Below are positions 1 through 64,000 of a stretch of 64,000 bases of DNA, piece by piece. The translations under genes were made by a program, and so were the position numbers. This DNA is from Ascidia mentula. Its lineage: Eukaryota > Chordata > Ascidiacea > Phlebobranchia > Ascidiidae. Within the stretch, counting starts at the first letter, position 1. Every line of letters begins with the position of its first letter. The DNA lies in assembly GCA_947561715.1 (NCBI GenBank), contig OX387198.1:6262001-6326000 (forward strand), written 5' to 3'. Below the pieces are notes generated by a model. The model had not been told where the DNA came from, did not search any database, and saw nothing but the letters and a program-made list of their open reading frames with translations.

Positions 1-1506
1 GGCTCGTTACAATTCCCATCTTGGTGGTTGGTTTTGGAGCGACGGATCTCCTGCAAACTATTCTGTTTCCAATGTTACATCTTGCCAGCAGGTGGCGCTC
101 CATTATGGAGATGGTTGGGAGAAATCTAGCGTCGATTGCGTGGGGCAACCAGCTTACTACGCCTGTCAATTGAAATGTTAGTGTGTAACAGAAGATTTTA
201 GTGTATACCAAAATGATGTACCATCCCGATAAGCTATAAAGCGTGGAGTAATCGTGTGATTATAAAAAAAATTCAACAAACCCAACAAATATGGCAATTT
301 CTTTAACATCAACACTTTGCAGTTGTTGCATCAGTGATGAAAGTTGCAGGCAGTCCATCTGTAGTTGTTATTAGCTGGAATGGAATGCGATCCCTTATTG
401 AGAATCATAACCTTTCTGCCAAGGTAATTGTTAACTAACACGTTTCCTCAATGACTTCCTATACCCATATTATTTCAGGTTGAAATCAATTCATTCGAGT
501 TAATGTACTCTGTTTACGTGCCATACGAAAACGCATCAGTTCAATTAACACACCTTAACTACTCAACAAACTACACTTTTCGGGTTGGTATTTTTCGATA
601 TCTAAAAGGTCAAATAACATTATCGTCCCTATATTATGATTTGGACAAACAAAAGTAAAGTCTCTCTTGTTTCACCTAAAATTAAAAACATGTCTAAGCA
701 TATAAATGTCAGTCGCCTTATTGTCGATAGGTGTCAGCGTTGATTTCAGGTTGCATACAAGAAAACGTCACGATATTCCTGGAGGTTACAACATCGGGTA
801 TTCCCCCAACGACTCACTTCGACCAGAGCAGTAAAATAACAATTAATTATATAATCGTTTGTTAATTGAGAGTTCAATATATTTTAGTAACAACATCAAC
901 CGGATTTACCGAGTCCAACAGTAGCAATGTCGAAAACTATATTCCCGGTTTGCTAATTGGTGTGATTTCGGCTCTGCTTGTTCTCGCAGCCATCCTAGTA
1001 TTTGGTCTATTGTTCTATAAACGAAGGTGAATGCCACTATTTACACATATTACCTACGATATAAAGGGTATTTAGAATCGCATGACAATTTTCATTTCCC
1101 TTCGTTATGCGATGTGTACGTCCTATAACCTAATTAATCAAAGAACGCCACGTTGTTTCCTTGGTTTGTTTAGTTTTAACAAAAACATTTATCCACGAAC
1201 TTGTAAACGTTTTGACGGATTCAAATACAGATACGACATGTCCAAACTAACCACTTTGGAACAACCAAAATATCAATCTTGCTGTCCAAAAACAGCAGAC
1301 CTTGCCAATGTATCACATCAGCGAGTAACGGAAGAGGAAGGCTATCTTTCATCAAACAGTTAGTAGCGAGGTTTTCTTTAATAACCGTTAAACTATGTGG
1401 ATGTTAAACGTACTTGACAGAGCATCAAACAACTGACCAGATTACGTATGCCAACGTCCCATCTTCCTCTCATCAACCAAATCACGTGTACGAAAGTATG
1501 AAGTGA
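1..1506 (+). CDS. Gene 1: lectin/FN3 receptor with ITIM tail (5' part outside window)
   Basis: The 3' half of a single-pass type I receptor enters from the left edge. Exons: 1-176 (end of the CTLD, with [14 protein letters not shown] and YYACQ), 323-423 and 479-583 (FN3-like pair), 731-830 (stalk ending in TSGIPPTTHF), 888-1026 (transmembrane segment ending FYKRR), 1231-1358 and 1421-1506 (cytoplasmic tail and stop). Splice phases agree with the complete copies elsewhere in the window. The tail contains QITYANVP, which fits the ITIM consensus (S/I/V/L)xYxx(I/V/L), and NHVYESMK with a YxxM. ITIMs are known to recruit SH2 phosphatases in vertebrate immune receptors; that role here is inference. 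The copy at 40968-42151 is nearly identical, as is the DNA downstream. The signal peptide and first lectin exons lie outside the window. Confidence 0.85.
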
Positions 1507-2743
1507 CGTAACAGCTTTCTTTACAGGATGAATATACATTTTTTGAATCTTATACTTTACAATCGAGAACATGGTAAAAAAAACAGCCAATTAAGTTTGG
1601 AAATCTTTTTCAAAATGATTACATTTTGGTTAGTAATGGTTTTATCCTGCAGTTTGGCCTAGGATTTCAATGTCATTTTGTTTGTAATAAAAATTGTGAT
1701 TTCAATCTCCATGTATCCAAGTTGATCATTTTCTGGCTGTATAATAAAAAAAATTACTGTTAGGTGTGTTTTTCTTGGGGTGTTTATTTGGACAGGGAAC
1801 AAAGAAAGGATGTGTCAGTATTTTTTAATGCTCAACTGCAAGATTTTCGTCCTTCCAAATCCTTGAAAACATTCCGAAAATGTTTTCCAACTCATCCTGG
1901 ACGAGTTTAAAGAGCCGAAACTTCGAAAGGCCTAATTTAATTCCAGTACGCGACTGATCACCGTCCTACCAAGTTAAGTTACAGCAAAATATCATCGTTT
2001 GGAAATAACATTCCACATTCCAAAGCTTTGTTTTCAGTGCTTGTGCATGTTCTATAATTTTTCAAAGCATTATAACCCTGTTCTCAGTGTTGTGATTTGT
2101 TGCAGTAACCAACGTCAATATTTCAAACAGCACGTTTTGGTGGGAAATAAAATAATAGTTTTGTTGAAAAATAATTTTAGGTAGATGTTACGCGCGGCGT
2201 TCAAAAAATACGTTATATGAGTCAATGCTGCTGATTCAAAATGTCATGCCTTTATTTACCCGTGTATTCATACCACAACAAAGCGTGGGATGTAAACTAT
2301 TCGAATGAGTCGCTCCAACCTAACACAACACAATGCTTTGCGTTGGTATGTTTAGCAAGCCATGGGAAATAAGCCTTAGTACACATTTCCATACCAACCT
2401 TCGTTTCGATGGGTTGTTTTATTCTCTGCATTAGCCAGACAACGAAAGCTGTCTATATGTAAATATAAACGTATCGTGCAGTGCCAGTTCAGAAGTTCTG
2501 CAGCAAGTTGGTAGAAACCACCATAGAGCAAAGGCGTATGAAACCTTCAGATAAGATAGTGCTATATTAAGCTGGTAGGTAAGCAGTAAAGAATTAGTTG
2601 TAAAACACTGGAGTATGTTTCAAACCTGTACATACAGATTGTATGATAAGATTGTTTGCAATGTAAGCACGAGCAACGAATATATGTGTTACAGACAACC
2701 AAGTTAAAATAGATTTACCAAATGTAGATATTCATAGTACACA
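1507..2743. repeat. Intergenic block upstream of gene 2, copied at 42152-43392
   Basis: I see no gene here. The block is almost base-for-base repeated upstream of gene 10 and more loosely upstream of genes 5 and 7. Recognisable shared pieces are a GTGTTTATTTGGACAGGGAA segment near 1780, a short CCCAC/GTGGG hairpin near 2270-2300 and a CAGTGCCAGTTCAGAAGTT segment near 2480. It presumably holds the promoter and 5' UTR of gene 2, since it precedes the signal-peptide exon in each copy. Confidence 0.7.
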
Positions 2744-5700
2744 ATGTTCATTAAGTTTGTGTCTGTTTTGCTCACTTTAGAAAATGTGGGGATGTCAATG
2801 ATGGCAACAAACGGTGAGCCTTAAAGGCAATAAAAGTCGATGAAAAGGACCAACAAGACAATGCGTTTATCTGTGTTTAGATTGCGGCCTCATATCATCA
2901 TCATTAAATGACGTCATATTAACCTTGTCCGATGAACTTGTTGATGCAAATACTGCACAAGAGAAATGTTCGTTACTTGGTGGAAATCTAACCATGACCG
3001 ATGACCAAAATATCAACGAGTTGTTAGTTGAATTAATAACAGATAAATATACAACAGGTATAATCTGCGAGTGATCTTAGACGAAACACCATCACCTAAC
3101 AGTTAATTGTCGAAAGGTTTAACAAGAGTTTGGACATTCTACAACTTTGTGGACGGGGAAAGGTTTAGATTTCAAAAAACTCAGAACGAGGTCGATTACT
3201 GGAAAAGTGCGAAACAACTTGGAGTTCTCTGGTACCTCGATTTATCTACAAGGTAAATATCATAGTAACACAACTTTGCGCAAAACTTTCTTCCGTGTAA
3301 TAATTTGTGTTTTTAGCAATACATCAATGAATCCAATGGAAGTTTTTTTCTGTGAAGCACCTAAATGGACAAGAAAAAAATGGACAGTTAGATTTGGCAA
3401 CAATTGCGAGAAAAATATTCCAACGTGGAATGGTAAGTAAATACGTGAGCTATATCTACTTCCATTTAATAATATTTTTATGTATGAATTATAGTCAGCA
3501 TACACTTTAAAATGATTTTTGTCGGTATAGGATGGCGATTGAGGTTTTCTTTGTTTGCATCCGAAAAACCACAATCCGGGTTCAAGCAAATACATATATA
3601 CCAGACTCAATCTTACGACTACTTCATGATAAGAAACGTCAAAAGACCATATCGTACATTTGTTGATTACATTGATTCTGCATATATCCCAGGTAACGAT
3701 TTGTTTTATTTTTTCGAGATATCCAAATTTGTTTTCAATCATACATTGTTTACTATTCCAAGACATCAATGTTATGATCGGTGCTCGTTACAATTCTCAA
3801 CTTGGTGGTTGGTTTTGGAGAAACGGATCTCCTGCAAACTATTCTGTTTCCAACGTTACATCCTGCCAGCAAGGGGCGCTCCATTATGGAGATGGTTGGG
3901 AGAAATCGAGTGTTGATTGTGTTGGACAACCAGGTTACTACGCCTGTCAGTTTAAATGTTAGTATCACAGAAATACTACTATGTAAAAAGAAACTAATGT
4001 TAGTGATATTAGAAAGTATTTTGTTAAGTTTTGTCGTTGTCTTGAATTTTGGCGTGGTGTTACGTTGATGTATCGTCAATTTATATTGTTTTAATTCATT
4101 TCTCTTGTGTTTGCAGTTATTGCTGAAGTGGAAAAGTTACCGTGCAACTCTTCTATTGTTGCTATAAAATGGATTGGACTGGGTGAATTTATTAAGAATC
4201 TAAGTCTTTCGGCTCTGGTAACTTAGATCGTTATAGGGTGGTAACCGATATAACGTGTTTTATACAGCCAAACAAACTCTGCATTAGGATTTTTTTCGTC
4301 TGTTTTTACAGGTGGAAGTCAGCTTGGTGGAATCACAACAGACTCTTCTCTTGCCTTATGCGAATCTATCGGTTCAGATTGAAAACTTAAACATGTCAAC
4401 GAACTATAGTATAAAAGTTAGTGTTTTGTCTTATATTCGATGAATTCCCATCGGCAAAAAAAGAACAATATGGTGAAGCTGAGACAGATTTTTGTAGTAA
4501 AATTACAAACATTTTTAAAAGTATTATAATAGGGATTCAACGATGTCATTAATAGGTATCAGCGTTTCTTTCTGGTTGCGCAAATACAAATGTTTCTACA
4601 TCTCTGACTTTGTCGACTTCCGGGATTCCCCCAGAAAGCTGCTTTCAGAACGGTAACAAAATGGTTACGTGATTTAATGTGTTGATTGATCGTTAACTGT
4701 GCCCAACAGGAAGTAACAACGCTACTGGCAACAACAACAACAACACAGTCCTGATACTCTGTGTAATTTTGGTAATTATTGCGGTTTTGGCAGCAATCTG
4801 TGTCGGATTATGGTATAAACAAAGGTAAGGTTATGAACACTTGTAAAGGAAACTTGTAATTGTTACGCATCGTAAGCATTTGCAGTATTGGTGCTTTGTA
4901 CGTAATTATTAGATGCGATTTATATCACCATTGTTCGTTTCCCCGAAAAGGGCTTTAAATATTATGGAAACCCCGATGCAAGCTTCTATTATGTTTGCAG
5001 AAAATCAAACCAGAGCGAACCTCAAGCAAACGAATTTACACCTCCCTCCACAGTATTTGCTGGGAATGAAGGTAATGTTGATCGTTTAACGATTATATTG
5101 AGTTGATATTGTCCTTTTCAGAAATACACTTTATCTTATTGGAATTCTTAATATGACTAATTGTGCAGCTTTTATCAATGCCGCAAATTATTACACGCAC
5201 ACAAAACTTTAAAAAAAGCAAAATAGTTAACGTACGATTTATATACTTTTTTACGGCTTAGATGCAGTTCAGCCAAATGGAGTTTTCCAAAATTTGTCGA
5301 CTGACGCAGACACGTCCAAAAACAACAATCATAAAGAACTATTCAAAGTTTACGAGACCAACATTGCAGCGGATTTTCATTTGTTTAACGAAGAGTTTAG
5401 GGTGGGATGTAGTTTTTAAAATCTGTTTTTGAAGCGATAGCACAATTGGAAAATATACAAAGACCCAACGTCACTTACTTCATACAGCCTTCTCCATTCG
5501 CAGAGGAAACTGTGTAATGCGTGGGTTTTACTGATCAGGCCTTCCATTGGCTTCAATCCTCAGCTGTACAGTTTAAGGATAGGATAAGTTTGTTTGGACA
5601 GTAGCTGGATGCCTAAGGCAGTTAATTTTACATGGGTTTGCGTAAAATCAACACAGGTTCTTTCGTGCAGGTTCTTTACAAACAAAGCAAAGAAAGTCAA

Positions 5701-8700
5701 CAACCATATGCGGTTTCACAACTTCCCGAAAACGCCACGCGAAACAGATACAAAAATATTTACCCGTGTAAGACATAAATGACTCAAAACAGCATATTTC
5801 CAGTTTTTATCCATTGCTTTGACAGACGACCATGCCCGAGTAATACTGGTCGGAAAAGAGGACAACGATTACATCAACGCTGCTTATATACCGGGTTACA
5901 GCAACGAGAAGAAGTTTATCGCTACCCAAGGCTCTAAGCAGGAGACGATCAATGATTTCTGGCTGATGGTTTGGCAAGAAAACTCAACAATAATTGTGAT
6001 GCTCACTGGTCTGATAGAAAAGGGAAAGGTTGGTCCTATCGTCAGACTTGAGTTGAACTAGATATGCAGAGAAAGCTAAATATGCTCAAAAAAGTGCACT
6101 GCGTGGAATAGGGAATTGCTAATCAGGGAAATTGCCAGCATAATATTTGTAGGTTGCCATCAGTACAACGAAATAATAAATTCTTGCCACAAACATCTGC
6201 AAAAAATAAGTGTAATAAGATATTGGTTTTGCCGGGCATTTGTGAACATAAACTAGTTCGTCGACACTAAAATCGACCTACAAATCATATCCATCTCAAG
6301 CCATGCATAGTCGTGTAGTAATATATGAAGCGCTGGCTCTGGGCGTGGGCACGTACGCGCGTTGTAAAAACAACGACAGTATCACATGTTGTCCCACCAA
6401 CTGAGTATCGACGTCATAATAACAGCACATCACTATATGTTGACTGGGACACCGGGACAAACCATTCATCCACGACTTCGGAAAGAACTTAAACACGAAA
6501 AATGCAAAACCAGCATCTGTGAAGATGACAACATTATTCCAAAACACCTTAATTATCAACTTAATTGTCAACAATATCACTCTAGACCGACTGAGTTTGC
6601 CCGACATACAAACGAATATACAAATAAAGTAAGAAAAGGAAAACAAACAATTATCAAAAATCTTCAATACTAACAAACGATCCATATACAGTTTGTCCTG
6701 TTGATTCCTTTCCTTAACCTATTATAAATACGTGTTTACAGGCAAAGTGCGAACAATATTGGCCAAGTGTGGGATCACATCTGGAAGTAACGGCTGATTA
6801 TGGAATTCAAACAGACCAAGAAGTTCTCTTAGGTGGAATATACATGCGAAAATTTGTTTTATGCCGCGGAGAGGTACGGCACATGTTGATTCATTGTGGG
6901 TTTTAAATACATATGGGTCTCGGTGTACCAGTGGTCGGGGTACGTCCCCGCTGGGTGACTGTGGGGTAGGACTGCGTGTCGGCCTCGCACCCGAAGGGAT
7001 CCGAGTCTCGACGGCAACTTGGCCTCGTAGGCAACTTGCCTTCTCTATCTGAAGGTTTACTGTTGCAGTTAAATAACTGCTTTACACAAGTCTGTGCGTC
7101 TTATAAATAGTGTAACTCCCGACTAAACACATACATCCACCAAGCTTCAAGCCGGTTCAAAGTTGTTCAAAAATCCATTTAATGATATAATCCAACGAAT
7201 AAATCCAAGTACAGTACAGTACAGTACAATTGGGGCTCCTATACAGTGTACTAAAGAAGAACCAATAGCCTAGACCCTTACACAGCAACAGTCAAAACAC
7301 ACAGGCACTAGTTAGTCTGCTTATATAGTCTGCGGTTGGCCACACGTATTGATGCCTTATTTGGAGTTGTTGCGCAACTTGAATGCAACTTGAAGGTGGC
7401 CGATTTGGTCGATTACGTCACTTAGTTTTGTAGCTTGATTAGCTAAGTGCCCTAAATAGGTTATTTATGTTTAGGTAGACTTTGTTTTCCGATCAACTGA
7501 AAGTAGTTATGTTTATTTTAGCTTTATTTATAATTTGCAAAAGAAGTACTTGTGTTTAAATTAACCTTATTTATTATTTGCCTTGATTTACGTAGTTAGT
7601 TTGGTTGCCTAAGTCACCTATATGACTTCATTGCCCAAATTACGTGTTAGTTACACAACTATAATGTGGCTGCATCTGCCGGCTACCATTTTTTCACGTG
7701 CCACCAGCTCGGCAAGTTTTCCCTATTAAATTGTCCGATCAGGAATTGATCTAAACCGGAAATGAGTTCTTCTTGGACATGCATTAAACGCGTGATTACG
7801 ATGACTTTGGTTTTAACTCTCGGTCATAATATAGTTATACGCTTTGGGCCTTTTTTATATATACATGTGTTGTGCGGTGCCATTTCAGGAAAAACGTATC
7901 GTTACCCAACTCCAATACACAACCTGGCCAGACCATGGAGTTCCTGTCACTACAACAAACATGATCTACCTACGAAAGATGGTGGAAGATTTACACAAAA
8001 CTTCAGCTCCAATAATTGTTCACTGCAGGTACAGAAAGGATGAGAAACTATCAGTTTTTATCATGACCAGCAAGCGAATTGAAAGTTTATTAAATATACA
8101 GTATAAAAATAAAATAAGTTTTTTCCATTTTCCTGCTTGTGTTGTGGATATTAGCCGCCACACAAAATTTGCGTAATGTTGCACCGAACGTGACTCAATC
8201 GTCACGTGTTTTGTTTTAAGTGCTGGTGTTGGTCGGTCTGGAACTTATATTGCCATGGATATTTTGTTCGATGAGTTGGACAACAAAGGAACTGTCGACG
8301 TCCCGCAGACTGTACTAAGGATGAGGGCAAACAGAACAGATATGATCCAAAACCTGGTACATAACCAATGTGTGATTAAACTTGAGGTGTGATAAATATT
8401 TTGCTTTCGATCTACAGAAACAATACATATTCCTGTATAAGTTGTTAGTGGAACGAGAGGGTCTACAGATGGAAACAGACAGAGATGTAATTGAACTTCA
8501 GTCAATGACTTCTGATGAAATGTAAGAGCCCAATAAAAAAATGTTCAACAATTAACGTCGTTAACTCATAGTACTTTTAGTGCATGCAACTTTTAAGGTA
8601 CATGAATCGTATTTTAAGAGCCTTTTTGCCCGTTTGCAGAACAAGAATTCAAGAATCTGAGTACAAAATCTTGTCCGATTGGCGATATGGAGAGAAGTGG

Positions 8701-10203
8701 CTTGAAGGAAACCCGAAGTTAACCACTTGTATGATTACGTTTATTCCATGCCTCTGTTTTTCTAGAATTGACTACCATTATTCTTACACACAAATATAGA
8801 CAAAAACACTGCCCTCGGAATTTGGGATAAAGATATTGACGGACTAAGAAGTTTCAATGCATCGTTCATACATGTAATAATATAAGTTGTTGTTTTTGAC
8901 AAATATTGGCGACAAATATAAAAAATACAAGTATACATGGACTATTTGCCAGGAAATGGACGCTTCTGAGTGTTTGATTGCTGCCCAAACCCCACCAAAT
9001 GACCAGATGGAGTTATTTTGGAAAATGGCTGTACAAAATGGCACGCGTATGTTTGTGGATTTGGACATGGCAGTGAAGGTACAACCGGTACACAACAAAA
9101 AACAGTTAGGGATTAAATGACATATTTTGTACATTTCCTAGGTTTCTCAAGATAAACCTTTACGATATGGCGACGTTACTCTTACTGCGGAAAAACTTTC
9201 AGAATGTCACTCATATAAATTAGCCACAATTGTGATTACATCTTCATCACAATCTTTCGTAAGTTTGACAAACACAAACTAAAAGGTAGATTGTATTTAA
9301 TGATAAAGGAAGTTTGGTAAAATGCGTTTGCAAAATGCCACTTTTCTAATATTTAAAAGTCATGTCAAAATTGTAGGTGAATATCATTGCAAAATATAGT
9401 TTAAAACACATGAAGGTTTTTACCCCTTGCGTTCAGACTGACACTCTGATGACATTCGTACAAGTAAAGGGATGGAGTGAAGTTAAGGAACCACCAAAAG
9501 AAGTGGAGTTTGTTGAAGTGATTGAAGCCGTGCAAGGGATGAAGAGAGATGGCAACTGTCGTTGTGTGTTGGTCATGTGCAGGTAAACATAAACCTAAAT
9601 ATTTACGAATATATCAATAAAACCTTAGGCCTAAAGGAAATAAAAAAAGCCTGTAACCGTTATTGTAGCCATGGGGAAAGACCCATATCCCCTTTCAAAG
9701 TTTTAAAAAAAATTCGAACCTCGCCAAAATGTCACGCTGACTGCGCTACTAGCCATAACGCATAACTTCTTTGTCTCTTTAAATTTGCGGTGTAGTCATT
9801 TAAGTATTTTATGTTTTCGTATAGAAATTTGATGGTGCTGCACAAAAAATTTGATGGTGCTGCACAAAGTTTTTCAGAGTACAGTAAACAAAGCTTTACA
9901 CACTATTACATTTATATTGTTGCAGCAATGGCAGAACGAGGACTGGTACTTTTATTGCTCTGACAAGAATAATTGAACGTCTGAAGACTCAGCAAAGGGT
10001 GGACGTTTTCCAAACTGTGAAAGATTTACGAGACATGAGACCAAACATGCTGGATAAGGAAGTAATTACGTTTTAACTACTTCCTCATATACCGCTGTTA
10101 AACTATATTGCATGACTTTTCTTTTAAGGTGCTCTACAAGTATTGCTACTCTGTGGTTTTGAAATACTTGGATGATTTTAGCACATACTCCAACTGCAAA
10201 TGA
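2744..10203 (+). CDS. Gene 2: receptor tyrosine phosphatase with lectin-like/FN3 ectodomain
   Basis: A 25-exon model encodes 1019 residues. Exons: 2744-2813, 2881-3057, 3117-3252, 3317-3432, 3531-3692, 3763-3957, 4117-4217, 4312-4416, 4556-4652, 4710-4824, 5001-5071, 5262-5401, 5671-5767, 5826-6028, 6742-6873, 7889-8028, 8221-8356, 8418-8521, 8640-8728, 8800-8873, 8953-9078, 9142-9258, 9437-9582, 9926-10061, 10129-10203. The order is signal peptide, CTLD-like module (to about residue 285), FN3-like region, stalk, transmembrane helix (about 395-420), D1 and D2. D1 carries [14 protein letters not shown], a DYINAAYI stretch, WPDHGVP (W652) and [10 protein letters not shown] (C685, R691), so it should be catalytic. 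ATQGP reads ATQGS here. D2 has WSE and [10 protein letters not shown] (C949), so it is probably a pseudophosphatase. The lectin exons are of the beta class (LTRVWTFY). The intron at 6874-7888 carries an insertion absent from genes 7 and 10. No disabling change was seen. Confidence 0.9.
6290..6690. repeat. Conserved block inside the D1 intron; copies at 33110-33515 and 47075-47515
   Basis: This intron between the D1 exons ending GLIEKGK and starting AKCEQYWP holds about 400 bases shared by genes 2, 7 and 10 but not gene 12. The minus strand stays open for 129 to 144 codons in all three copies, with small indels. On the plus strand, fragments such as [13 protein letters not shown] can be read between stop codons, which hints at an old retroelement insertion. 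I cannot identify it. The recent duplication of the three hosts could explain the shared open frame without selection. Confidence 0.45.
6918..7876. mobile_element. Insertion in gene 2 intron, with a tRNA-derived SINE-like start
   Basis: In genes 7 and 10 the corresponding intron is only 54 bases. In gene 2 about 960 extra bases sit between ACATATGGG and the acceptor before the WPD exon. The first roughly 100 bases are GC-rich and contain TGTACCAGTGGTCGGGG, resembling a tRNA A box, and GGATCCGAGTCTC, resembling a B box, as in tRNA-derived SINEs. The rest (7020-7870) is AT-rich with no coding capacity that I recognise and includes a (GTACA)n run. I could not find clear target-site duplications, and more than one insertion may be nested here. 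Confidence 0.5.
7207..7229. repeat. Pentanucleotide (GTACA)n microsatellite
   Basis: About four consecutive GTACA units lie inside the gene 2 intron insertion. Confidence 0.7.
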
Positions 10204-10696
10204 CGAACTTTCAGTTGTCAATACCTTGATATCTTTTGTGTCATGACTAATCAATCATTTTCGATGTAATGTTTTCTTTTTTTTGTTTATATTATGTGAT
10301 TATGCGCAAATTTGAGTTGTTTTGTTCACGGTAATTTATAACGTGCTCTTTTAACTCTTGTTTTGCTCATTTCCATGCAAAATCATACAGAAACAAATCT
10401 TTTGTAAAAAGGGTTGTCCAAATGATTTTTGGCGAAAATCTTCATCGAAAAATATCTCAGTCTTTAAAAGTATCTTCATCTTGCGTATTTATTTATAAAT
10501 ACAGTCGTTTTAGAGTTAGATTAATATTTGAACCAGAAACAGGGGAAGTGGTTCATTCAAACATTTTTTGATGCAAAATGCGTTGCGTAGAAGCAGAAAA
10601 AATGTCACAGCATTTAGTAGTTATGCTCGGTATGAAGAAACAGGTACAGATGCATGACGCATGAAACAGACAAAAACGTTATAACATTTTAATACC
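10204..10696. other. Intergenic gap, gene 2 to gene 3
   Basis: No coding exon is visible. The first half, just after the gene 2 stop codon, is shared with the 3' flanks of genes 7 and 10 (36061 and 50074 onward), so it is probably 3' UTR and downstream flank. The second half runs into the gene 3 signal exon. Confidence 0.5.
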
Positions 10697-11500
10697 ATGA
10701 TAAGTGACGTCAAGACTTTTGTATTTTGTTTGGAAATTGTATTGTTTTTGCAAGCATCAACAGGTACGACTTATGGCAATAAGTGCACATATATTTGAGA
10801 AATGATAATAAACAACAAAGCTAACATTACTTCAGGCTGTAATATTACCGTTGCATCACTAAATGACAACCTATTAACTTTGTCCGATGATCTTGTTGAT
10901 GCGAACACTGCACAAGAAAAATGTACGTTGCTTGGTGGAATTCTTGCCCTTGATAGATGACCAGAATATCAAAGAGTCACTAATCCAAATAATGACAAAT
11001 AAATATACAACAGGTACGATTTGGGGCTTTTAGATTAAACATTATTAATACATGCGAGAAACTAACAATGAAAACGTTCAAGGTTTAACACGAGTTTGGA
11101 TTTTCTATGACTTTGTGAATGGTGAAAGGTTTAGATTTCAAATGAATCAGACAGAAGTCAGTTACTAGAAAAGTGCAATGCAACTTGGAGTTCTCTGGTA
11201 CGTCGATTTCTATACAAGGTAAATGCCACAGCTGCAATTGTGTACAAGTTCCTCCCGTGCAAAAATTTGTGTCCTTCAGCAAACCGCAGCAATGTTGTTT
11301 TTAAATATAAATGAAACATTAATATTTGACTTTTAGGCCTTTTAGGCCTACATCTCTATATGTTGACAATGAACCTCATATAATCTGTAGAAAGGTAAAA
11401 ATATACTTGGCAACTTAGGCATCTGCATTGCTTTCTGGCTGCGTGCAAGCAAACATCACAACCTCGGTGTCAAGTCCTCCACCGACAAAGAACAGTGAAG
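10697..11500 (+). pseudogene. Gene 3 5' part: broken beta-class lectin receptor exons
   Basis: A signal-peptide exon (10697-10763, starting MISDVKTFVF) is followed by the first lectin exon (10836-11013). That exon has one extra base after LLGGILAL, giving an early TGA. The second lectin exon (11083-11218) carries TAG at 11166-11168 where a conserved tryptophan codon should be. A short remnant of the third lectin exon may lie near 11280-11300. The remaining lectin and FN3 exons are missing. A stalk-like exon at 11420-11500 (ASALLSGCVQANIT) looks open and ends in phase 1. The frameshift and nonsense codon make the lectin part non-functional as read. Sequencing error is possible for the one-base insertion but less so for both changes. 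Confidence 0.8.
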
Positions 11501-12101
11501 GTTAGTTGGTTTTGGTGAATTTTAGTTATTTTAAACCGCTTCGACATTAAAAGTGTTGCCAACAAAATAGTATGTAAATGATTTCAATAATATGTCGACT
11601 TTTGACATTACTCCCTGTTGCAAATTATGAGCTCTCACCAGTGCAGCTGGTAACTGAGGCCTGTACGAACCTGATGAGTCGAGGCATTCATTTGCCTTAC
11701 AAATGTGTTTTAGTTCTGCAAAGTTTAAAATTTGTTCGTCTGTATTCCAATCACCACCGCATTTCATGTTCTATTTTGTCAGGTAGATTTGTTGTGCACT
11801 AAAATAAAAAGATAAAACGTGTGTTTAGAAATCTACACTTGTTCCACATAGTTTTCGAACTTAAAGCATGCTATAACCACTCTGCTTTGTCCTGCGAACT
11901 GTTGGAGGCAGAAATCAACATTGTGTGGCAACGGGGTGTATTCGGATGGACCAATTTGCTTGGCGTATATCATGTGACATTTTATTCAAAATATATTGGC
12001 TTTGACAAAGAAATCTTCAATGCCATTTTATCAGGGACATTTTAATTCATGTCATGACGAATAGAAATGACGACTTTCACCTCATTTGTCATCTTTCGCA
12101 G

Positions 12102-12671
12102 ACGGTGGTGGACTCGTGACGGTTTACAAGAGTGATGATAGTGCGGATAATCGATACATTGGCGGAAGCAGAAATGGCGTCACCAGCAATTCATGCAGAA
12201 AAGCGGGGAGCTCGTACTCGTTTGGAAGTAAACATTGCTAATGTTGCATCACTGAATTATATTTACTTATTACGAGGAGCGAATAGATTTTGTGTTGCTT
12301 AAAGATGATGTTTTTTTAGCATTAAATCCAATTACATCTTCCAGTGTCATGTTCAGTGGAAGGTGATTCGGCCGCAGACATAACACAAGTCTTTTGTCCA
12401 TCTGGATGCGGAAAGGAACCTGTTTACGGAACTGGAACCTACAGCATCAAGTCATCGGTGTGTAGCGCTGCCATACACGCCGGGAAACTAACAGGTTTAA
12501 CGTAGATAATAATGTCAGAGTTTGTTTGTGAAATGTAGGATCTTTTTTGCAGGAAATGGGGGTGAAGTGAGATTTTATGCAGCTCCAGGGCAAAAAAACT
12601 ATGTTGGATCCACAAAAAACGGTGTGGCGAGTCTTGCAAGTGGGTTTGCCACTTCATCGTTTCAATTTTAG
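12102..12671 (+). CDS. LCCL-domain exons joined to the gene 3 relic (partial gene)
   Basis: Three exons (12102-12227, 12345-12494, 12553-12671) encode one and a half LCCL domains. The first gives the C-terminal half of one LCCL (GGGLVTVY, RYIGGSRNGVTS). The second gives an N-terminal half with FCPSGC, VYGTGTY and SSVCSAAIHAGKL. The third gives the matching C-terminal half (GNGGEVRFYAAPG, YVGSTKNGVAS) and a stop. LCCL is an extracellular disulphide-bonded module known from cochlin, Limulus factor C and Lgl1. The first exon starts in phase 1, exactly matching the phase-1 end of the stalk exon at 11420-11500, so the lectin-family 5' part could splice onto LCCL. All three exons are open. No transmembrane segment follows, so a product would be secreted. 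The N-terminal half of the first LCCL was not found upstream. Confidence 0.75.
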
Positions 12672-13111
12672 GGTTGATGAAATTTTAAAACGATGTGCCG
12701 GGATTTCAGCGGACATGAGTGTTGTTAGCGCCATTAATGTGTATATTGTTGTACGACCATGAACCGTGTTCTGTGCAAATCCCCTTATGGGAGTGTACGT
12801 TAACAAGTAATAGTAAACCAAATATATCCTGTACAAAGTAACCGTTGGCTTATACTCTGTATTCCACGTTTTTTTCTAAACACTTCATGGCGCCTGGTAT
12901 ACAAGGCATAACATGGCGATAAATAGTCAGGAGTGAAAAAGCAAAAAAGGGCGAAAGAAGGACGAAAAAGCAGAAAGAGCGCGAAAAAACGCGGAGGCGG
13001 GCATAAAGAATTGACAACGCGCACCAACAAGGAACTATACTGGGGTCTAACGCACAGCGCCCAGAGTTGCTAACATCACGTTTAATGGGGGCGTATCGCG
13101 CAGACCGTTTA
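12672..13111. other. Intergenic, no gene seen
   Basis: Nothing coding is recognised. A purine-rich stretch of GAAA and CGAAAAAG runs occupies about 12930-13010. Confidence 0.4.
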
Positions 13112-13468
13112 TCAAATTACGATAAACAGGAGGAAAAAAGGATTCCTCTTATCATTCAGGGCAGATTCATGTGAATTTATATGCAAAGACTCGATAAGCA
13201 TTCTCTTATATCTGTCATTCTCCCTTGAATGACCTTTCGAATTTGAAATTAACTGCGTCTGCGTGTCCTGTTTCTGCCACATGTTGGGACAGTGCCGTCC
13301 CTGTAACCTTCTTGGGTTTGCCGACATCCCGTTGATGCTCCTTTAACCGTGTTCGTAAGGCGCGAACCGTCTCACTAACGTACACCTTCTCACACTCTCT
13401 ACAGGGAATGCGGCATCAACTTGATGTCGGCAAACCCAAGAAGGTTGCAGGGACGGCACTGTCCCAAT
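13112..13468 (-). mobile_element. Penelope-like retroelement relic (GIY-YIG endonuclease part)
   Basis: Read on the minus strand from about 13405 downward, the sequence gives IPCRECEKVYVSETVRALRT, then TRLKEH, GTALSQH and ETGHAD. This resembles the GIY-YIG endonuclease domain at the C terminus of Penelope-like elements, where a C-x-x-C-x-x-x-YVGET core is followed by an Arg-rich helix and a conserved EH. Stops follow after the SFKGE region, and no reverse transcriptase is present, so it is a dead fragment. A 55-base portion is repeated in inverted orientation (see the inverted repeat entry). Confidence 0.6.
13283..13468. repeat. Inverted repeat within the Penelope-like relic
   Basis: Arms at 13283-13337 and 13414-13468 are reverse complements with only a few mismatches, separated by 76 bases. 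Both arms encode the same DVGKPKKV-GTALSQ piece of the endonuclease, one on each strand. Head-to-head arrangement of copies is a known habit of Penelope-like elements. Confidence 0.8.
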
Positions 13469-13915
13469 GATCGTTATGAGATTTAAGTAAATTACTACAC
13501 AGCGGGTTTAACTGTCTACGCAAGTATGCACGATCGGTGCGTGGTATTTTTTACAAAGCAAATATGTTCCACGCATACTCTAACATAGGATATGCATCCA
13601 AACAGGGCTATAAAAATAAACTGTGTCGCAGTCAGAAAAATAGAAATTCCAACCTTGGCGATGGCACAAATTGTTTTGTCGCGAAAGGTATCTTTTCTAT
13701 TGACTTTATAGCGTATATTATAATATTATTTTAATTGTTTCAAAGTTAGCATTTTATGAAAACGAATACATTTAAAGACTGGAATTGAACAAATCCAACA
13801 GAATGGAAACTAACATAATGTCAGTGCTCGGTATAACAAGTTAGACAAACGAATTTTACTAAGAGATCAAATTTATAAGCGTCACTAATGATTAATGACA
13901 TGTTTATCACCTCAC

Positions 13916-15024
13916 CTTGGTTTGAGGCACCAGCACAATCCCACTACAATAAGCGCCACAGCCACAAGAACAGCCGAAAAACGACCAAAAAAAAGTTTAA
14001 ACAACGCAGGAAATTATACCTGGACGGTTTGCTATCGAGTCGTAAGCAGCTTTCGCGTTGAATACCCAACGTCGACACCATCACAGTTGTGGAGACGTTT
14101 GTTTTTGCACAACCGGAAAGTGACGCTGTGACCTGAGTAACATGAAAGCATGTCCCAAAAAAATTAAACTTATTTTGAAAATTTATTTTGAAATAGGTGA
14201 CAACGCCTATCTGTTTTAATATGTAAAGTTTTTCCACCTGTTTCTTTGTTGGATGTTACAGGTTTCGACAGTTACTAACCATGATACTGTAGTTTGTTAA
14301 AATATTGAAGTTTTCAATCTTAACCGATAGATTTTCATACGGAACGTGAACACTCCGCTGCCATCCAACCACGATGATCTCCATCTGAAAACACATTTCC
14401 AAAAATCGCAAATTCTCTTCAATTTAAATTTAAATTAACATAAAACACATAAAAGAAAGAACAAAAAGTGTGGTCTTTTGACCGAATACCTTTTTAAAAG
14501 TTTTGAAATATAAAAAAAAATACCTCCGCCTAGAGATTTTGATTCTCAATAAATTGGTGCAGTTCAGTCCACCTAATAGCAACAATGGATAAGTTACACG
14601 GATATTTATCCACAGAAGCGATAAATGACGTGGCCGATCAAGACACAAAGGAAACAAAACAAAAACGTATCATATTGTCAAACTTGAAAAGCTCAGTAAA
14701 ACCCGAGGAGAAATTCCAGAATTTAATAAAAAAAACTCCACTCGATTTGACACTCGAATGCTTTCAACAATCTCCATAATGGAGTGCTCCCTTGCTGGCA
14801 GGATGTAACATTGGAAACAGAATAGTTTGCAGGAGATCCATCGCTCCAAAACCAACCACCAAGTTGGGAATTGTAACGAGCTCCGATCATAACATTGATG
14901 TCTTAAAATCAAAGGACGTTCTATAGGAAATGTTGATGCTTCTTATCGTTGTGGAATAAATTCTGTTTTCGCACAAATATAGTTTTTGTGCCTGACATCA
15001 GGCATTTTTGCGGCAAACGCCAAC
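13916..15024 (-). pseudogene. Minus-strand relic of the receptor family (lectin to transmembrane)
   Basis: Reading the minus strand, family exons appear in normal order. A degraded lectin exon lies at about 14920-15024 (starts GWRL, ends ...SISYRTSF-like in another frame). The last lectin exon is at about 14760-14901, intact to SCQQG then frameshifted. The FN3 pair is at 14524-14624 (IVAIRWTEL, with TAG at 14530-14532 and no AG acceptor) and 14280-14384 (open, VPYENLSVKIENF). The stalk exon is at about 14030-14132 (SLSGCAKTNVSTT) and the transmembrane exon at about 13916-14000 (VLVAVALIVVGLCW). No tail exons were found. A weak third-lectin-exon remnant may lie near 15215-15250. The FN3 exons resemble the PTP class. 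Frameshift, nonsense and splice loss together make it a pseudogene. Confidence 0.75.
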
Positions 15025-16345
15025 CTGAAAGGTAAATGTCAATTATGCATTCATGTTAATGAGCTCTTCATTTTCCATGCTTTTGTAATCACCGTGACGA
15101 TTTCCAGCTTATATACTTAAGCATTGAAAGGTTTGATTGCAGATTTAAACCTGACAGCTTTCTTATTTAAAACAAGTGTCTTTAAAAAACATTGTCAGTG
15201 TCCATAAGCACAACACAAAAGGGATTACAGAAAGGACTTCCATTAATACTTACGAATGGAAACGAATTTGTGTCGCGCATCTCTGACGCTCTCCACGATT
15301 CTATTTGTAAGCAAACGATATGCAGGTCCAAAACCAACGCCGTTCCTATGGGCGTAAAGTGATTTATTTTGGAAACAATGACGCATTCGCCACTTCCTGC
15401 AGTTTGAGACAAGGTTGATGATGGTCATTTACAGTGACAGTGTTCTTCGACAGTGTTTGTCTTCGTAAAAAAACGACGAAAATTAATAACACAACATGGA
15501 TTTACACGAGGTGAAGTCAAACTTACTCTACGCTTCCTTAAAGTTATTGTAATGAAGAGAGTAATAACTGACGTGTGTACAACGCCACAGTACACAGGCA
15601 ATATCGTCACGTAAGCACGATTGAAAGTGATTGGAGAAAAGGTTAAATTACGAATACACTTTATAAATGTTTATTGGTAAGTTCGACTATGCTTATTATG
15701 CATCACCTTTTGAATCTTAGTATGCAAATGCAATCAAAACAATGCACTGTAAATATCCCATAGCAATGCGTGGTATCGCGTAAGTCCAAAGTATAGGATG
15801 AGAATGTGCGTAATAGACAATGTATTCCCAGTTGCAGTTTTTAGGTGTTTCAAGGCGTTACTATTCTGTGACATAGGTAAAGGAGGAAACTGTTTAACTT
15901 GAGAAGTTGTTCCAGAAGTTGTAACGGTTCAGGCGTACACACAAAGGCGATGCCTGACTTGGTAAAAAAGTTTGCAGGTAAAGTTAAAACTTCCGCGTCG
16001 TGCCAGTAGCTAAGGAGTAAGAAAATACTGCTTTTTGGCCACTCTTGCCTGTATTACATACAAAAGCTAAACATAGTAAGGCAAGCTAAAGCAACAGGAC
16101 AAGGGTAATATTTGATGCGGCATACGTTGCAGGCTCCCATTAAGTTCCACAGAAGAAAACGGAATATAACGATTTCTTATTTTTATGTGCGTGTAGCACA
16201 TTCATATGATAAGATCAATTGTTACAGCCGTGATGAAACCAGTGAATATATGTAGAGCATTTGTAAACATTTACAAATAGCTTTTTGTACATGGGTTAAC
16301 ACAACAATCTATTTTTGAAATTACTTCTGAATATTATTGCCCACA
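15025..16345. repeat. Segment upstream of gene 4, duplicated at 22606-23960
   Basis: This stretch is nearly identical to 22606-23960, including the start region of genes 4 and 6. The part at about 15260-15450 is also the reverse complement of the region upstream of genes 8 and 11 (for example near 36950-37110), so it probably held the promoter of the minus-strand relic. No intact gene was seen. Confidence 0.7.
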
Positions 16346-19084
16346 ATGTTTAATCAGATAATATCGGCTCTTGTCATTCTCGAAAGTGTTTGGTTGTCAA
16401 ATGCAACATCAGGTAAGCTCTGATAAAAACCATGAGCAAAAGAGATAACAAGCTTTAAGATTCATCTATGTTTAGATTGCGACTTCACTTTAATATCATT
16501 GAACGATGCCATATTAACCTTGTCTAATGATCTTGTTGATGCAAATACTGCACAAGAGAAATGTTCGTTACTTGGTGGAAATCTAGCCATTACCAAAGAC
16601 CAGAATATAAATGCGACTTTAATTCAACTAATGACCAAACAATATACCAAAGGTGTGCACTTGATAAAGTTTGTGCATGATTAATAAAATTATTAAACAG
16701 TAAACATATTTTAGGTTTAACACGACTTCGGATTTTCTATGATTTTGTGGGCGGGCATACATTTAGATTTCAAAACTATTCAACTAATGTCAGTTACTGG
16801 AAAAGTGCAAAACAACTTGGTGTACTTTGGTACATAGATTTCTTCACAAGGTAATATAAAGACAGCTAGTATTATATGACAACGTTTAGGAAAGTCTGAA
16901 CCTACCTGTAGGTTCCTGATAACCGATTTCGGGAATTATTCCCCATTCCCAACCCATAATTGTAACGATTTCCATCCTTATGAGAAAATATCTTTTCTGG
17001 ATTTAAATCTTTCATGTGAGACAAATATATTTCGCTATGAAGCATTTTCAGTGTCTGTAAAAACAACGTACAAAATTAAAGCACAAGCACTAAAAGCTCA
17101 TCGCTGTGTTAAGAACTGCGATAACTTTTTGTCCTTTAGAAGCCATGATAGAAATGAGGAAGAAATATTTTTCTGCGACGCACTTAATGGGGAAAGAAGA
17201 AAATGGAGAGTGAAAGTTGGCAATAATTGTGACGGGCATGGTACACATTTTGCTGTAATTTGCACATAATCCGAACATTTTGTTAAACCTTTTTCTGAAG
17301 AAAATTGACTTACCAGCTAGCCGTATAAAGTTGTAACATAAGAAATATTTATTTCATTACCTTGAACAAACTTAACACCACGTTAACATTTTCTAATTAC
17401 AGGATGGAATTTACAATTTTCCTTGTTTGCTTCAAAAACACTTCAACCGGGATACAAAGAAATATACGTATACGAAAACAATATCTATTCTAACATGCTA
17501 CGAAATGTTAACCATACCTACGGAATATTTAATAAGTATCGACAATCCACATTTACTCCAGGTTGAGATGAGCTTCGTTAAAATCTTGAACATTCATGAA
17601 AAATAGCAATCTTGTTTTCCTCGTTTTAAGACATCAATGTTATGATCGGGGCCCGTTACAATTCCCAACTTGGTGGTTGGTTTTGGAGCGACGGATCTCC
17701 TGCAAGCTATTCTGTTTCCAATGTTACATTCTGCCAGCAGAGGGCGTTCCATTATGGAGATGGTTGGGAGAAATCGAGTGTTGATTGTGTTGGACAACCA
17801 GCTTACTACGCCTGTCAAATTAAATGTTAGTATGTAACAATGTGTGTGAAACAATGTTGTAAGTTTTGTGTTTAAAACGATTTTATTATGTAGCAAAGTG
17901 ATGTATCATCCACAATAATGTAACTAAACATAAAATAACGCAGTAATGTTTCATGCAATGGCATGATTGGCAGGATCGCCCCACTGTGCATCTCCTCACT
18001 TGTAGATCACAGCTAAAGTATCGAGATCAGTTTACAGGCTTCGCAGTCCAAAATTTTTCAGATCTTGATTCGAAAACTGGCTGACCCAGCTAAACTGCAA
18101 TACCTGGGCTCTGAAGCTGGTTAATCCATCGTCGTGGGTTCCAACTTTACCAGGAACTTGATTTTCTCTCGCTCCGACTCTTGTTGCTTTGTGAAACTTT
18201 TTGAAATTAAGGGTGTTATTTTGTTGCACAAACAAGCTAAACGCTAAATAGTGCGTTCCTAACAAATGTGAAATATTGGTCAATGTGTTGCTTGGTAAAA
18301 GCACATCTTCCCAGTTCAAAAAAGCAAATAGCAATTTTGAAATCCTCAACCTATGTAACGTCTGTTTGATTTACATACTTTGCAGTTGTTGCATCAGTGA
18401 CGAAAGTTGCAGGTAATTCCCCTCTTGTTGCAATAAGCTGGATTGGATTGACATCGCTTGTTAGGAATCATAACCTTTCAGCTAAAGTAACGTAACTTTG
18501 CCAGACATGATTCTCCAGTAATTTACATTGCCGAGACTTGATACATTTTAGGTAGAAATCACTGTATTGGAATTAAGGCATTCTGTTTACGTGCCGTACG
18601 AAAACGCATCAATTCAATTAACAAACCTGAACTACTCAACAAACTACACTCTTCGGGTTGGTATTTAATGGCATGTAGTATTACAGTCTAATAAGAGACA
18701 AACGAAAGCAAATTTTCTCTTGTTTCATCAACAATTTTAATCATGTCTAAGCATATAAATTTCCGTCCCGTTATTGTCAATAGGTGTCAGCGTTGGTTTC
18801 TGGCTGCGTGCAAGAAAACGTCACGACATTCGTGTCGGTAACAACATCGGGTATTCCCCCAACGACTCACTTCAACCAGAGCAGTAAAATATCACTTAAT
18901 TATATAAGAGTTAGTTAATTAAGAATTAATATTTCTTGCAGTAACAACTTCAGCAGGATTTACCACGTCCAACAGTAACAATGTCGAAAACTACATTAAC
19001 GGTTTACTAATTGGAATGATTTCGGCTCTGCTTGTTCTCGCAGCCATCCTACTGTTTGATTTATTGTTCTATAAACGAAGTTGA
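16346..19084 (+). CDS. Gene 4: alpha-class lectin/FN3 receptor predicted to lack its tail
   Basis: Exons: 16346-16412 (signal peptide MFNQIISALVILESVW), 16476-16652, 16715-16850, 17140-17240, 17403-17561, 17631-17825 (lectin), 18386-18486 and 18552-18656 (FN3-like), 18784-18883 (stalk) and 18942-19084 (transmembrane). The model closes in frame at 427 residues. Every sister gene has AAACGAAG followed by a GT donor at the end of the transmembrane exon. Here the next bases are TTGAAT, so the phase-2 donor is lost and read-through gives KRS and a stop at 19082-19084. A GT one base earlier would shift the frame. The ITIM exons still exist at 20159-20435 but cannot be joined in frame by the usual site. 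The product would be a tailless membrane receptor, possibly a decoy. It is the duplicate of gene 6. Confidence 0.85.
17900..18370. repeat. Intronic repeat shared by genes 4 and 6 (copy at 25330-25800)
   Basis: The intron between the last lectin exon and the first FN3 exon is expanded by about 450 bases, starting near GCAATGGCATGATTGGCAGG. It is shared only with gene 6, whereas genes 8 and 11 have an intron of about 60 bases here. It may be an old SINE-like insertion, but I cannot place it in a family. Confidence 0.5.
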
Positions 19085-20158
19085 ATGCGACTGAGTGCAC
19101 ATTAACTTACGATGTAATGCGTATTGTAAATAGGTAATCAACTTACAATTAAATAACAACTGTCATTTGTCTTGGCATTGCAACGTGCTTTTTTGTTTAT
19201 TAAAGTGCATATGACACGGAAAAATAAAACATGTTAATAATCAAACGAAGAGATGTTCATAACTTTAGAACATTTTTGGCGAAAAAAGTAGCTTGATACG
19301 ACGACTGGTTTCTGAGATACAGCTGATCAAAGTCGCACTTTTGCCGCTGCGAACGACATCGTGCGAAAGCGAGATATTGTTGCGTGACGTCATAGAAGGC
19401 ACTTCGGTCGTGCGCGAGTGCTGGCAGCAAGCCTTATGCGTAGGAATGGAAAACATTGTAAAACCGGTTTAAGCATAATATTGCATTAAACAGGGGACAA
19501 AAAGGAAACAAGTGAAATAAACGGATTTTGATGTTAATTTAATCTGAAGACAGATGGCCGCTGTTCGACCTATTATGTCCTATTTAGTTGTGTAATAATA
19601 AAACAGTTACTGGGACAGGGTGTTCTTGTTGTTACAGCATTTATGATCGCTAACGTGATACATGAACTTTTGAAAACACGACAGAGACAAAACGTTAGTT
19701 TAGCATTGTCGTTTTGTCCACTCACAGTTATGTCGTTTCTGCTATACCTTATGGTCTTCCGCTAATTAGAGACAAATAAGCCTTTGATTCGTGACGTCAC
19801 AATGACAAATTTTTGTGTGATGCAAAACCCTGTCCTGACCTTTACGGTAACGTAATCTGTGGATTCTCCCATGTTTGAAACTATTCGATATCTGCAAAAA
19901 AGGCGCCTTCTCCCAAAAGGTTTACGATTTTTGGTCGCCGTTACTTTTCGTGAAGTTTTTTACATTTTTTAGTTGACGTAGAACCGTGAAACTTTGGATA
20001 TATGTTTGTTGTAGATGTACCTTTAGTTTTACGCAAAGTTGTCATGGCCGTGTCATATGCACTTTAAGTAGAGCATTTGGTGCAGTTAACAACCTGAAGC
20101 GTGTAGTTTGTTTGGTCTAGATTTATTAAAATATTAAATCTGATTTAAATACAACCAG
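19085..20158. other. Long non-coding gap after the gene 4 transmembrane exon
   Basis: Formerly this would have been the intron to the tail exon. It is about 1.1 kb, against about 200 bases in genes 1, 6 and 9, so extra DNA has been inserted (roughly 19140-20100). No protein-coding similarity was recognised in the insertion. Confidence 0.5.
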
Positions 20159-20435
20159 ATACGACATGTCCAAACCAACCAATTTTCAACAAACAATAAA
20201 TCAATCTGGCGCTTCAGATAAATCTGTCCATAACAATATATCACACAACCAAGCATCAAAAGTGGAAGTCCACCTTTCACCAAAGGGTAAGTAACTTTTT
20301 ATTATTTTTTTTCAACTGTAACTGTGTAATCGTATACAATACTTGACAGAGCACCAAACAACTGGCCAGATTACGTATGACAACGTCCAACCTTCCTCTC
20401 ATCAACCAAATCACGTGTACGAAAGTATGAAGTGA
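20159..20435 (+). pseudogene. Stranded ITIM tail exons of gene 4
   Basis: Two exons at 20159-20286 (RYDMSKPTNFQQ...) and 20350-20435 (QITYDNV, then NHVYESMK and stop) match the tails of genes 1, 6 and 9 in length and phase. Both remain open. Because the upstream donor is mutated, they are probably no longer part of the gene 4 protein unless a minor splice form uses them. Confidence 0.75.
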
Positions 20436-21922
20436 CGTAACAGCTTTCTTTACAGGATGAATCTTTATGACCAATTTTAGTTTATGTTACGTAACCACGT
20501 CCAAACATGGAATTCAAGATATGAAAACATTGGTCACAAAAACAGCCAGATTAGGTCATTATCGTTCAGAGTATCTTTATTACATAGGTATGCGCATTTG
20601 TTCAACGCCTGTCACATCAAAGAGCACAGAAACGATTACTTGTTTTCTCACGCGATTCGATCTCGTTTCCGATGTGATATTAATATCCAACCGCTAATAG
20701 TAATATTTTCAATGTGTTTTACTTTTTCGTTTGTAATGTGTTTTTCCATTCTGTGCAGTTTGACATAGGATTTCTTTAATGTCCTTGTGTTGCGCATAAA
20801 GTTGATTTGAACCTCCATGTACCCAAGATGATCATTTACGGGCGGTATAATATAATGTCTTCACTGTCAGGTGTGTTTTACCCGTGGTGTTTATTCGGAT
20901 AGGGTACAGAGAAAAGATGTGTCTGTTTTTTAAGGTTAACTGTAAGATTTCCATGTTTCGAAATCAATGAAAACAATTCCTTTCCTTTCAAAGTATTATC
21001 ATGCAGCGCATGCTCTTGTGATTTATTGCAGCAACCTACGTACATATTTCAAACCTCACGCTTTGTTGTGGATTAAATACGCATCTTGTAAAACTCCTTT
21101 AACCGGCTCAAGCGGCACCTAAACGTTAATTTTGAAACAGCTCAAAGGGGTAAGGAACAACAAGACAGCTCTTTTTCTTATTTTGAATATCGTGAATACC
21201 TGATATCAGTCAATAGTGCAAAAATTATCATGCTTTTTTAACCCGTGTGTTCATCCCACAACATAACGTGGGTTATAAAATATTCACGTGAGTCGCTGCA
21301 TAAAATCACAACGCAATGCTTTGAGGTGTAATGTTTAGGAAACCTTGTGAAATAAACCTACTACACATTTCGACGCCAAACCTTCGCTCCGTTTCGCTGT
21401 TTTATTTTCTAAATCAGTTTTTTCCAGACAATGAACGTTGTATATTTTGTTGGGATTAACTTGTATACCGAGGTGGTCTGTACATACAAACGTATCGTTG
21501 TTATCAAAACCCAGCGCCATTTCAGAAGATGTTGATGCAGCCAGTTGCTGGTAGGTTATATTATTTTTGCGCACGCGTAAACGGAACCGCGATTTCCCGA
21601 CCAGTAAGCACAACTAAAGAGACCTTTAGATAAGAAACTCAGCATAAAGAAAAAACTTTGAAACACTCGTCTTAGTTTAAAAATATCAGTCAACGTTATA
21701 AATATAACAGTTAGATGACTTGAGCTGCAAAAACAATGTCATTGTATCAAATCTATTATTTTACTATCAGAAATAGTTGTTTTTACACCTCCTAACCGTA
21801 CGACGTACAAATTCGTGTGATACGATATTTTTCATAAATGATAGTAAGAACGAATGCAAGTTTTATGTCAAATAAGTAAATTATGAAATACCAAATGTAG
21901 AGGCAATTGTTTCCAACACACA
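20436..21922. repeat. Upstream block of gene 5
   Basis: No gene was seen. It is a diverged copy of the upstream block found before genes 2, 7 and 10, including the CCCAC/GTGGG hairpin near 21250 and the GGGTACAGAGAAAAGATGTG segment near 20900. Confidence 0.6.
21556..21600 (+). promoter_or_regulatory. Recurrent upstream motif (GCG-rich, TTATTTTTGCGCA)
   Basis: A segment around TTATTTTTGCGCA, GCGTAAACGGAACCGCG and TTTCCCG occurs here and again at 28127-28165 and 28717-28770, always several hundred bases before a signal-peptide exon. A weaker form precedes gene 12 near 55435-55470. Repeated position suggests a promoter element, but shared ancestry of the blocks could explain it. Confidence 0.35.
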
Positions 21923-22406
21923 ATGTTCACCAAGTTTGTGTCAGTTCTGCTCATTATACGAAATGCGGAAGTGTCAATGGCAACAAACGGTAAGCCTTTA
22001 AAGACATGAAAAGTTAATCAAAGGACCAACAAGACATTGCGTTTATCTGTGTTTAGATTGCGGTCTCATATCAACATCATTCAATGACACCATATTGACT
22101 TTGTCCGATGAACTTGTTGATGCGAACACTGCACAAGAGAAATGTTCGTTGCTTGGTGGCAATCTAACCATGACCGAAGACCTACATATCAACGAGTTAT
22201 TAATTCAAATAATGACCAAACAATATACCAAAGGTGTGCGAATTTGGTATATCCTAACCTAACAACTTGTCAAAAAAGACATTTCAGGTTTAACACGACT
22301 TTGGATTTTCTATGATTTTGTGGGCGGGGAGACATTCCGATTTCAAAACTATTCAACTAACGTCAGTTACTGGAAAAGTGCAAAACAACTTGGTTTAACA
22401 GAATAG
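21923..22406 (+). pseudogene. Gene 5: truncated alpha-class lectin gene
   Basis: Signal exon 21923-21989 ([14 protein letters not shown]), lectin exon 22057-22233 and the start of the next lectin exon (22288 onward, [10 protein letters not shown]) are intact up to KQLG at about 22394. There the sequence switches to the reverse complement of the last lectin exon. In frame, the junction adds four residues and stops at TAG 22404-22406. If transcribed, this would give a 120-residue secreted fragment. It looks like a gene cut by the segmental duplication that created gene 6. Confidence 0.8.
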
Positions 22407-22605
22407 TTTGCAGGAGATCCGTCGATCCAAAACCAACCACCAAGATGGGAATTGTAACGAGCCCCGATCATAACATCGATGTCTTGAAATCAAAGGACGT
22501 TCTATAGGAAATGTTGATGCTTCTTATCATTGTGGAATCAATTCTGTTTTCGCACAAATATAGTTTTTGTACCTGAGATCAGGCATTTTTGCGGCAAACG
22601 CCAAC
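22395..22605 (-). pseudogene. Minus-strand lectin exon fragments (duplicate of 14830-15024)
   Basis: The reverse strand carries part of the last lectin exon (22395-22482, [16 protein letters not shown]) and the degraded preceding exon to about 22605. It matches the minus-strand relic at 13916-15024, of which only this 5' part was copied. Confidence 0.75.
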
Positions 22606-23960
22606 CTGAAAGGTAAATGTCAATTATGCATTCATGTTAATGAGCTCTTCATTTTCCATGCTTTTGTAATCACCGTGACGATTTCCAGCTTATATATTTA
22701 AGTATTGAAAGGTTTGATTGCAGATTTAAACCTGTCAGCTTTCTTATTTAAAACAAGTGTCTTTAAAAAACATTGTCAGTGTCCATAAGCACAACACAAA
22801 AGGGATTACAGAAAGGACTTCCATGTTGTTGTGTTTATCATGCATTTTTTCATTTCGATTATGCAACATTAATACTTACGAATGGAAACGTATTTGTGTC
22901 GCGCGTCGATGACGCTTTCCACGATTCTATTTGTAAGCAAACGATATGCAGGTCCAAACCAACGCCTTTGCTATGGGCGTAAAGTGATTTATTTTGGAAA
23001 CAATGACGCATTCGCCACTTCCTGCAGTTTGAGACAAGGTTGATGATGGTCATCTATATCGACAGTGTTCTTCGACAGTGTTTGTCTTCGTAAAACAACG
23101 ACGAAAATTAATAACACAACATAGATTTACACGAGGTGAAGTCAAACTTACTCTACTCTTCCTTAAAGTTATTGTAATGAAGAGAGTAATAACTGACGTA
23201 TGTACAACGTCACAGTACATAGGGAATATCGTCACCTAGGCACGATTGAAAGTGGTTGGAGAAAAGGTTAAATTACGAATACACTTTATAAATGTTAGTT
23301 GGTAAGCTATGCTTATTATGCATCACCTTTTGAATCTTAGTATACAAATGCCATCAAAACAATGCACTGTGAATATCCCATAGCAATGCGTGGTATCGCG
23401 TAACTCCCACAGCGATGCGTGGTATCGCGTAAGTCCACAGTGTGATGAGAATGTGCGTAATAGACAAGTATTCCCGGGGTCAGTTTTAGGTTTTTCAAGA
23501 CGTTACTATTCTGTGACATAGGTAAAGGAGGAAACTGTTTAACTTGAGAAGTTGTTCCAGAAGTTGTAACGGTTCAGGCGTACACACAAACGCAATGCCT
23601 GACTTGGTAAAAAAGTTCGCAGGTAAGGAAAAACTTCCGCGTCGTGCCAGTAGCTAAGGAGTAAGAAAATACTGCTTTGTTTGGCAAGTCTTGTATGTAT
23701 TACATACAAAAGCTAAACATAGTAAGGCAAGCTAAAGCAACAGGACAAGGTTGCAGCATTAAGTGGCACAGAAGAAAACTGAATATAACGATCTATTGTT
23801 TATATGTGGGTACAGTACGTATGATATGATTATTTGTTACAGCCGTGATGAAACCAGTGAATATATGTATAATATTTTTAAACATTTACAAATAGCTTTG
23901 TGTACATGGGTTAACACAACAATTTATTTTTGAAACTACTTCTGTATATTACTGCCCACA
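22606..23960. repeat. Duplicate of 15025-16345, upstream of gene 6
   Basis: This is near-identical to the region upstream of gene 4, with small indels such as an extra piece near 22823-22866. The reverse strand at about 22890-23070 again matches the upstream region of genes 8 and 11. No gene was seen. Confidence 0.7.
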
Positions 23961-26900
23961 ATGTTTAATCAGATAATATCGTCTCTTGTCATTCTCGAAA
24001 GTGTTTGGTTGTCAAATGCAACATCAGGTAAGCTCTGACAAAAACCATTAGCAAAAGAGATAACAAGCTTTAAGGTTCATCTATGTTTAGATTGCGACTT
24101 CACATTAACATCATTGAATGATGCCATATTAACCTTGTCTAATGATCTTGTTGATGCGAATACTGCACAAGAGAAATGTTCGTTGCTTGGTGGAAATCTA
24201 GCCATTACCTATGACCAGAATATAAATGCGACTTTAATTCAACTAATGACCAAACAATATACCAAAGGTGTGCACTCGGTAAAGTTTGTGCATGATAAAT
24301 AAAATTATTCAACAGTAAACATATTTCAGGTTTAACACGACTTTGGACTTTCTATGATTTTGTGGGCGGGCATACATTTAGATTTCAAAACTACTCAACT
24401 AACGTCAGTTACTGGATAAGTGCAAAACAACTTGGTGTACTTTGGTACATAGATTTTTTGACAAGGTAACTTGTAAAGGCAGACAGTATTATTAATAACG
24501 TTTATCATACTTTGAACCTACCTGGAGGTTAATACGAGAACTTTGTTATATAGAAGCCATGATAGAAATGAGGAAGAAATATTTTTCTGCGATGCATTAA
24601 ATGATGAAAGAAGAAAGTGGAGAGTGGGAGTTGGCAAAAACTGTGAACAGGGTTCAAAACACAACTCAATCTGGAATGGTACTAATATTGCTGTTGTTTG
24701 CACATAATCTAAACATTTTGTTAAACCTTTTTCTAAAGAAAATTGACTTATTAGCTTACCGAATAAGTTGAAACATAAGAACGATTTCTTTCATTACCTT
24801 GAACAAACTTAACATCACATTAACATTTTCTGATTACAGGATGGAATTTACAATTTTCCTTGTTTGCTTCAAAAACACTTCAACCGGGATACAAAGAAAT
24901 ATACGTATACGAAAACAATATCCATTCTAACATGCTACGAAATGTTAACCATACCTACGGAATATTTAATAAGTATCGACAATCAACATTTACTCCAGGT
25001 TGAGATAAGCTTCGTTAAAATCGTGAACATTCATGAAAAATAACAATCTTGTTTTCCTCGTTTTAAGATATCAATGTTATGATCGGGGCTCGTTACAATT
25101 CCCAACTTGGTGGTTGGTTTTGGAGCGACCGATCTCCTGCAAACTATTCTGTTTCCAACGTTACATCCTGCCAGCAGGGGGTGCTTCATTATGGAGATGG
25201 TTGGGAGAAATCGAGTGTCGATTGTGTGGGACAACCAGCTTATTACGCCTGTCAAATTAAATGTTAGTATGTAAAAATGTGTGTAAAACATGATCTAAAT
25301 TTTCTTCTTAAAATGATTTTATTACGTAGCAAAGTGATGTATCATCCACAATAAAGTAACTAAACCTAAAATAACGCAGTAATGTTTCATGCAATGGCAT
25401 GATTGGCAGGATCGCCCCACTGCGCATCTCCTCACTTGTAGATCACAGCTAAAATATCGCGATCAGTTTACAGGCTTCGGAGCCTAAAATTTTTCAGATC
25501 TCGCTCAGGCTTGTCGAGACACACTGGCTGATTCACCTAGGCTGCAATGCCTGGGCTGCCAATCTGGTTAGCCCAGCGTCGGGAGTTCCAAATTTACCAG
25601 GAGCTTGATTTTTCGGATCTCGTTCCGACTCTGGTTGCTTTGCAAAACTTTTTAAAATTAAGGGTGTTATTTTGCTCCACAAAACAAGTTTTTCTAAGCT
25701 AAATAACACTTTGGTAACAAATGTGAAATATTGGTTTAATACATTGTTTTCAACTCAGCTTATAACAATTTCAAAAACCAACGTATGTAACGTTAGTTTA
25801 ATTTAAATACTTTGCAGTTGTTGCATCAGTGACGAAAGTCGCAGGCAATTCCCCTCTTGTTGTTATTAGCTGGAATGGATTGACATCGCTTGTCAGGAAT
25901 TATAACCTTTCTTCTAAGGTAACCCTGACATGCATAATTTCCCAGTAATTTACATTTCCCAGACTTGATATCTTTTTAGGTAGAAATCACTGTGTTGGAA
26001 TTAATGCACTCTGTTTACGTGCCGTACAAAAACGCATCATTTCAATTAACAAACCTGAACTACTCAACAAACTACACATTTCGGGTTTGTATGCTCGATA
26101 TCTAAATCGGCAAATAACACTATCTTGCGCAAAAAGTAACGAATGTAAAGTCTATTTTGTTTCACCTACCATTTCAAACATTGTCTAAGCATGTAAATTT
26201 CGCATTGTTATCAATAGGTGTCAGCGTTGGTTTCAGGTTGCGTGCAAGAAAACGTCACGACATTCCTGGAGGTAACAACATCGGGTATTCCCCCAACGAC
26301 TCACTTCAAACAGAGCAGTAAAATAACACTTAATTATATAAGAGTTAGTTAATTAAGAATTAATATTTCTTGCAGTAACAACTTCAGCAGGATTTGCCGA
26401 GTCCTACAGTAACAATGTCGAAAACTATATTCCCGGTTTGCTAATTGGAGTGATTTCGGCTCTGCTCGTTCTCGCAGCCATCCTGGTATTTGGTCTATTG
26501 TTCTATAAACGAAGGTGAATGCCACTGATTAAACATTTTATCTACGATATAAAGGGTATTTAGAATCGCATGACATGTTTCATTTCCCTTCGTTGTGCGA
26601 TGTGTACGTCCTATTTCCTAATTAGAAGTTTTGGTACATCAAAGAACGCCACGTTGGTTTTTTGGTTTGTTTAGTTTTAACAAAAACATGTATCCACGAA
26701 CTTGTAAACGTTTTGACGGATTATATACAAACAGGTACGACTTGTCCAAACTAACCATTTTGGAACTATCAAAAAATCAATCAGGCTGTCTAAAAAATGC
26801 TGACCTTGCCAATGTATCACATCAGCGAGTAACGGAAGAGGAAGGCAATCTTTCATCGAACAGTTAATAGCGAAGTTTATTTTTTAATAACCGTTAAACT

Positions 26901-27012
26901 ATGAGAACGTAAAATGCACTTGACAGAGCATCAAACAACTGGCCAGATTACGTATGACAACGTCCCATCTTCCTCGCATCAACCAAATCACGTGTACGAA
27001 AGTATGAAGTGA
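23961..27012 (+). CDS. Gene 6: alpha-class lectin/FN3 receptor with ITIM tail
   Basis: Twelve exons encode 505 residues in one frame: 23961-24027, 24091-24267, 24330-24465, 24554-24678, 24840-24998, 25068-25262, 25818-25918, 25980-26084, 26218-26317, 26376-26514, 26735-26862, 26927-27012. The order is signal peptide, CTLD-like module with two parts (the first contains [11 protein letters not shown] and FFCDALN, the second GGWFWSDRSPANYS and YYACQ), FN3-like region, stalk, transmembrane helix (about 405-430) and an 80-residue tail. Tyr487 lies in QITYDNVP, a full ITIM match that also fits the pYxN Grb2-SH2 consensus. Tyr501 lies in HVYESMK (YxxM). The Ca-binding EPN/QPD and WND lectin motifs are absent. 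This is the intact sister of gene 4 and the best complete ITIM form of the alpha class. Confidence 0.9.
25330..25800. repeat. Intronic repeat, copy of 17900-18370
   Basis: Same expanded intron as in gene 4, with moderate divergence and several small indels. Confidence 0.5.
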
Positions 27013-29149
27013 CGTAACAGCTTTCTTTACAGGATGGATTTAAATTTTCCGAAACTCAGTCAAGGATATGCTGATAAATTCTAAACAACAAAAATTTTAG
27101 ATTTTAAATCTTTTCCAATACGTTTAATATTTGTAATGTTTTCCATTCTGCGCAGTTTTGAGCAGGATTTCTTCAATGCCATTTTGTTTGTAATTAAAAG
27201 ATTTGATTTCAACCTTCATATATACAAGATGATCATTTTCTGGCAGTATAATAAAAAACATTTACTGTTGGATGTGACTTTCTTGACGTGTTTAGTTGGG
27301 ACTGGAAGCAGAAGGAGGATGGCTCAATGTAATTCTTAGGCCTAATTTAGTCACAATCGCGACTCACCACCGCCCTACCAAGTTAAGCGACAGCAAAATA
27401 TCATCGTTTGGAAATAACATTTCATTGTTTTTCGTGTTTGTGCAAGTTCTGCTTCCAGTCGCATTAGAGCATTATAGTTCTGCTCATAGCGTTGTGTTTT
27501 GTAGCAGTAACCAGCCTGAATATTTCAAACCCCGCGCTTTATTATGGATTAAATATGACTTTTGTCGAATAATAATTTAGATTAGAGGTTACGCACGGCG
27601 TTCGTAAAATATAAAATAATTTTGGTAAAGATCATGAATACCTGATATGAGTCGATGGTGCTAATTTAAAAAGCCATGTTTCTTAAATTTTTAACCCGTG
27701 TGTCCATCCCACAACGAAGCGTGGGATATAAAATATTCACGTGAGTCGCTGCGTGAAATTACAGCAATAAAGCGGTTGCAGCCTTTATTTGTGAGCACTT
27801 CAGAAAAGAGACAACAACGCACGCTCACAGATGGTTTTAACCGGCCACAAATTAATGTGTAAAGACACACTGCACGCTTCGGTGCACACAGTTTGTGGCC
27901 CATGCAACGAGTTCGCCACAACAACATGTTTCATGTTGTATTGTTTAGCAAACCTTGGGAAGCAAGCCCCATACCACACATTTTAAACTTCGTTTCGGTG
28001 CTGCGCTTGAAGTGCACTTCAGAGCTAATCTTGTCTAGACGGTAAACTGTATGTTTTGCTGAGTTTAACCAATATAACCAGGTTGTCCGTTGATATAGAA
28101 GCCAGTTGATTGTATGTTATTTTTGCGCAGGCGTAAACGCATCGGCAATTTCCCGTCCATTGAGCAAAGGCGAAAGAAACCTTTAGATCAGAAAGTGCTG
28201 TGAGATGCGTTTGGCTCGTGGTGTTCACTTGGAGAGGGAACAAAGGAAGGATAAGTACCATTTTTGTTTGAACGAGTTTATTGGGACAAAAATTATACCA
28301 GGCCTAATTTTAGCCCAGTAAACGATTTAATGCCGCACCAAACTCACTGACAACAACAAAATCATCATTTGAAAATTACTTCCTATTTGACGAATATCTT
28401 TGGTTTCTGTCTTTGTGCAAGTTCTAAAACTTTTCCAATTATTACAAAGCAGCGCATAGTGTTGTGATTTGCTGCAGTAACCTATATATATTTTAAATCC
28501 CACGCTTTGTTATGGAACATGCACCTTGTAAAATCTTGTAACACGTTGCGCTTGAACTTTAACTTCGGAAGGGGAGTTACTGAGTCTTGATGTATGAGCG
28601 TTGTGTCTTTGGTTGCATTAAACCAGTATAACGAGGTAGTCTGTAAGAATAAACGTATCGTAGTTAATAAAACTCAGTGCCAGTTGAGAAGTTGTTAAAG
28701 CAGCCAATTGATGGTATGTTATTTTTGCGCAGGCGTAAACGGAACCGCGATTTCCCGCCCATCCGGCAAAACGTATGAAACATTTAGATAAGAAAGTTTT
28801 GCATTGAGCGGGTAGCTAAGCAGTATAGCAGTAGTTTGAAACACTCCTACTAGTTGCAAAGTAGGTTTGGCAAAATCTGTGAAACGTGACATAAAGCAGC
28901 AGAACTAATATAAGTTTGGATATGCAGTACTCAAAATCAAACATTTCTTTGAATTAAATCTGCTTAAAATTACCTTCACCAAATCCACTGCTCTTCTGTA
29001 GTTGTTATTTTTAAACCTACATACTAAGTACAACGTACAAGTGGGTGTGACAAGATTGTTTAATTATATCATTTGTAAGAACGAATGCAAGTTTTACAGT
29101 ACCTTAAATGTAAAGTATATCTTCAAAATGTAGATATATATTGTACACA
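27013..29149. repeat. Two tandem upstream blocks before gene 7
   Basis: The characteristic upstream block appears twice, at about 27150-28200 and 28200-29149. Each has a GTGTTTAG/GTGTTCAC..GGGA segment (near 27287 and 28221), a GTTGTG..TTTG(C/T)(T/A)GCAGTAACC segment (near 27500 and 28460) and the GCG-rich motif (28127 and 28717). Only one gene follows, so a gene between the blocks may have been lost. No coding exon was found. Confidence 0.6.
27843..27900. repeat. Imperfect hairpin in an insertion upstream of gene 7
   Basis: GGCCACAAA at 27843 pairs with TTTGTGGCC at 27892, with TGTGT/ACACA and TGCAC/GTGCA steps nested inside. The surrounding 27765-27925 is absent from the sister blocks, so it may be a small foldback element. 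Confidence 0.5.
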
Positions 29150-32100
29150 ATGCTCACCAAGTTTGTGTCTGTTCTGGTCGTTTTAGAAAATGTGGGGATG
29201 TCAATGGCAACAAACGGTGAGCCTTAAAAACAATAAAAGTAGATGAAAAGGACCAACAAGTAATTGCGTTCATCTTTGTTTAGATTGCGGCCTTATGTCA
29301 ACAGCATTCAATGACACCGTAATAACTTTATCCGATGATCTTGTTGATGCGAACACTGCTCAACAGAAATGTTCGTTGCTGGGCGGAAATCTAACCATGA
29401 CTGATGACCAGAATATCAACGAGTCATTAATTCAATTAATGACAAAAGAATATACCAAAGGTGTGTGAATTTTGTACATCATCACTACAAAAACTAACAA
29501 TAAAGACATTTTAGATTTGACACGACTTTGGATTTTCTTCGATTTTGAAGGCGAGGATACATTCAGATTTCAAAACTATTCAACTAATGTCAGTTACTGG
29601 ATAAGTGCAAAACAACTTGGTGTACTTTGGTACATAGATTTCTTCACAAGGTAATGTAAAGGCAGCTAGTATTATATGACAACGTTTGGCCAAATCTGAC
29701 CCTACCTAAAGGTTCCTGATAACCGATTCCGGGAATTATTCCCCATTCCCAATCCATAGTTGTAACGATTTCCATCAGTATGGAAAATATGTTTTCTGGG
29801 TAAAAATCTTTCATGTGAGACAAATATATTTCGCTATAAAGCTTTTTTAGTGACTGTAAAAACAACGTAAAAAAATAAAGCACAAGCACTAAAAGCTCAT
29901 CGCTGTCTTAAGATCTGCGATAACTTTGTTATTTAGAAGCCATGATAGAAATGAGGAAGAAATATTTTTCTGCGATGCACTTAATGGGAATAGAAGAAAA
30001 TGGAGAGTGACAGTTGGAAATGATTGTGACGTGGCTGGTACACATTTTGCTGTTGTTTGCAAATAGCCAGAACATAATGTTTAACGTTTCTCTCAATAGA
30101 ATTGACTTACAAGCTGGCCGCATTAATTTGTAACATAAGAAACATTTATTTCATTACCTTGAACAAACTTAACACCACGTTAACATTTTCTGATTACAGG
30201 ATGGAATTTACAATTTTCACTGTTTGCTTCAAAAACACTTCAACCGGCATACAAACAAATATACGTATACGAAAACAATATCTATTCTAGCATGCTACGA
30301 AATATAAACCATTCCTACGGAATCTTCAATAAGTATCGACAATTCATATTTACTCCAGGTTGACATAAGCTTCGTTAAAATCTTCAACATTCATGAGAAA
30401 TAACAATCTTGTTATCTTCGTTTTAAGATATTAATGTTATGATCGGGGCTCGTTACAATTCCCAACTTGGTGGTTGGATTTGGAGCGACGGATCTCCTGC
30501 AAACTATTCTGTTCCCAACGTTACATCCTGTCAGCAGGGGGCGCTTCATTATGGCGATGGTTGGGAGAAATCGAGTGTTGATTGTGTTGGACAACCGGCT
30601 TACTACGCCTGTCAGTTTAAACGTAAGTATCACGGCAATGCTAGTATGTAAAAAGCAAGTAATGTTAGTGATGTTTGAAAATATATTGTTTGAGTTGTTC
30701 CAGTTTGTCTCAAATTTTGGCGTAGTGTTACGTCTATGTATCGGCAGTTTATATTTTTTTAATTCATTGCACCTGTGCTTGCAGTTATTGCTACTGTGAA
30801 AAAATATCGGTGCAACTCATCCATTGTTGCTATACGATGGACTGGACTGGATCAATTTATTATGAATCAAAATCTTTCGGCTCAGGTAACTTGGTTCGTG
30901 ACAGTTAAGTAACCGACATAACGGGTTTTGCGAAAGTGTGATTGCTGGTGAATCATCCGTTGATGTAATTGCAAGAGTGTGATTTATTTAATGAATTGAT
31001 ACAACCAAACACACTCTGCATTTGGATTTTTTTTTTGTTTATTTTTCAGGTGGAGGTCAGCTTGGTCGAATCGAAACAGACGTTTCTCCTGCCTTATGCG
31101 AATCTATCGGTTCAGATTGAAAACTTGAACATATCAACGAACTACGGAATTAAAGTTAGTATTTTTTTCTTATATTCTGTATATTGTAAATAAAGAAAAA
31201 TAATATGGTAAAACTGAGAGATTTTTGCTGCAGAATCGCAAACATATTAATAAAACTTTGAAGGTATCAACAAAGTCATTAAACGATGTCATTAACAGGT
31301 ATCAGCGTTTCTTTCTGGTTGCGCAAATACAAATGTTTCTACATATCTGACTTTGTCGACTTCAGGGATTCCCCCAGAAAGGTGCTTTCCGAACGGTAAC
31401 AAAATGCTTATGTGATTTAATGCGTTGATTGATCGTTAACTGTGCCCGACAGGAAGTAACAACGCTACTGGCAACAACAATAATAACACGATCCTGATAC
31501 TTTGTGTTATTTTGGTGATTATTGCGGTTTTGGCAGCAATCTGCATCGGATTATGGTACAAACGAAGGTAAGGTTTTGAACACTTGTAAAGGAAACTTGT
31601 AATAGTTGCGCATCGTAATAATTTGCAGTATTGGTGATTTAAATAATTATTTGACGTAATTATTTGATGCGTTTTAATCATCATTGTTCGTTTCCCCATA
31701 AAGGGCTTTAAATATTTTGGAAACCCCGATGCAAGCTTCTATTATGTTTGCAGAAAATCAAACCAGAGCGAACATGAATTTACACATCCCTCCACAGCAT
31801 TTGCTGGGAATGAAGGTAATGTTGATCGTTAACGGATTATATTGAATTGGTATAAACGACCCTGCCCTTTTCAGAAATACACTTTATCTTATTGGTATTA
31901 TAAATATGACTAATGGTGCAGCTATTAACAAAGTCGCAAATATTGCAGGCACACAAACATTACACAAAAGAAAAAAATAGTTAACATACGATTTAAATAC
32001 TTACTTGCGACTTAGATGCAGTTCAGCAAAATGGAGTTTACCAAAATTTGTCGGTTGACGCAGACACGTCCAAAAACAACAATCAGAAAAAACTATTCAA

Positions 32101-35100
32101 AGTTTACGAGACCAACATTGCAGCGGATTTTCATTTGTTTAACGAAGAATTCAAGGTGGGTTATAGTTTTCAAAAACTATTTTTGTTATGGCCGAGTTAA
32201 CTGAAAATATACAAAGAAAAACCCAGCTTCTCTATCAAATGATATGCCTTAGATAATCTTCGAACTTCAATAGCCTAAAGGTTACTTTATTTCATATAGC
32301 CTTCTTTATTCGCACCGGAAACTGTGTACTGCGTGGGTTTTACTGATCAGGCATTTCATTGGCTTCATTCCACAGCTCTATAGTTAAAGTATAGGATAAG
32401 TTTGTTTGGACAGTAGCTGGATGGCTAAGGCAGTTAATTCTACATGGGTTGATGCAAAATCAACACATGTTCTTTCGTGCAGGTACTTCACAAACAAAGC
32501 AAAGAAAGTCAACAACCTTATGCGGTTTCACAACTTCCCGATAACGCCACACGAAACAGATACAAAAATATTTACCCGTGTAAGACATAAATGACTCAAA
32601 ACAGCAAATTTCCAGTTTAAAAAAAAAAATTTTGACAGACGACCATGCCCGAGTAATACTGGTGGAGAAGGAAGACAACGATTACATCAACGCTGCTTAT
32701 ATACCGGGTTACAGCAACGAGAAGAAGTTTATCGCTACCCAAGGCCCTAAGCAGGAGACGATCAATGATTTCTGGCTTATGGTTTGGCAAGAAAACTCAA
32801 CAATAATTGTGATGCTCACTGGTCTTATGGAAAAGGGAAAGGTTGGTCCTCTAACGTGAACGGGTGATGTACGTTGAACTAGATAGGCAGAGAAAGCTAA
32901 ATATACGCATAAAAGTGCACTACGTGGAATAGGGAATTGCTAATCGGGGAAATTGCCAGCAGAATATTTGTAAGTTGCCATTAGTACAACGAAACAACAA
33001 ATTCATGCCACAAACACCTACAAAAAATAAGTGTAATAAGATATTGGTTTTGCCGGGCATTTGTGTACATAAACTAGTTCGTCGACACTAAAATCGACTA
33101 ACAAATCATATCCATCTCATGTCATGCATAGACGTGTAGTAATATATGAAGCGCTTGCTCTGGGCGTGGGCACGGGTTGCAAAAACAACGACAGTATCAC
33201 ATATTGTTCCACCAACTGGGTATCGACGTCATAATAACAGCACATCACTGTATATTGACTGGGACCCCGGGACAAACCATTAAACCACGACTTCGGAAAC
33301 AACTTAAACACGAAAAATGTAAAACCATGCCGTATCTGTGATGATGAAAATACATTCCAAAACACCTTAATTATCAACTTAAGAAACTTAATTGTCAACA
33401 ATATCACTCTAGACCGACTGAGTTTGCCCGACAAACAAACCAATGGACAAAGAAAGTAAGAAAAGGAAAACAAACAAATATCAAAAATCTTCAATACTAA
33501 CAAACGATCCATATACTAATTCGGTTTGTCCTGCTGATTCCTTTCCTTAACCTACTATAAATACGTGTTTGCAGGCAAAGTGCGAACAATATTGGCCAAG
33601 TGTGGAATCACATCTGGAAGTAACGGCTGATTATGGAATTCAAACTGACCAAGAAGTTCTCTTAGGTGGAATATACATGCGAAAATTTATTTTATGCCGC
33701 GGTGAGGTACGGCACATGTGGATTCATTGTGGGTTTCAGATGCATATGGGCTTGTTTCAGGAAAAACGTATGGTTACCCAACTCCAATACACAACCTGGC
33801 CAGACCATGGAGTTCCTGTCACTACAACAAACATGATCTACCTACGTAAGATGGTGGAAGATTTGCACAAAACTTCAGCTCCTATAATTGTTCACTGCAG
33901 GTACAGAAAACAGATGATGAGAATTATCAGTTTTTATCATGACCAGCAAGCGAACTGAAAGCCTATTAAATATACTGTATCAAAATAAAAAAAAAGTTTT
34001 CCATTTACCTGTTTGTTTTGTGGATTTTGGCTGCCACACAATATTTGGATAAAGTAATGTTGCATCGAACGTGACTCAATCGTCACGTGTTTTCTTTTAG
34101 TGCCGGTGTTGGTCGGTCTGGAACTTATATTGCCATGGATATTTTGTTCGATGAGTTGGACGACAAAGGAACTGTCGACGTCCCGCAGACTGTACTAAGG
34201 ATGAGGGCAAACAGAACGGACATGATCCAAAACCTGGTACATGACCAATGTGTGATTAAACTTAAGGTGTGATAAATATTTTGCTTTCCATCTACAGAAA
34301 CAATACATATTCCTGTATAAGTTGTTAGTGGAACGAGAGGGTCTACAGATGGAAACAGACAGAGATGTAATTGAACTTCAATCAATGACTTCTGATGAAT
34401 TGTAAGAACCCAATAAAAAAAATGTTCAACAATTGACGTCGTTAACTCATAGTACTTTTAGTGCATACAACTTTTGAGGTAGATGAATCGTATTTTAAGA
34501 GCCTTTTTGCCCGTTTGCAGAAAAAGAATTCAAGAATCTGAGTACAAAATCTTGTCCGATTGGCGATACGGAGAGGAGTGGCTTGAAGGAAACCCGAAGT
34601 TAACCACTTGTATGATTATGTTTATTTCATGCCTCTGTTTTTCTAGAATTGACTACCATTATTCTTACACAAATATAGACAAAAACACTGCCCTCGGAAT
34701 TTGGGATAAAGATATTGACGGACTAAGGAGTTTCAATGCATCGTTCATACATGTAATAATATAAGTTGTTGTTTTTGACAAATATTGGCGATAAATATAA
34801 AAAATACAAATACACATGGACTACTTGCCAGGAAATGGACGCTTCTGAGTGTTTCATTGCTGCCCAAACCCCACCAAATGACCAGATGGAGTTATTTTGG
34901 AAAATGGCTGTACAAAATGGCACGCGTATGTTTGTGGATTTGAACATAGCAGTGAAGGTACAACCGGTACACAACAAAAAACATTTGGGGATAAAATGAC
35001 ATATTTTGTACATTTTCTAGGTTTCTCAAGATAAACCTTTACGATATGGCGACGTTACTCTTACTGTGGAAGAACTTTCGGAAAGTCACTCATATAAATT

Positions 35101-36060
35101 GGCAAGAATTGTGATTACATCTTCATCAAAATCTTTCGTAAGTTTGACAAAAACAAACTTAAACGTAGATTGTATTTAATGATGAAGAAATTGTTGTGCA
35201 ATGCATTTGCAAAATGCCACTTTTTTAACATTTAAAAGTCATGACAAAATATGAAGTGAATATCATTGTAAAATATAGTTTAAAACACCTAAAGGTTTTA
35301 ACCCCTTGCGTTCAGACTGACACTCTGATGACATTCATACAAGTAAAGGGATGGAGTGAAGTTAAGAAACCTCTAAAGGAAGTGGAGTTTGTTGAAGTGA
35401 TTGAAGCCATGCAAGGGATGAAGAGAGATAGGAACTGTCGTTGTGTGTTGGTCATGTGCAGGTAAACATAAACCTAAATATTTCCGAATATATCAATAGA
35501 ATATTCAGCCAAAAATAAATAAAAAAAAGCCTGTAACCATTAACGTAGCCATGGGGAAAGAGCCATATCTCCTTTCAAAGTTTTAGAAAAACATTCGAAC
35601 CTCGCCAAAATGTCACGCTGACTGCGCTATCAGCCATAACGCAAAACTTTTTTCCTTTTAAATTTGCGGTGTAGTCATTTAAGTATGATATGATTTCGTA
35701 TAAAAATTTGATGGTGCTGCACAAAGTTTTCAGAGTACAGTAAACAAAGCTTTACACACTATTACATTTGATATTGTTGCAGCAATGGCAGAACGAGGAC
35801 TGGTACTTTTATTGCTCTGACAAGAATACTTGAACGTCTGAAGACTCAGCAAAGGGTGGATGTTTTCCGAACTGTGAAAGATTTACGAGACATGAGACCA
35901 AACATGCTGGATGAGGAAGTAATTACGTTTTAACTACTTCCCCACATACCGCTGTTAAACTATATTGCATGACTTTTATTTTAAGGTGCTCTACAAGTGT
36001 TGCTACTCTGTGGTTTTGAAATACTTGGATGATTTCAGCACATACTCCAGCTGCAAATGA
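29150..36060 (+). CDS. Gene 7: receptor tyrosine phosphatase, alpha-class lectin ectodomain
   Basis: Twenty-five exons encode 1009 residues: 29150-29216, 29284-29460, 29515-29650, 29937-30037, 30200-30358, 30428-30622, 30785-30885, 31050-31154, 31299-31395, 31453-31567, 31754-31815, 32016-32155, 32483-32579, 32639-32841, 33575-33706, 33761-33900, 34101-34236, 34298-34401, 34521-34609, 34679-34752, 34832-34957, 35021-35137, 35316-35461, 35783-35918, 35986-36060. The lectin exons are close to those of genes 4 and 6 ([20 protein letters not shown]), although the rest is the PTP class. D1 is canonical: [26 protein letters not shown] (W642), [10 protein letters not shown] (C675, R681). D2 has WSE (W904) and [10 protein letters not shown] (C939, R945). 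A juxtamembrane GVYQNLS offers a pYxN site. No disabling change was seen. With gene 8 it forms a PTP-ITIM pair that is repeated as genes 10 and 11. Confidence 0.92.
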
Positions 36061-37184
36061 CGAACTTTCATTTGTCGATAAATTGATATCTTTTGCATTA
36101 TTACTAACCAATCATTTTCGATGTAATGTTCTGTTTTTTTATATATATTATGTGATTATACGCAATTTTGATTGGTTTTGTTCACACGGTAATTTATAAT
36201 GTGCTCTTTTAACTGTTGTTTTGTTTATCTTCATGTAAAATTATGTAGAAACTGTAGTTCTTTGTTCCGCTTCCCTTTAAAGAAGTATCAGAAATTAAAT
36301 GTCCTGAAACCAAACAAATCTTTTGTAAAAAGGGATGTCCAAATGATTTTTGGCGTTAAATCTGCTTCTACATTAAAAAATATCGAGGTCCTTTAAAATT
36401 ATCTTTATCACACGTACCAACTTATAGTTACAGTCGTTCAAAACTTATGAATTCAGAGTTAGATCATAATTTAAGCAGGAAACAGGAGAAGTGGTTCATT
36501 CAAACATTTTTTCCGTTACTTCCTCTTTTACCTCTCGTCTTGCAGGTCCCTGCTAGTAACTATAGAAACGTTGGAGTGGCTATGAACTAATGAAAATATA
36601 ATCTCAGTTTAACAAATAGTGTGTTTTAGTCTTCCTTGTGTAGTTTATTATTTGCACAACACGTCTGTATGCTCCCACAGCCCAGTCGATCTCAAAGCCA
36701 AGCACTTTCGACTGTAAAGATCCTACGTAAATGCAGGTAGAACAGTTTGCAACCACAGTCATACAACAATGAAGAAAAATACAAGTATTGTCGCTTTTTG
36801 CCAAAATTATTTTTCAAACTAAAATGTAAGTAAGCACTTCAAAGCTATGGGCTGTCATGCAGTAGCCAAAAACAAGACATACTCAAATAGTTTGTAGAAG
36901 TCAAAAAATTTTGTTCGTGTTTTACTTTCGCAGATGACCGTCTGTAACCCTGTCGCTGACGGTTAAATTGGCGAATGAGTCACACCAGTCCAATGCGTGG
37001 CATAATGCAGGCAGAAACAGGGGTTTGGCATTTGCATAACTTTTGCTTACAAATACAATCGTGGAAAGCGTCATTAAAGCGCGACACAAATACATCTCCG
37101 TTCGCAAGCTATTTGTTTTTTGGTCAGGTCCGTTTTTAGATTTGGTTTCAAACACTACGCTGAAGGTAATCCTAAATTTCTGAG
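36061..37184. repeat. Intergenic block between genes 7 and 8, copied at 50074-51145
   Basis: No gene was seen. The whole interval is paralogous to the gap between genes 10 and 11. The last 250 bases, before the MIHKK signal exon, are also present in reverse orientation near 15260-15450 and 22890-23070. Confidence 0.65.
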
Positions 37185-39960
37185 ATGATACATAAAAAGT
37201 TTGTGTGTTTTCTGTTAGTTTTGGGATCTGCATGGCTTGTAAATGTAAAATCAGGTAAGGCGACTATAGGCATGACATTTGAGAAGGGCGATCAACGTAA
37301 AAAATTGACAATATTTCAGACTGTGGTTTTACCGCAACATCGTTGAATGACGTCATATTAACTTTGTCCGATGATCTTGTTGATGCGAACACTGCACAAG
37401 AGAAATGTTCGTTGCTTGGTGGAAATCTTGCCATGACCAATGACCAAAACATCAACGAGTTGTTAGTTGAATTAATGACAAATAAATATACAACAGGTAC
37501 GCTCTGCGAGTGACCTTAGACGAAACATCATCACCTAACAGTTAATTGTCAAAAGGTTTAACACGAGTTTGGACTTTCTACGATTTTGTGGACGGGGAAA
37601 GGTTTAGATTTCAAACAACTCCGGACGAGGTTAGTTACTGGAAAAGTGCGAAACAACTTGGAGTTCTTTGGTACCTCGATTTATCTACAAGGTAAATACA
37701 GCAAGCTCAATTCTGAGAAAAAATTTTCGCTCATTAAATATATTGGAGATATAATTACCTAGTTGGTTATCCTTTGTAGTTGATTTAAAAAAGTATCGTC
37801 AGTGTATTAGCTGTTTTCTTTAGCAAAACCGCAAGGACTCCCAATGAAGTTTTTTTCTGCGAAGCACCTTATTGGCCAAGAAAGAAATGGGGGATCAGTG
37901 TCGGCAAGAATTGCGTAGAATACACTCCAGAGTGGAATGGTAAAATATCTCAATATGTGGTTCATTTCAGCATAAGTTATGAAGTAATGATACTTTTGTA
38001 CATTTCTTCAGGATGGCGATTGCGATTCTCTCTGTTTGCATCAGAAAAACAAAAAGCCGGATTCAAGCAAATTTTTATATACAGCAGTAAAATCAACGGA
38101 TACAACATCATCAGAAACGTTAATAGTTCATACAGAACGTTTGTTACTTTCTATGATTCTACATTTACCCCAGGTAAGGTTTATTTACTTAAAAAAATTC
38201 AATTAGAGATTAAGCGTGTGTTTTTTCAGACATCAATGTTATGATCGGGGCTCGTTACAATTCCCAACTTGGTGGTTGGTTTTGGAGCGACGGATCTCCT
38301 GCAAACTATTCTGTTCCCAACGTTACATCCTGTCAGCACGGGGCGCTCCATTATGGAGATGGTTGGGAGAAATCGAGTGTTGATTGTGTTGGACAACCGG
38401 CTCACTATGCCTGTCAGACGAAATGTAAGATTAAAATACCTCACAAACATGAAACACAGTTCAATTGAATTGCACATTTCGCAGTTGTTGCCTCAGTTTC
38501 GAATTTTTCCAGCAATTCCTCCGGTGTTGTTATCAGCTGGAATGGATTGGGATCCTTCATTACCAGTTATAACCTTTCTGCTGAGGTAACTCTTATTTGC
38601 ACTTCTTTACTTTCCATTATTTATTTCCAATGCTAAGACTTATATCATTTTAGGTAGAAATCACTGTATTGGAGTTGATGAACTCTGTTTACATTCCGTA
38701 CGAAAACGCATCAGCTCAAATAACAAACCTGGACCACTTTAGCAACTACACTTTCCGGGTTAGTAGCCTGCAGTGCATAAATGCAAAAGCGAAAATGACC
38801 TTTTACTGAAAAAGGATTTATCATAACCGTGCGATCTCTATAGGTGTCCGCGCTAATTTCCGGTTGCGTTCAAGAAAATGTCACCACAGTTTTGACAGTT
38901 ACATCTTCGGGTATTCCCCCAACACGTTGTTTTACGCAGGGTAATTGTTGAGTTTCTCTAGCTGAACTTTTGTTGAGTGAATAAACTTTTTCTTTTGCAG
39001 GCATATCTTTCTCCGACATTGCTAATTGCCACAAAAACCTTACTATCATTACTCTAATTGGAGTGATTCCAGGTTTTTTTCTGGTGCTTACAGCTGCCCT
39101 TGTGTGTGTTGTGTTCTATAAGCGAAGGTACGCTATGCTACACAAACCATTCCTACAGCAGAAAGCGTTGTTTAAGCATAGAAACATAGATGTGTATTTT
39201 GGATGGTTACGAGTGGCAACGAAACACCCTTTGCCTGCGTGATGTCATAACGTGATATATATACAACCAGGTGCCACAACTCCAAATCAGCGGCTTCTGA
39301 CCAGTCAATACAGCCTTGTGAATTCGACGATCCACAGAATAATTCTGCCAATCATTCACATCGCTCAATCACGATCGAGAGAGGACACGAAGCACCAATC
39401 AGTCAGTAGAATATACACCTCTGTTACCTCATCCACACTACACTGTAGTTACTAGTTAGTAGCACATTACATGATTCCCAATCAGGGTGCCGTGTCGCTC
39501 TGAGGTTATATTTTAACCTTCAGGGGTGCCGCGGGATTTTTCTTTATTTTCACAATGGTAATTTTTCACCATACGGTTTATCGGTTGTGTAATGCTATAT
39601 CACGATATCATTGTTTAGTGTTTATAATGATATTAGCCTCCATCAACAATCAGACATGAAGGCTTATTGCTTCACAAGTGGCGGTAGTCGATTGGTTTGA
39701 CGCCATTGAGTGCCGCAATATCTTCATCAATTCCATAGGGGTGCTGTAAGCAAATAAAAGTTAGGAATCAATATAGTCGCATATATACACCTTGATATTT
39801 GTATACTATGCTTTATATTTGAGTTAGCGTAATAATGCGGATATTTTGGTTGGCAGAAATTCAAACGATACCAGAATATCCAACAGAGGGCTTGGTTACT
39901 TATACCAATGTTTCACCTTCGCCCTATGAAACAAACAACGTTTACGAAAGTGTGCAGTGA
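37185..39960 (+). CDS. Gene 8: beta-class lectin/FN3 receptor with ITIM tail
   Basis: Twelve exons encode 506 residues: 37185-37254, 37320-37496, 37556-37691, 37824-37939, 38012-38173, 38230-38424, 38485-38585, 38654-38758, 38844-38940, 39001-39127, 39271-39401, 39857-39960. Signal peptide MIHKKFVCFLLVLGSAW, beta-class lectin exons ([19 protein letters not shown]), FN3-like pair (VVISWNGL), stalk, and a transmembrane exon (IPGFFLVLTAALVCVVFY). The tail has Tyr480 (PEYPTEGL), Tyr488 in LVTYTNVS (full ITIM and pYxN match), Tyr496 and Tyr502 in NNVYESVQ. The tail sequence differs from that of genes 1 and 6, yet the two tyrosine motifs are conserved at the same places. The model is intact. Degenerate PTP exons lie downstream. 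Confidence 0.9.
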
Positions 39961-40731
39961 CGTCATTACTTTTCTTCAATTGTTTTTATATCATTTATGG
40001 TTGCCAAAGATGCAAAACATTTTTGTCGTTATTTTGCATTGCGTGCAATTTGTGGCATAATTTTATTCACATAACGTTCGTTGCAGTAAAACTCAACTTC
40101 AATTTAATGCTGCTGTATTTAAATTGTCGATTGTGTGTTAAGTTATTGATTTTTCGAAAAACAAAATAGTTTTTTGAATTTCGACATGGGCAGAACTGAA
40201 CACTGGATGTCGATAAAGAGACGAACAAAATCTTGTTTTGCTCATAAACTAATGTTGTTTTCCTAATATAAATCCTTTCTAGATGACAAAAATAATTCTG
40301 TAACACATTTTTCGTTCCGGGATACACAATTTTTATTCCTGAAACAGAACTTTTGAGAGTTCACCTGTCATTTAACCGTATACGAAATTCTAAGCAGTGC
40401 AAAAAAATGAGGTTACGGGCATTTACAATGAGCAGTAAATAATATATAATGTTTTTAAACCAGTATGTTCCAATGTTGTCATTGGACAGAGCAGAGGGTA
40501 TTTATTAAAAAGCATGACGTTTCGACTAAGGTCGCTCTGGATCCAACTGTTTGTTTTAAACTTTTTCACATGCTGTAACCGGGCTGTAACTTTCACAGTC
40601 TTCTATATTCCCACAGGAAACTGCGTGACGAGTGGGTGCGCCGTTGGAGTTTATACAAAGATACGAATACGTTTGTGCAGACAGTAGTTGCATAGTAATG
40701 GCATAGTTTTGCATGGTTTGTCTTACCAGAA
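39961..40731. other. Gap between gene 8 and PTP relic
   Basis: No gene was seen. The region is paralogous to 53931-54757 after gene 11. The segment near 40560-40680 (GGAAACTGCGTGACGAGTGG) resembles the intron before the first D1 exon of the PTP genes, so this is decayed PTP-gene intron. Confidence 0.5.
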
Positions 40732-40946
40732 GTTCTAAATAAACTAGGCAAAGATGGTTAGCAGGCTCATACGGTTTCATACCTTCCCTAGAACGCCACG
40801 CAAAACAGATACAAACATATTTACCTGTGTAAGTGACACAGAGAGACACAGTTATCACAACATTTTGGTTTGAAACAACCATGTTTTTGATATACATTTC
40901 ACCAACGCTGCTTATATACCGGGTTACAGCAACGAGACGAAGTTCA
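40732..40946 (+). pseudogene. Degenerate RPTP D1 exons downstream of gene 8
   Basis: 40732-40828 is the first D1 exon, same 97-base length and with NATQNRYKHIY, but it has several stops, including TAG in the LPENA position. About 40900-40946 is a piece of the next exon ([11 protein letters not shown]). It breaks off abruptly into the intron preceding gene 9. The normal exon order is kept, so gene 8 sits in front of the remains of a PTP tail. Confidence 0.8.
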
Positions 40947-40967
40947 TTTAACATCAACACTTTGCAG

Positions 40968-42151
40968 TTGTTGCATCAGTGACGAAAGTTGCAAGCAGTC
41001 CCTCTGTAGCTGTTATTAGCTGGAATGGAATGCGATCCCTTATTGAGAATCATAACCTTTCTGCCAAGGTAATTCTTAACTAACACGTTTCCTCAATGAT
41101 TTCCTATACCCATATTATTTCAGGTTGAAATCAATTCATTCGAGTTAATGTACTCTGTTTACGTGCCATACGAAAACGCATCAGTTCAATTAACTCACCT
41201 TAACTACTCAACAAACTACACTTTTCGGGTTGGTATTTTTCGATATCTAAAAGATCAAATAACATTATCGTCCCTAATAGAGACAAATAAAAGTAAAGTA
41301 TATCTTGTCTCACCTAAAATTCAAAACATGTCCAAGCATATAAATGTCCGTCGCTTTATTGCCGATAGGTGTCAGCGTTGATTTCCGGTTGCGTGCAAGA
41401 AAACGTCACGACATTCCTGGAGGTTACAACATCGGGTATTCCCCCAACGACTCACTTCAACCAGAGCAGCAAAATAACAATTAATTATATAATCGTTTGT
41501 TAATTTAGAGTTCAATATATTTTAGTAACAACATCAACCGGATTTCCTGAGTCCAACAGTAGCAATGTCGAAAACTATATTCCCAGTTTACTAATTGGTG
41601 TGATTTCGGCTCTGCTTGTTCTCGCAGCCATCCTAGTGTTTGGTCTATTGTTCTATAAACGGAGGTGAATGCGACTATTTACACATTTTACCTACGATAT
41701 AAAGGGTTTTCAGAATTGCATGGCATGTTTCATTTCCCTTCGTTGTGCGATGTGTACGTCCTATTACCTAATTAGAGCTTTTGGTAGATCAAAAAACGTC
41801 ACGTTGGTTGTTTGGTTTTTATAAAACATTTATCCACGAACTTCTAAACGTTATGACGGATTCAAACAAAACCAGATACGACATATCCAAACTAACCATT
41901 TTGGATCAAACTAAAAATCAATCAGGCGGTCCAAAAAAAGCTGACCTTGCCGATGTATCACATCAGCGAGTAACGGAAGAGGAAGGCTACCTTTCATCAA
42001 ACAGTTAGTAGCGACGTTTTTTTTAATAACCGTTAAACTATGAGGATGTTAATCGTACTTGACAGAGCATCAAACAACTGACCAGATTACGTATGCCAAC
42101 GTCCCACCTTCCTCTCATCAACCAAATCACGTGTACGAAAGTATGAAGTGA
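40968..42151 (+). pseudogene. Gene 9: headless copy of gene 1 (FN3, transmembrane, ITIM)
   Basis: Exons 40968-41068, 41124-41228, 41369-41468, 41526-41664, 41876-42003 and 42066-42151 match gene 1 exon for exon and are all open, ending QITYANVP..NHVYESMK and stop. The signal and lectin exons are missing, because homology starts at about 40945, directly against the PTP relic. The stalk exon donor is GCAAAA where all sisters have GTAAAA, which further weakens splicing. It could only be expressed if joined to an upstream head, for instance from gene 8. I call it a partial pseudogene. Confidence 0.75.
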
Positions 42152-43392
42152 CGTAACAGCTTTCTTTACAGAATGAATATACATTTTCTGAATCTTATAC
42201 TTCACAATCGAGAACATGGTAAAAAAATTCCAAAAAGCCAATTAAGTTTGGAAATCTTTTTCAAAATGATTACAGTTTGGTTAGTAATGGTTTTATCCTG
42301 CAGTTTGGCCTAGGATTTCAATGTCATTTTGTTGGTAATAAAAATTGTGATTTCAATCTCCATGTATCCAAGTTGATCATCTTCTGGCTGTATAATAAAA
42401 AAAATTACTGTTAGGTGTGTTTTTCTTGGGGTGTTTATTTGGACAGGGAACAAAGAAAGGATGTGTCAGTATTTTTTAATGCTGAACTGCAAGATTTTCG
42501 TCCTTCCAAATCCATTAAAACATTCCGAAAATGTTTTCCAACTCTTTCTGAACGAGTTTAAAGAGCCGAAACTTCGAAAGGCCTAATTTAATTCCAGTAC
42601 GCGACTTATCACCGTCCTACCGAGTTAAGTTACAGCAAAAGATCATCGTTTGGATATAACATTCCACATTCCAAAGCTTTGTTTTCAGTGCTTGTGCATG
42701 TTCTATAATTTTTCAAAGCATTATAATCCTGTGCTTAGTGTTGTGATTTGCCAACGTCAATATCTCAAACAGCACGTTTTGGTGGGGAACAAAATACTAA
42801 TTTTGTTGAAAAATAATTTTAGGTAGAGGTTACGCGCGGCGTTCGAAAAATACGTGATATGAGTCAATGCTGCTGATTCAAAATGTCATGCCTTTATTAA
42901 CCCGTGTATTCATCCCACAACAAAGCGTGGGATGTAAACTATTCGAATGAGTCGCTCCAACCTAACACAACACAATGCTTTGCGTTGTTATGTTATGTTT
43001 AGCAAGCCATGGGAAATAAGCCTTAGTACTCATTTCCATACCAACCTTCGTTTAGATGGGTTGTTTTATTCTCTGCATTAGCCAGACAACGAAAGCTGTC
43101 TATATGTAAATATAAACGTATCGTACAGTGCCAGTTCAGAAGTTCTGCAGCAAGTTGGTATAGAAACCGCCATAGAGCAAAGGCTTAAGAAACCTTCAGA
43201 TAAGATAGTGCTATGTTAAGCTGGTAGCTAAGCAGTAAAGATTTAGTTTTAAAACACTGGAGTATGTTTCAAACCTGTACATACAGATTGTACGATAAGA
43301 TTGTTTGCAATGTAAGCACGAGCGACGAATATATGTGTTACAAACAACCAAGTTAAAATAGATTTACCAAATGTAGATATTCATAGTACACA
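42152..43392. repeat. Upstream block of gene 10, copy of 1507-2743
   Basis: Nearly identical to the gene 1 to gene 2 gap. No gene was seen. The high identity of non-coding DNA dates this duplication as recent. Confidence 0.75.
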
Positions 43393-46300
43393 ATGTTCAT
43401 TAAGTTTGTGTCTGTTTTGCTCATTTTAGAAAATGTGGGGATGTCAATGATGGCAACAAACGGTAAGCCTTAAAGGCAATAAAAGTCGATGAAAAGGACC
43501 AACAAGACATTGCGTTTATCTGTGTTTAGATTGTGGCCTCATATCATCATCATTAAATGACACCATATTAACCTTGTCCGATGATCTTGTTGATGCAAAT
43601 ACTGCACAAGAGAAATGTTCGTTACTTGGTGGAAATCTAACCATGACTAATGACCAGTATATAAACGGGGCTTTAATTCAATTAATGAACAAACAGTATA
43701 CCAAAGGTTTGTCAATTTTGTACATCATAGCCAAAAAACTTGTCAATAAAGACATATGTCTATTTACAATATTTTAGGTTTGACACGACTTTGGATTTTC
43801 TATGATTTTGTGGGCGGGCATACATTTAGATTTCAAAACTATTCAACTAAAGTCAGTTACTGGAAAAGCGCAAAACAACTTGGTGTACTTTGGTACATAG
43901 ATTTCTTCACAAGGTAACTTGTGAAGGCACCCAGTATTATTTGACAACGTTTGACAAAATTTAAACTTACTTAGAGGTTATACGAGAACTTTATCATTCA
44001 GAAGCCATGATAGAAATGAGGAAGAAATATTTTTCTGCGAGGCGCTTAATGCGGAAAGAAGAAAGTGGAGAGTGGGAGTTGGCAATAACTGTGAACAGCG
44101 CAAACCTGAATGGAATGGTACAAATATTGCTGTTGTTTGCACATGGCCAAAACTTTATTTGAAACGTTTCTGTTAAAAAAATTGATTTACCAGTTAGCTG
44201 TAAACTTATAACATCAGAACAATTTATTTTAATTATAAAACCAAGTTTAACACCACGTTAACATTTTCTGATTACAGGATGGAATTCAAAATTTTTCTTG
44301 TTTGCTTCAAAAACACTTCAACCGGGATACAAGGAAGTATACGTATACGAAAACAATATCCATTCTAATATGCTACGACATATTAACCATCCCTACGGAA
44401 TCTTTATTGAGTCTCGACAATCCACATTTACTCCAGGTTGAGATAAGCTTCGTTAAAATCTTGAACATTCATGAGAAATAACAATCTTGTTTTCCTCGTT
44501 TTGAGATATCAATGTTATGATCGGGGCTCGTTACAATTCCCAACTTGGTGGTTGGTTTTGGAGCGACGAATCTCGTGCAAACTATTCTGTTTCAAACGTT
44601 ACATCCTGCCAGCAAGGGGCGCTCCATTATGGTGATGGTTGGGAGAAATCGAGTGTCGATTGTGTTGGACAACCAGCTTACTACGCCTGTCAGTTTAAAT
44701 GTAAGTATCACGGCAATGCTACTATGTTAAAAGCAATTATTGTTAGTCACATTTGAAACTATTTTGTTGAGTTTTTTCAAGTTTGTCTCAAATTTTGGGG
44801 TAGTGTTACGTCTATGTATCGGCAGGTTATGTTGTTTAATTCATTACACCTGTGCTTGCAGTTATTGCTACTGTGGAAAAATATCCATGCAACTCATCCA
44901 TTGTTGCTATACGATGGACTGGACTGGACAAGTTTATTAAGAATCAAAATCTTTCGGCTCAGGTAACTTAGTTCGTGACAGTGAAGTAACCGACATAACG
45001 TGTTTTGCGAACGTGTGATTGCTGGTGAATCATCCGTTGATCTATATAACGAGTTTTTTTGTTAAAAGATTTTTATATAAATCTGCATTCGGAATTTCTT
45101 TTTCGTCTCTTTTTCCAGGTGGAGGTCAGCTTGGTTGAATCACAACAAACTTTTATCTTGCCTTATGCGAATCTATCGGTTCAGATTGAAAACTTAAACA
45201 TGTCAACGAACTACGGAATTAAAGTTAGTATTTTTTCTTATATTCTATGTCGGTAAAAGAAGAACAATATGGTGAAACTGAGACAGATGTTTGTAGCAGA
45301 ATTACAAACATCATTCAAATTATCACAAAAGTCATTAAACGATGTCATTAATAGGTATCAGCGTTTCTTTCTGGTTGCCCAAATACAAATGTTTCTACAT
45401 CTCTGGAGGTGTCGACTTCAGGGATTCCCCCAAAAAGCTGCTTTCAGCACGGTAACCAAATGCTGAGGTGATTTAATGTGTTGATTGATCGTTATCTGTG
45501 TCCAACAGGAAATAACAACGCTGGCAACTACAACAATAACAACACAGTCCTGATACTTTGTGTAATTTTGGTGATTATTACGGTTGTGGCAGCAATCTGC
45601 ATCGGATTATGGTATAAACGAAGGTAAGGTTATAAATACTTGTAATTGTTACGCATCGTAAGCATTTGCAGTATTGAATCTTTGAACATAATTTTTAGAT
45701 GCGATTTATATCACCATTGCTCGTTTCCCCAAAAAGGGCTTTAAATATTTTGGAAACCCCGATGCAAGCTTCTATTATGTTTGCAGAAAATCAAAGCAGA
45801 GCGAACCTCAAGCAAACGAATTCACACCACATCCCACAGCATATGCTGAAGATGAAGGTAATGTTGATCGTTTAAGGATTATATTGAGTTGATAGAAACA
45901 GCCCTGTCCTTTTCAGAAATACACTTTATTTTATTGGTATTATAAATATGACTAATGGTGCAGCTATTAACAAAGTAAATATTGCAGGCACACAAACATT
46001 GCATACAGGCAAAAATAGTTAACGTACGATTTAAATACTTACTTGCGGCTTAGATGCAGTTCAGCAAAATGGAGTTTATCAAAATTTGTCGGTTGACGCA
46101 GACACGTCCAAAAACAACAATCAGAAAAAACTATTCAAAGTTTACGAGACCAACATTGCAGCGGATTTTCATTTGTTTAACGAAGAGTTTAGGGTGGGTT
46201 ATAGTTTTCAAAAACTATTGTTTGTTATAGCAAAATCAATGGAAATGTACAAAGAAGAACCCAGCGTCTCTATGAAATGATATGCCTCAGATAATCTTCG

Positions 46301-49300
46301 AGCTTTAATGCCCTAAAGGTTACCATTCCTCATACAGCACAGGAAACTGTGTAATGCGTGGGTTTCACCAATCAAGCCTTTCATTGGCTTCATTCCACAG
46401 CTCAATAGTTAAAGAATAGAATAAGTTTGTTTGGACAGTAGCTGGATGCCTAAGGCAGTTAATTCTACATGGGTTGATGTAAAATCAACACAGGTTCTTT
46501 CGTGCAGGTTCTTCACAAACAAAGCAAAGAAAGTCAACAACCTTATGCGGTTTCACAACTTCCCGAGAACGCCACGCGAAACAGATACAAAAATATTTAC
46601 CCGTGTAAGACATAAATGACTCAAAACAGCATATTTCCAGTTGGACACAATGTTTTTTTGACAGACGACCATTCCCGAGTAATATTGATGGAAAAGGAAG
46701 ACAACGATTACATCAACGCGGCTTATATACCGGGGTACAGCAACGAGAAGAAGTTCATCGCTACCCAAGGGCCTAAGCAGGAGACGATCAATGATTTCTG
46801 GCTGATGGTTTGGCAAGAAAACTCAACAATAATTGTGATGCTCACTGGTCTGATAGAAAAGGGAAAGGTTGGAGTTGAACTAGATATGCAGAGAAAGCTA
46901 AATATGCGCATAAAAGTGCACTGCGTGGAATAGGGAATTGCTAATCGGGGAATATTGCCAGCAGAATATTTGTAGGTTGCCATCAGTACTATCACGAACT
47001 AATAAATTCTTGCCACAAACACCTGCAAAAAATAAGTGTAATAAGATATTGGTTTAGCCAGGCATTTGTGTACATAAACTAGTTCGTCGACACTAAAATC
47101 GACCTACAAATCATATCCATCTCATGCCATGCATAGACGTGTAGTAATATATGAAGCACTCGGTCTGGGCGTGGGCACGGGTTGCAAAACAATGACAGTA
47201 TCAAATGTTGTTCCACCAACTGGGTATCGACGTCATAATAACAGCAAATCACTGTATGTTGACTGGGACACCGGGACAAACCATTAAACCACGACTTCGG
47301 AAAGAACTTAAGCACGAAAAATGTAGAACCATGCCGTATCTGTGATGATGAAAATACATTCCAAAACACCTTAATTATCAACTTAACAAACTTTGTCAAC
47401 AATATTACTCTAGACCGACTGAGTTTGCCCGACAAACAAACGAATGGACAAAGAAAGTAAGAAAAGGAAAACAAACAAATATCAAAAATTTTCAATACTA
47501 ACAAACGATCCATATACTAATTCGGTTTGTCCTGCTGATTCCTTTCCTTAACCTACTATAAATACGTGTTTACAGGCAAAGTGCGAACAATATTGGCCAA
47601 GTGTGGGATCACATGTGGAAGTAACGACTGATTATGGAATTCAAACAGACCAAGAAGTTCTCTTAGGTGGAATATACATGCGAAAATTTATTTTATGCCA
47701 AGGAGAGGTACGGCACATGTGGATTAATTGTGGGTTTCATATACATATGGACTTGTTTCAGGAAAAACGTATCGTTACCCAACTCCAATACACAACCTGG
47801 CCAGACCATGGAGTTCCTGTCACTACAACAAACATGATCTACCTACGTAAGATGGTGGAAGATTTACACAAAACTTCAGCTCCAATTATTGTACATTGCA
47901 GGTACAGAACGTGGAGAATTAATGTTAGTTTTTACAATGATCAGTAAGCATGATGATGAGACTAAAATTCTATTTACATATACAGTACAAAAATCATTTT
48001 TTTCCATTTTCTTGTGTGTGTTGAGGATATTGGCTTCCACGAAATATTTGGTCAAGGTATTGCAGCAGCGAACGTGATTCTAACGACACTTGTTTTGTTT
48101 TAGCGCTGGTGTTGGTCGGTCTGGAACTTATATTGCCATGGATATTTTATTCGATGAGTTGGACGACAAAGGAACTGTCGACGTCCCGCAGACTGTACTA
48201 CGGATGAGGGCAAACAGAACAGATATGATCCAAAACTTGGTACATAACCAATGTGTGATTAAACTTAAGTTGTGATAAATATTTTGCTTTCGATCTACAG
48301 AAACAATACATATTCCTGTATAAGTTGTTAGTGGAACGAGAGGGTCTACAGATGGAAACAGACAGAGATGCAATTGAACTTCAGTCAATGACTTCTGATG
48401 AATTGTAAGAACCCAATAAAAATAAATGTTCAAACCCAATAAAAATAAATTAAAGTCGTTAACTCATTGCACTTCTAGTGCATGCAACTTTTAAGGTAGA
48501 TGTACTTTAAGAGCCTTTTTGCCCGTTTGCAGAACAAGAATTCAAGAATCTGAGTACAAAATCTTGTCCGATTGGCGATACGGAGAGGAGTGGCTTGAAG
48601 GAAACCCGAAGTTAACCACTTGTATGATTACGTTTATTTCATGCCTCTGTTTTTCTAGAATTGACTACCATTATTTTTACACACAAATATAGACAAAAAC
48701 GCTGCCCTCGGAATTTGGGATAAAGATATTGACGCACTACGGAGTTTCAATGCATCGTTCATACATGTAATAATATAAGTTGTTGTTTTTGACAAATATT
48801 GGCGATAAATACTAAAAATATAAATATACATGGTCTATTTGCCAGGAAATGGACGCTTCTGAGTGTTTCATTGCTGCCCAAACCCCACCAAATGACCAGA
48901 TGGAGTTATTTTGGAAAATGGCTGTACAGAATGGCACGCGTATTGTTGTGGATTTGGACATGGCAGTGAAAGTACAACCGGTACACAAAAAAACATTTGG
49001 GGATTAAATGACATATTTTGTACATTTTCTAGGTTTCTCAAGAAAAACCTTCACGATATGGCGACGTTACTCTCACTGTGGAAGAACTATCGGAAGGTCA
49101 CTCATATAAATTAGCCACAATTGTGATTACATCTTCATCACAATCTTTCGTAAGTTTGACAAACACAAACTAAAACGTAGATTGCATTTAATGATGAAGG
49201 AAGTTTTATGCAATGCGTTTGCAAAATGCCACATTTTTAACATTTAAAAGTCCTGTCAAAATTTGAAGTGAATATCATTGTAAAATATAGTTTAAAACAC

Positions 49301-50073
49301 CTAAAGGTTTTTACCACTTGCGTTCAGACTGACACTCTGATGACATTCATACAAGGAAAGGGATGGAGTGAAGTTAAGAAACCTCCAAAAGAAGTGGAGT
49401 TTGTTGAAGTGATTGAAGTCGTGCAAGGGATGAAGAGAGATAGGAACTGTCGTTGTGTGTTGGTCATGTGCAGGTAATCATAAACCTAAATATTTACGAA
49501 TATATCAATAAAACCTTAAGCCTAAAAGAAATAAGAAAAGCCTGTAACCATTAACGTAGCCATGTGGAAAGACCCATATCCTTTTCAAAGTTTTAGAAAA
49601 ACATTCAAATCTCGCCAAAATGTCACGCTGACTGCGCTACTAGCCATAACGCATTACTTCTTTGTCTCTTTAAATTTGCGGTATAGTCATTTAAGTGTTT
49701 TGTGTTTTCGTATAGAAATTTGATGGTACTGCACACAGTTTTCCAGAGTACAGTAAACAAATCTTTACACACTACTACATTTGATATTGTTGCAGCAATG
49801 GCAGAACGAGGACTGGTACTTTTATTGCTCTGACAAGAATAATTGAACGTCTGAAGACTCAGCAAAGGGTGGACGTTTTCCGAACTGTGAAAGATTTACG
49901 AGACATGAGACCAAACATGCTGGATGAGGAAGTAATTACGTTTTAACTACTTCCTCATATACCGCTGTTAAACTATATTGCATGACTTTTATTTTAAGGT
50001 GCTCTACAAGTGTTGCTACTCCGTGGTTTTGAAATACTTGGATGATTTCAGCACATACTCCAACTGCAAATGA
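43393..50073 (+). CDS. Gene 10: receptor tyrosine phosphatase, alpha-class lectin ectodomain
   Basis: Twenty-five exons encode 1018 residues: 43393-43462, 43530-43706, 43778-43913, 44002-44117, 44278-44436, 44506-44700, 44862-44962, 45119-45223, 45355-45451, 45509-45623, 45787-45857, 46054-46193, 46508-46604, 46665-46867, 47576-47707, 47762-47901, 48104-48239, 48301-48404, 48533-48621, 48693-48766, 48846-48971, 49033-49149, 49328-49473, 49796-49931, 49999-50073. D1 has [21 protein letters not shown] (W651) and [10 protein letters not shown] (C684). D2 has WSE and [10 protein letters not shown] (C948). Upstream DNA and signal exon match gene 2, but the second to fourth lectin exons are alpha class as in gene 7, so the head has been exchanged. 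No disabling change was seen. Confidence 0.92.
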
Positions 50074-51145
50074 CGAACTTTCAGTTGTCGAAAATTTGAT
50101 ATCTTTTGCATCATACTAATCAATCATTTTCGATGTAATGTTCTGTTTTTTTATTTATATTATGTGATTATACCCAATTTTGATTTGTTTTGTTCACACG
50201 GTAATTTATAAAGTGCTCTTTTAACTGTTGTTTTTCATATCCAAACAAATCTTTTGAAAAAAGGGATGTCCAAATGATTTTTGACGTTAAATCTACTTCT
50301 ACTTAAAAAAATACCGAGGTCCTTCAAATTATCTTCATCTTGCGTATCAACTTATAATTACAGTCATTCAAAACTTATGAATTCAGAGTTAGATCATAAT
50401 TTGAGCAGGAAACAGGGGAAGTGGTTCATTCAAACATTTTTCCGGGACTTTCTCCTTTACCTCTCATCCTGAAAATCTCTGCTAGTAACCATAGAAACGT
50501 TGGAGTAGCTATGGACTAATGAAAATATAATCTCAGTTTAACAAATAGTGTGTTTTAGTATTCCTTGTGTAGTTAATTATTTGCACCACACGTCTGTTTG
50601 CTCCCACAGTCCAGTCGATCTTACAGCCAAGCACTTTCGACTGTGAAGGTGCTACGCAAACATGACATCGTAGGTAGAACAGTTTGCAACCACAGCCATG
50701 CAACAATGAAGAAAAATACAAGTATTGTCGCTTTTTGCAAAATTATTTTTCAAACTAAAATGTAAGTAAGCACTTCAAAGCTATGGGCTGTCATACAGCC
50801 TTGTGAGAAACAGCATGCAGTAGCCAAAAACAAGACATACTCAAATAGTTTGTAGAAGTTAAAAAATTTTGTTTGTGTTTTACTTTCGCAGATGACCGTC
50901 TGTAACCTTATTGTCGCTAACTGTTAAATTGGCGAATGCGTCACACCAGCCCAATGCATGGCATAATGCATGCAGAAACAAGGGTTTGTCATTTGCATAA
51001 CTTTTGCTTACAAATACAATCGTGGAAAGCGTCATTAAAGCGCGACTCAAATACATCTCCATTCGCAAGCTATTTGTTTTTTGGTCAGGTCAGTTTTTAG
51101 GTTTGGTCTCAAACACTACGCTAGAGGTAATCCTAAATTTCTGAG
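50074..51145. repeat. Intergenic block between genes 10 and 11
   Basis: Copy of 36061-37184. No gene was seen. Confidence 0.65.
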
Positions 51146-53930
51146 ATGATACATAAAAAGGTTGTGTGTTTTCTGATAGTTTTGGGATCTGCATGGCTTG
51201 TAAAGGTAAAATCAGGTAAGGCGACTATAGGCATGACATTTGAGAAGAGCGATCAACGTAAAAACATTGACAATATTTCAGACTGTGGTTTTAACGCAAC
51301 AATGAAACCGTATTAATTTTGTCCGATGATCTTGTTGATGCGAACAATGCAAAAGAGAAATGTTCGTTACTTGGCGGAAATCTTGCCATGACTAATGACC
51401 AGAATATTAACGAGTCATTAATTCGATTAATGACTAACAAATATACATCAAGTAAGCTGTGAGAGCCTATTAATTGGAAGTTAAGAGTTAATACATTCGT
51501 ACAAACTAACAATGAAAATGCATGAGGATTAACACGAGTTTGGACTTTCTACGATTTCGTTGATGGCGTAAGGTTTAGATTTCAAAAAACTCCGAAAGAG
51601 GTCAGTTACTGGAAAAGTGCGAAACAACTTGGAGTTCTTTGGTACCTCGATTTGTCTGCAAGGTAAAAGTCAAAACGATAATACAGAAAGCATGTGGTAA
51701 AAATGCTTTATTGTGGACATGATCAATCCACAAAATATACTAAATTCTTTAAATTTTATTCTTCAGCAAAACAGCAGTAAGTACAACTGAAGTTTTTTTC
51801 TGCGTAGCACCTTATTGGCCCAGAAAAAAATGGAAAGTTCGAGTTGGCATAAATTGCGAAGAATACATTCCTGAGTGGAATGGTAAGCTAACTGAATAAA
51901 CTTTTATTCACTTAAAATAGCGTTGTAATATGTGTGATGTTGTCAACATACGTTTTATAATGATAAGACGGTACAAAGCTATTTTTCATACTTTTTCAGG
52001 ATGGCGATGGAGGTTTTCTTTGTTTGCACCAAACAAACCTCATGTAGGGTTCAGGAAAGTCTATGTATACGGCAGTAAAAGCAAAGGTTATAATATAATA
52101 AGGAACGTAAACAGTTCATACAGAACGTTCGATCATTTTCACGAATCCACATTTATACCTGGTAATGTTCAATTATTTAGCAAATTCAAAATAAGCGATT
52201 CGGCATGTATTGTTTTTCCGATTCCAAGACATCAATGTTATGATCGGGGCTCGTTACAATTCTCAACTTGGTGGTTGGTTTTGGAGCGACGGATCTCCTG
52301 CAAACTATTCTGTTTAAAACGTAACATCCTGCCAGCAGGGGGCGCTCCATTATGGAGATGGGTGGGAGAAATCGAGTGTCGGTTGTGTTGGACAACCAGC
52401 TTACTACGCCTGTCAGATTAAATGTAAGATTGTTGAAATACCTCACAAACGTGAAGGACTGTACAATTGAATTGCACATTTCGCAGTTGTTGCCTCAGTT
52501 TCGAATTTTTCCAGCAATTCCTCCGGTGTTGTTATCAGCTGGGATGGATTGGGATCCTTCATTACCAGTTTTAACCTTTCTGCAGAGGTAACTCTTATTT
52601 GCACTTTTATATTTTCCAGAAATGATTTCCTAAGCTAAGGCTTATATCATTTTAGGTAGAAATCACTGTATTGGAGTTGATGAATTCTGTTTACATTCCG
52701 TACGAAAACGCTTCAGCTCAAATAACAAACCTGGACCACTTTAGCAACTACACTTTCCGGGTTAGTAGCCTGCAGTGCATTAATGCAAAAGCGAAAATGA
52801 CCTTTTCCTGAAAAAGGATTTATCATAACTGTGCGATCTCTATAGGTGTCCGCGCTAATTTCCGGTTGCGTTCAAGAAAAAGTCACTACATTTCTGACGG
52901 TTACATCTTCGGGTATTCCCCCAAGACGTTGTTTTACGCAGGGTAATTGTTGAGTTTTTCCTGTTGAAATTTTTCTTTTGCAGGCATATCTTTCTTCGGC
53001 ATTGCTAATTGCAACAAAAAATTAACTGTCGTTATTCTAATTGGAGTGATTCCAGGTTTTTTTCTGGTGCTTACAGCTGCCCTTGTGTGTGTTGTGTTCT
53101 ATAAGCGAAGGTACGCTATGCTACACAAACCATTCCTACAGCAGAAAGCGTTGTTTAAGCATAGAAACATAGATGTGTATTTTGAATGTTTACGAGTGGC
53201 AACGAAACACCCTTTGCCTGTGAGATGTCATAACGTGATATATTTACAACCAGGTGCCACAACTCCAAATCGGCGGCTTCTGACCAATCAACACAACCTT
53301 GTGAATTGGACGATCCACAGAATAATTCTACCAATCATTCACATCGCTCAATCACGAACGAAGCACCAATCAGTCAGTAGAATATACACCTCTGTTACCT
53401 CATCCACACTACACTGTAGTTACTAGTTAGTAGCACATTACATGATTCCCAATCAGGGTGCCGTGTCGCTCTGAGGTTATATTTGAACCTTCAGGGGTGC
53501 CGTGGGATTTTTCTTTATTTTCACACTGGTAATTTTTCACCATACGGTTTATCGGTTGTGTAATTCTATATCACGATACCGTTGTTCAGTGTTAACAATG
53601 ATATTAGCCTCCATCAACAATCAGACATGGAGGCTTATTGCTTCATAAGTGGCGGTAGTCCATTGGTGTGACGCCATTGAGTGCCGCAATATCTTCATAA
53701 ATTCCATAGGGGTGCTGTTAGCAAATAAAAGTTTGGAATGTATTCGCATATACACCTCGGTATTTGTACCCTATACTATGCGTTGTATTTGAGTTAGCGT
53801 AAAAGTGCGGATATTTTGCTTGGCAGAAATTCAAACGATACCAGAATATCCAACAGAGGGTTTGGTTACTTATACCAATGTTTCACCTTCGCCCGATGAA
53901 ACAAACAACGTTTACGAAAGGGTGCAGTGA
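51146..53930 (+). pseudogene. Gene 11: disabled copy of gene 8 (beta-class, ITIM)
   Basis: All twelve exons are recognisable: 51146-51215, 51282-51451, 51527-51662, 51767-51882, 52000-52161, 52229-52423, 52487-52587, 52656-52760, 52846-52942, 52984-53110, 53254-53372, 53827-53930. The first lectin exon lacks seven bases near FNAT (170 instead of 177), shifting the frame. The last lectin exon has TAA at 52315-52317 in place of the codon after YSV, and VDC reads VGC. The tail keeps LVTYTNVS, while the last motif reads NVYERVQ. Two independent disabling changes in the ectodomain argue for a pseudogene; a truncated product or an allele remains possible. Confidence 0.85.
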
Positions 53931-54757
53931 CGTCATTACTTTTCTTCATTTGTTTTTATATCATTTATGGTTGCAAAGATAGCTTATCTTTATCTTTAAA
54001 AGATAATGTGGGCATATTTTTTCAATGCAAAAAATTTTTGTCGTTATTTTGCATTGCGTGCAATTTGTGGCGTAATTTTATTCACATAGCGTTCGTTGCA
54101 GTAAAACTCAACTTCAATACTGCTGTATTTAAATTGTCAATTGCTAGTGACGTGTTAAGTTAATCGGAACAAAATAGTTTTTCGTATCTCGACCTGGGCA
54201 AAACTGAACACTGGATGTCGATAAAGAGACGAACAAAATCTTGTTTTGCTCATAAACTAATGTTAAATTTCTTTAATGTTTTCCTAATATAAATCCTTTC
54301 TAGATGACAAAAATAATTCTGTAACACATTTTTCGTTCCGGGATACACAATTTTTATTCCTGAAACAGAACTTTTGAGAGCATATTACACCAGTCATTTA
54401 ACCGCATACGAAATTCTAAACAGTGCAAATAAATGAGGTTACGAGCATTTACAATGAGCAGTAAATAATATATATTGTGTTTAAACCAGTATGTTCCAAT
54501 GTTGTCATTGGACAAAGCAGAGGGTATTTATTAAAAAGCGTGACGTTTCGATTAAGGTCGCTCTGGATCCAACTGTTTGTTTTGACCTTTTTCACATGCT
54601 GTAACCGGGCTGTAACTTTCACAGCCTTCTATACTCCCACGGGAAACTGCGTGACGAGTGGGTGCGCCGTTGGAGTTTATACAAGGATGCGAATACGTTT
54701 GTGTGGCCAATAGTTGAATACTAATGGCATAGTTTTGCTTGGTTTGTCTTACCACAG
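53931..54757. other. Gap between gene 11 and PTP relic
   Basis: Copy of 39961-40731; decayed PTP-gene intron and flank, no gene seen. Confidence 0.5.
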
Positions 54758-54854
54758 GTTCTAAATAAACAATGCAAGAATGTCCAGCAGGCTCATACGG
54801 TTTCACAACTTCCCTAGAACGCCACGCGAAACAGATACAAAAATATTTACCTGT
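54758..54854 (+). pseudogene. Degenerate first D1 exon downstream of gene 11
   Basis: A 97-base exon with good splice sites encodes QQAHTVSQLP, a TAG, then [12 protein letters not shown]. The same TAG is present in the relic after gene 8, so the stop arose before the two blocks were duplicated. No further D1 exons follow. Confidence 0.8.
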
Positions 54855-54960
54855 GTAAGTGACAAAGAGCGATACATTTATCACAACAACCTTGCTTGTG
54901 ATAACACTTATTAAAAAAACAGTGCATGGTCAATATGCCTTCGAAATCCACAACGTTTTG

Positions 54961-55271
54961 ACAAAAATGAAACGAAAGCAAAAGATACGTTGAATGATCT
55001 CAATGTTCATAGCCTCGTTAATCTTTTGCGATCGCAGTATTTTGACCCGGTCATGAAAGTTTATTGGGTTTACCGTAACCAGGGCAGGTTCCAGGAAATG
55101 CGAGATCCGATTACAAAAATGAAAGGAGGCCCTGCGGTTTCACATGAGAAAGATTACTCTGTTAAATTTACTTGCAACCAATCACATAATATTACTCTTT
55201 TTTATCTTTATGTTGCAAGAGAAATTCGTGAAATTGCCAAAGATTTACAATATTATTACTTTATATTGTAA
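54961..55271 (+). other. Unidentified open segment, possibly an exon or gene fragment
   Basis: An open frame from about 54961 to the stop at 55269-55271 gives a hydrophilic stretch with SLVNLLRSQYFDPVMKVYWV and RFQEMRDPITKMKGG. Composition is more protein-like than the flanks, and this DNA has no counterpart elsewhere in the array. No family was recognised. It could be a fragment of a transposed gene. Only the part to about 55155 looks convincing. Confidence 0.3.
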
Positions 55272-55845
55272 ATCTGTGGCAATCATGATGTTATTTTACG
55301 TTTTTTTGACAATGCAAATTGACAACCATTCAACTATACGCTGCTGTACATAGCAAAATGTTTTCAGGCATTTAACCTTTGTGTATTGGGAAGGGAAGTT
55401 TTCTAGTATTGACAAATGGTTAATGAGTGTTTTTCTCAGGCGATGACGCAAACGTGATTTCCCGGTTGCAGAGGCAACTGACCTGCGTAGCGCGGTATCT
55501 TCTAGTGTAAGGAAGTAAAGTTAAAGTATAGTGCTTGCGACACTTGCAGCGTAAGCTATGCGTAGTGTTAGGCGGGAAGCAAAACCAGCGAAAACTCCTG
55601 GAGTAAGGCATTGTTATGTTTTGTTTGGAAGAGCTGAAGCGACAAAAGGTTAACAGGCATGCAACGTTTTGCAACTAGGAGTGAAGTTGTTGCTTATTTG
55701 ATGGTACCATACAACAAAATTCATATATTACATCACCAAGCATGTAATATATAAAATGTAATATATGAAACGTAATATATGAAAGAGACATTACACTAAC
55801 GTAATTTTATGTTTTACAGAATGTAATGTAACATTGTGACCCAAG
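55272..55845. other. Upstream region of gene 12
   Basis: No gene was seen. It contains a weak copy of the GCG-rich upstream motif (55435-55470) and an AT-rich stretch at 55743-55800 with three TGTAATATAT-like repeats shortly before the start codon. Confidence 0.45.
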
Positions 55846-58800
55846 ATGTTTTGTAAATTTGCATTTGCTCTGTTACTTTTTGGAATAACATTTGTGTCAA
55901 AGGTTACAGCTGGTAAGCCTTTATCGAAACGAACAACAGATATAATATTTAAAATCATCTCCTAACTGTAAAAAATGGCCATAGAATATAAATAACTTTT
56001 TTAGATTGTGGTCTCACTTCAACGGTATTAAATGACACTCTATTAACTTTGTCCGATGAACTCGTTGATGCGAACACTGCACAAGAGAAATGTTCGCTGC
56101 TTGGTGGAAATTTAACCATGACCGATGATCAGTATATCGAAGAGTTACTAATCCAAATAATGACAAATAAATATACATCAGGTACGCTGTGAGAGCCTAT
56201 TTAAATGGAAGCCGTATCAATACATTTGTACAAACTAACAGTGTAAATGTATAAGGTTTAACACGAGTTTGGACTTTCTACGACTTTGTGGAAGGGGAAA
56301 GGTTTAGATTTCAAACAACTCCGGAAGAGGTTAGTTACTGGAAAAGTGCGAAACAGCTTCTACCTCCAGTTCTCTGGTACCTGGATTTATCTACAAGGTA
56401 AATATCAAAACAATAACAATGTTGGGAATATTTTGACACAATTAATGATCAACAACTTCGTTAGTTCTTCGTGGAGAGGAAAAGTATCCGTAAAATTCCG
56501 TCCATGTAATGGTTTGTGTTCTTTAGGAAAACAGCAATGAGCCCAGTCGAAGTTTTTTTCTGCGAAGCACCTAATTGGCCAAGAAAAAAATGGGGAGTGG
56601 GTGTTGGCAAGAATTGCGAACAAAACACTCCTCGGTGGAATGGTAATTATACGTTACATCTACTTCACTAACGTAATGTTTCAATATAAGGCATGTTGTT
56701 TATATACGTGGTGGTAAAACGTTACTTTTTGTGCATTGTTTCAGGTTGGCGGAGGCGCTTTTCTTTGTTTGCATCGGATAAACAACAAGCAGGATTTAAG
56801 CAAATATATTTATATCAAAGTAAAAGCAATGGATATCAAATGATAAGAAGTGTCAACAGCTCATACAGAGCGTTCGTTGTTTTCCTTAAATCTACATTTA
56901 TCCCGGGTAACATTTTAACTCGTTTGAAAAATCTCGAATAAGAAGTATTTATTGTTCACAGACATCAATGTTATGATCGGGGCTCGTTGCAATTCCCAAC
57001 TTGGTGGTTGGTTTTGGAGCGACGGATCTCCTGCAAACTATTCTGTTTCCAACGTTACATCCTGCCAGCAGGGGGCGCTCCATTATGGAGATGGTTGGGA
57101 GAAATCGAGTGTCGATTGCGTGGGACAACCGGCTTACTACGCCTGTCAAATGAAACGCAAGTGCTTTTGCAATCAAATACTAAAATGGATTGTTTAAGAC
57201 GCATTGTTTAAAATAATAGCAGTGTTTCAGGTTGACACGTGCATATACTACTAATTATACTAATTGATTTAACGTTTGTCCATTTGTTTGTAGTTGTCGT
57301 GTTTGTGAAAAAATATCCGTGCAATTCTTCTATTGCTGATATAACTTGGAGCGGACTGGATCAATTTTTTAGAAGTCAAAACCTTTCGGCCGAGGTAACT
57401 TTAACTACAGTGCATACTTGTTTAACTTGAGAAATTTACAAAGGCTTGGTAATATTCGCTGATGGGCGTAGACTTATTGCAGCTTTCGTATTTTTTTTGT
57501 TTTTCAGATGGAAATTACCGTGGTTGAGATGCGACAGACTTTTTACGTTCCTTATGCTAATCTATCGATTCAAATCGAAAATTTAAACATCTCTACGACC
57601 TACAATATCAGGGTTGATACTAATCGAAAACCTTTTACCTCTGTGCCGTAATGTCTTTACACAGTGCTACATAATATAATATAAAAATGTAATTCGAACC
57701 CTGGGCATGTACAAATAACAATGCCTTCTTTTTGTCTGCAGGTCTCAGCATTTCTAACCGGTTGTGTAAAAACAAATGTCTCCACTGCTCTTGAGATTTC
57801 GACTTCGGGTATTCCCCCAGAAAGCTGCTTTCCGCAGGGTAACAATGCCAACGAGATTATTTCTTGCGCTTTTTTACCATTGATTGTGCCCTGGCAGACA
57901 CTACCGTCGAGTCCGTTAGCAAGACTACCGTCGATTCCGGCAGCAACACTACTGCAGCTATCTCCACCAACAATTCACCCACAGTGCTGTTGGTTTGCAT
58001 AATATTACCTCTTTTCATTATTGTGGGAATCATTGTCGGATTCTGGTACTACAGGCGAAGGTGGAGATCATACTATTTTGTAGACAAATTTTGTAGAAGT
58101 TGCCATTAATGATCCGTGACAATTGATCCCTTATTTTAATTAAATCATAAAGTAAGGCGTATCACTGCCTTGTTGCTAAGTTTTCTTTTTCGATATTTTG
58201 ATTCAAAACAAAAGTGCCATTATTTACCTTTATCAGACAATATCGGCAAACGAAATCGGATGCAATAGAAATTACAACAACGCCTCCTCTTGGCCATGGT
58301 GAAGGTACGGCGTTTTTCATTTCTCTGTCTGCAACCTACTTGTGTGCATTACAGCAAACATCGAACATCTTAAAACTGCATAAGAAATATTTGTAACTTT
58401 GCATCAAAACGCACAGCAAATGGAAAGGCAAAAATTCTGTATTCTGCTTTTGTTTTTTGTTCAGATGCGTCTCAGTCCAACGGCATTTACCAAAACGTCT
58501 CGTTCGTGGTCGACGCCACTAGTAAGAACAATCCTAAATCTAGAGGGCTTTTTAGCGTTTACCAGAAAAATGCTGCGGCGGGTTTTCGTTTTTTCAAAGG
58601 AGAGTTTCAAGTAAGTTGATCCACAAACGAAGCTCTGTGCTTTACTGTTTTAATGCGAAAGAACCGCCCATTCTTAATCTTAAAGAAGAGGGAATGCAAT
58701 GTTTTTATCACAAAACTTTAAGTGTATACCTACCAAAAATAGAAGATGCCAGAAAGAAATTTGATGGAATACGGTGTGCGATAACGGTGTGGTTTTATAC

Positions 58801-61800
58801 TAGGACTAGACTGTACTAATTACAGGATCTCGACAAACAAAGCAAGGATAGACAACAATCTTATACGGTTTCGCAACTTCCCGAAAACGCCACGCGAAAC
58901 AGATACAAAAATATTTACCCGTGTAAGTGACAAAAATGACTCAAAACAATTTTGCTGTAGTTATTGATGCAATCCTGTTACAGACGATCATGCCCGAGTA
59001 ATATTGAAGGAAAAGGAAGACAACGATTACATCAACGCTGCTTATATACCGGGTTACAGCAACAAGAAGAAGTTCATCGCTACCCAAGGGCCTAAGCAGG
59101 AAACGATCAATGATTTCTGGCTGATGGTTTGGCAAGAAAACTCAACAATAATTGTGATGCTAACTGGTTTGATGGAAAAGGGAAAGGTTGGTCCTCTAAC
59201 GTGATCGGGCCAAGACTGGCATTTGTATACGTCCTAGATCAAATGCCAGCTAATCCTCAGAACCTATACACGTGCTTAAACCTGAAACGAACGTAACGTA
59301 AATATTTGAAACCGCTTCGCCGTGGAATTTCTTTTTCGAACATTAGCTCTTGTCAGTTTTATGAGACAAACATCCCCTTTTATTTGCAATTTCCCTTCAG
59401 TGACGATAAGAATTAAGTTGACGTTCTAATCTGTTTCTAGTCAAAATGCGAACAATATTGGCCCAACGTCGGTTCTCACCTAGAAGTAACCCCAGGTTTA
59501 AAAGTACAAGCACAACAAGAAGTGCTTTTGGGTGGAATCTACGAAAGGAAATTTCTACTGTGGCACGAAGAGGTAACACATTTTGTAATTAATCGCTGAA
59601 TACAAACCCGAAACTCATTGTTTTCTTTGAAGTTTGCATCCATAGAAGTAAGTGTTTTTCTCACAACCTGAAAGTATTGTGTTATGTCCACTGACATTGA
59701 AAATATTGTGTTATGTCCACTGACATTGAAAGTATTGTCTTATGTTTGCTGACATTGAAAGTATTGTGTTATGTCTACTGGCATTGAAAATATTGTGTTT
59801 GTACACCGAGGTTGCACGTCACGAGACCTTTCTTGCAAGTACATCCGCTTATAGCGCGGGTCGTGCATTAACATCATTATTCAAAATATTTCAGGAAAAA
59901 CGAACGGTTACCCAACTCCAATACACAACCTGGCCAGACCATGGAGTTCCTGTCACTACAACAAACATGATCTACCTACGTAAGATGGTGGAAGATTTAC
60001 ACAAAACTTCAGCTCCTGTAATTGTTCACTGCAGGTAGAGCACATGAAGTTTAAGGTTTTGAACCGTATCCGAATAGAAAGTTGCGCTGCAAGAAGCATT
60101 ACTGCGATAGAATTTTAGTATATGGCACGTGTAAAAATTGCTTCTTTGGTAGCCTATATGTTGTTTTAAGTTGTCTAAACCTGCTTCAATGTAACCGAAT
60201 GCTGCTTCACTAATGTACGATAACCCGCGTTGGTGTTTTAGTGCTGGTGTTGGTCGGTCTGGAACTTATATTGCCATGGATATTTTGTTCGATGAGTTGG
60301 ACGACAAAGGAAATGTCGACGTCCCGCAGACTGTACTACGGATGAGGACAAATAGAATCGACATGATTCAGAACCTGGTACATAAATCTACCGCAAAGGC
60401 ATAGTATTCTAAAAATAAACGTACTTTCGTTTACAGAAACAATACATATTCCTGTATAAGTTGTTAGTGGAACGAGAGGGTCTAGAAGTGGAAACAGACA
60501 GAGATGCAATTGAACTTCAGTCAATGAGTTCTAATAAAATGTAAGAACCCAATAAAAAATATTGGCTAAGAGTGTGATAATTTATTGCCTGATCCGGTGG
60601 CTCATCAATCTGTTTAATTTGCTTAATGTGTCCGAATTCAATGCTAATTATAACTTTACACGTGAATTTTTAGGACAATGATGCAAAAATCTGAGTACAA
60701 AGCCTTGTCTGGTTGGCGATACGGAGAGGGTTGGCTTGAAGGAACCCCCGACTTAACCACTTGTATGATTACATTTAATTTATGCCTTTTTTAATGACTA
60801 ACATTATTTACACATACAAATGTAGACAAAAACACTGCCCTCGGAATTTGGGATGAAGATATTAACGGAGTGAGACATTTCAATGCATCGTTCATAAAGG
60901 TAAAAAAACATTCGGTTTGGCAAATAATTTCACATACAAGCAAGTATGCCATATTTGTTAGGAACAAGACACTTCAGAGTGTTTCATAGCTGCCCAAATT
61001 CCACCAAATGACCAGATGGAGTTATTTTGGAAAATGGCTGTACAAAATGGCACGCGTACGGTTGTGGATTTGAACATGGCATTTCAGGTACAACCGGTTT
61101 AAACTTGAGAAACAAAGGGAGTTTTATCTATGTATACATTTTCTATAGGTGTCCAAAGACAAACCTTTACGTTGCGGTGAAGTTACCCTTACTGTTGAGC
61201 AACTCACGGAATATCACCCGTATAAAATGGCCACACTCATGATTTCATCGTCATCGAAATCCTTTGTAAGATTGAAGGAAACGAAACCAGGCTATTGTTA
61301 TAGAAACAATAGGGCCAATAACGATAAGTGAGCGGCAGGCAATGCCTTCGTGTTTTAATCACCAGACTGGTTCTCCTCCAAACCGTCACTATATAGTCAC
61401 CCAGCTGTTGAAATCTATTAGACCCAGAAACAGAGGCACTGTCTGTAACTAATATTGCCTAACATTCTTACGTTAGTATATCATACATTAGGTTTATAGA
61501 CAGCGATGGCATTGCAGCCTAGTTGGGCCAGCCACTCTTTCCTGACAAGTCGGATCACTGCGTTACTATTACAAAATTTATTTTACGTACCTTATACCGT
61601 TCACCCTAAACACTCAGGTTGACCAGCCGATGACATTTGTACAAGTAAAGGGATGGAGTGAAGCTAAGAAACCACCAAAAGAAATGGAGTTTGTTGAAGT
61701 GATTGAAGCCGTGCAAGGGATGAAGAGAGATGGCAACTGTCGTTGTGTGTTGGTCATGTGCAGGTGAACTAACAGGGCCCAGATTATAGCTTTTAAATTA

Positions 61801-62175
61801 AAGAGCCATTCTATGATATCCAGTCATTGTAGGATTTTCAGCAAATGAACGATTTTCAAATGTTATGCGTGTAACACCTATTTTGTAGCAATGGCAGAAC
61901 GAGGACTGGTACTTTTATTGCTCTGACAAGGATCCTTGAACGCCTTAAGACTCAAAAACGAGTGGATGTTTTCCGAACTGTAAAAGACTTACGAGACATG
62001 CGACCAAACATGCTGGATGACAAAGTAGGCCAATTGTTTCGTATTTCCCTGTTTCGTTATTAGCTGGCTAGATTATATTGTTTACCATTTATTGTCTAAG
62101 GAGCTCTACGTGTATTGCTACTCTGTGGTTCTGAAGTATCTGGATGGTTTCAGCACATATTCCAACTACAAATGA
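55846..62175 (+). CDS. Gene 12: divergent receptor tyrosine phosphatase, beta-class lectin ectodomain
   Basis: Twenty-five exons encode 1037 residues: 55846-55912, 56005-56181, 56256-56397, 56527-56642, 56745-56906, 56962-57156, 57294-57394, 57508-57612, 57742-57838, 57898-58060, 58237-58304, 58465-58610, 58826-58922, 58984-59186, 59441-59572, 59895-60034, 60242-60377, 60437-60540, 60674-60762, 60826-60899, 60962-61087, 61149-61265, 61618-61763, 61889-62024, 62101-62175. Domain order is as in gene 2. The stalk before the membrane is longer and rich in Thr and Ser ([19 protein letters not shown]), so probably O-glycosylated. The exon at 56962-57156 uses a GC donor (GCAAGT). D1 has [21 protein letters not shown] (W670) and [10 protein letters not shown] (C703). 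D2 has WSE and [10 protein letters not shown] (C967). Introns are unlike those of the sister genes, so this is the oldest or most isolated copy. Confidence 0.9.
59669..59800. repeat. 29-bp minisatellite in a gene 12 intron
   Basis: Four and a half units of a 29-base motif (TGAAAGTATTGTGTTATGTC plus CACTGACAT) lie head to tail in the intron before the WPD exon, with a few substitutions between units. Confidence 0.9.
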
Positions 62176-63027
62176 AAGGCCTTTTTTCATACATGCTGTT
62201 TTGTTATCTTTTTACAACTATTCTAACATTTTTAAGAAAACATTATCGTCCTGATGCTTTTTGTGCAATCCTCTGTAAATTTTAAATGTCCATTGCGATA
62301 AAAGTTACCACTGTTTTACACAATGCAAATAATCCCTTTAGTTACGAACCTTTTTTTTGTTCAAACGCTTTCTTTTTTAATTGTGTGCATGTAAAAATAA
62401 TTTTCTACTGTACGTTGAACTGTTGTCGTGCATGTGAAATTAATGTGGACATATTGTGTTGCACTGCCTTGACTGGATTTCGAATTGGCATTCGACCATA
62501 TAGTAAACCTGTTTAACTTCCTTTTTTGTAAGAACAATATGGTCGCAAGTAAGTTGTGTTCGGGGATTAATTAAAAAATATAACGTTCGCAACCAGGAGA
62601 GCAACGAGATTTTGCTGTTGGTCAAACATAATGCGTTGTAGGAAGGCGAAAAAATGTCGGTAAACCCATACCACATACCCGCAACAAAGACAAAAGACTG
62701 ATTATCTTAACGTCACTTACTGTTCGCCATGCAAAATATTGGACAATTTTCAAAGAAAAACAGCAAAACTTTCGTAATGCACGGTCAACGATAATGAGTT
62801 GAAATCAAGTCGTTAGCATACAAGAGAAACCCTACTTACCCTGGCACAGCATCATCGCAGACTGATTAATTGTGCCCAAATGTCGCCCTATCCCGAAAAC
62901 ACGTCACGTTTCGCTAGTTTTGTAATTGTGGAACACGAGTTACTCGAGATTAATCGTGTATTTGGAATAAAAGATATGGCAGATTGCAGCTGCAGGCATT
63001 ATTGCGTGTTGCGAAGTAGTGGAAAGC
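62176..63027. other. Intergenic gap, end of the receptor array
   Basis: No exon of the receptor family and no other gene was recognised. It presumably holds the gene 12 3' UTR and the promoter of the next gene. Confidence 0.5.
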
Positions 63028-64000
63028 ATGGAAGGCTTTAATATTATCCTTGTGGCTTCTTACCTAGTTTTATGTTTCAACCCAACCACGTCCCAGTTCA
63101 CGGTAAGTCCTAATTAACTTAAATAACTTATTTTCATGAAGAATTTTCGCGTTTTTAATTTTTGTTTTAATTATGGAATAAAATTGTAGAACAACGCCTT
63201 TACTACCAAAAAACAATTAGTCGCAAATCCTTTTTATTCTATATCTTCATGTGAATAAATGTGTTTATTATTATTACGAAGGTGCGCAGTGAGCAAAGCA
63301 AATCATTAACCTCGTAGGCTGTACGTCATGGCCCAATAGTCCTTTACAACTAAACAATGTTAGATCTAACGTTCGATGACAGCGATTTTTGTTTAAAAAA
63401 AACTTTGTTAAACTAAGGGCGCACTACGGGGTCTCGCCAATCGCGAATGGATTCGGAACCCTGCTGGGGGAAATTTTTCAATCATCCACGCCTCCGTTGA
63501 GAATGTTGGAAATGTTTCTGACTCAACAAACGGCACCTTGACAATTTCAACGGTTTACGTTTACATCACAGTAAGTTGAGGACAAGGTGCTTTATTTTAT
63601 AAATGTGTGCTGACGAATACTAGAGTTGACAAACGTTAGGATTTTTCCTGTTCATATCTGCGTTAATAATGAATAATAAAAAGTTTTTAGGTGTCCAGAA
63701 TCTGTATTATTGCACTTTGTTACATGTATATCTCGTAAGCTTGGGATAATTGTCTCAGATAAGAAGACTTTACTACAATTGTGTTTGCGCCTAAATAATT
63801 TACTGGCACAAATTAGGGTACGTAACAGACAAGCACACCCGTCAACGTATCCCTAACGCATATCATTACATATTTTTAGCCTGAGGCGAAAGTTGTGTTT
63901 CATAACTTACCGGGACTTGAAGCCATTAGCTTTCTCCGAGGGATGCCTGTTATCATTTACGTCATCAACCCGACAACAGCAGAAATGAAGGAATACAGAA
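63028..64000 (+). CDS. Gene 13: start of an unrelated signal-peptide gene (cut by right edge)
   Basis: Three consecutive open exons join in phase 0: 63028-63102 (MEGFNIILVASYLVLCFNPT, a signal peptide), 63418-63570 (contains GGNFSIIHASVENVGN and STVYVYIT) and 63880 to beyond the window (PEAKVVFHNLPGLEAISFLR). Splice sites are GT-AG with GTAAGT donors. The acceptor of the second exon (AACTAAG) is not strong and is chosen because it gives an open 51-codon exon. The mature part is beta-rich with N-glycosylation sites (NFS, NVS, NGT). I do not recognise the family, and it does not resemble the lectin/PTP array. Confidence 0.55.

Follow-up and report, generated by a model that had tools for sequence, protein, structure and literature searches.

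C-type-lectin receptors of the vertebrate NK complex are type II proteins with a single C-type-lectin-like domain (CTLD), no FN3 domain, and no phosphatase tail; their CTLDs lack a sugar motif, their tails carry ITIMs, and their genes are paired and clustered. Among receptor tyrosine phosphatases (RPTPs), R4 members (PTPRA/PTPRE) have short ectodomains without folded modules, and the LAR ectodomain consists of Ig and FN3 domains. In ascidians, the Botryllus fester co-receptors (FcoR) are described as a multigene family of type I receptors that lie in arrays and undergo birth-and-death evolution, with tails carrying an ITIM, a hemITAM, or a core Y-x-x-I/L/V motif; ITIM or hemITAM is reported on alleles of one locus, exchanged by alternative splicing (PMC12065747). 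The Fugu gene model PTP-GMC1 is listed both as CTLD containing and as a tyrosine phosphatase; it is one list entry, and the authors rate models of the unclassified group lowest in quality (Zelensky and Gready 2004, PMC514892). Searches of the open-access literature listed no paper on tunicate CTLD-RPTP/ITIM arrays.

Here, we describe a 64,000-nucleotide stretch of the Ascidia mentula genome (the window) that appears to belong to a birth-and-death receptor array, in which one recognition repertoire would feed two intracellular outputs, an ITIM-type tail or a D1-D2 phosphatase; we give this reading a probability of about 0.6. The array of paralogous type I receptors outreaches the window, with copies of the second-CTLD exon spread across C2:5.96-6.32 Mb. 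The domain order per receptor is signal peptide, two degenerate CTLDs, one FN3 domain, a transmembrane segment (TM), and a tail, which is either short, with the ITIM-consensus motif [IV][TS]YxNV, or a D1-D2 region like those of PTPRA/PTPRE and LAR. The first-pass annotation had counted about a dozen related units with a common ectodomain. We found 12, numbered in the same way, and either tail does occur on the same ectodomain, but only about 7 of 12 look complete (A, E, F, G, H, J, and C, the last with a doubtful donor), and several units within the array are broken. Its assignment of ITIM tails to units 1, 6, 8, 9, and 11 and of RPTP tails to units 2, 7, 10, and 12 stands, with unit 4 (C), also of the ITIM type, to be added. 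We found no Rfam or tRNA features. The units are as follows.

1..1506, + strand: unit 1, 3' portion, running from the last stretch of the second CTLD exon through the FN3 exons and TM to the ITIM tail (middle exon 1231-1358; ITIM exon 1421-1506, ITYANV); 5' part rearranged, outside the window
2744..10203, + strand: unit 2 (A), lectin-FN3-TM-RPTP, 25 exons, no internal stops; juxtamembrane Phe in place of Tyr (GVFQNL)
10838..11487, + strand: unit 3 (B), fragment with exons 2 and 3 and an FN3 exon
~14040-14830, minus strand: inverted copies of exons 6-9, near unit 3
16346..20435, + strand: unit 4 (C), lectin-FN3-TM-ITIM (ITYDNV); signal exon 16346-16412, ITIM exon to 20435; TM donor altered, putative middle tail exon without firm placement
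21923..22397, + strand: unit 5 (D), fragment with exons 1-3, then inverted exon 5/6 pieces
23961..27012, + strand: unit 6 (E), lectin-FN3-TM-ITIM (ITYDNV); signal exon 23961-24027, tail exons 26735-26862 and 26927-27012
29150..36060, + strand: unit 7 (F), lectin-FN3-TM-RPTP, no internal stops; 24 automatic exons, with exon 11 visible in alignment
37185..39960, + strand: unit 8 (G), lectin-FN3-TM-ITIM, G type (VTYTNV)
40732..40947, + strand: remnants of PTP exons 13 and 14, 3' of the G-type ITIM exon
40961..42151, + strand: unit 9, FN3-TM-ITIM (ITYANV), lectin exons not found; tail exons 41876-42003 and 42066-42151
43393..50073, + strand: unit 10 (H), RPTP gene used as the reference, 1030 aa encoded by 25 exons; signal 43393-43462, lectin exons 43530-44700, FN3 44862-45451, TM 45509-45623, juxtamembrane 45787-46193, D1 46508-48404, D2 48533-50073
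51146..53930, + strand: unit 11 (I), ITIM gene of the G type (VTYTNV), exon 6 (52228-52422) interrupted by an in-frame TAA; probable pseudogene
54755..54859, + strand: remnant of PTP exon 13, 3' of unit 11
55846..62175, + strand: unit 12 (J), lectin-FN3-TM-RPTP, diverged subtype; signal exon 55846-55912, juxtamembrane GIYQNV

Gene H was modelled by hand. Its 24 GT-AG introns, checked junction by junction, are phase consistent from lectin to PTP and place the lectin region, FN3, TM, and two PTP domains in one frame. Pfam Y_phosphatase matches H in two stretches (376 bits). The D1 WPDHG motif is kept in 13/13 PTP models, and the 11-residue D1 signature, tested as HCX5R, is matched by pattern in 12 of the 13, the exception being the automatic model of unit -86128; D2 carries WxE and an 11-residue motif in all 13. 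In the four PTP genes of the window, D1 motifs are retained and D2 is degenerate. With a TM and a D1 that has a WPD loop and HCX5R, the PTP units can be classed, by sequence, as RPTPs. Of the 12 automatic PTP models that have all lectin exons, 11 are stop free throughout, and the twelfth has two stops. Pooled dN/dS is 0.24-0.38 in each of six segments, which places the frames under purifying selection.

Among the best 120 listed matches to the PTP region, Phallusia mammillata ranks first (59% identity) and a mollusc second; vertebrate RPTPs make up most of the list, which also includes two Ciona species and Clavelina. An ascidian origin is thus supported, and two GH6 matches in the genome are likewise in keeping with a tunicate. 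The best PDB matches are PTPRA (382 bits), PTPRE (377 bits), PTPRS (371 bits), and LAR (361 bits), a narrow lead in score for PTPRA/PTPRE over PTPRS and LAR. The C terminus (TYSNCK in H and TYSNFK in Phallusia) resembles YANFK of vertebrate PTPRA/PTPRE. The PTP-region search also led to an annotated Clavelina protein, P0051, of homologous architecture, whose double-lectin region shares 31% identity with H; the architecture thus recurs in another ascidian. A word search with the whole of H gave two proteins, in which 17-18% of the query was matched and Pfam found only PTP, and one with a four-row ectodomain alignment gave no homologue at E ≤ 0.01. This absence says little because P0051 was missed by the whole-H search and lies above the size limits set for the ectodomain search.

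In the ectodomain, Lectin_C scores 13.7-18.6 bits in H and in 4/4 whole ectodomains, below the curated cut-off of 22.6, and was found by Pfam in 0/3 lectin pieces cut out alone. Likewise, fn3 reaches 13.2-21.9 bits (cut-off, 25) in four of six rows containing the FN3 region and has no Pfam match in H. Pfam found neither domain in P0051 and gave no Ig or sushi match in H or the four whole ectodomains scanned. Of the three profiles that the first-pass annotation had proposed as a check, only Y_phosphatase was thus recovered; Lectin_C and fn3 stayed below their cut-offs, though profiles of related sequences support both. A PDB search with profile A3 (five rows, including Clavelina and a sister array) returned 19 sequences at E ≤ 10, of which 16 are CTLD proteins (∼8 different molecules), matched at two separate, expected positions with a best E of 0.012. 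An hhalign comparison against 10 CTLDs from the Ascidia genome gave E values of 2.1e-5 and 0.0019 (single comparison) and probabilities of 77% and 15%. PDB searches with the H ectodomain and with A1 gave no CTLD, the top match of A1 being the unrelated dethiobiotin synthetase (E = 0.019); with P0051, 9/20 matches were CTLDs and the best was an unrelated phage-tail-like cement protein. A tblastn search of a lectin piece against phages gave zero matches, and AlphaFold2 on P0051 alone gave no usable structure (mean pLDDT, 31). The Ca-dependent sugar motifs EPN, QPD, and WND were found in 0/38 ectodomains. The profile evidence points to two degenerate CTLDs, and one FN3 domain below the Pfam cut-off is also supported.

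These results bear on two other readings of the gene structure. It is very improbable that the lectin and PTP parts belong to independent genes set in tandem: the phase-consistent introns of H, the 11/12 stop-free models, and the Clavelina protein that joins both parts all argue for one gene, as the first-pass annotation had read it, and H can be read as a single frame through 25 exons. We also think it unlikely that the ectodomain has another fold and that the name CTLD or lectin is wrong. The subthreshold Pfam scores, the lack of sugar motifs, and the PDB searches with ectodomain sequences, two of four without a CTLD and a third with a non-CTLD best match, would fit such a fold, but the A3 matches at two positions and the hhalign comparison favor CTLDs.

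When window PTP genes are compared with their best ITIM-gene match, the lectin exons are 89-98% identical and the FN3 exons 61-72%. On the lectin tree, PTP monophyly is rejected (p-AU = 3.8e-46) and the PTP label changes eight times, with at least four changes forced; on the FN3+TM tree, the tails form clades and label changes equal the minimum of two. Given these identities and conflicting trees, we conclude that the lectin cassette was exchanged between tail types; the exchanged part is exons 2-6, while FN3, TM, and tail remained linked. The locus has the makings of a paired-receptor cluster, a term that also implies opposed activating and inhibitory outputs, with clustered, highly similar ectodomains on different signaling tails. 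Positive selection on the lectin exons was considered and set aside, as pooled pairwise dN/dS (0.31, 0.36) shows no sign of it; dN exceeds dS in 8 and 26 of 741 pairs, and dS of exons 4-5 is often saturated.

Over 294 kb, [IV][TS]YxNV is kept in 23/23 E-type and 7/7 G-type copies, although these were collected by similarity to the ITIM exon and a motif-less copy could escape. The predicted cytoplasmic last exons of both types satisfy the ITIM consensus [SIVL]-x-Y-x-x-[ILV]. Scripts resolved the three-exon E-type tail in 4/22, 7/23, and, with the widest pattern, 12/23 copies, and the G-type middle tail exon, that of unit 8 included, can be read in more than one frame. The juxtamembrane motif of window RPTPs is GVYQNL or GIYQNV, noncanonical as an ITIM (with Phe in unit A), and YQN is present by pattern in 9/13 PTP models. 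All three sister-array RPTP genes read (L003, L005, and L043) have VTYxNL in the juxtamembrane exon, and relic PTP exons lie 0.8-6.7 kb downstream of 7/7 G-type ITIM tails. Thus, the two tail types proposed earlier exist, but they are not sharply separated: the sister-array RPTPs read carry an ITIM-consensus motif, and G-type tails are followed by phosphatase relics. The RPTP juxtamembrane exon is probably related by descent to the ITIM tails. At sister locus L043, one ectodomain is followed by two phase-compatible TM/tail sets, the second with a weak TM acceptor. Alternative splicing of the two tails is possible by phase, but the exon 6-exon 14 gap is long (3.3 kb) only here, versus 1.7-1.9 kb in the others of at least nine listed sister-array PTP units, suggesting that the double tail is probably a product of unequal crossover.

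What these tails do can be read in other ways. The Y-x-N core also fits GRB2-type SH2 binding, as exemplified by the C-terminal YANF of RPTP-alpha, and we regard it as possible, if doubtful, that they are primarily GRB2-type adaptor tails that serve GRB2/Ras or adhesion signaling, not inhibition. N at +2 recurs across the tail types read (ITYxNV, VTYTNV, GVYQNL, and VTYQNL) and also in Phallusia P0003 (VYENPF) and Clavelina P0051 (VYVNTA), both of which lack V, L, and I at +3, and the likeness of the RPTP C terminus to YANFK points the same way; a hydrophobic +3 and I/V at -2, however, are retained in the 30 ITIM-type copies found. The ITIM and GRB2 readings are compatible. Large, fast-turning surface-receptor arrays also occur in reproduction, and the sequence would be compatible with a gamete-recognition or self-sterility family instead of an immune one. 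This is unlikely, as ITIM and RPTP tails suit hematopoietic signaling. The reported expression of the ITIM/ITAM pathway, including CD45-like RPTPs, in the Botryllus ampulla (PMC12065747) also speaks against it.

If the locus is a birth-and-death array with one repertoire and two outputs, both receptor types would bind related ligands via their CTLDs, without calcium-dependent sugar binding. A Src-type kinase would phosphorylate the ITIM tail, which could then recruit SH2 proteins, either a SHP-type phosphatase or, through YxN, GRB2. The RPTP type would bring a phosphatase of its own to this contact, where it may set the phosphorylation of neighboring tails; blood cells or epithelia would likely use the receptors for immune or self/non-self recognition. 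More speculatively, a recombining CTLD repertoire may be joined either to ITIM tails or to phosphatase domains within the receptor itself, such that RPTPs gathered by the same ligand directly dephosphorylate sibling ITIM tails or kinase substrates, an opposition of enzyme and docking site, not of ITAM and ITIM. Beyond the Botryllus fuhc locus, the array offers a defined gene family for asking how sea squirts, which lack adaptive immunity, diversify recognition and couple it to kinase and phosphatase signaling. Cassette exchange and an ITIM-consensus motif beside a phosphatase make it possible to test, in a range of ascidians, whether ITIM receptors and RPTP genes have one origin.

The array resembles FcoR in its ascidian type I receptor genes, tyrosine-motif tails, and birth-and-death evolution, but the FcoR ectodomain is described as IgV-sushi-Ig, with no CTLD, whereas the present one is CTLD-FN3, and the present array has a phosphatase tail, of which the accessible FcoR text describes none (PMC12065747). 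For Fugu PTP-GMC1, the accessible text mentions neither an ITIM partner nor an array (PMC514892). Within the Ascidia genome, locus L044 and locus L033, the latter lying 5' of PTP matches, also have CTLD ectodomains in RPTP arrays, with Lectin_C above the cut-off at L033, where the stretch stops before PTP; unlike the window array, both contain Ig-like domains, as judged by eye. With R4 RPTPs and LAR, the array appears to share TM, D1-D2, a catalytic-type D1, a weak D2, and the C-terminal YxN, but its receptors carry a CTLD-CTLD-FN3 ectodomain, in place of the short R4 or Ig-FN3 LAR one, and their genes lie in tandem. With NK-complex receptors, it shares CTLDs without a sugar motif, ITIM tails, and clustering, whereas its receptors are type I, with two CTLDs and an FN3 domain.

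The phosphatase gene that anchors the analysis, and its manual model, is as follows.

43393-50073, plus strand: H, lectin-FN3-transmembrane (TM)-receptor tyrosine phosphatase (RPTP) gene; manual model of 25 exons and 1030 residues

All 24 introns of this model are GT-AG with consistent phases. It is weak at several points: the acceptor upstream of exon 6 is GAG, the donors that close exons 4, 5, 17, 19, and 21 score below zero, and the start of exon 11 is uncertain, being set at 45787 because a longer exon would be out of phase and is broken in unit F. Self-comparison revealed the tandem units of the window, with listed pairs of >500 bases being 76 to 93% identical. Exon peptides of H and two ITIM genes were mapped over 294 kb (C2:6052001-6346000) and spliced automatically, giving 13 phosphatase (PTP), 23 E-type ITIM, and 7 G-type ITIM units and 14 unassigned pieces; all five lectin exons are present in 12, 19, 6, and 2 of these, respectively. 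Eleven of the 13 PTP models lack internal stops, one model has two, and one fragment has one. Of the 18 tailed units that the first pass left without a signal-peptide exon, 16 have a candidate in the correct phase.

We also searched the genome (195.8 Mb, 79 contigs; window at C2:6262001-6326000). Of 100 candidates scored against the peptide of exon 6 (second C-type lectin-like domain [CTLD]), at least 95 match at E ≤ 0.001; the majority of the matches listed fall at C2:5.96-6.32 Mb and C2:4.18-4.35 Mb, and a few are on C52, C69, C70, C73, and elsewhere on C2. With ∼70 to 78% identity in exon 6, the 4.2-Mb array is a diverged sister array. For the E-type ITIM exon, the genome has 31 matches at E ≤ 0.1. 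One is on C52, where a lone copy (C52:16806099-16807284) carries exon 6 at 95% and the ITIM exon at 82%. Inverted lectin/FN3 exon fragments adjoin truncated forward units at window ∼14040-14830 and 22397-22560 (both minus strand), and further inverted pieces lie at ∼-55600 to -54800 and ∼-137300 to -136800 relative to the window. An open reading frame at 13218-13415 (minus strand) matched only Pfam DUF7542, at 19.3 bits, under its cutoff; we take its peptide to resemble the endonuclease end of a Penelope-like element.

The lectin exons and the exons behind them have different histories. The best identities of H exons 2 to 6 are 0.90, 0.98, 0.93, 0.92, and 0.96 to ITIM genes versus 0.89, 0.98, 0.80, 0.88, and 0.95 to other PTP genes; for exons 7 to 9, they are 0.94, 0.93, and 0.97 within the PTP group versus 0.69, 0.61, and 0.67 outside it. 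PTP units F and J resemble H, except that J exon 6 is nearer a PTP gene; every exon of PTP unit A is nearer a PTP gene, and the ITIM units G and I (G-type) and C and E (E-type) are mostly closest to their own tail type. On a protein tree of exons 2 to 5 (37 rows), the PTP label changes 10 times, compared with 10.1 in shuffles, and at least three changes are forced by well-supported branches; on the FN3-plus-TM tree (40 rows, TM exon included), there are two changes in total, and each tail forms a clade. The DNA tree of exons 2 to 5 has eight PTP changes (7 to 8 in bootstraps), at least four of them forced; shuffles average 10.2 and are as low in 34 of 500, indicating some PTP clustering. A single PTP clade is rejected on this tree (p-AU, 3.8e-46), the G-type ITIM genes form one clade, and the E-type label changes nine times. 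At the sequence level, lectin cassettes have evidently been exchanged between tail types. This exchange would be explained by gene conversion or by unequal crossing-over if its boundary lay between exons 6 and 7.

The tails themselves appear to be related. E-type tails run from the TM through RYDMSKL...EEEGYLSSN to KHQTTDQITYANVPPSSHQPNHVYESMK (unit 1 and relatives), with tail exons resolved in 12 of 23 copies. The motif ITYxNV, in which the residue between Y and N is A, D, P, or V, is present in 23/23 E-type copies and V[TS]YTNV in 7/7 G-type copies, all close paralogues recruited by ITIM-exon similarity, so these counts are not independent observations. In G-type tails (e.g., window 39370-39510), ∼140 bases between the TM and ITIM exons are near-identical in the six copies aligned; one possible frame reads SVEYTPLLPHPHYTVV. 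The first-pass annotation treated ITIM and RPTP as alternative tails. Both types do occur, but an ITIM consensus lies within the RPTP itself in all three sister-array RPTP genes read, whose juxtamembrane exons read VETPEVTYQNLDRK, VETPEVTYPNLNRK, and VETPEVTYQNLNRK. The corresponding motif is GVYQNL in F and H, GIYQNV in J, GVFQNL in A, SVYVNTA in Clavelina, and QVYENPF in Phallusia. Relics of PTP exon 13 and/or 14, 70 to 97% identical to H, lie 0.8 to 6.7 kb downstream of all seven G-type ITIM exons. One sister-array locus has a single ectodomain followed by a TM and short tail and then a second TM, an ITIM juxtamembrane exon, and PTP; both of its TM exons are phase 1 in, 2 out. We infer that ITIM-only and RPTP genes derived from one another through phosphatase loss or gain.

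Of the lectin-FN3-phosphatase architecture first proposed for H, a Pfam search of the spliced gene recovered the phosphatase (Y_phosphatase, 376 bits, two stretches) but not the rest: the N-terminal half of Lectin_C reached only 13.7 to 18.6 bits (cutoff, 22.6) in H and in 4/4 whole ectodomains, and fn3 was not found in H. Lectin_C had no match in 3/3 lectin pieces cut out alone. In 4 of 6 rows containing the FN3 region, fn3 scored up to 21.9 bits (E = 2e-4) against a cutoff of 25, and a sidekick-2 FN3 domain aligned there as second match (E = 0.27), behind an unrelated enzyme. By hhalign against ten CTLDs of the same genome, two separate ectodomain regions aligned, with probabilities of 77% and 15%. 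The ectodomain of the homologous Clavelina protein P0051 alone gave CTLDs as 9 of 20 PDB matches, the best match being an unrelated cement protein. For a profile combining Clavelina, window, and sister-array ectodomains (266 positions; E ≤ 10), 16 of 19 PDB matches were CTLD proteins, the other three being a TrwK protein. The former include CLEC4A4, CLEC4C, KLRB1, KLRG1, collectin-11, CD93, sea raven antifreeze protein, and dectin-1, all of which we take to be members of the CTLD superfamily, and fall at positions 1 to 83 and 203 to 263. Chiefly because two places each match CTLDs in register, we accept, on profile similarity, a CTLD fold for the ectodomain. EPN, QPD, and WND motifs occur in none of 38 ectodomains.

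The motifs of RPTP domain D1 are those of an active enzyme. In D2, WSE (or WGE, in one fragment) replaces WPD, and C-X5-R is retained without the His that precedes the Cys; with WPD and His lost, D2 is probably regulatory. Judged by bit score, PTPRA and PTPRE are nearest to the H phosphatase, and PTPRS and LAR follow closely. Among the best 120 of 4183 matches to the PTP region, the first is from Phallusia mammillata (59% over 99%) and the second from a mollusc; the list also includes Ciona intestinalis, Ciona savignyi, and Clavelina lepadiformis, and the others are mostly vertebrate RPTPs. Tunicates carry GH6, and two GH6 matches in the genome fit such an origin; we take the genome to be that of an ascidian close to Phallusia.

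The receptors keep their architecture and motifs while exchanging cassettes, and they are under purifying selection (pooled dN/dS, 0.24 to 0.38). They would be expressed at the surface and bind ligands; their tyrosines may be phosphorylated and recruit SH2 proteins, and the phosphatases may act on neighbors, perhaps in recognition.

No description of the family or the two-tail system was found in the open-access literature searched, and P0051 is deposited as an unnamed product. There is some precedent for a CTLD on an RPTP: the Fugu gene PTP-GMC1 stands in a list of CTLD proteins, in the available extract of the source (PMC514892). One stretch sampled from a large RPTP array at C72:16.9-17.4 Mb (C72:17036601-17041600) contains, by eye, a CTLD, several Ig-like domains, a TM, and PTP exons, suggesting that CTLD-RPTP genes extend beyond the window's family. 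In another array (C72:5.3-5.5 Mb), exons at C72:5422801-5426300 read as a CTLD (above the Lectin_C cutoff), Ig-like domains, another CTLD, and FN3; a PTP match at C72:5429539 lies at least ∼3 kb farther downstream. Lectin_C exons are hugely expanded at C1:22.4-27.6 Mb and C72:18.4-18.8 Mb, and the majority of the 150 matches scored and listed are on C1.

The best-fitting comparison is with the Botryllus fester co-receptors, whose tails, in the available extract of the source, carry ITIM, hemITAM, or core tyrosine motifs, one motif being exchangeable for another at some loci via alternative splicing; CD45-like RPTPs are reported from the same tissue (PMC12065747). Relative to the co-receptors as that extract describes them, the array differs in its phosphatase tail and CTLD ectodomain.
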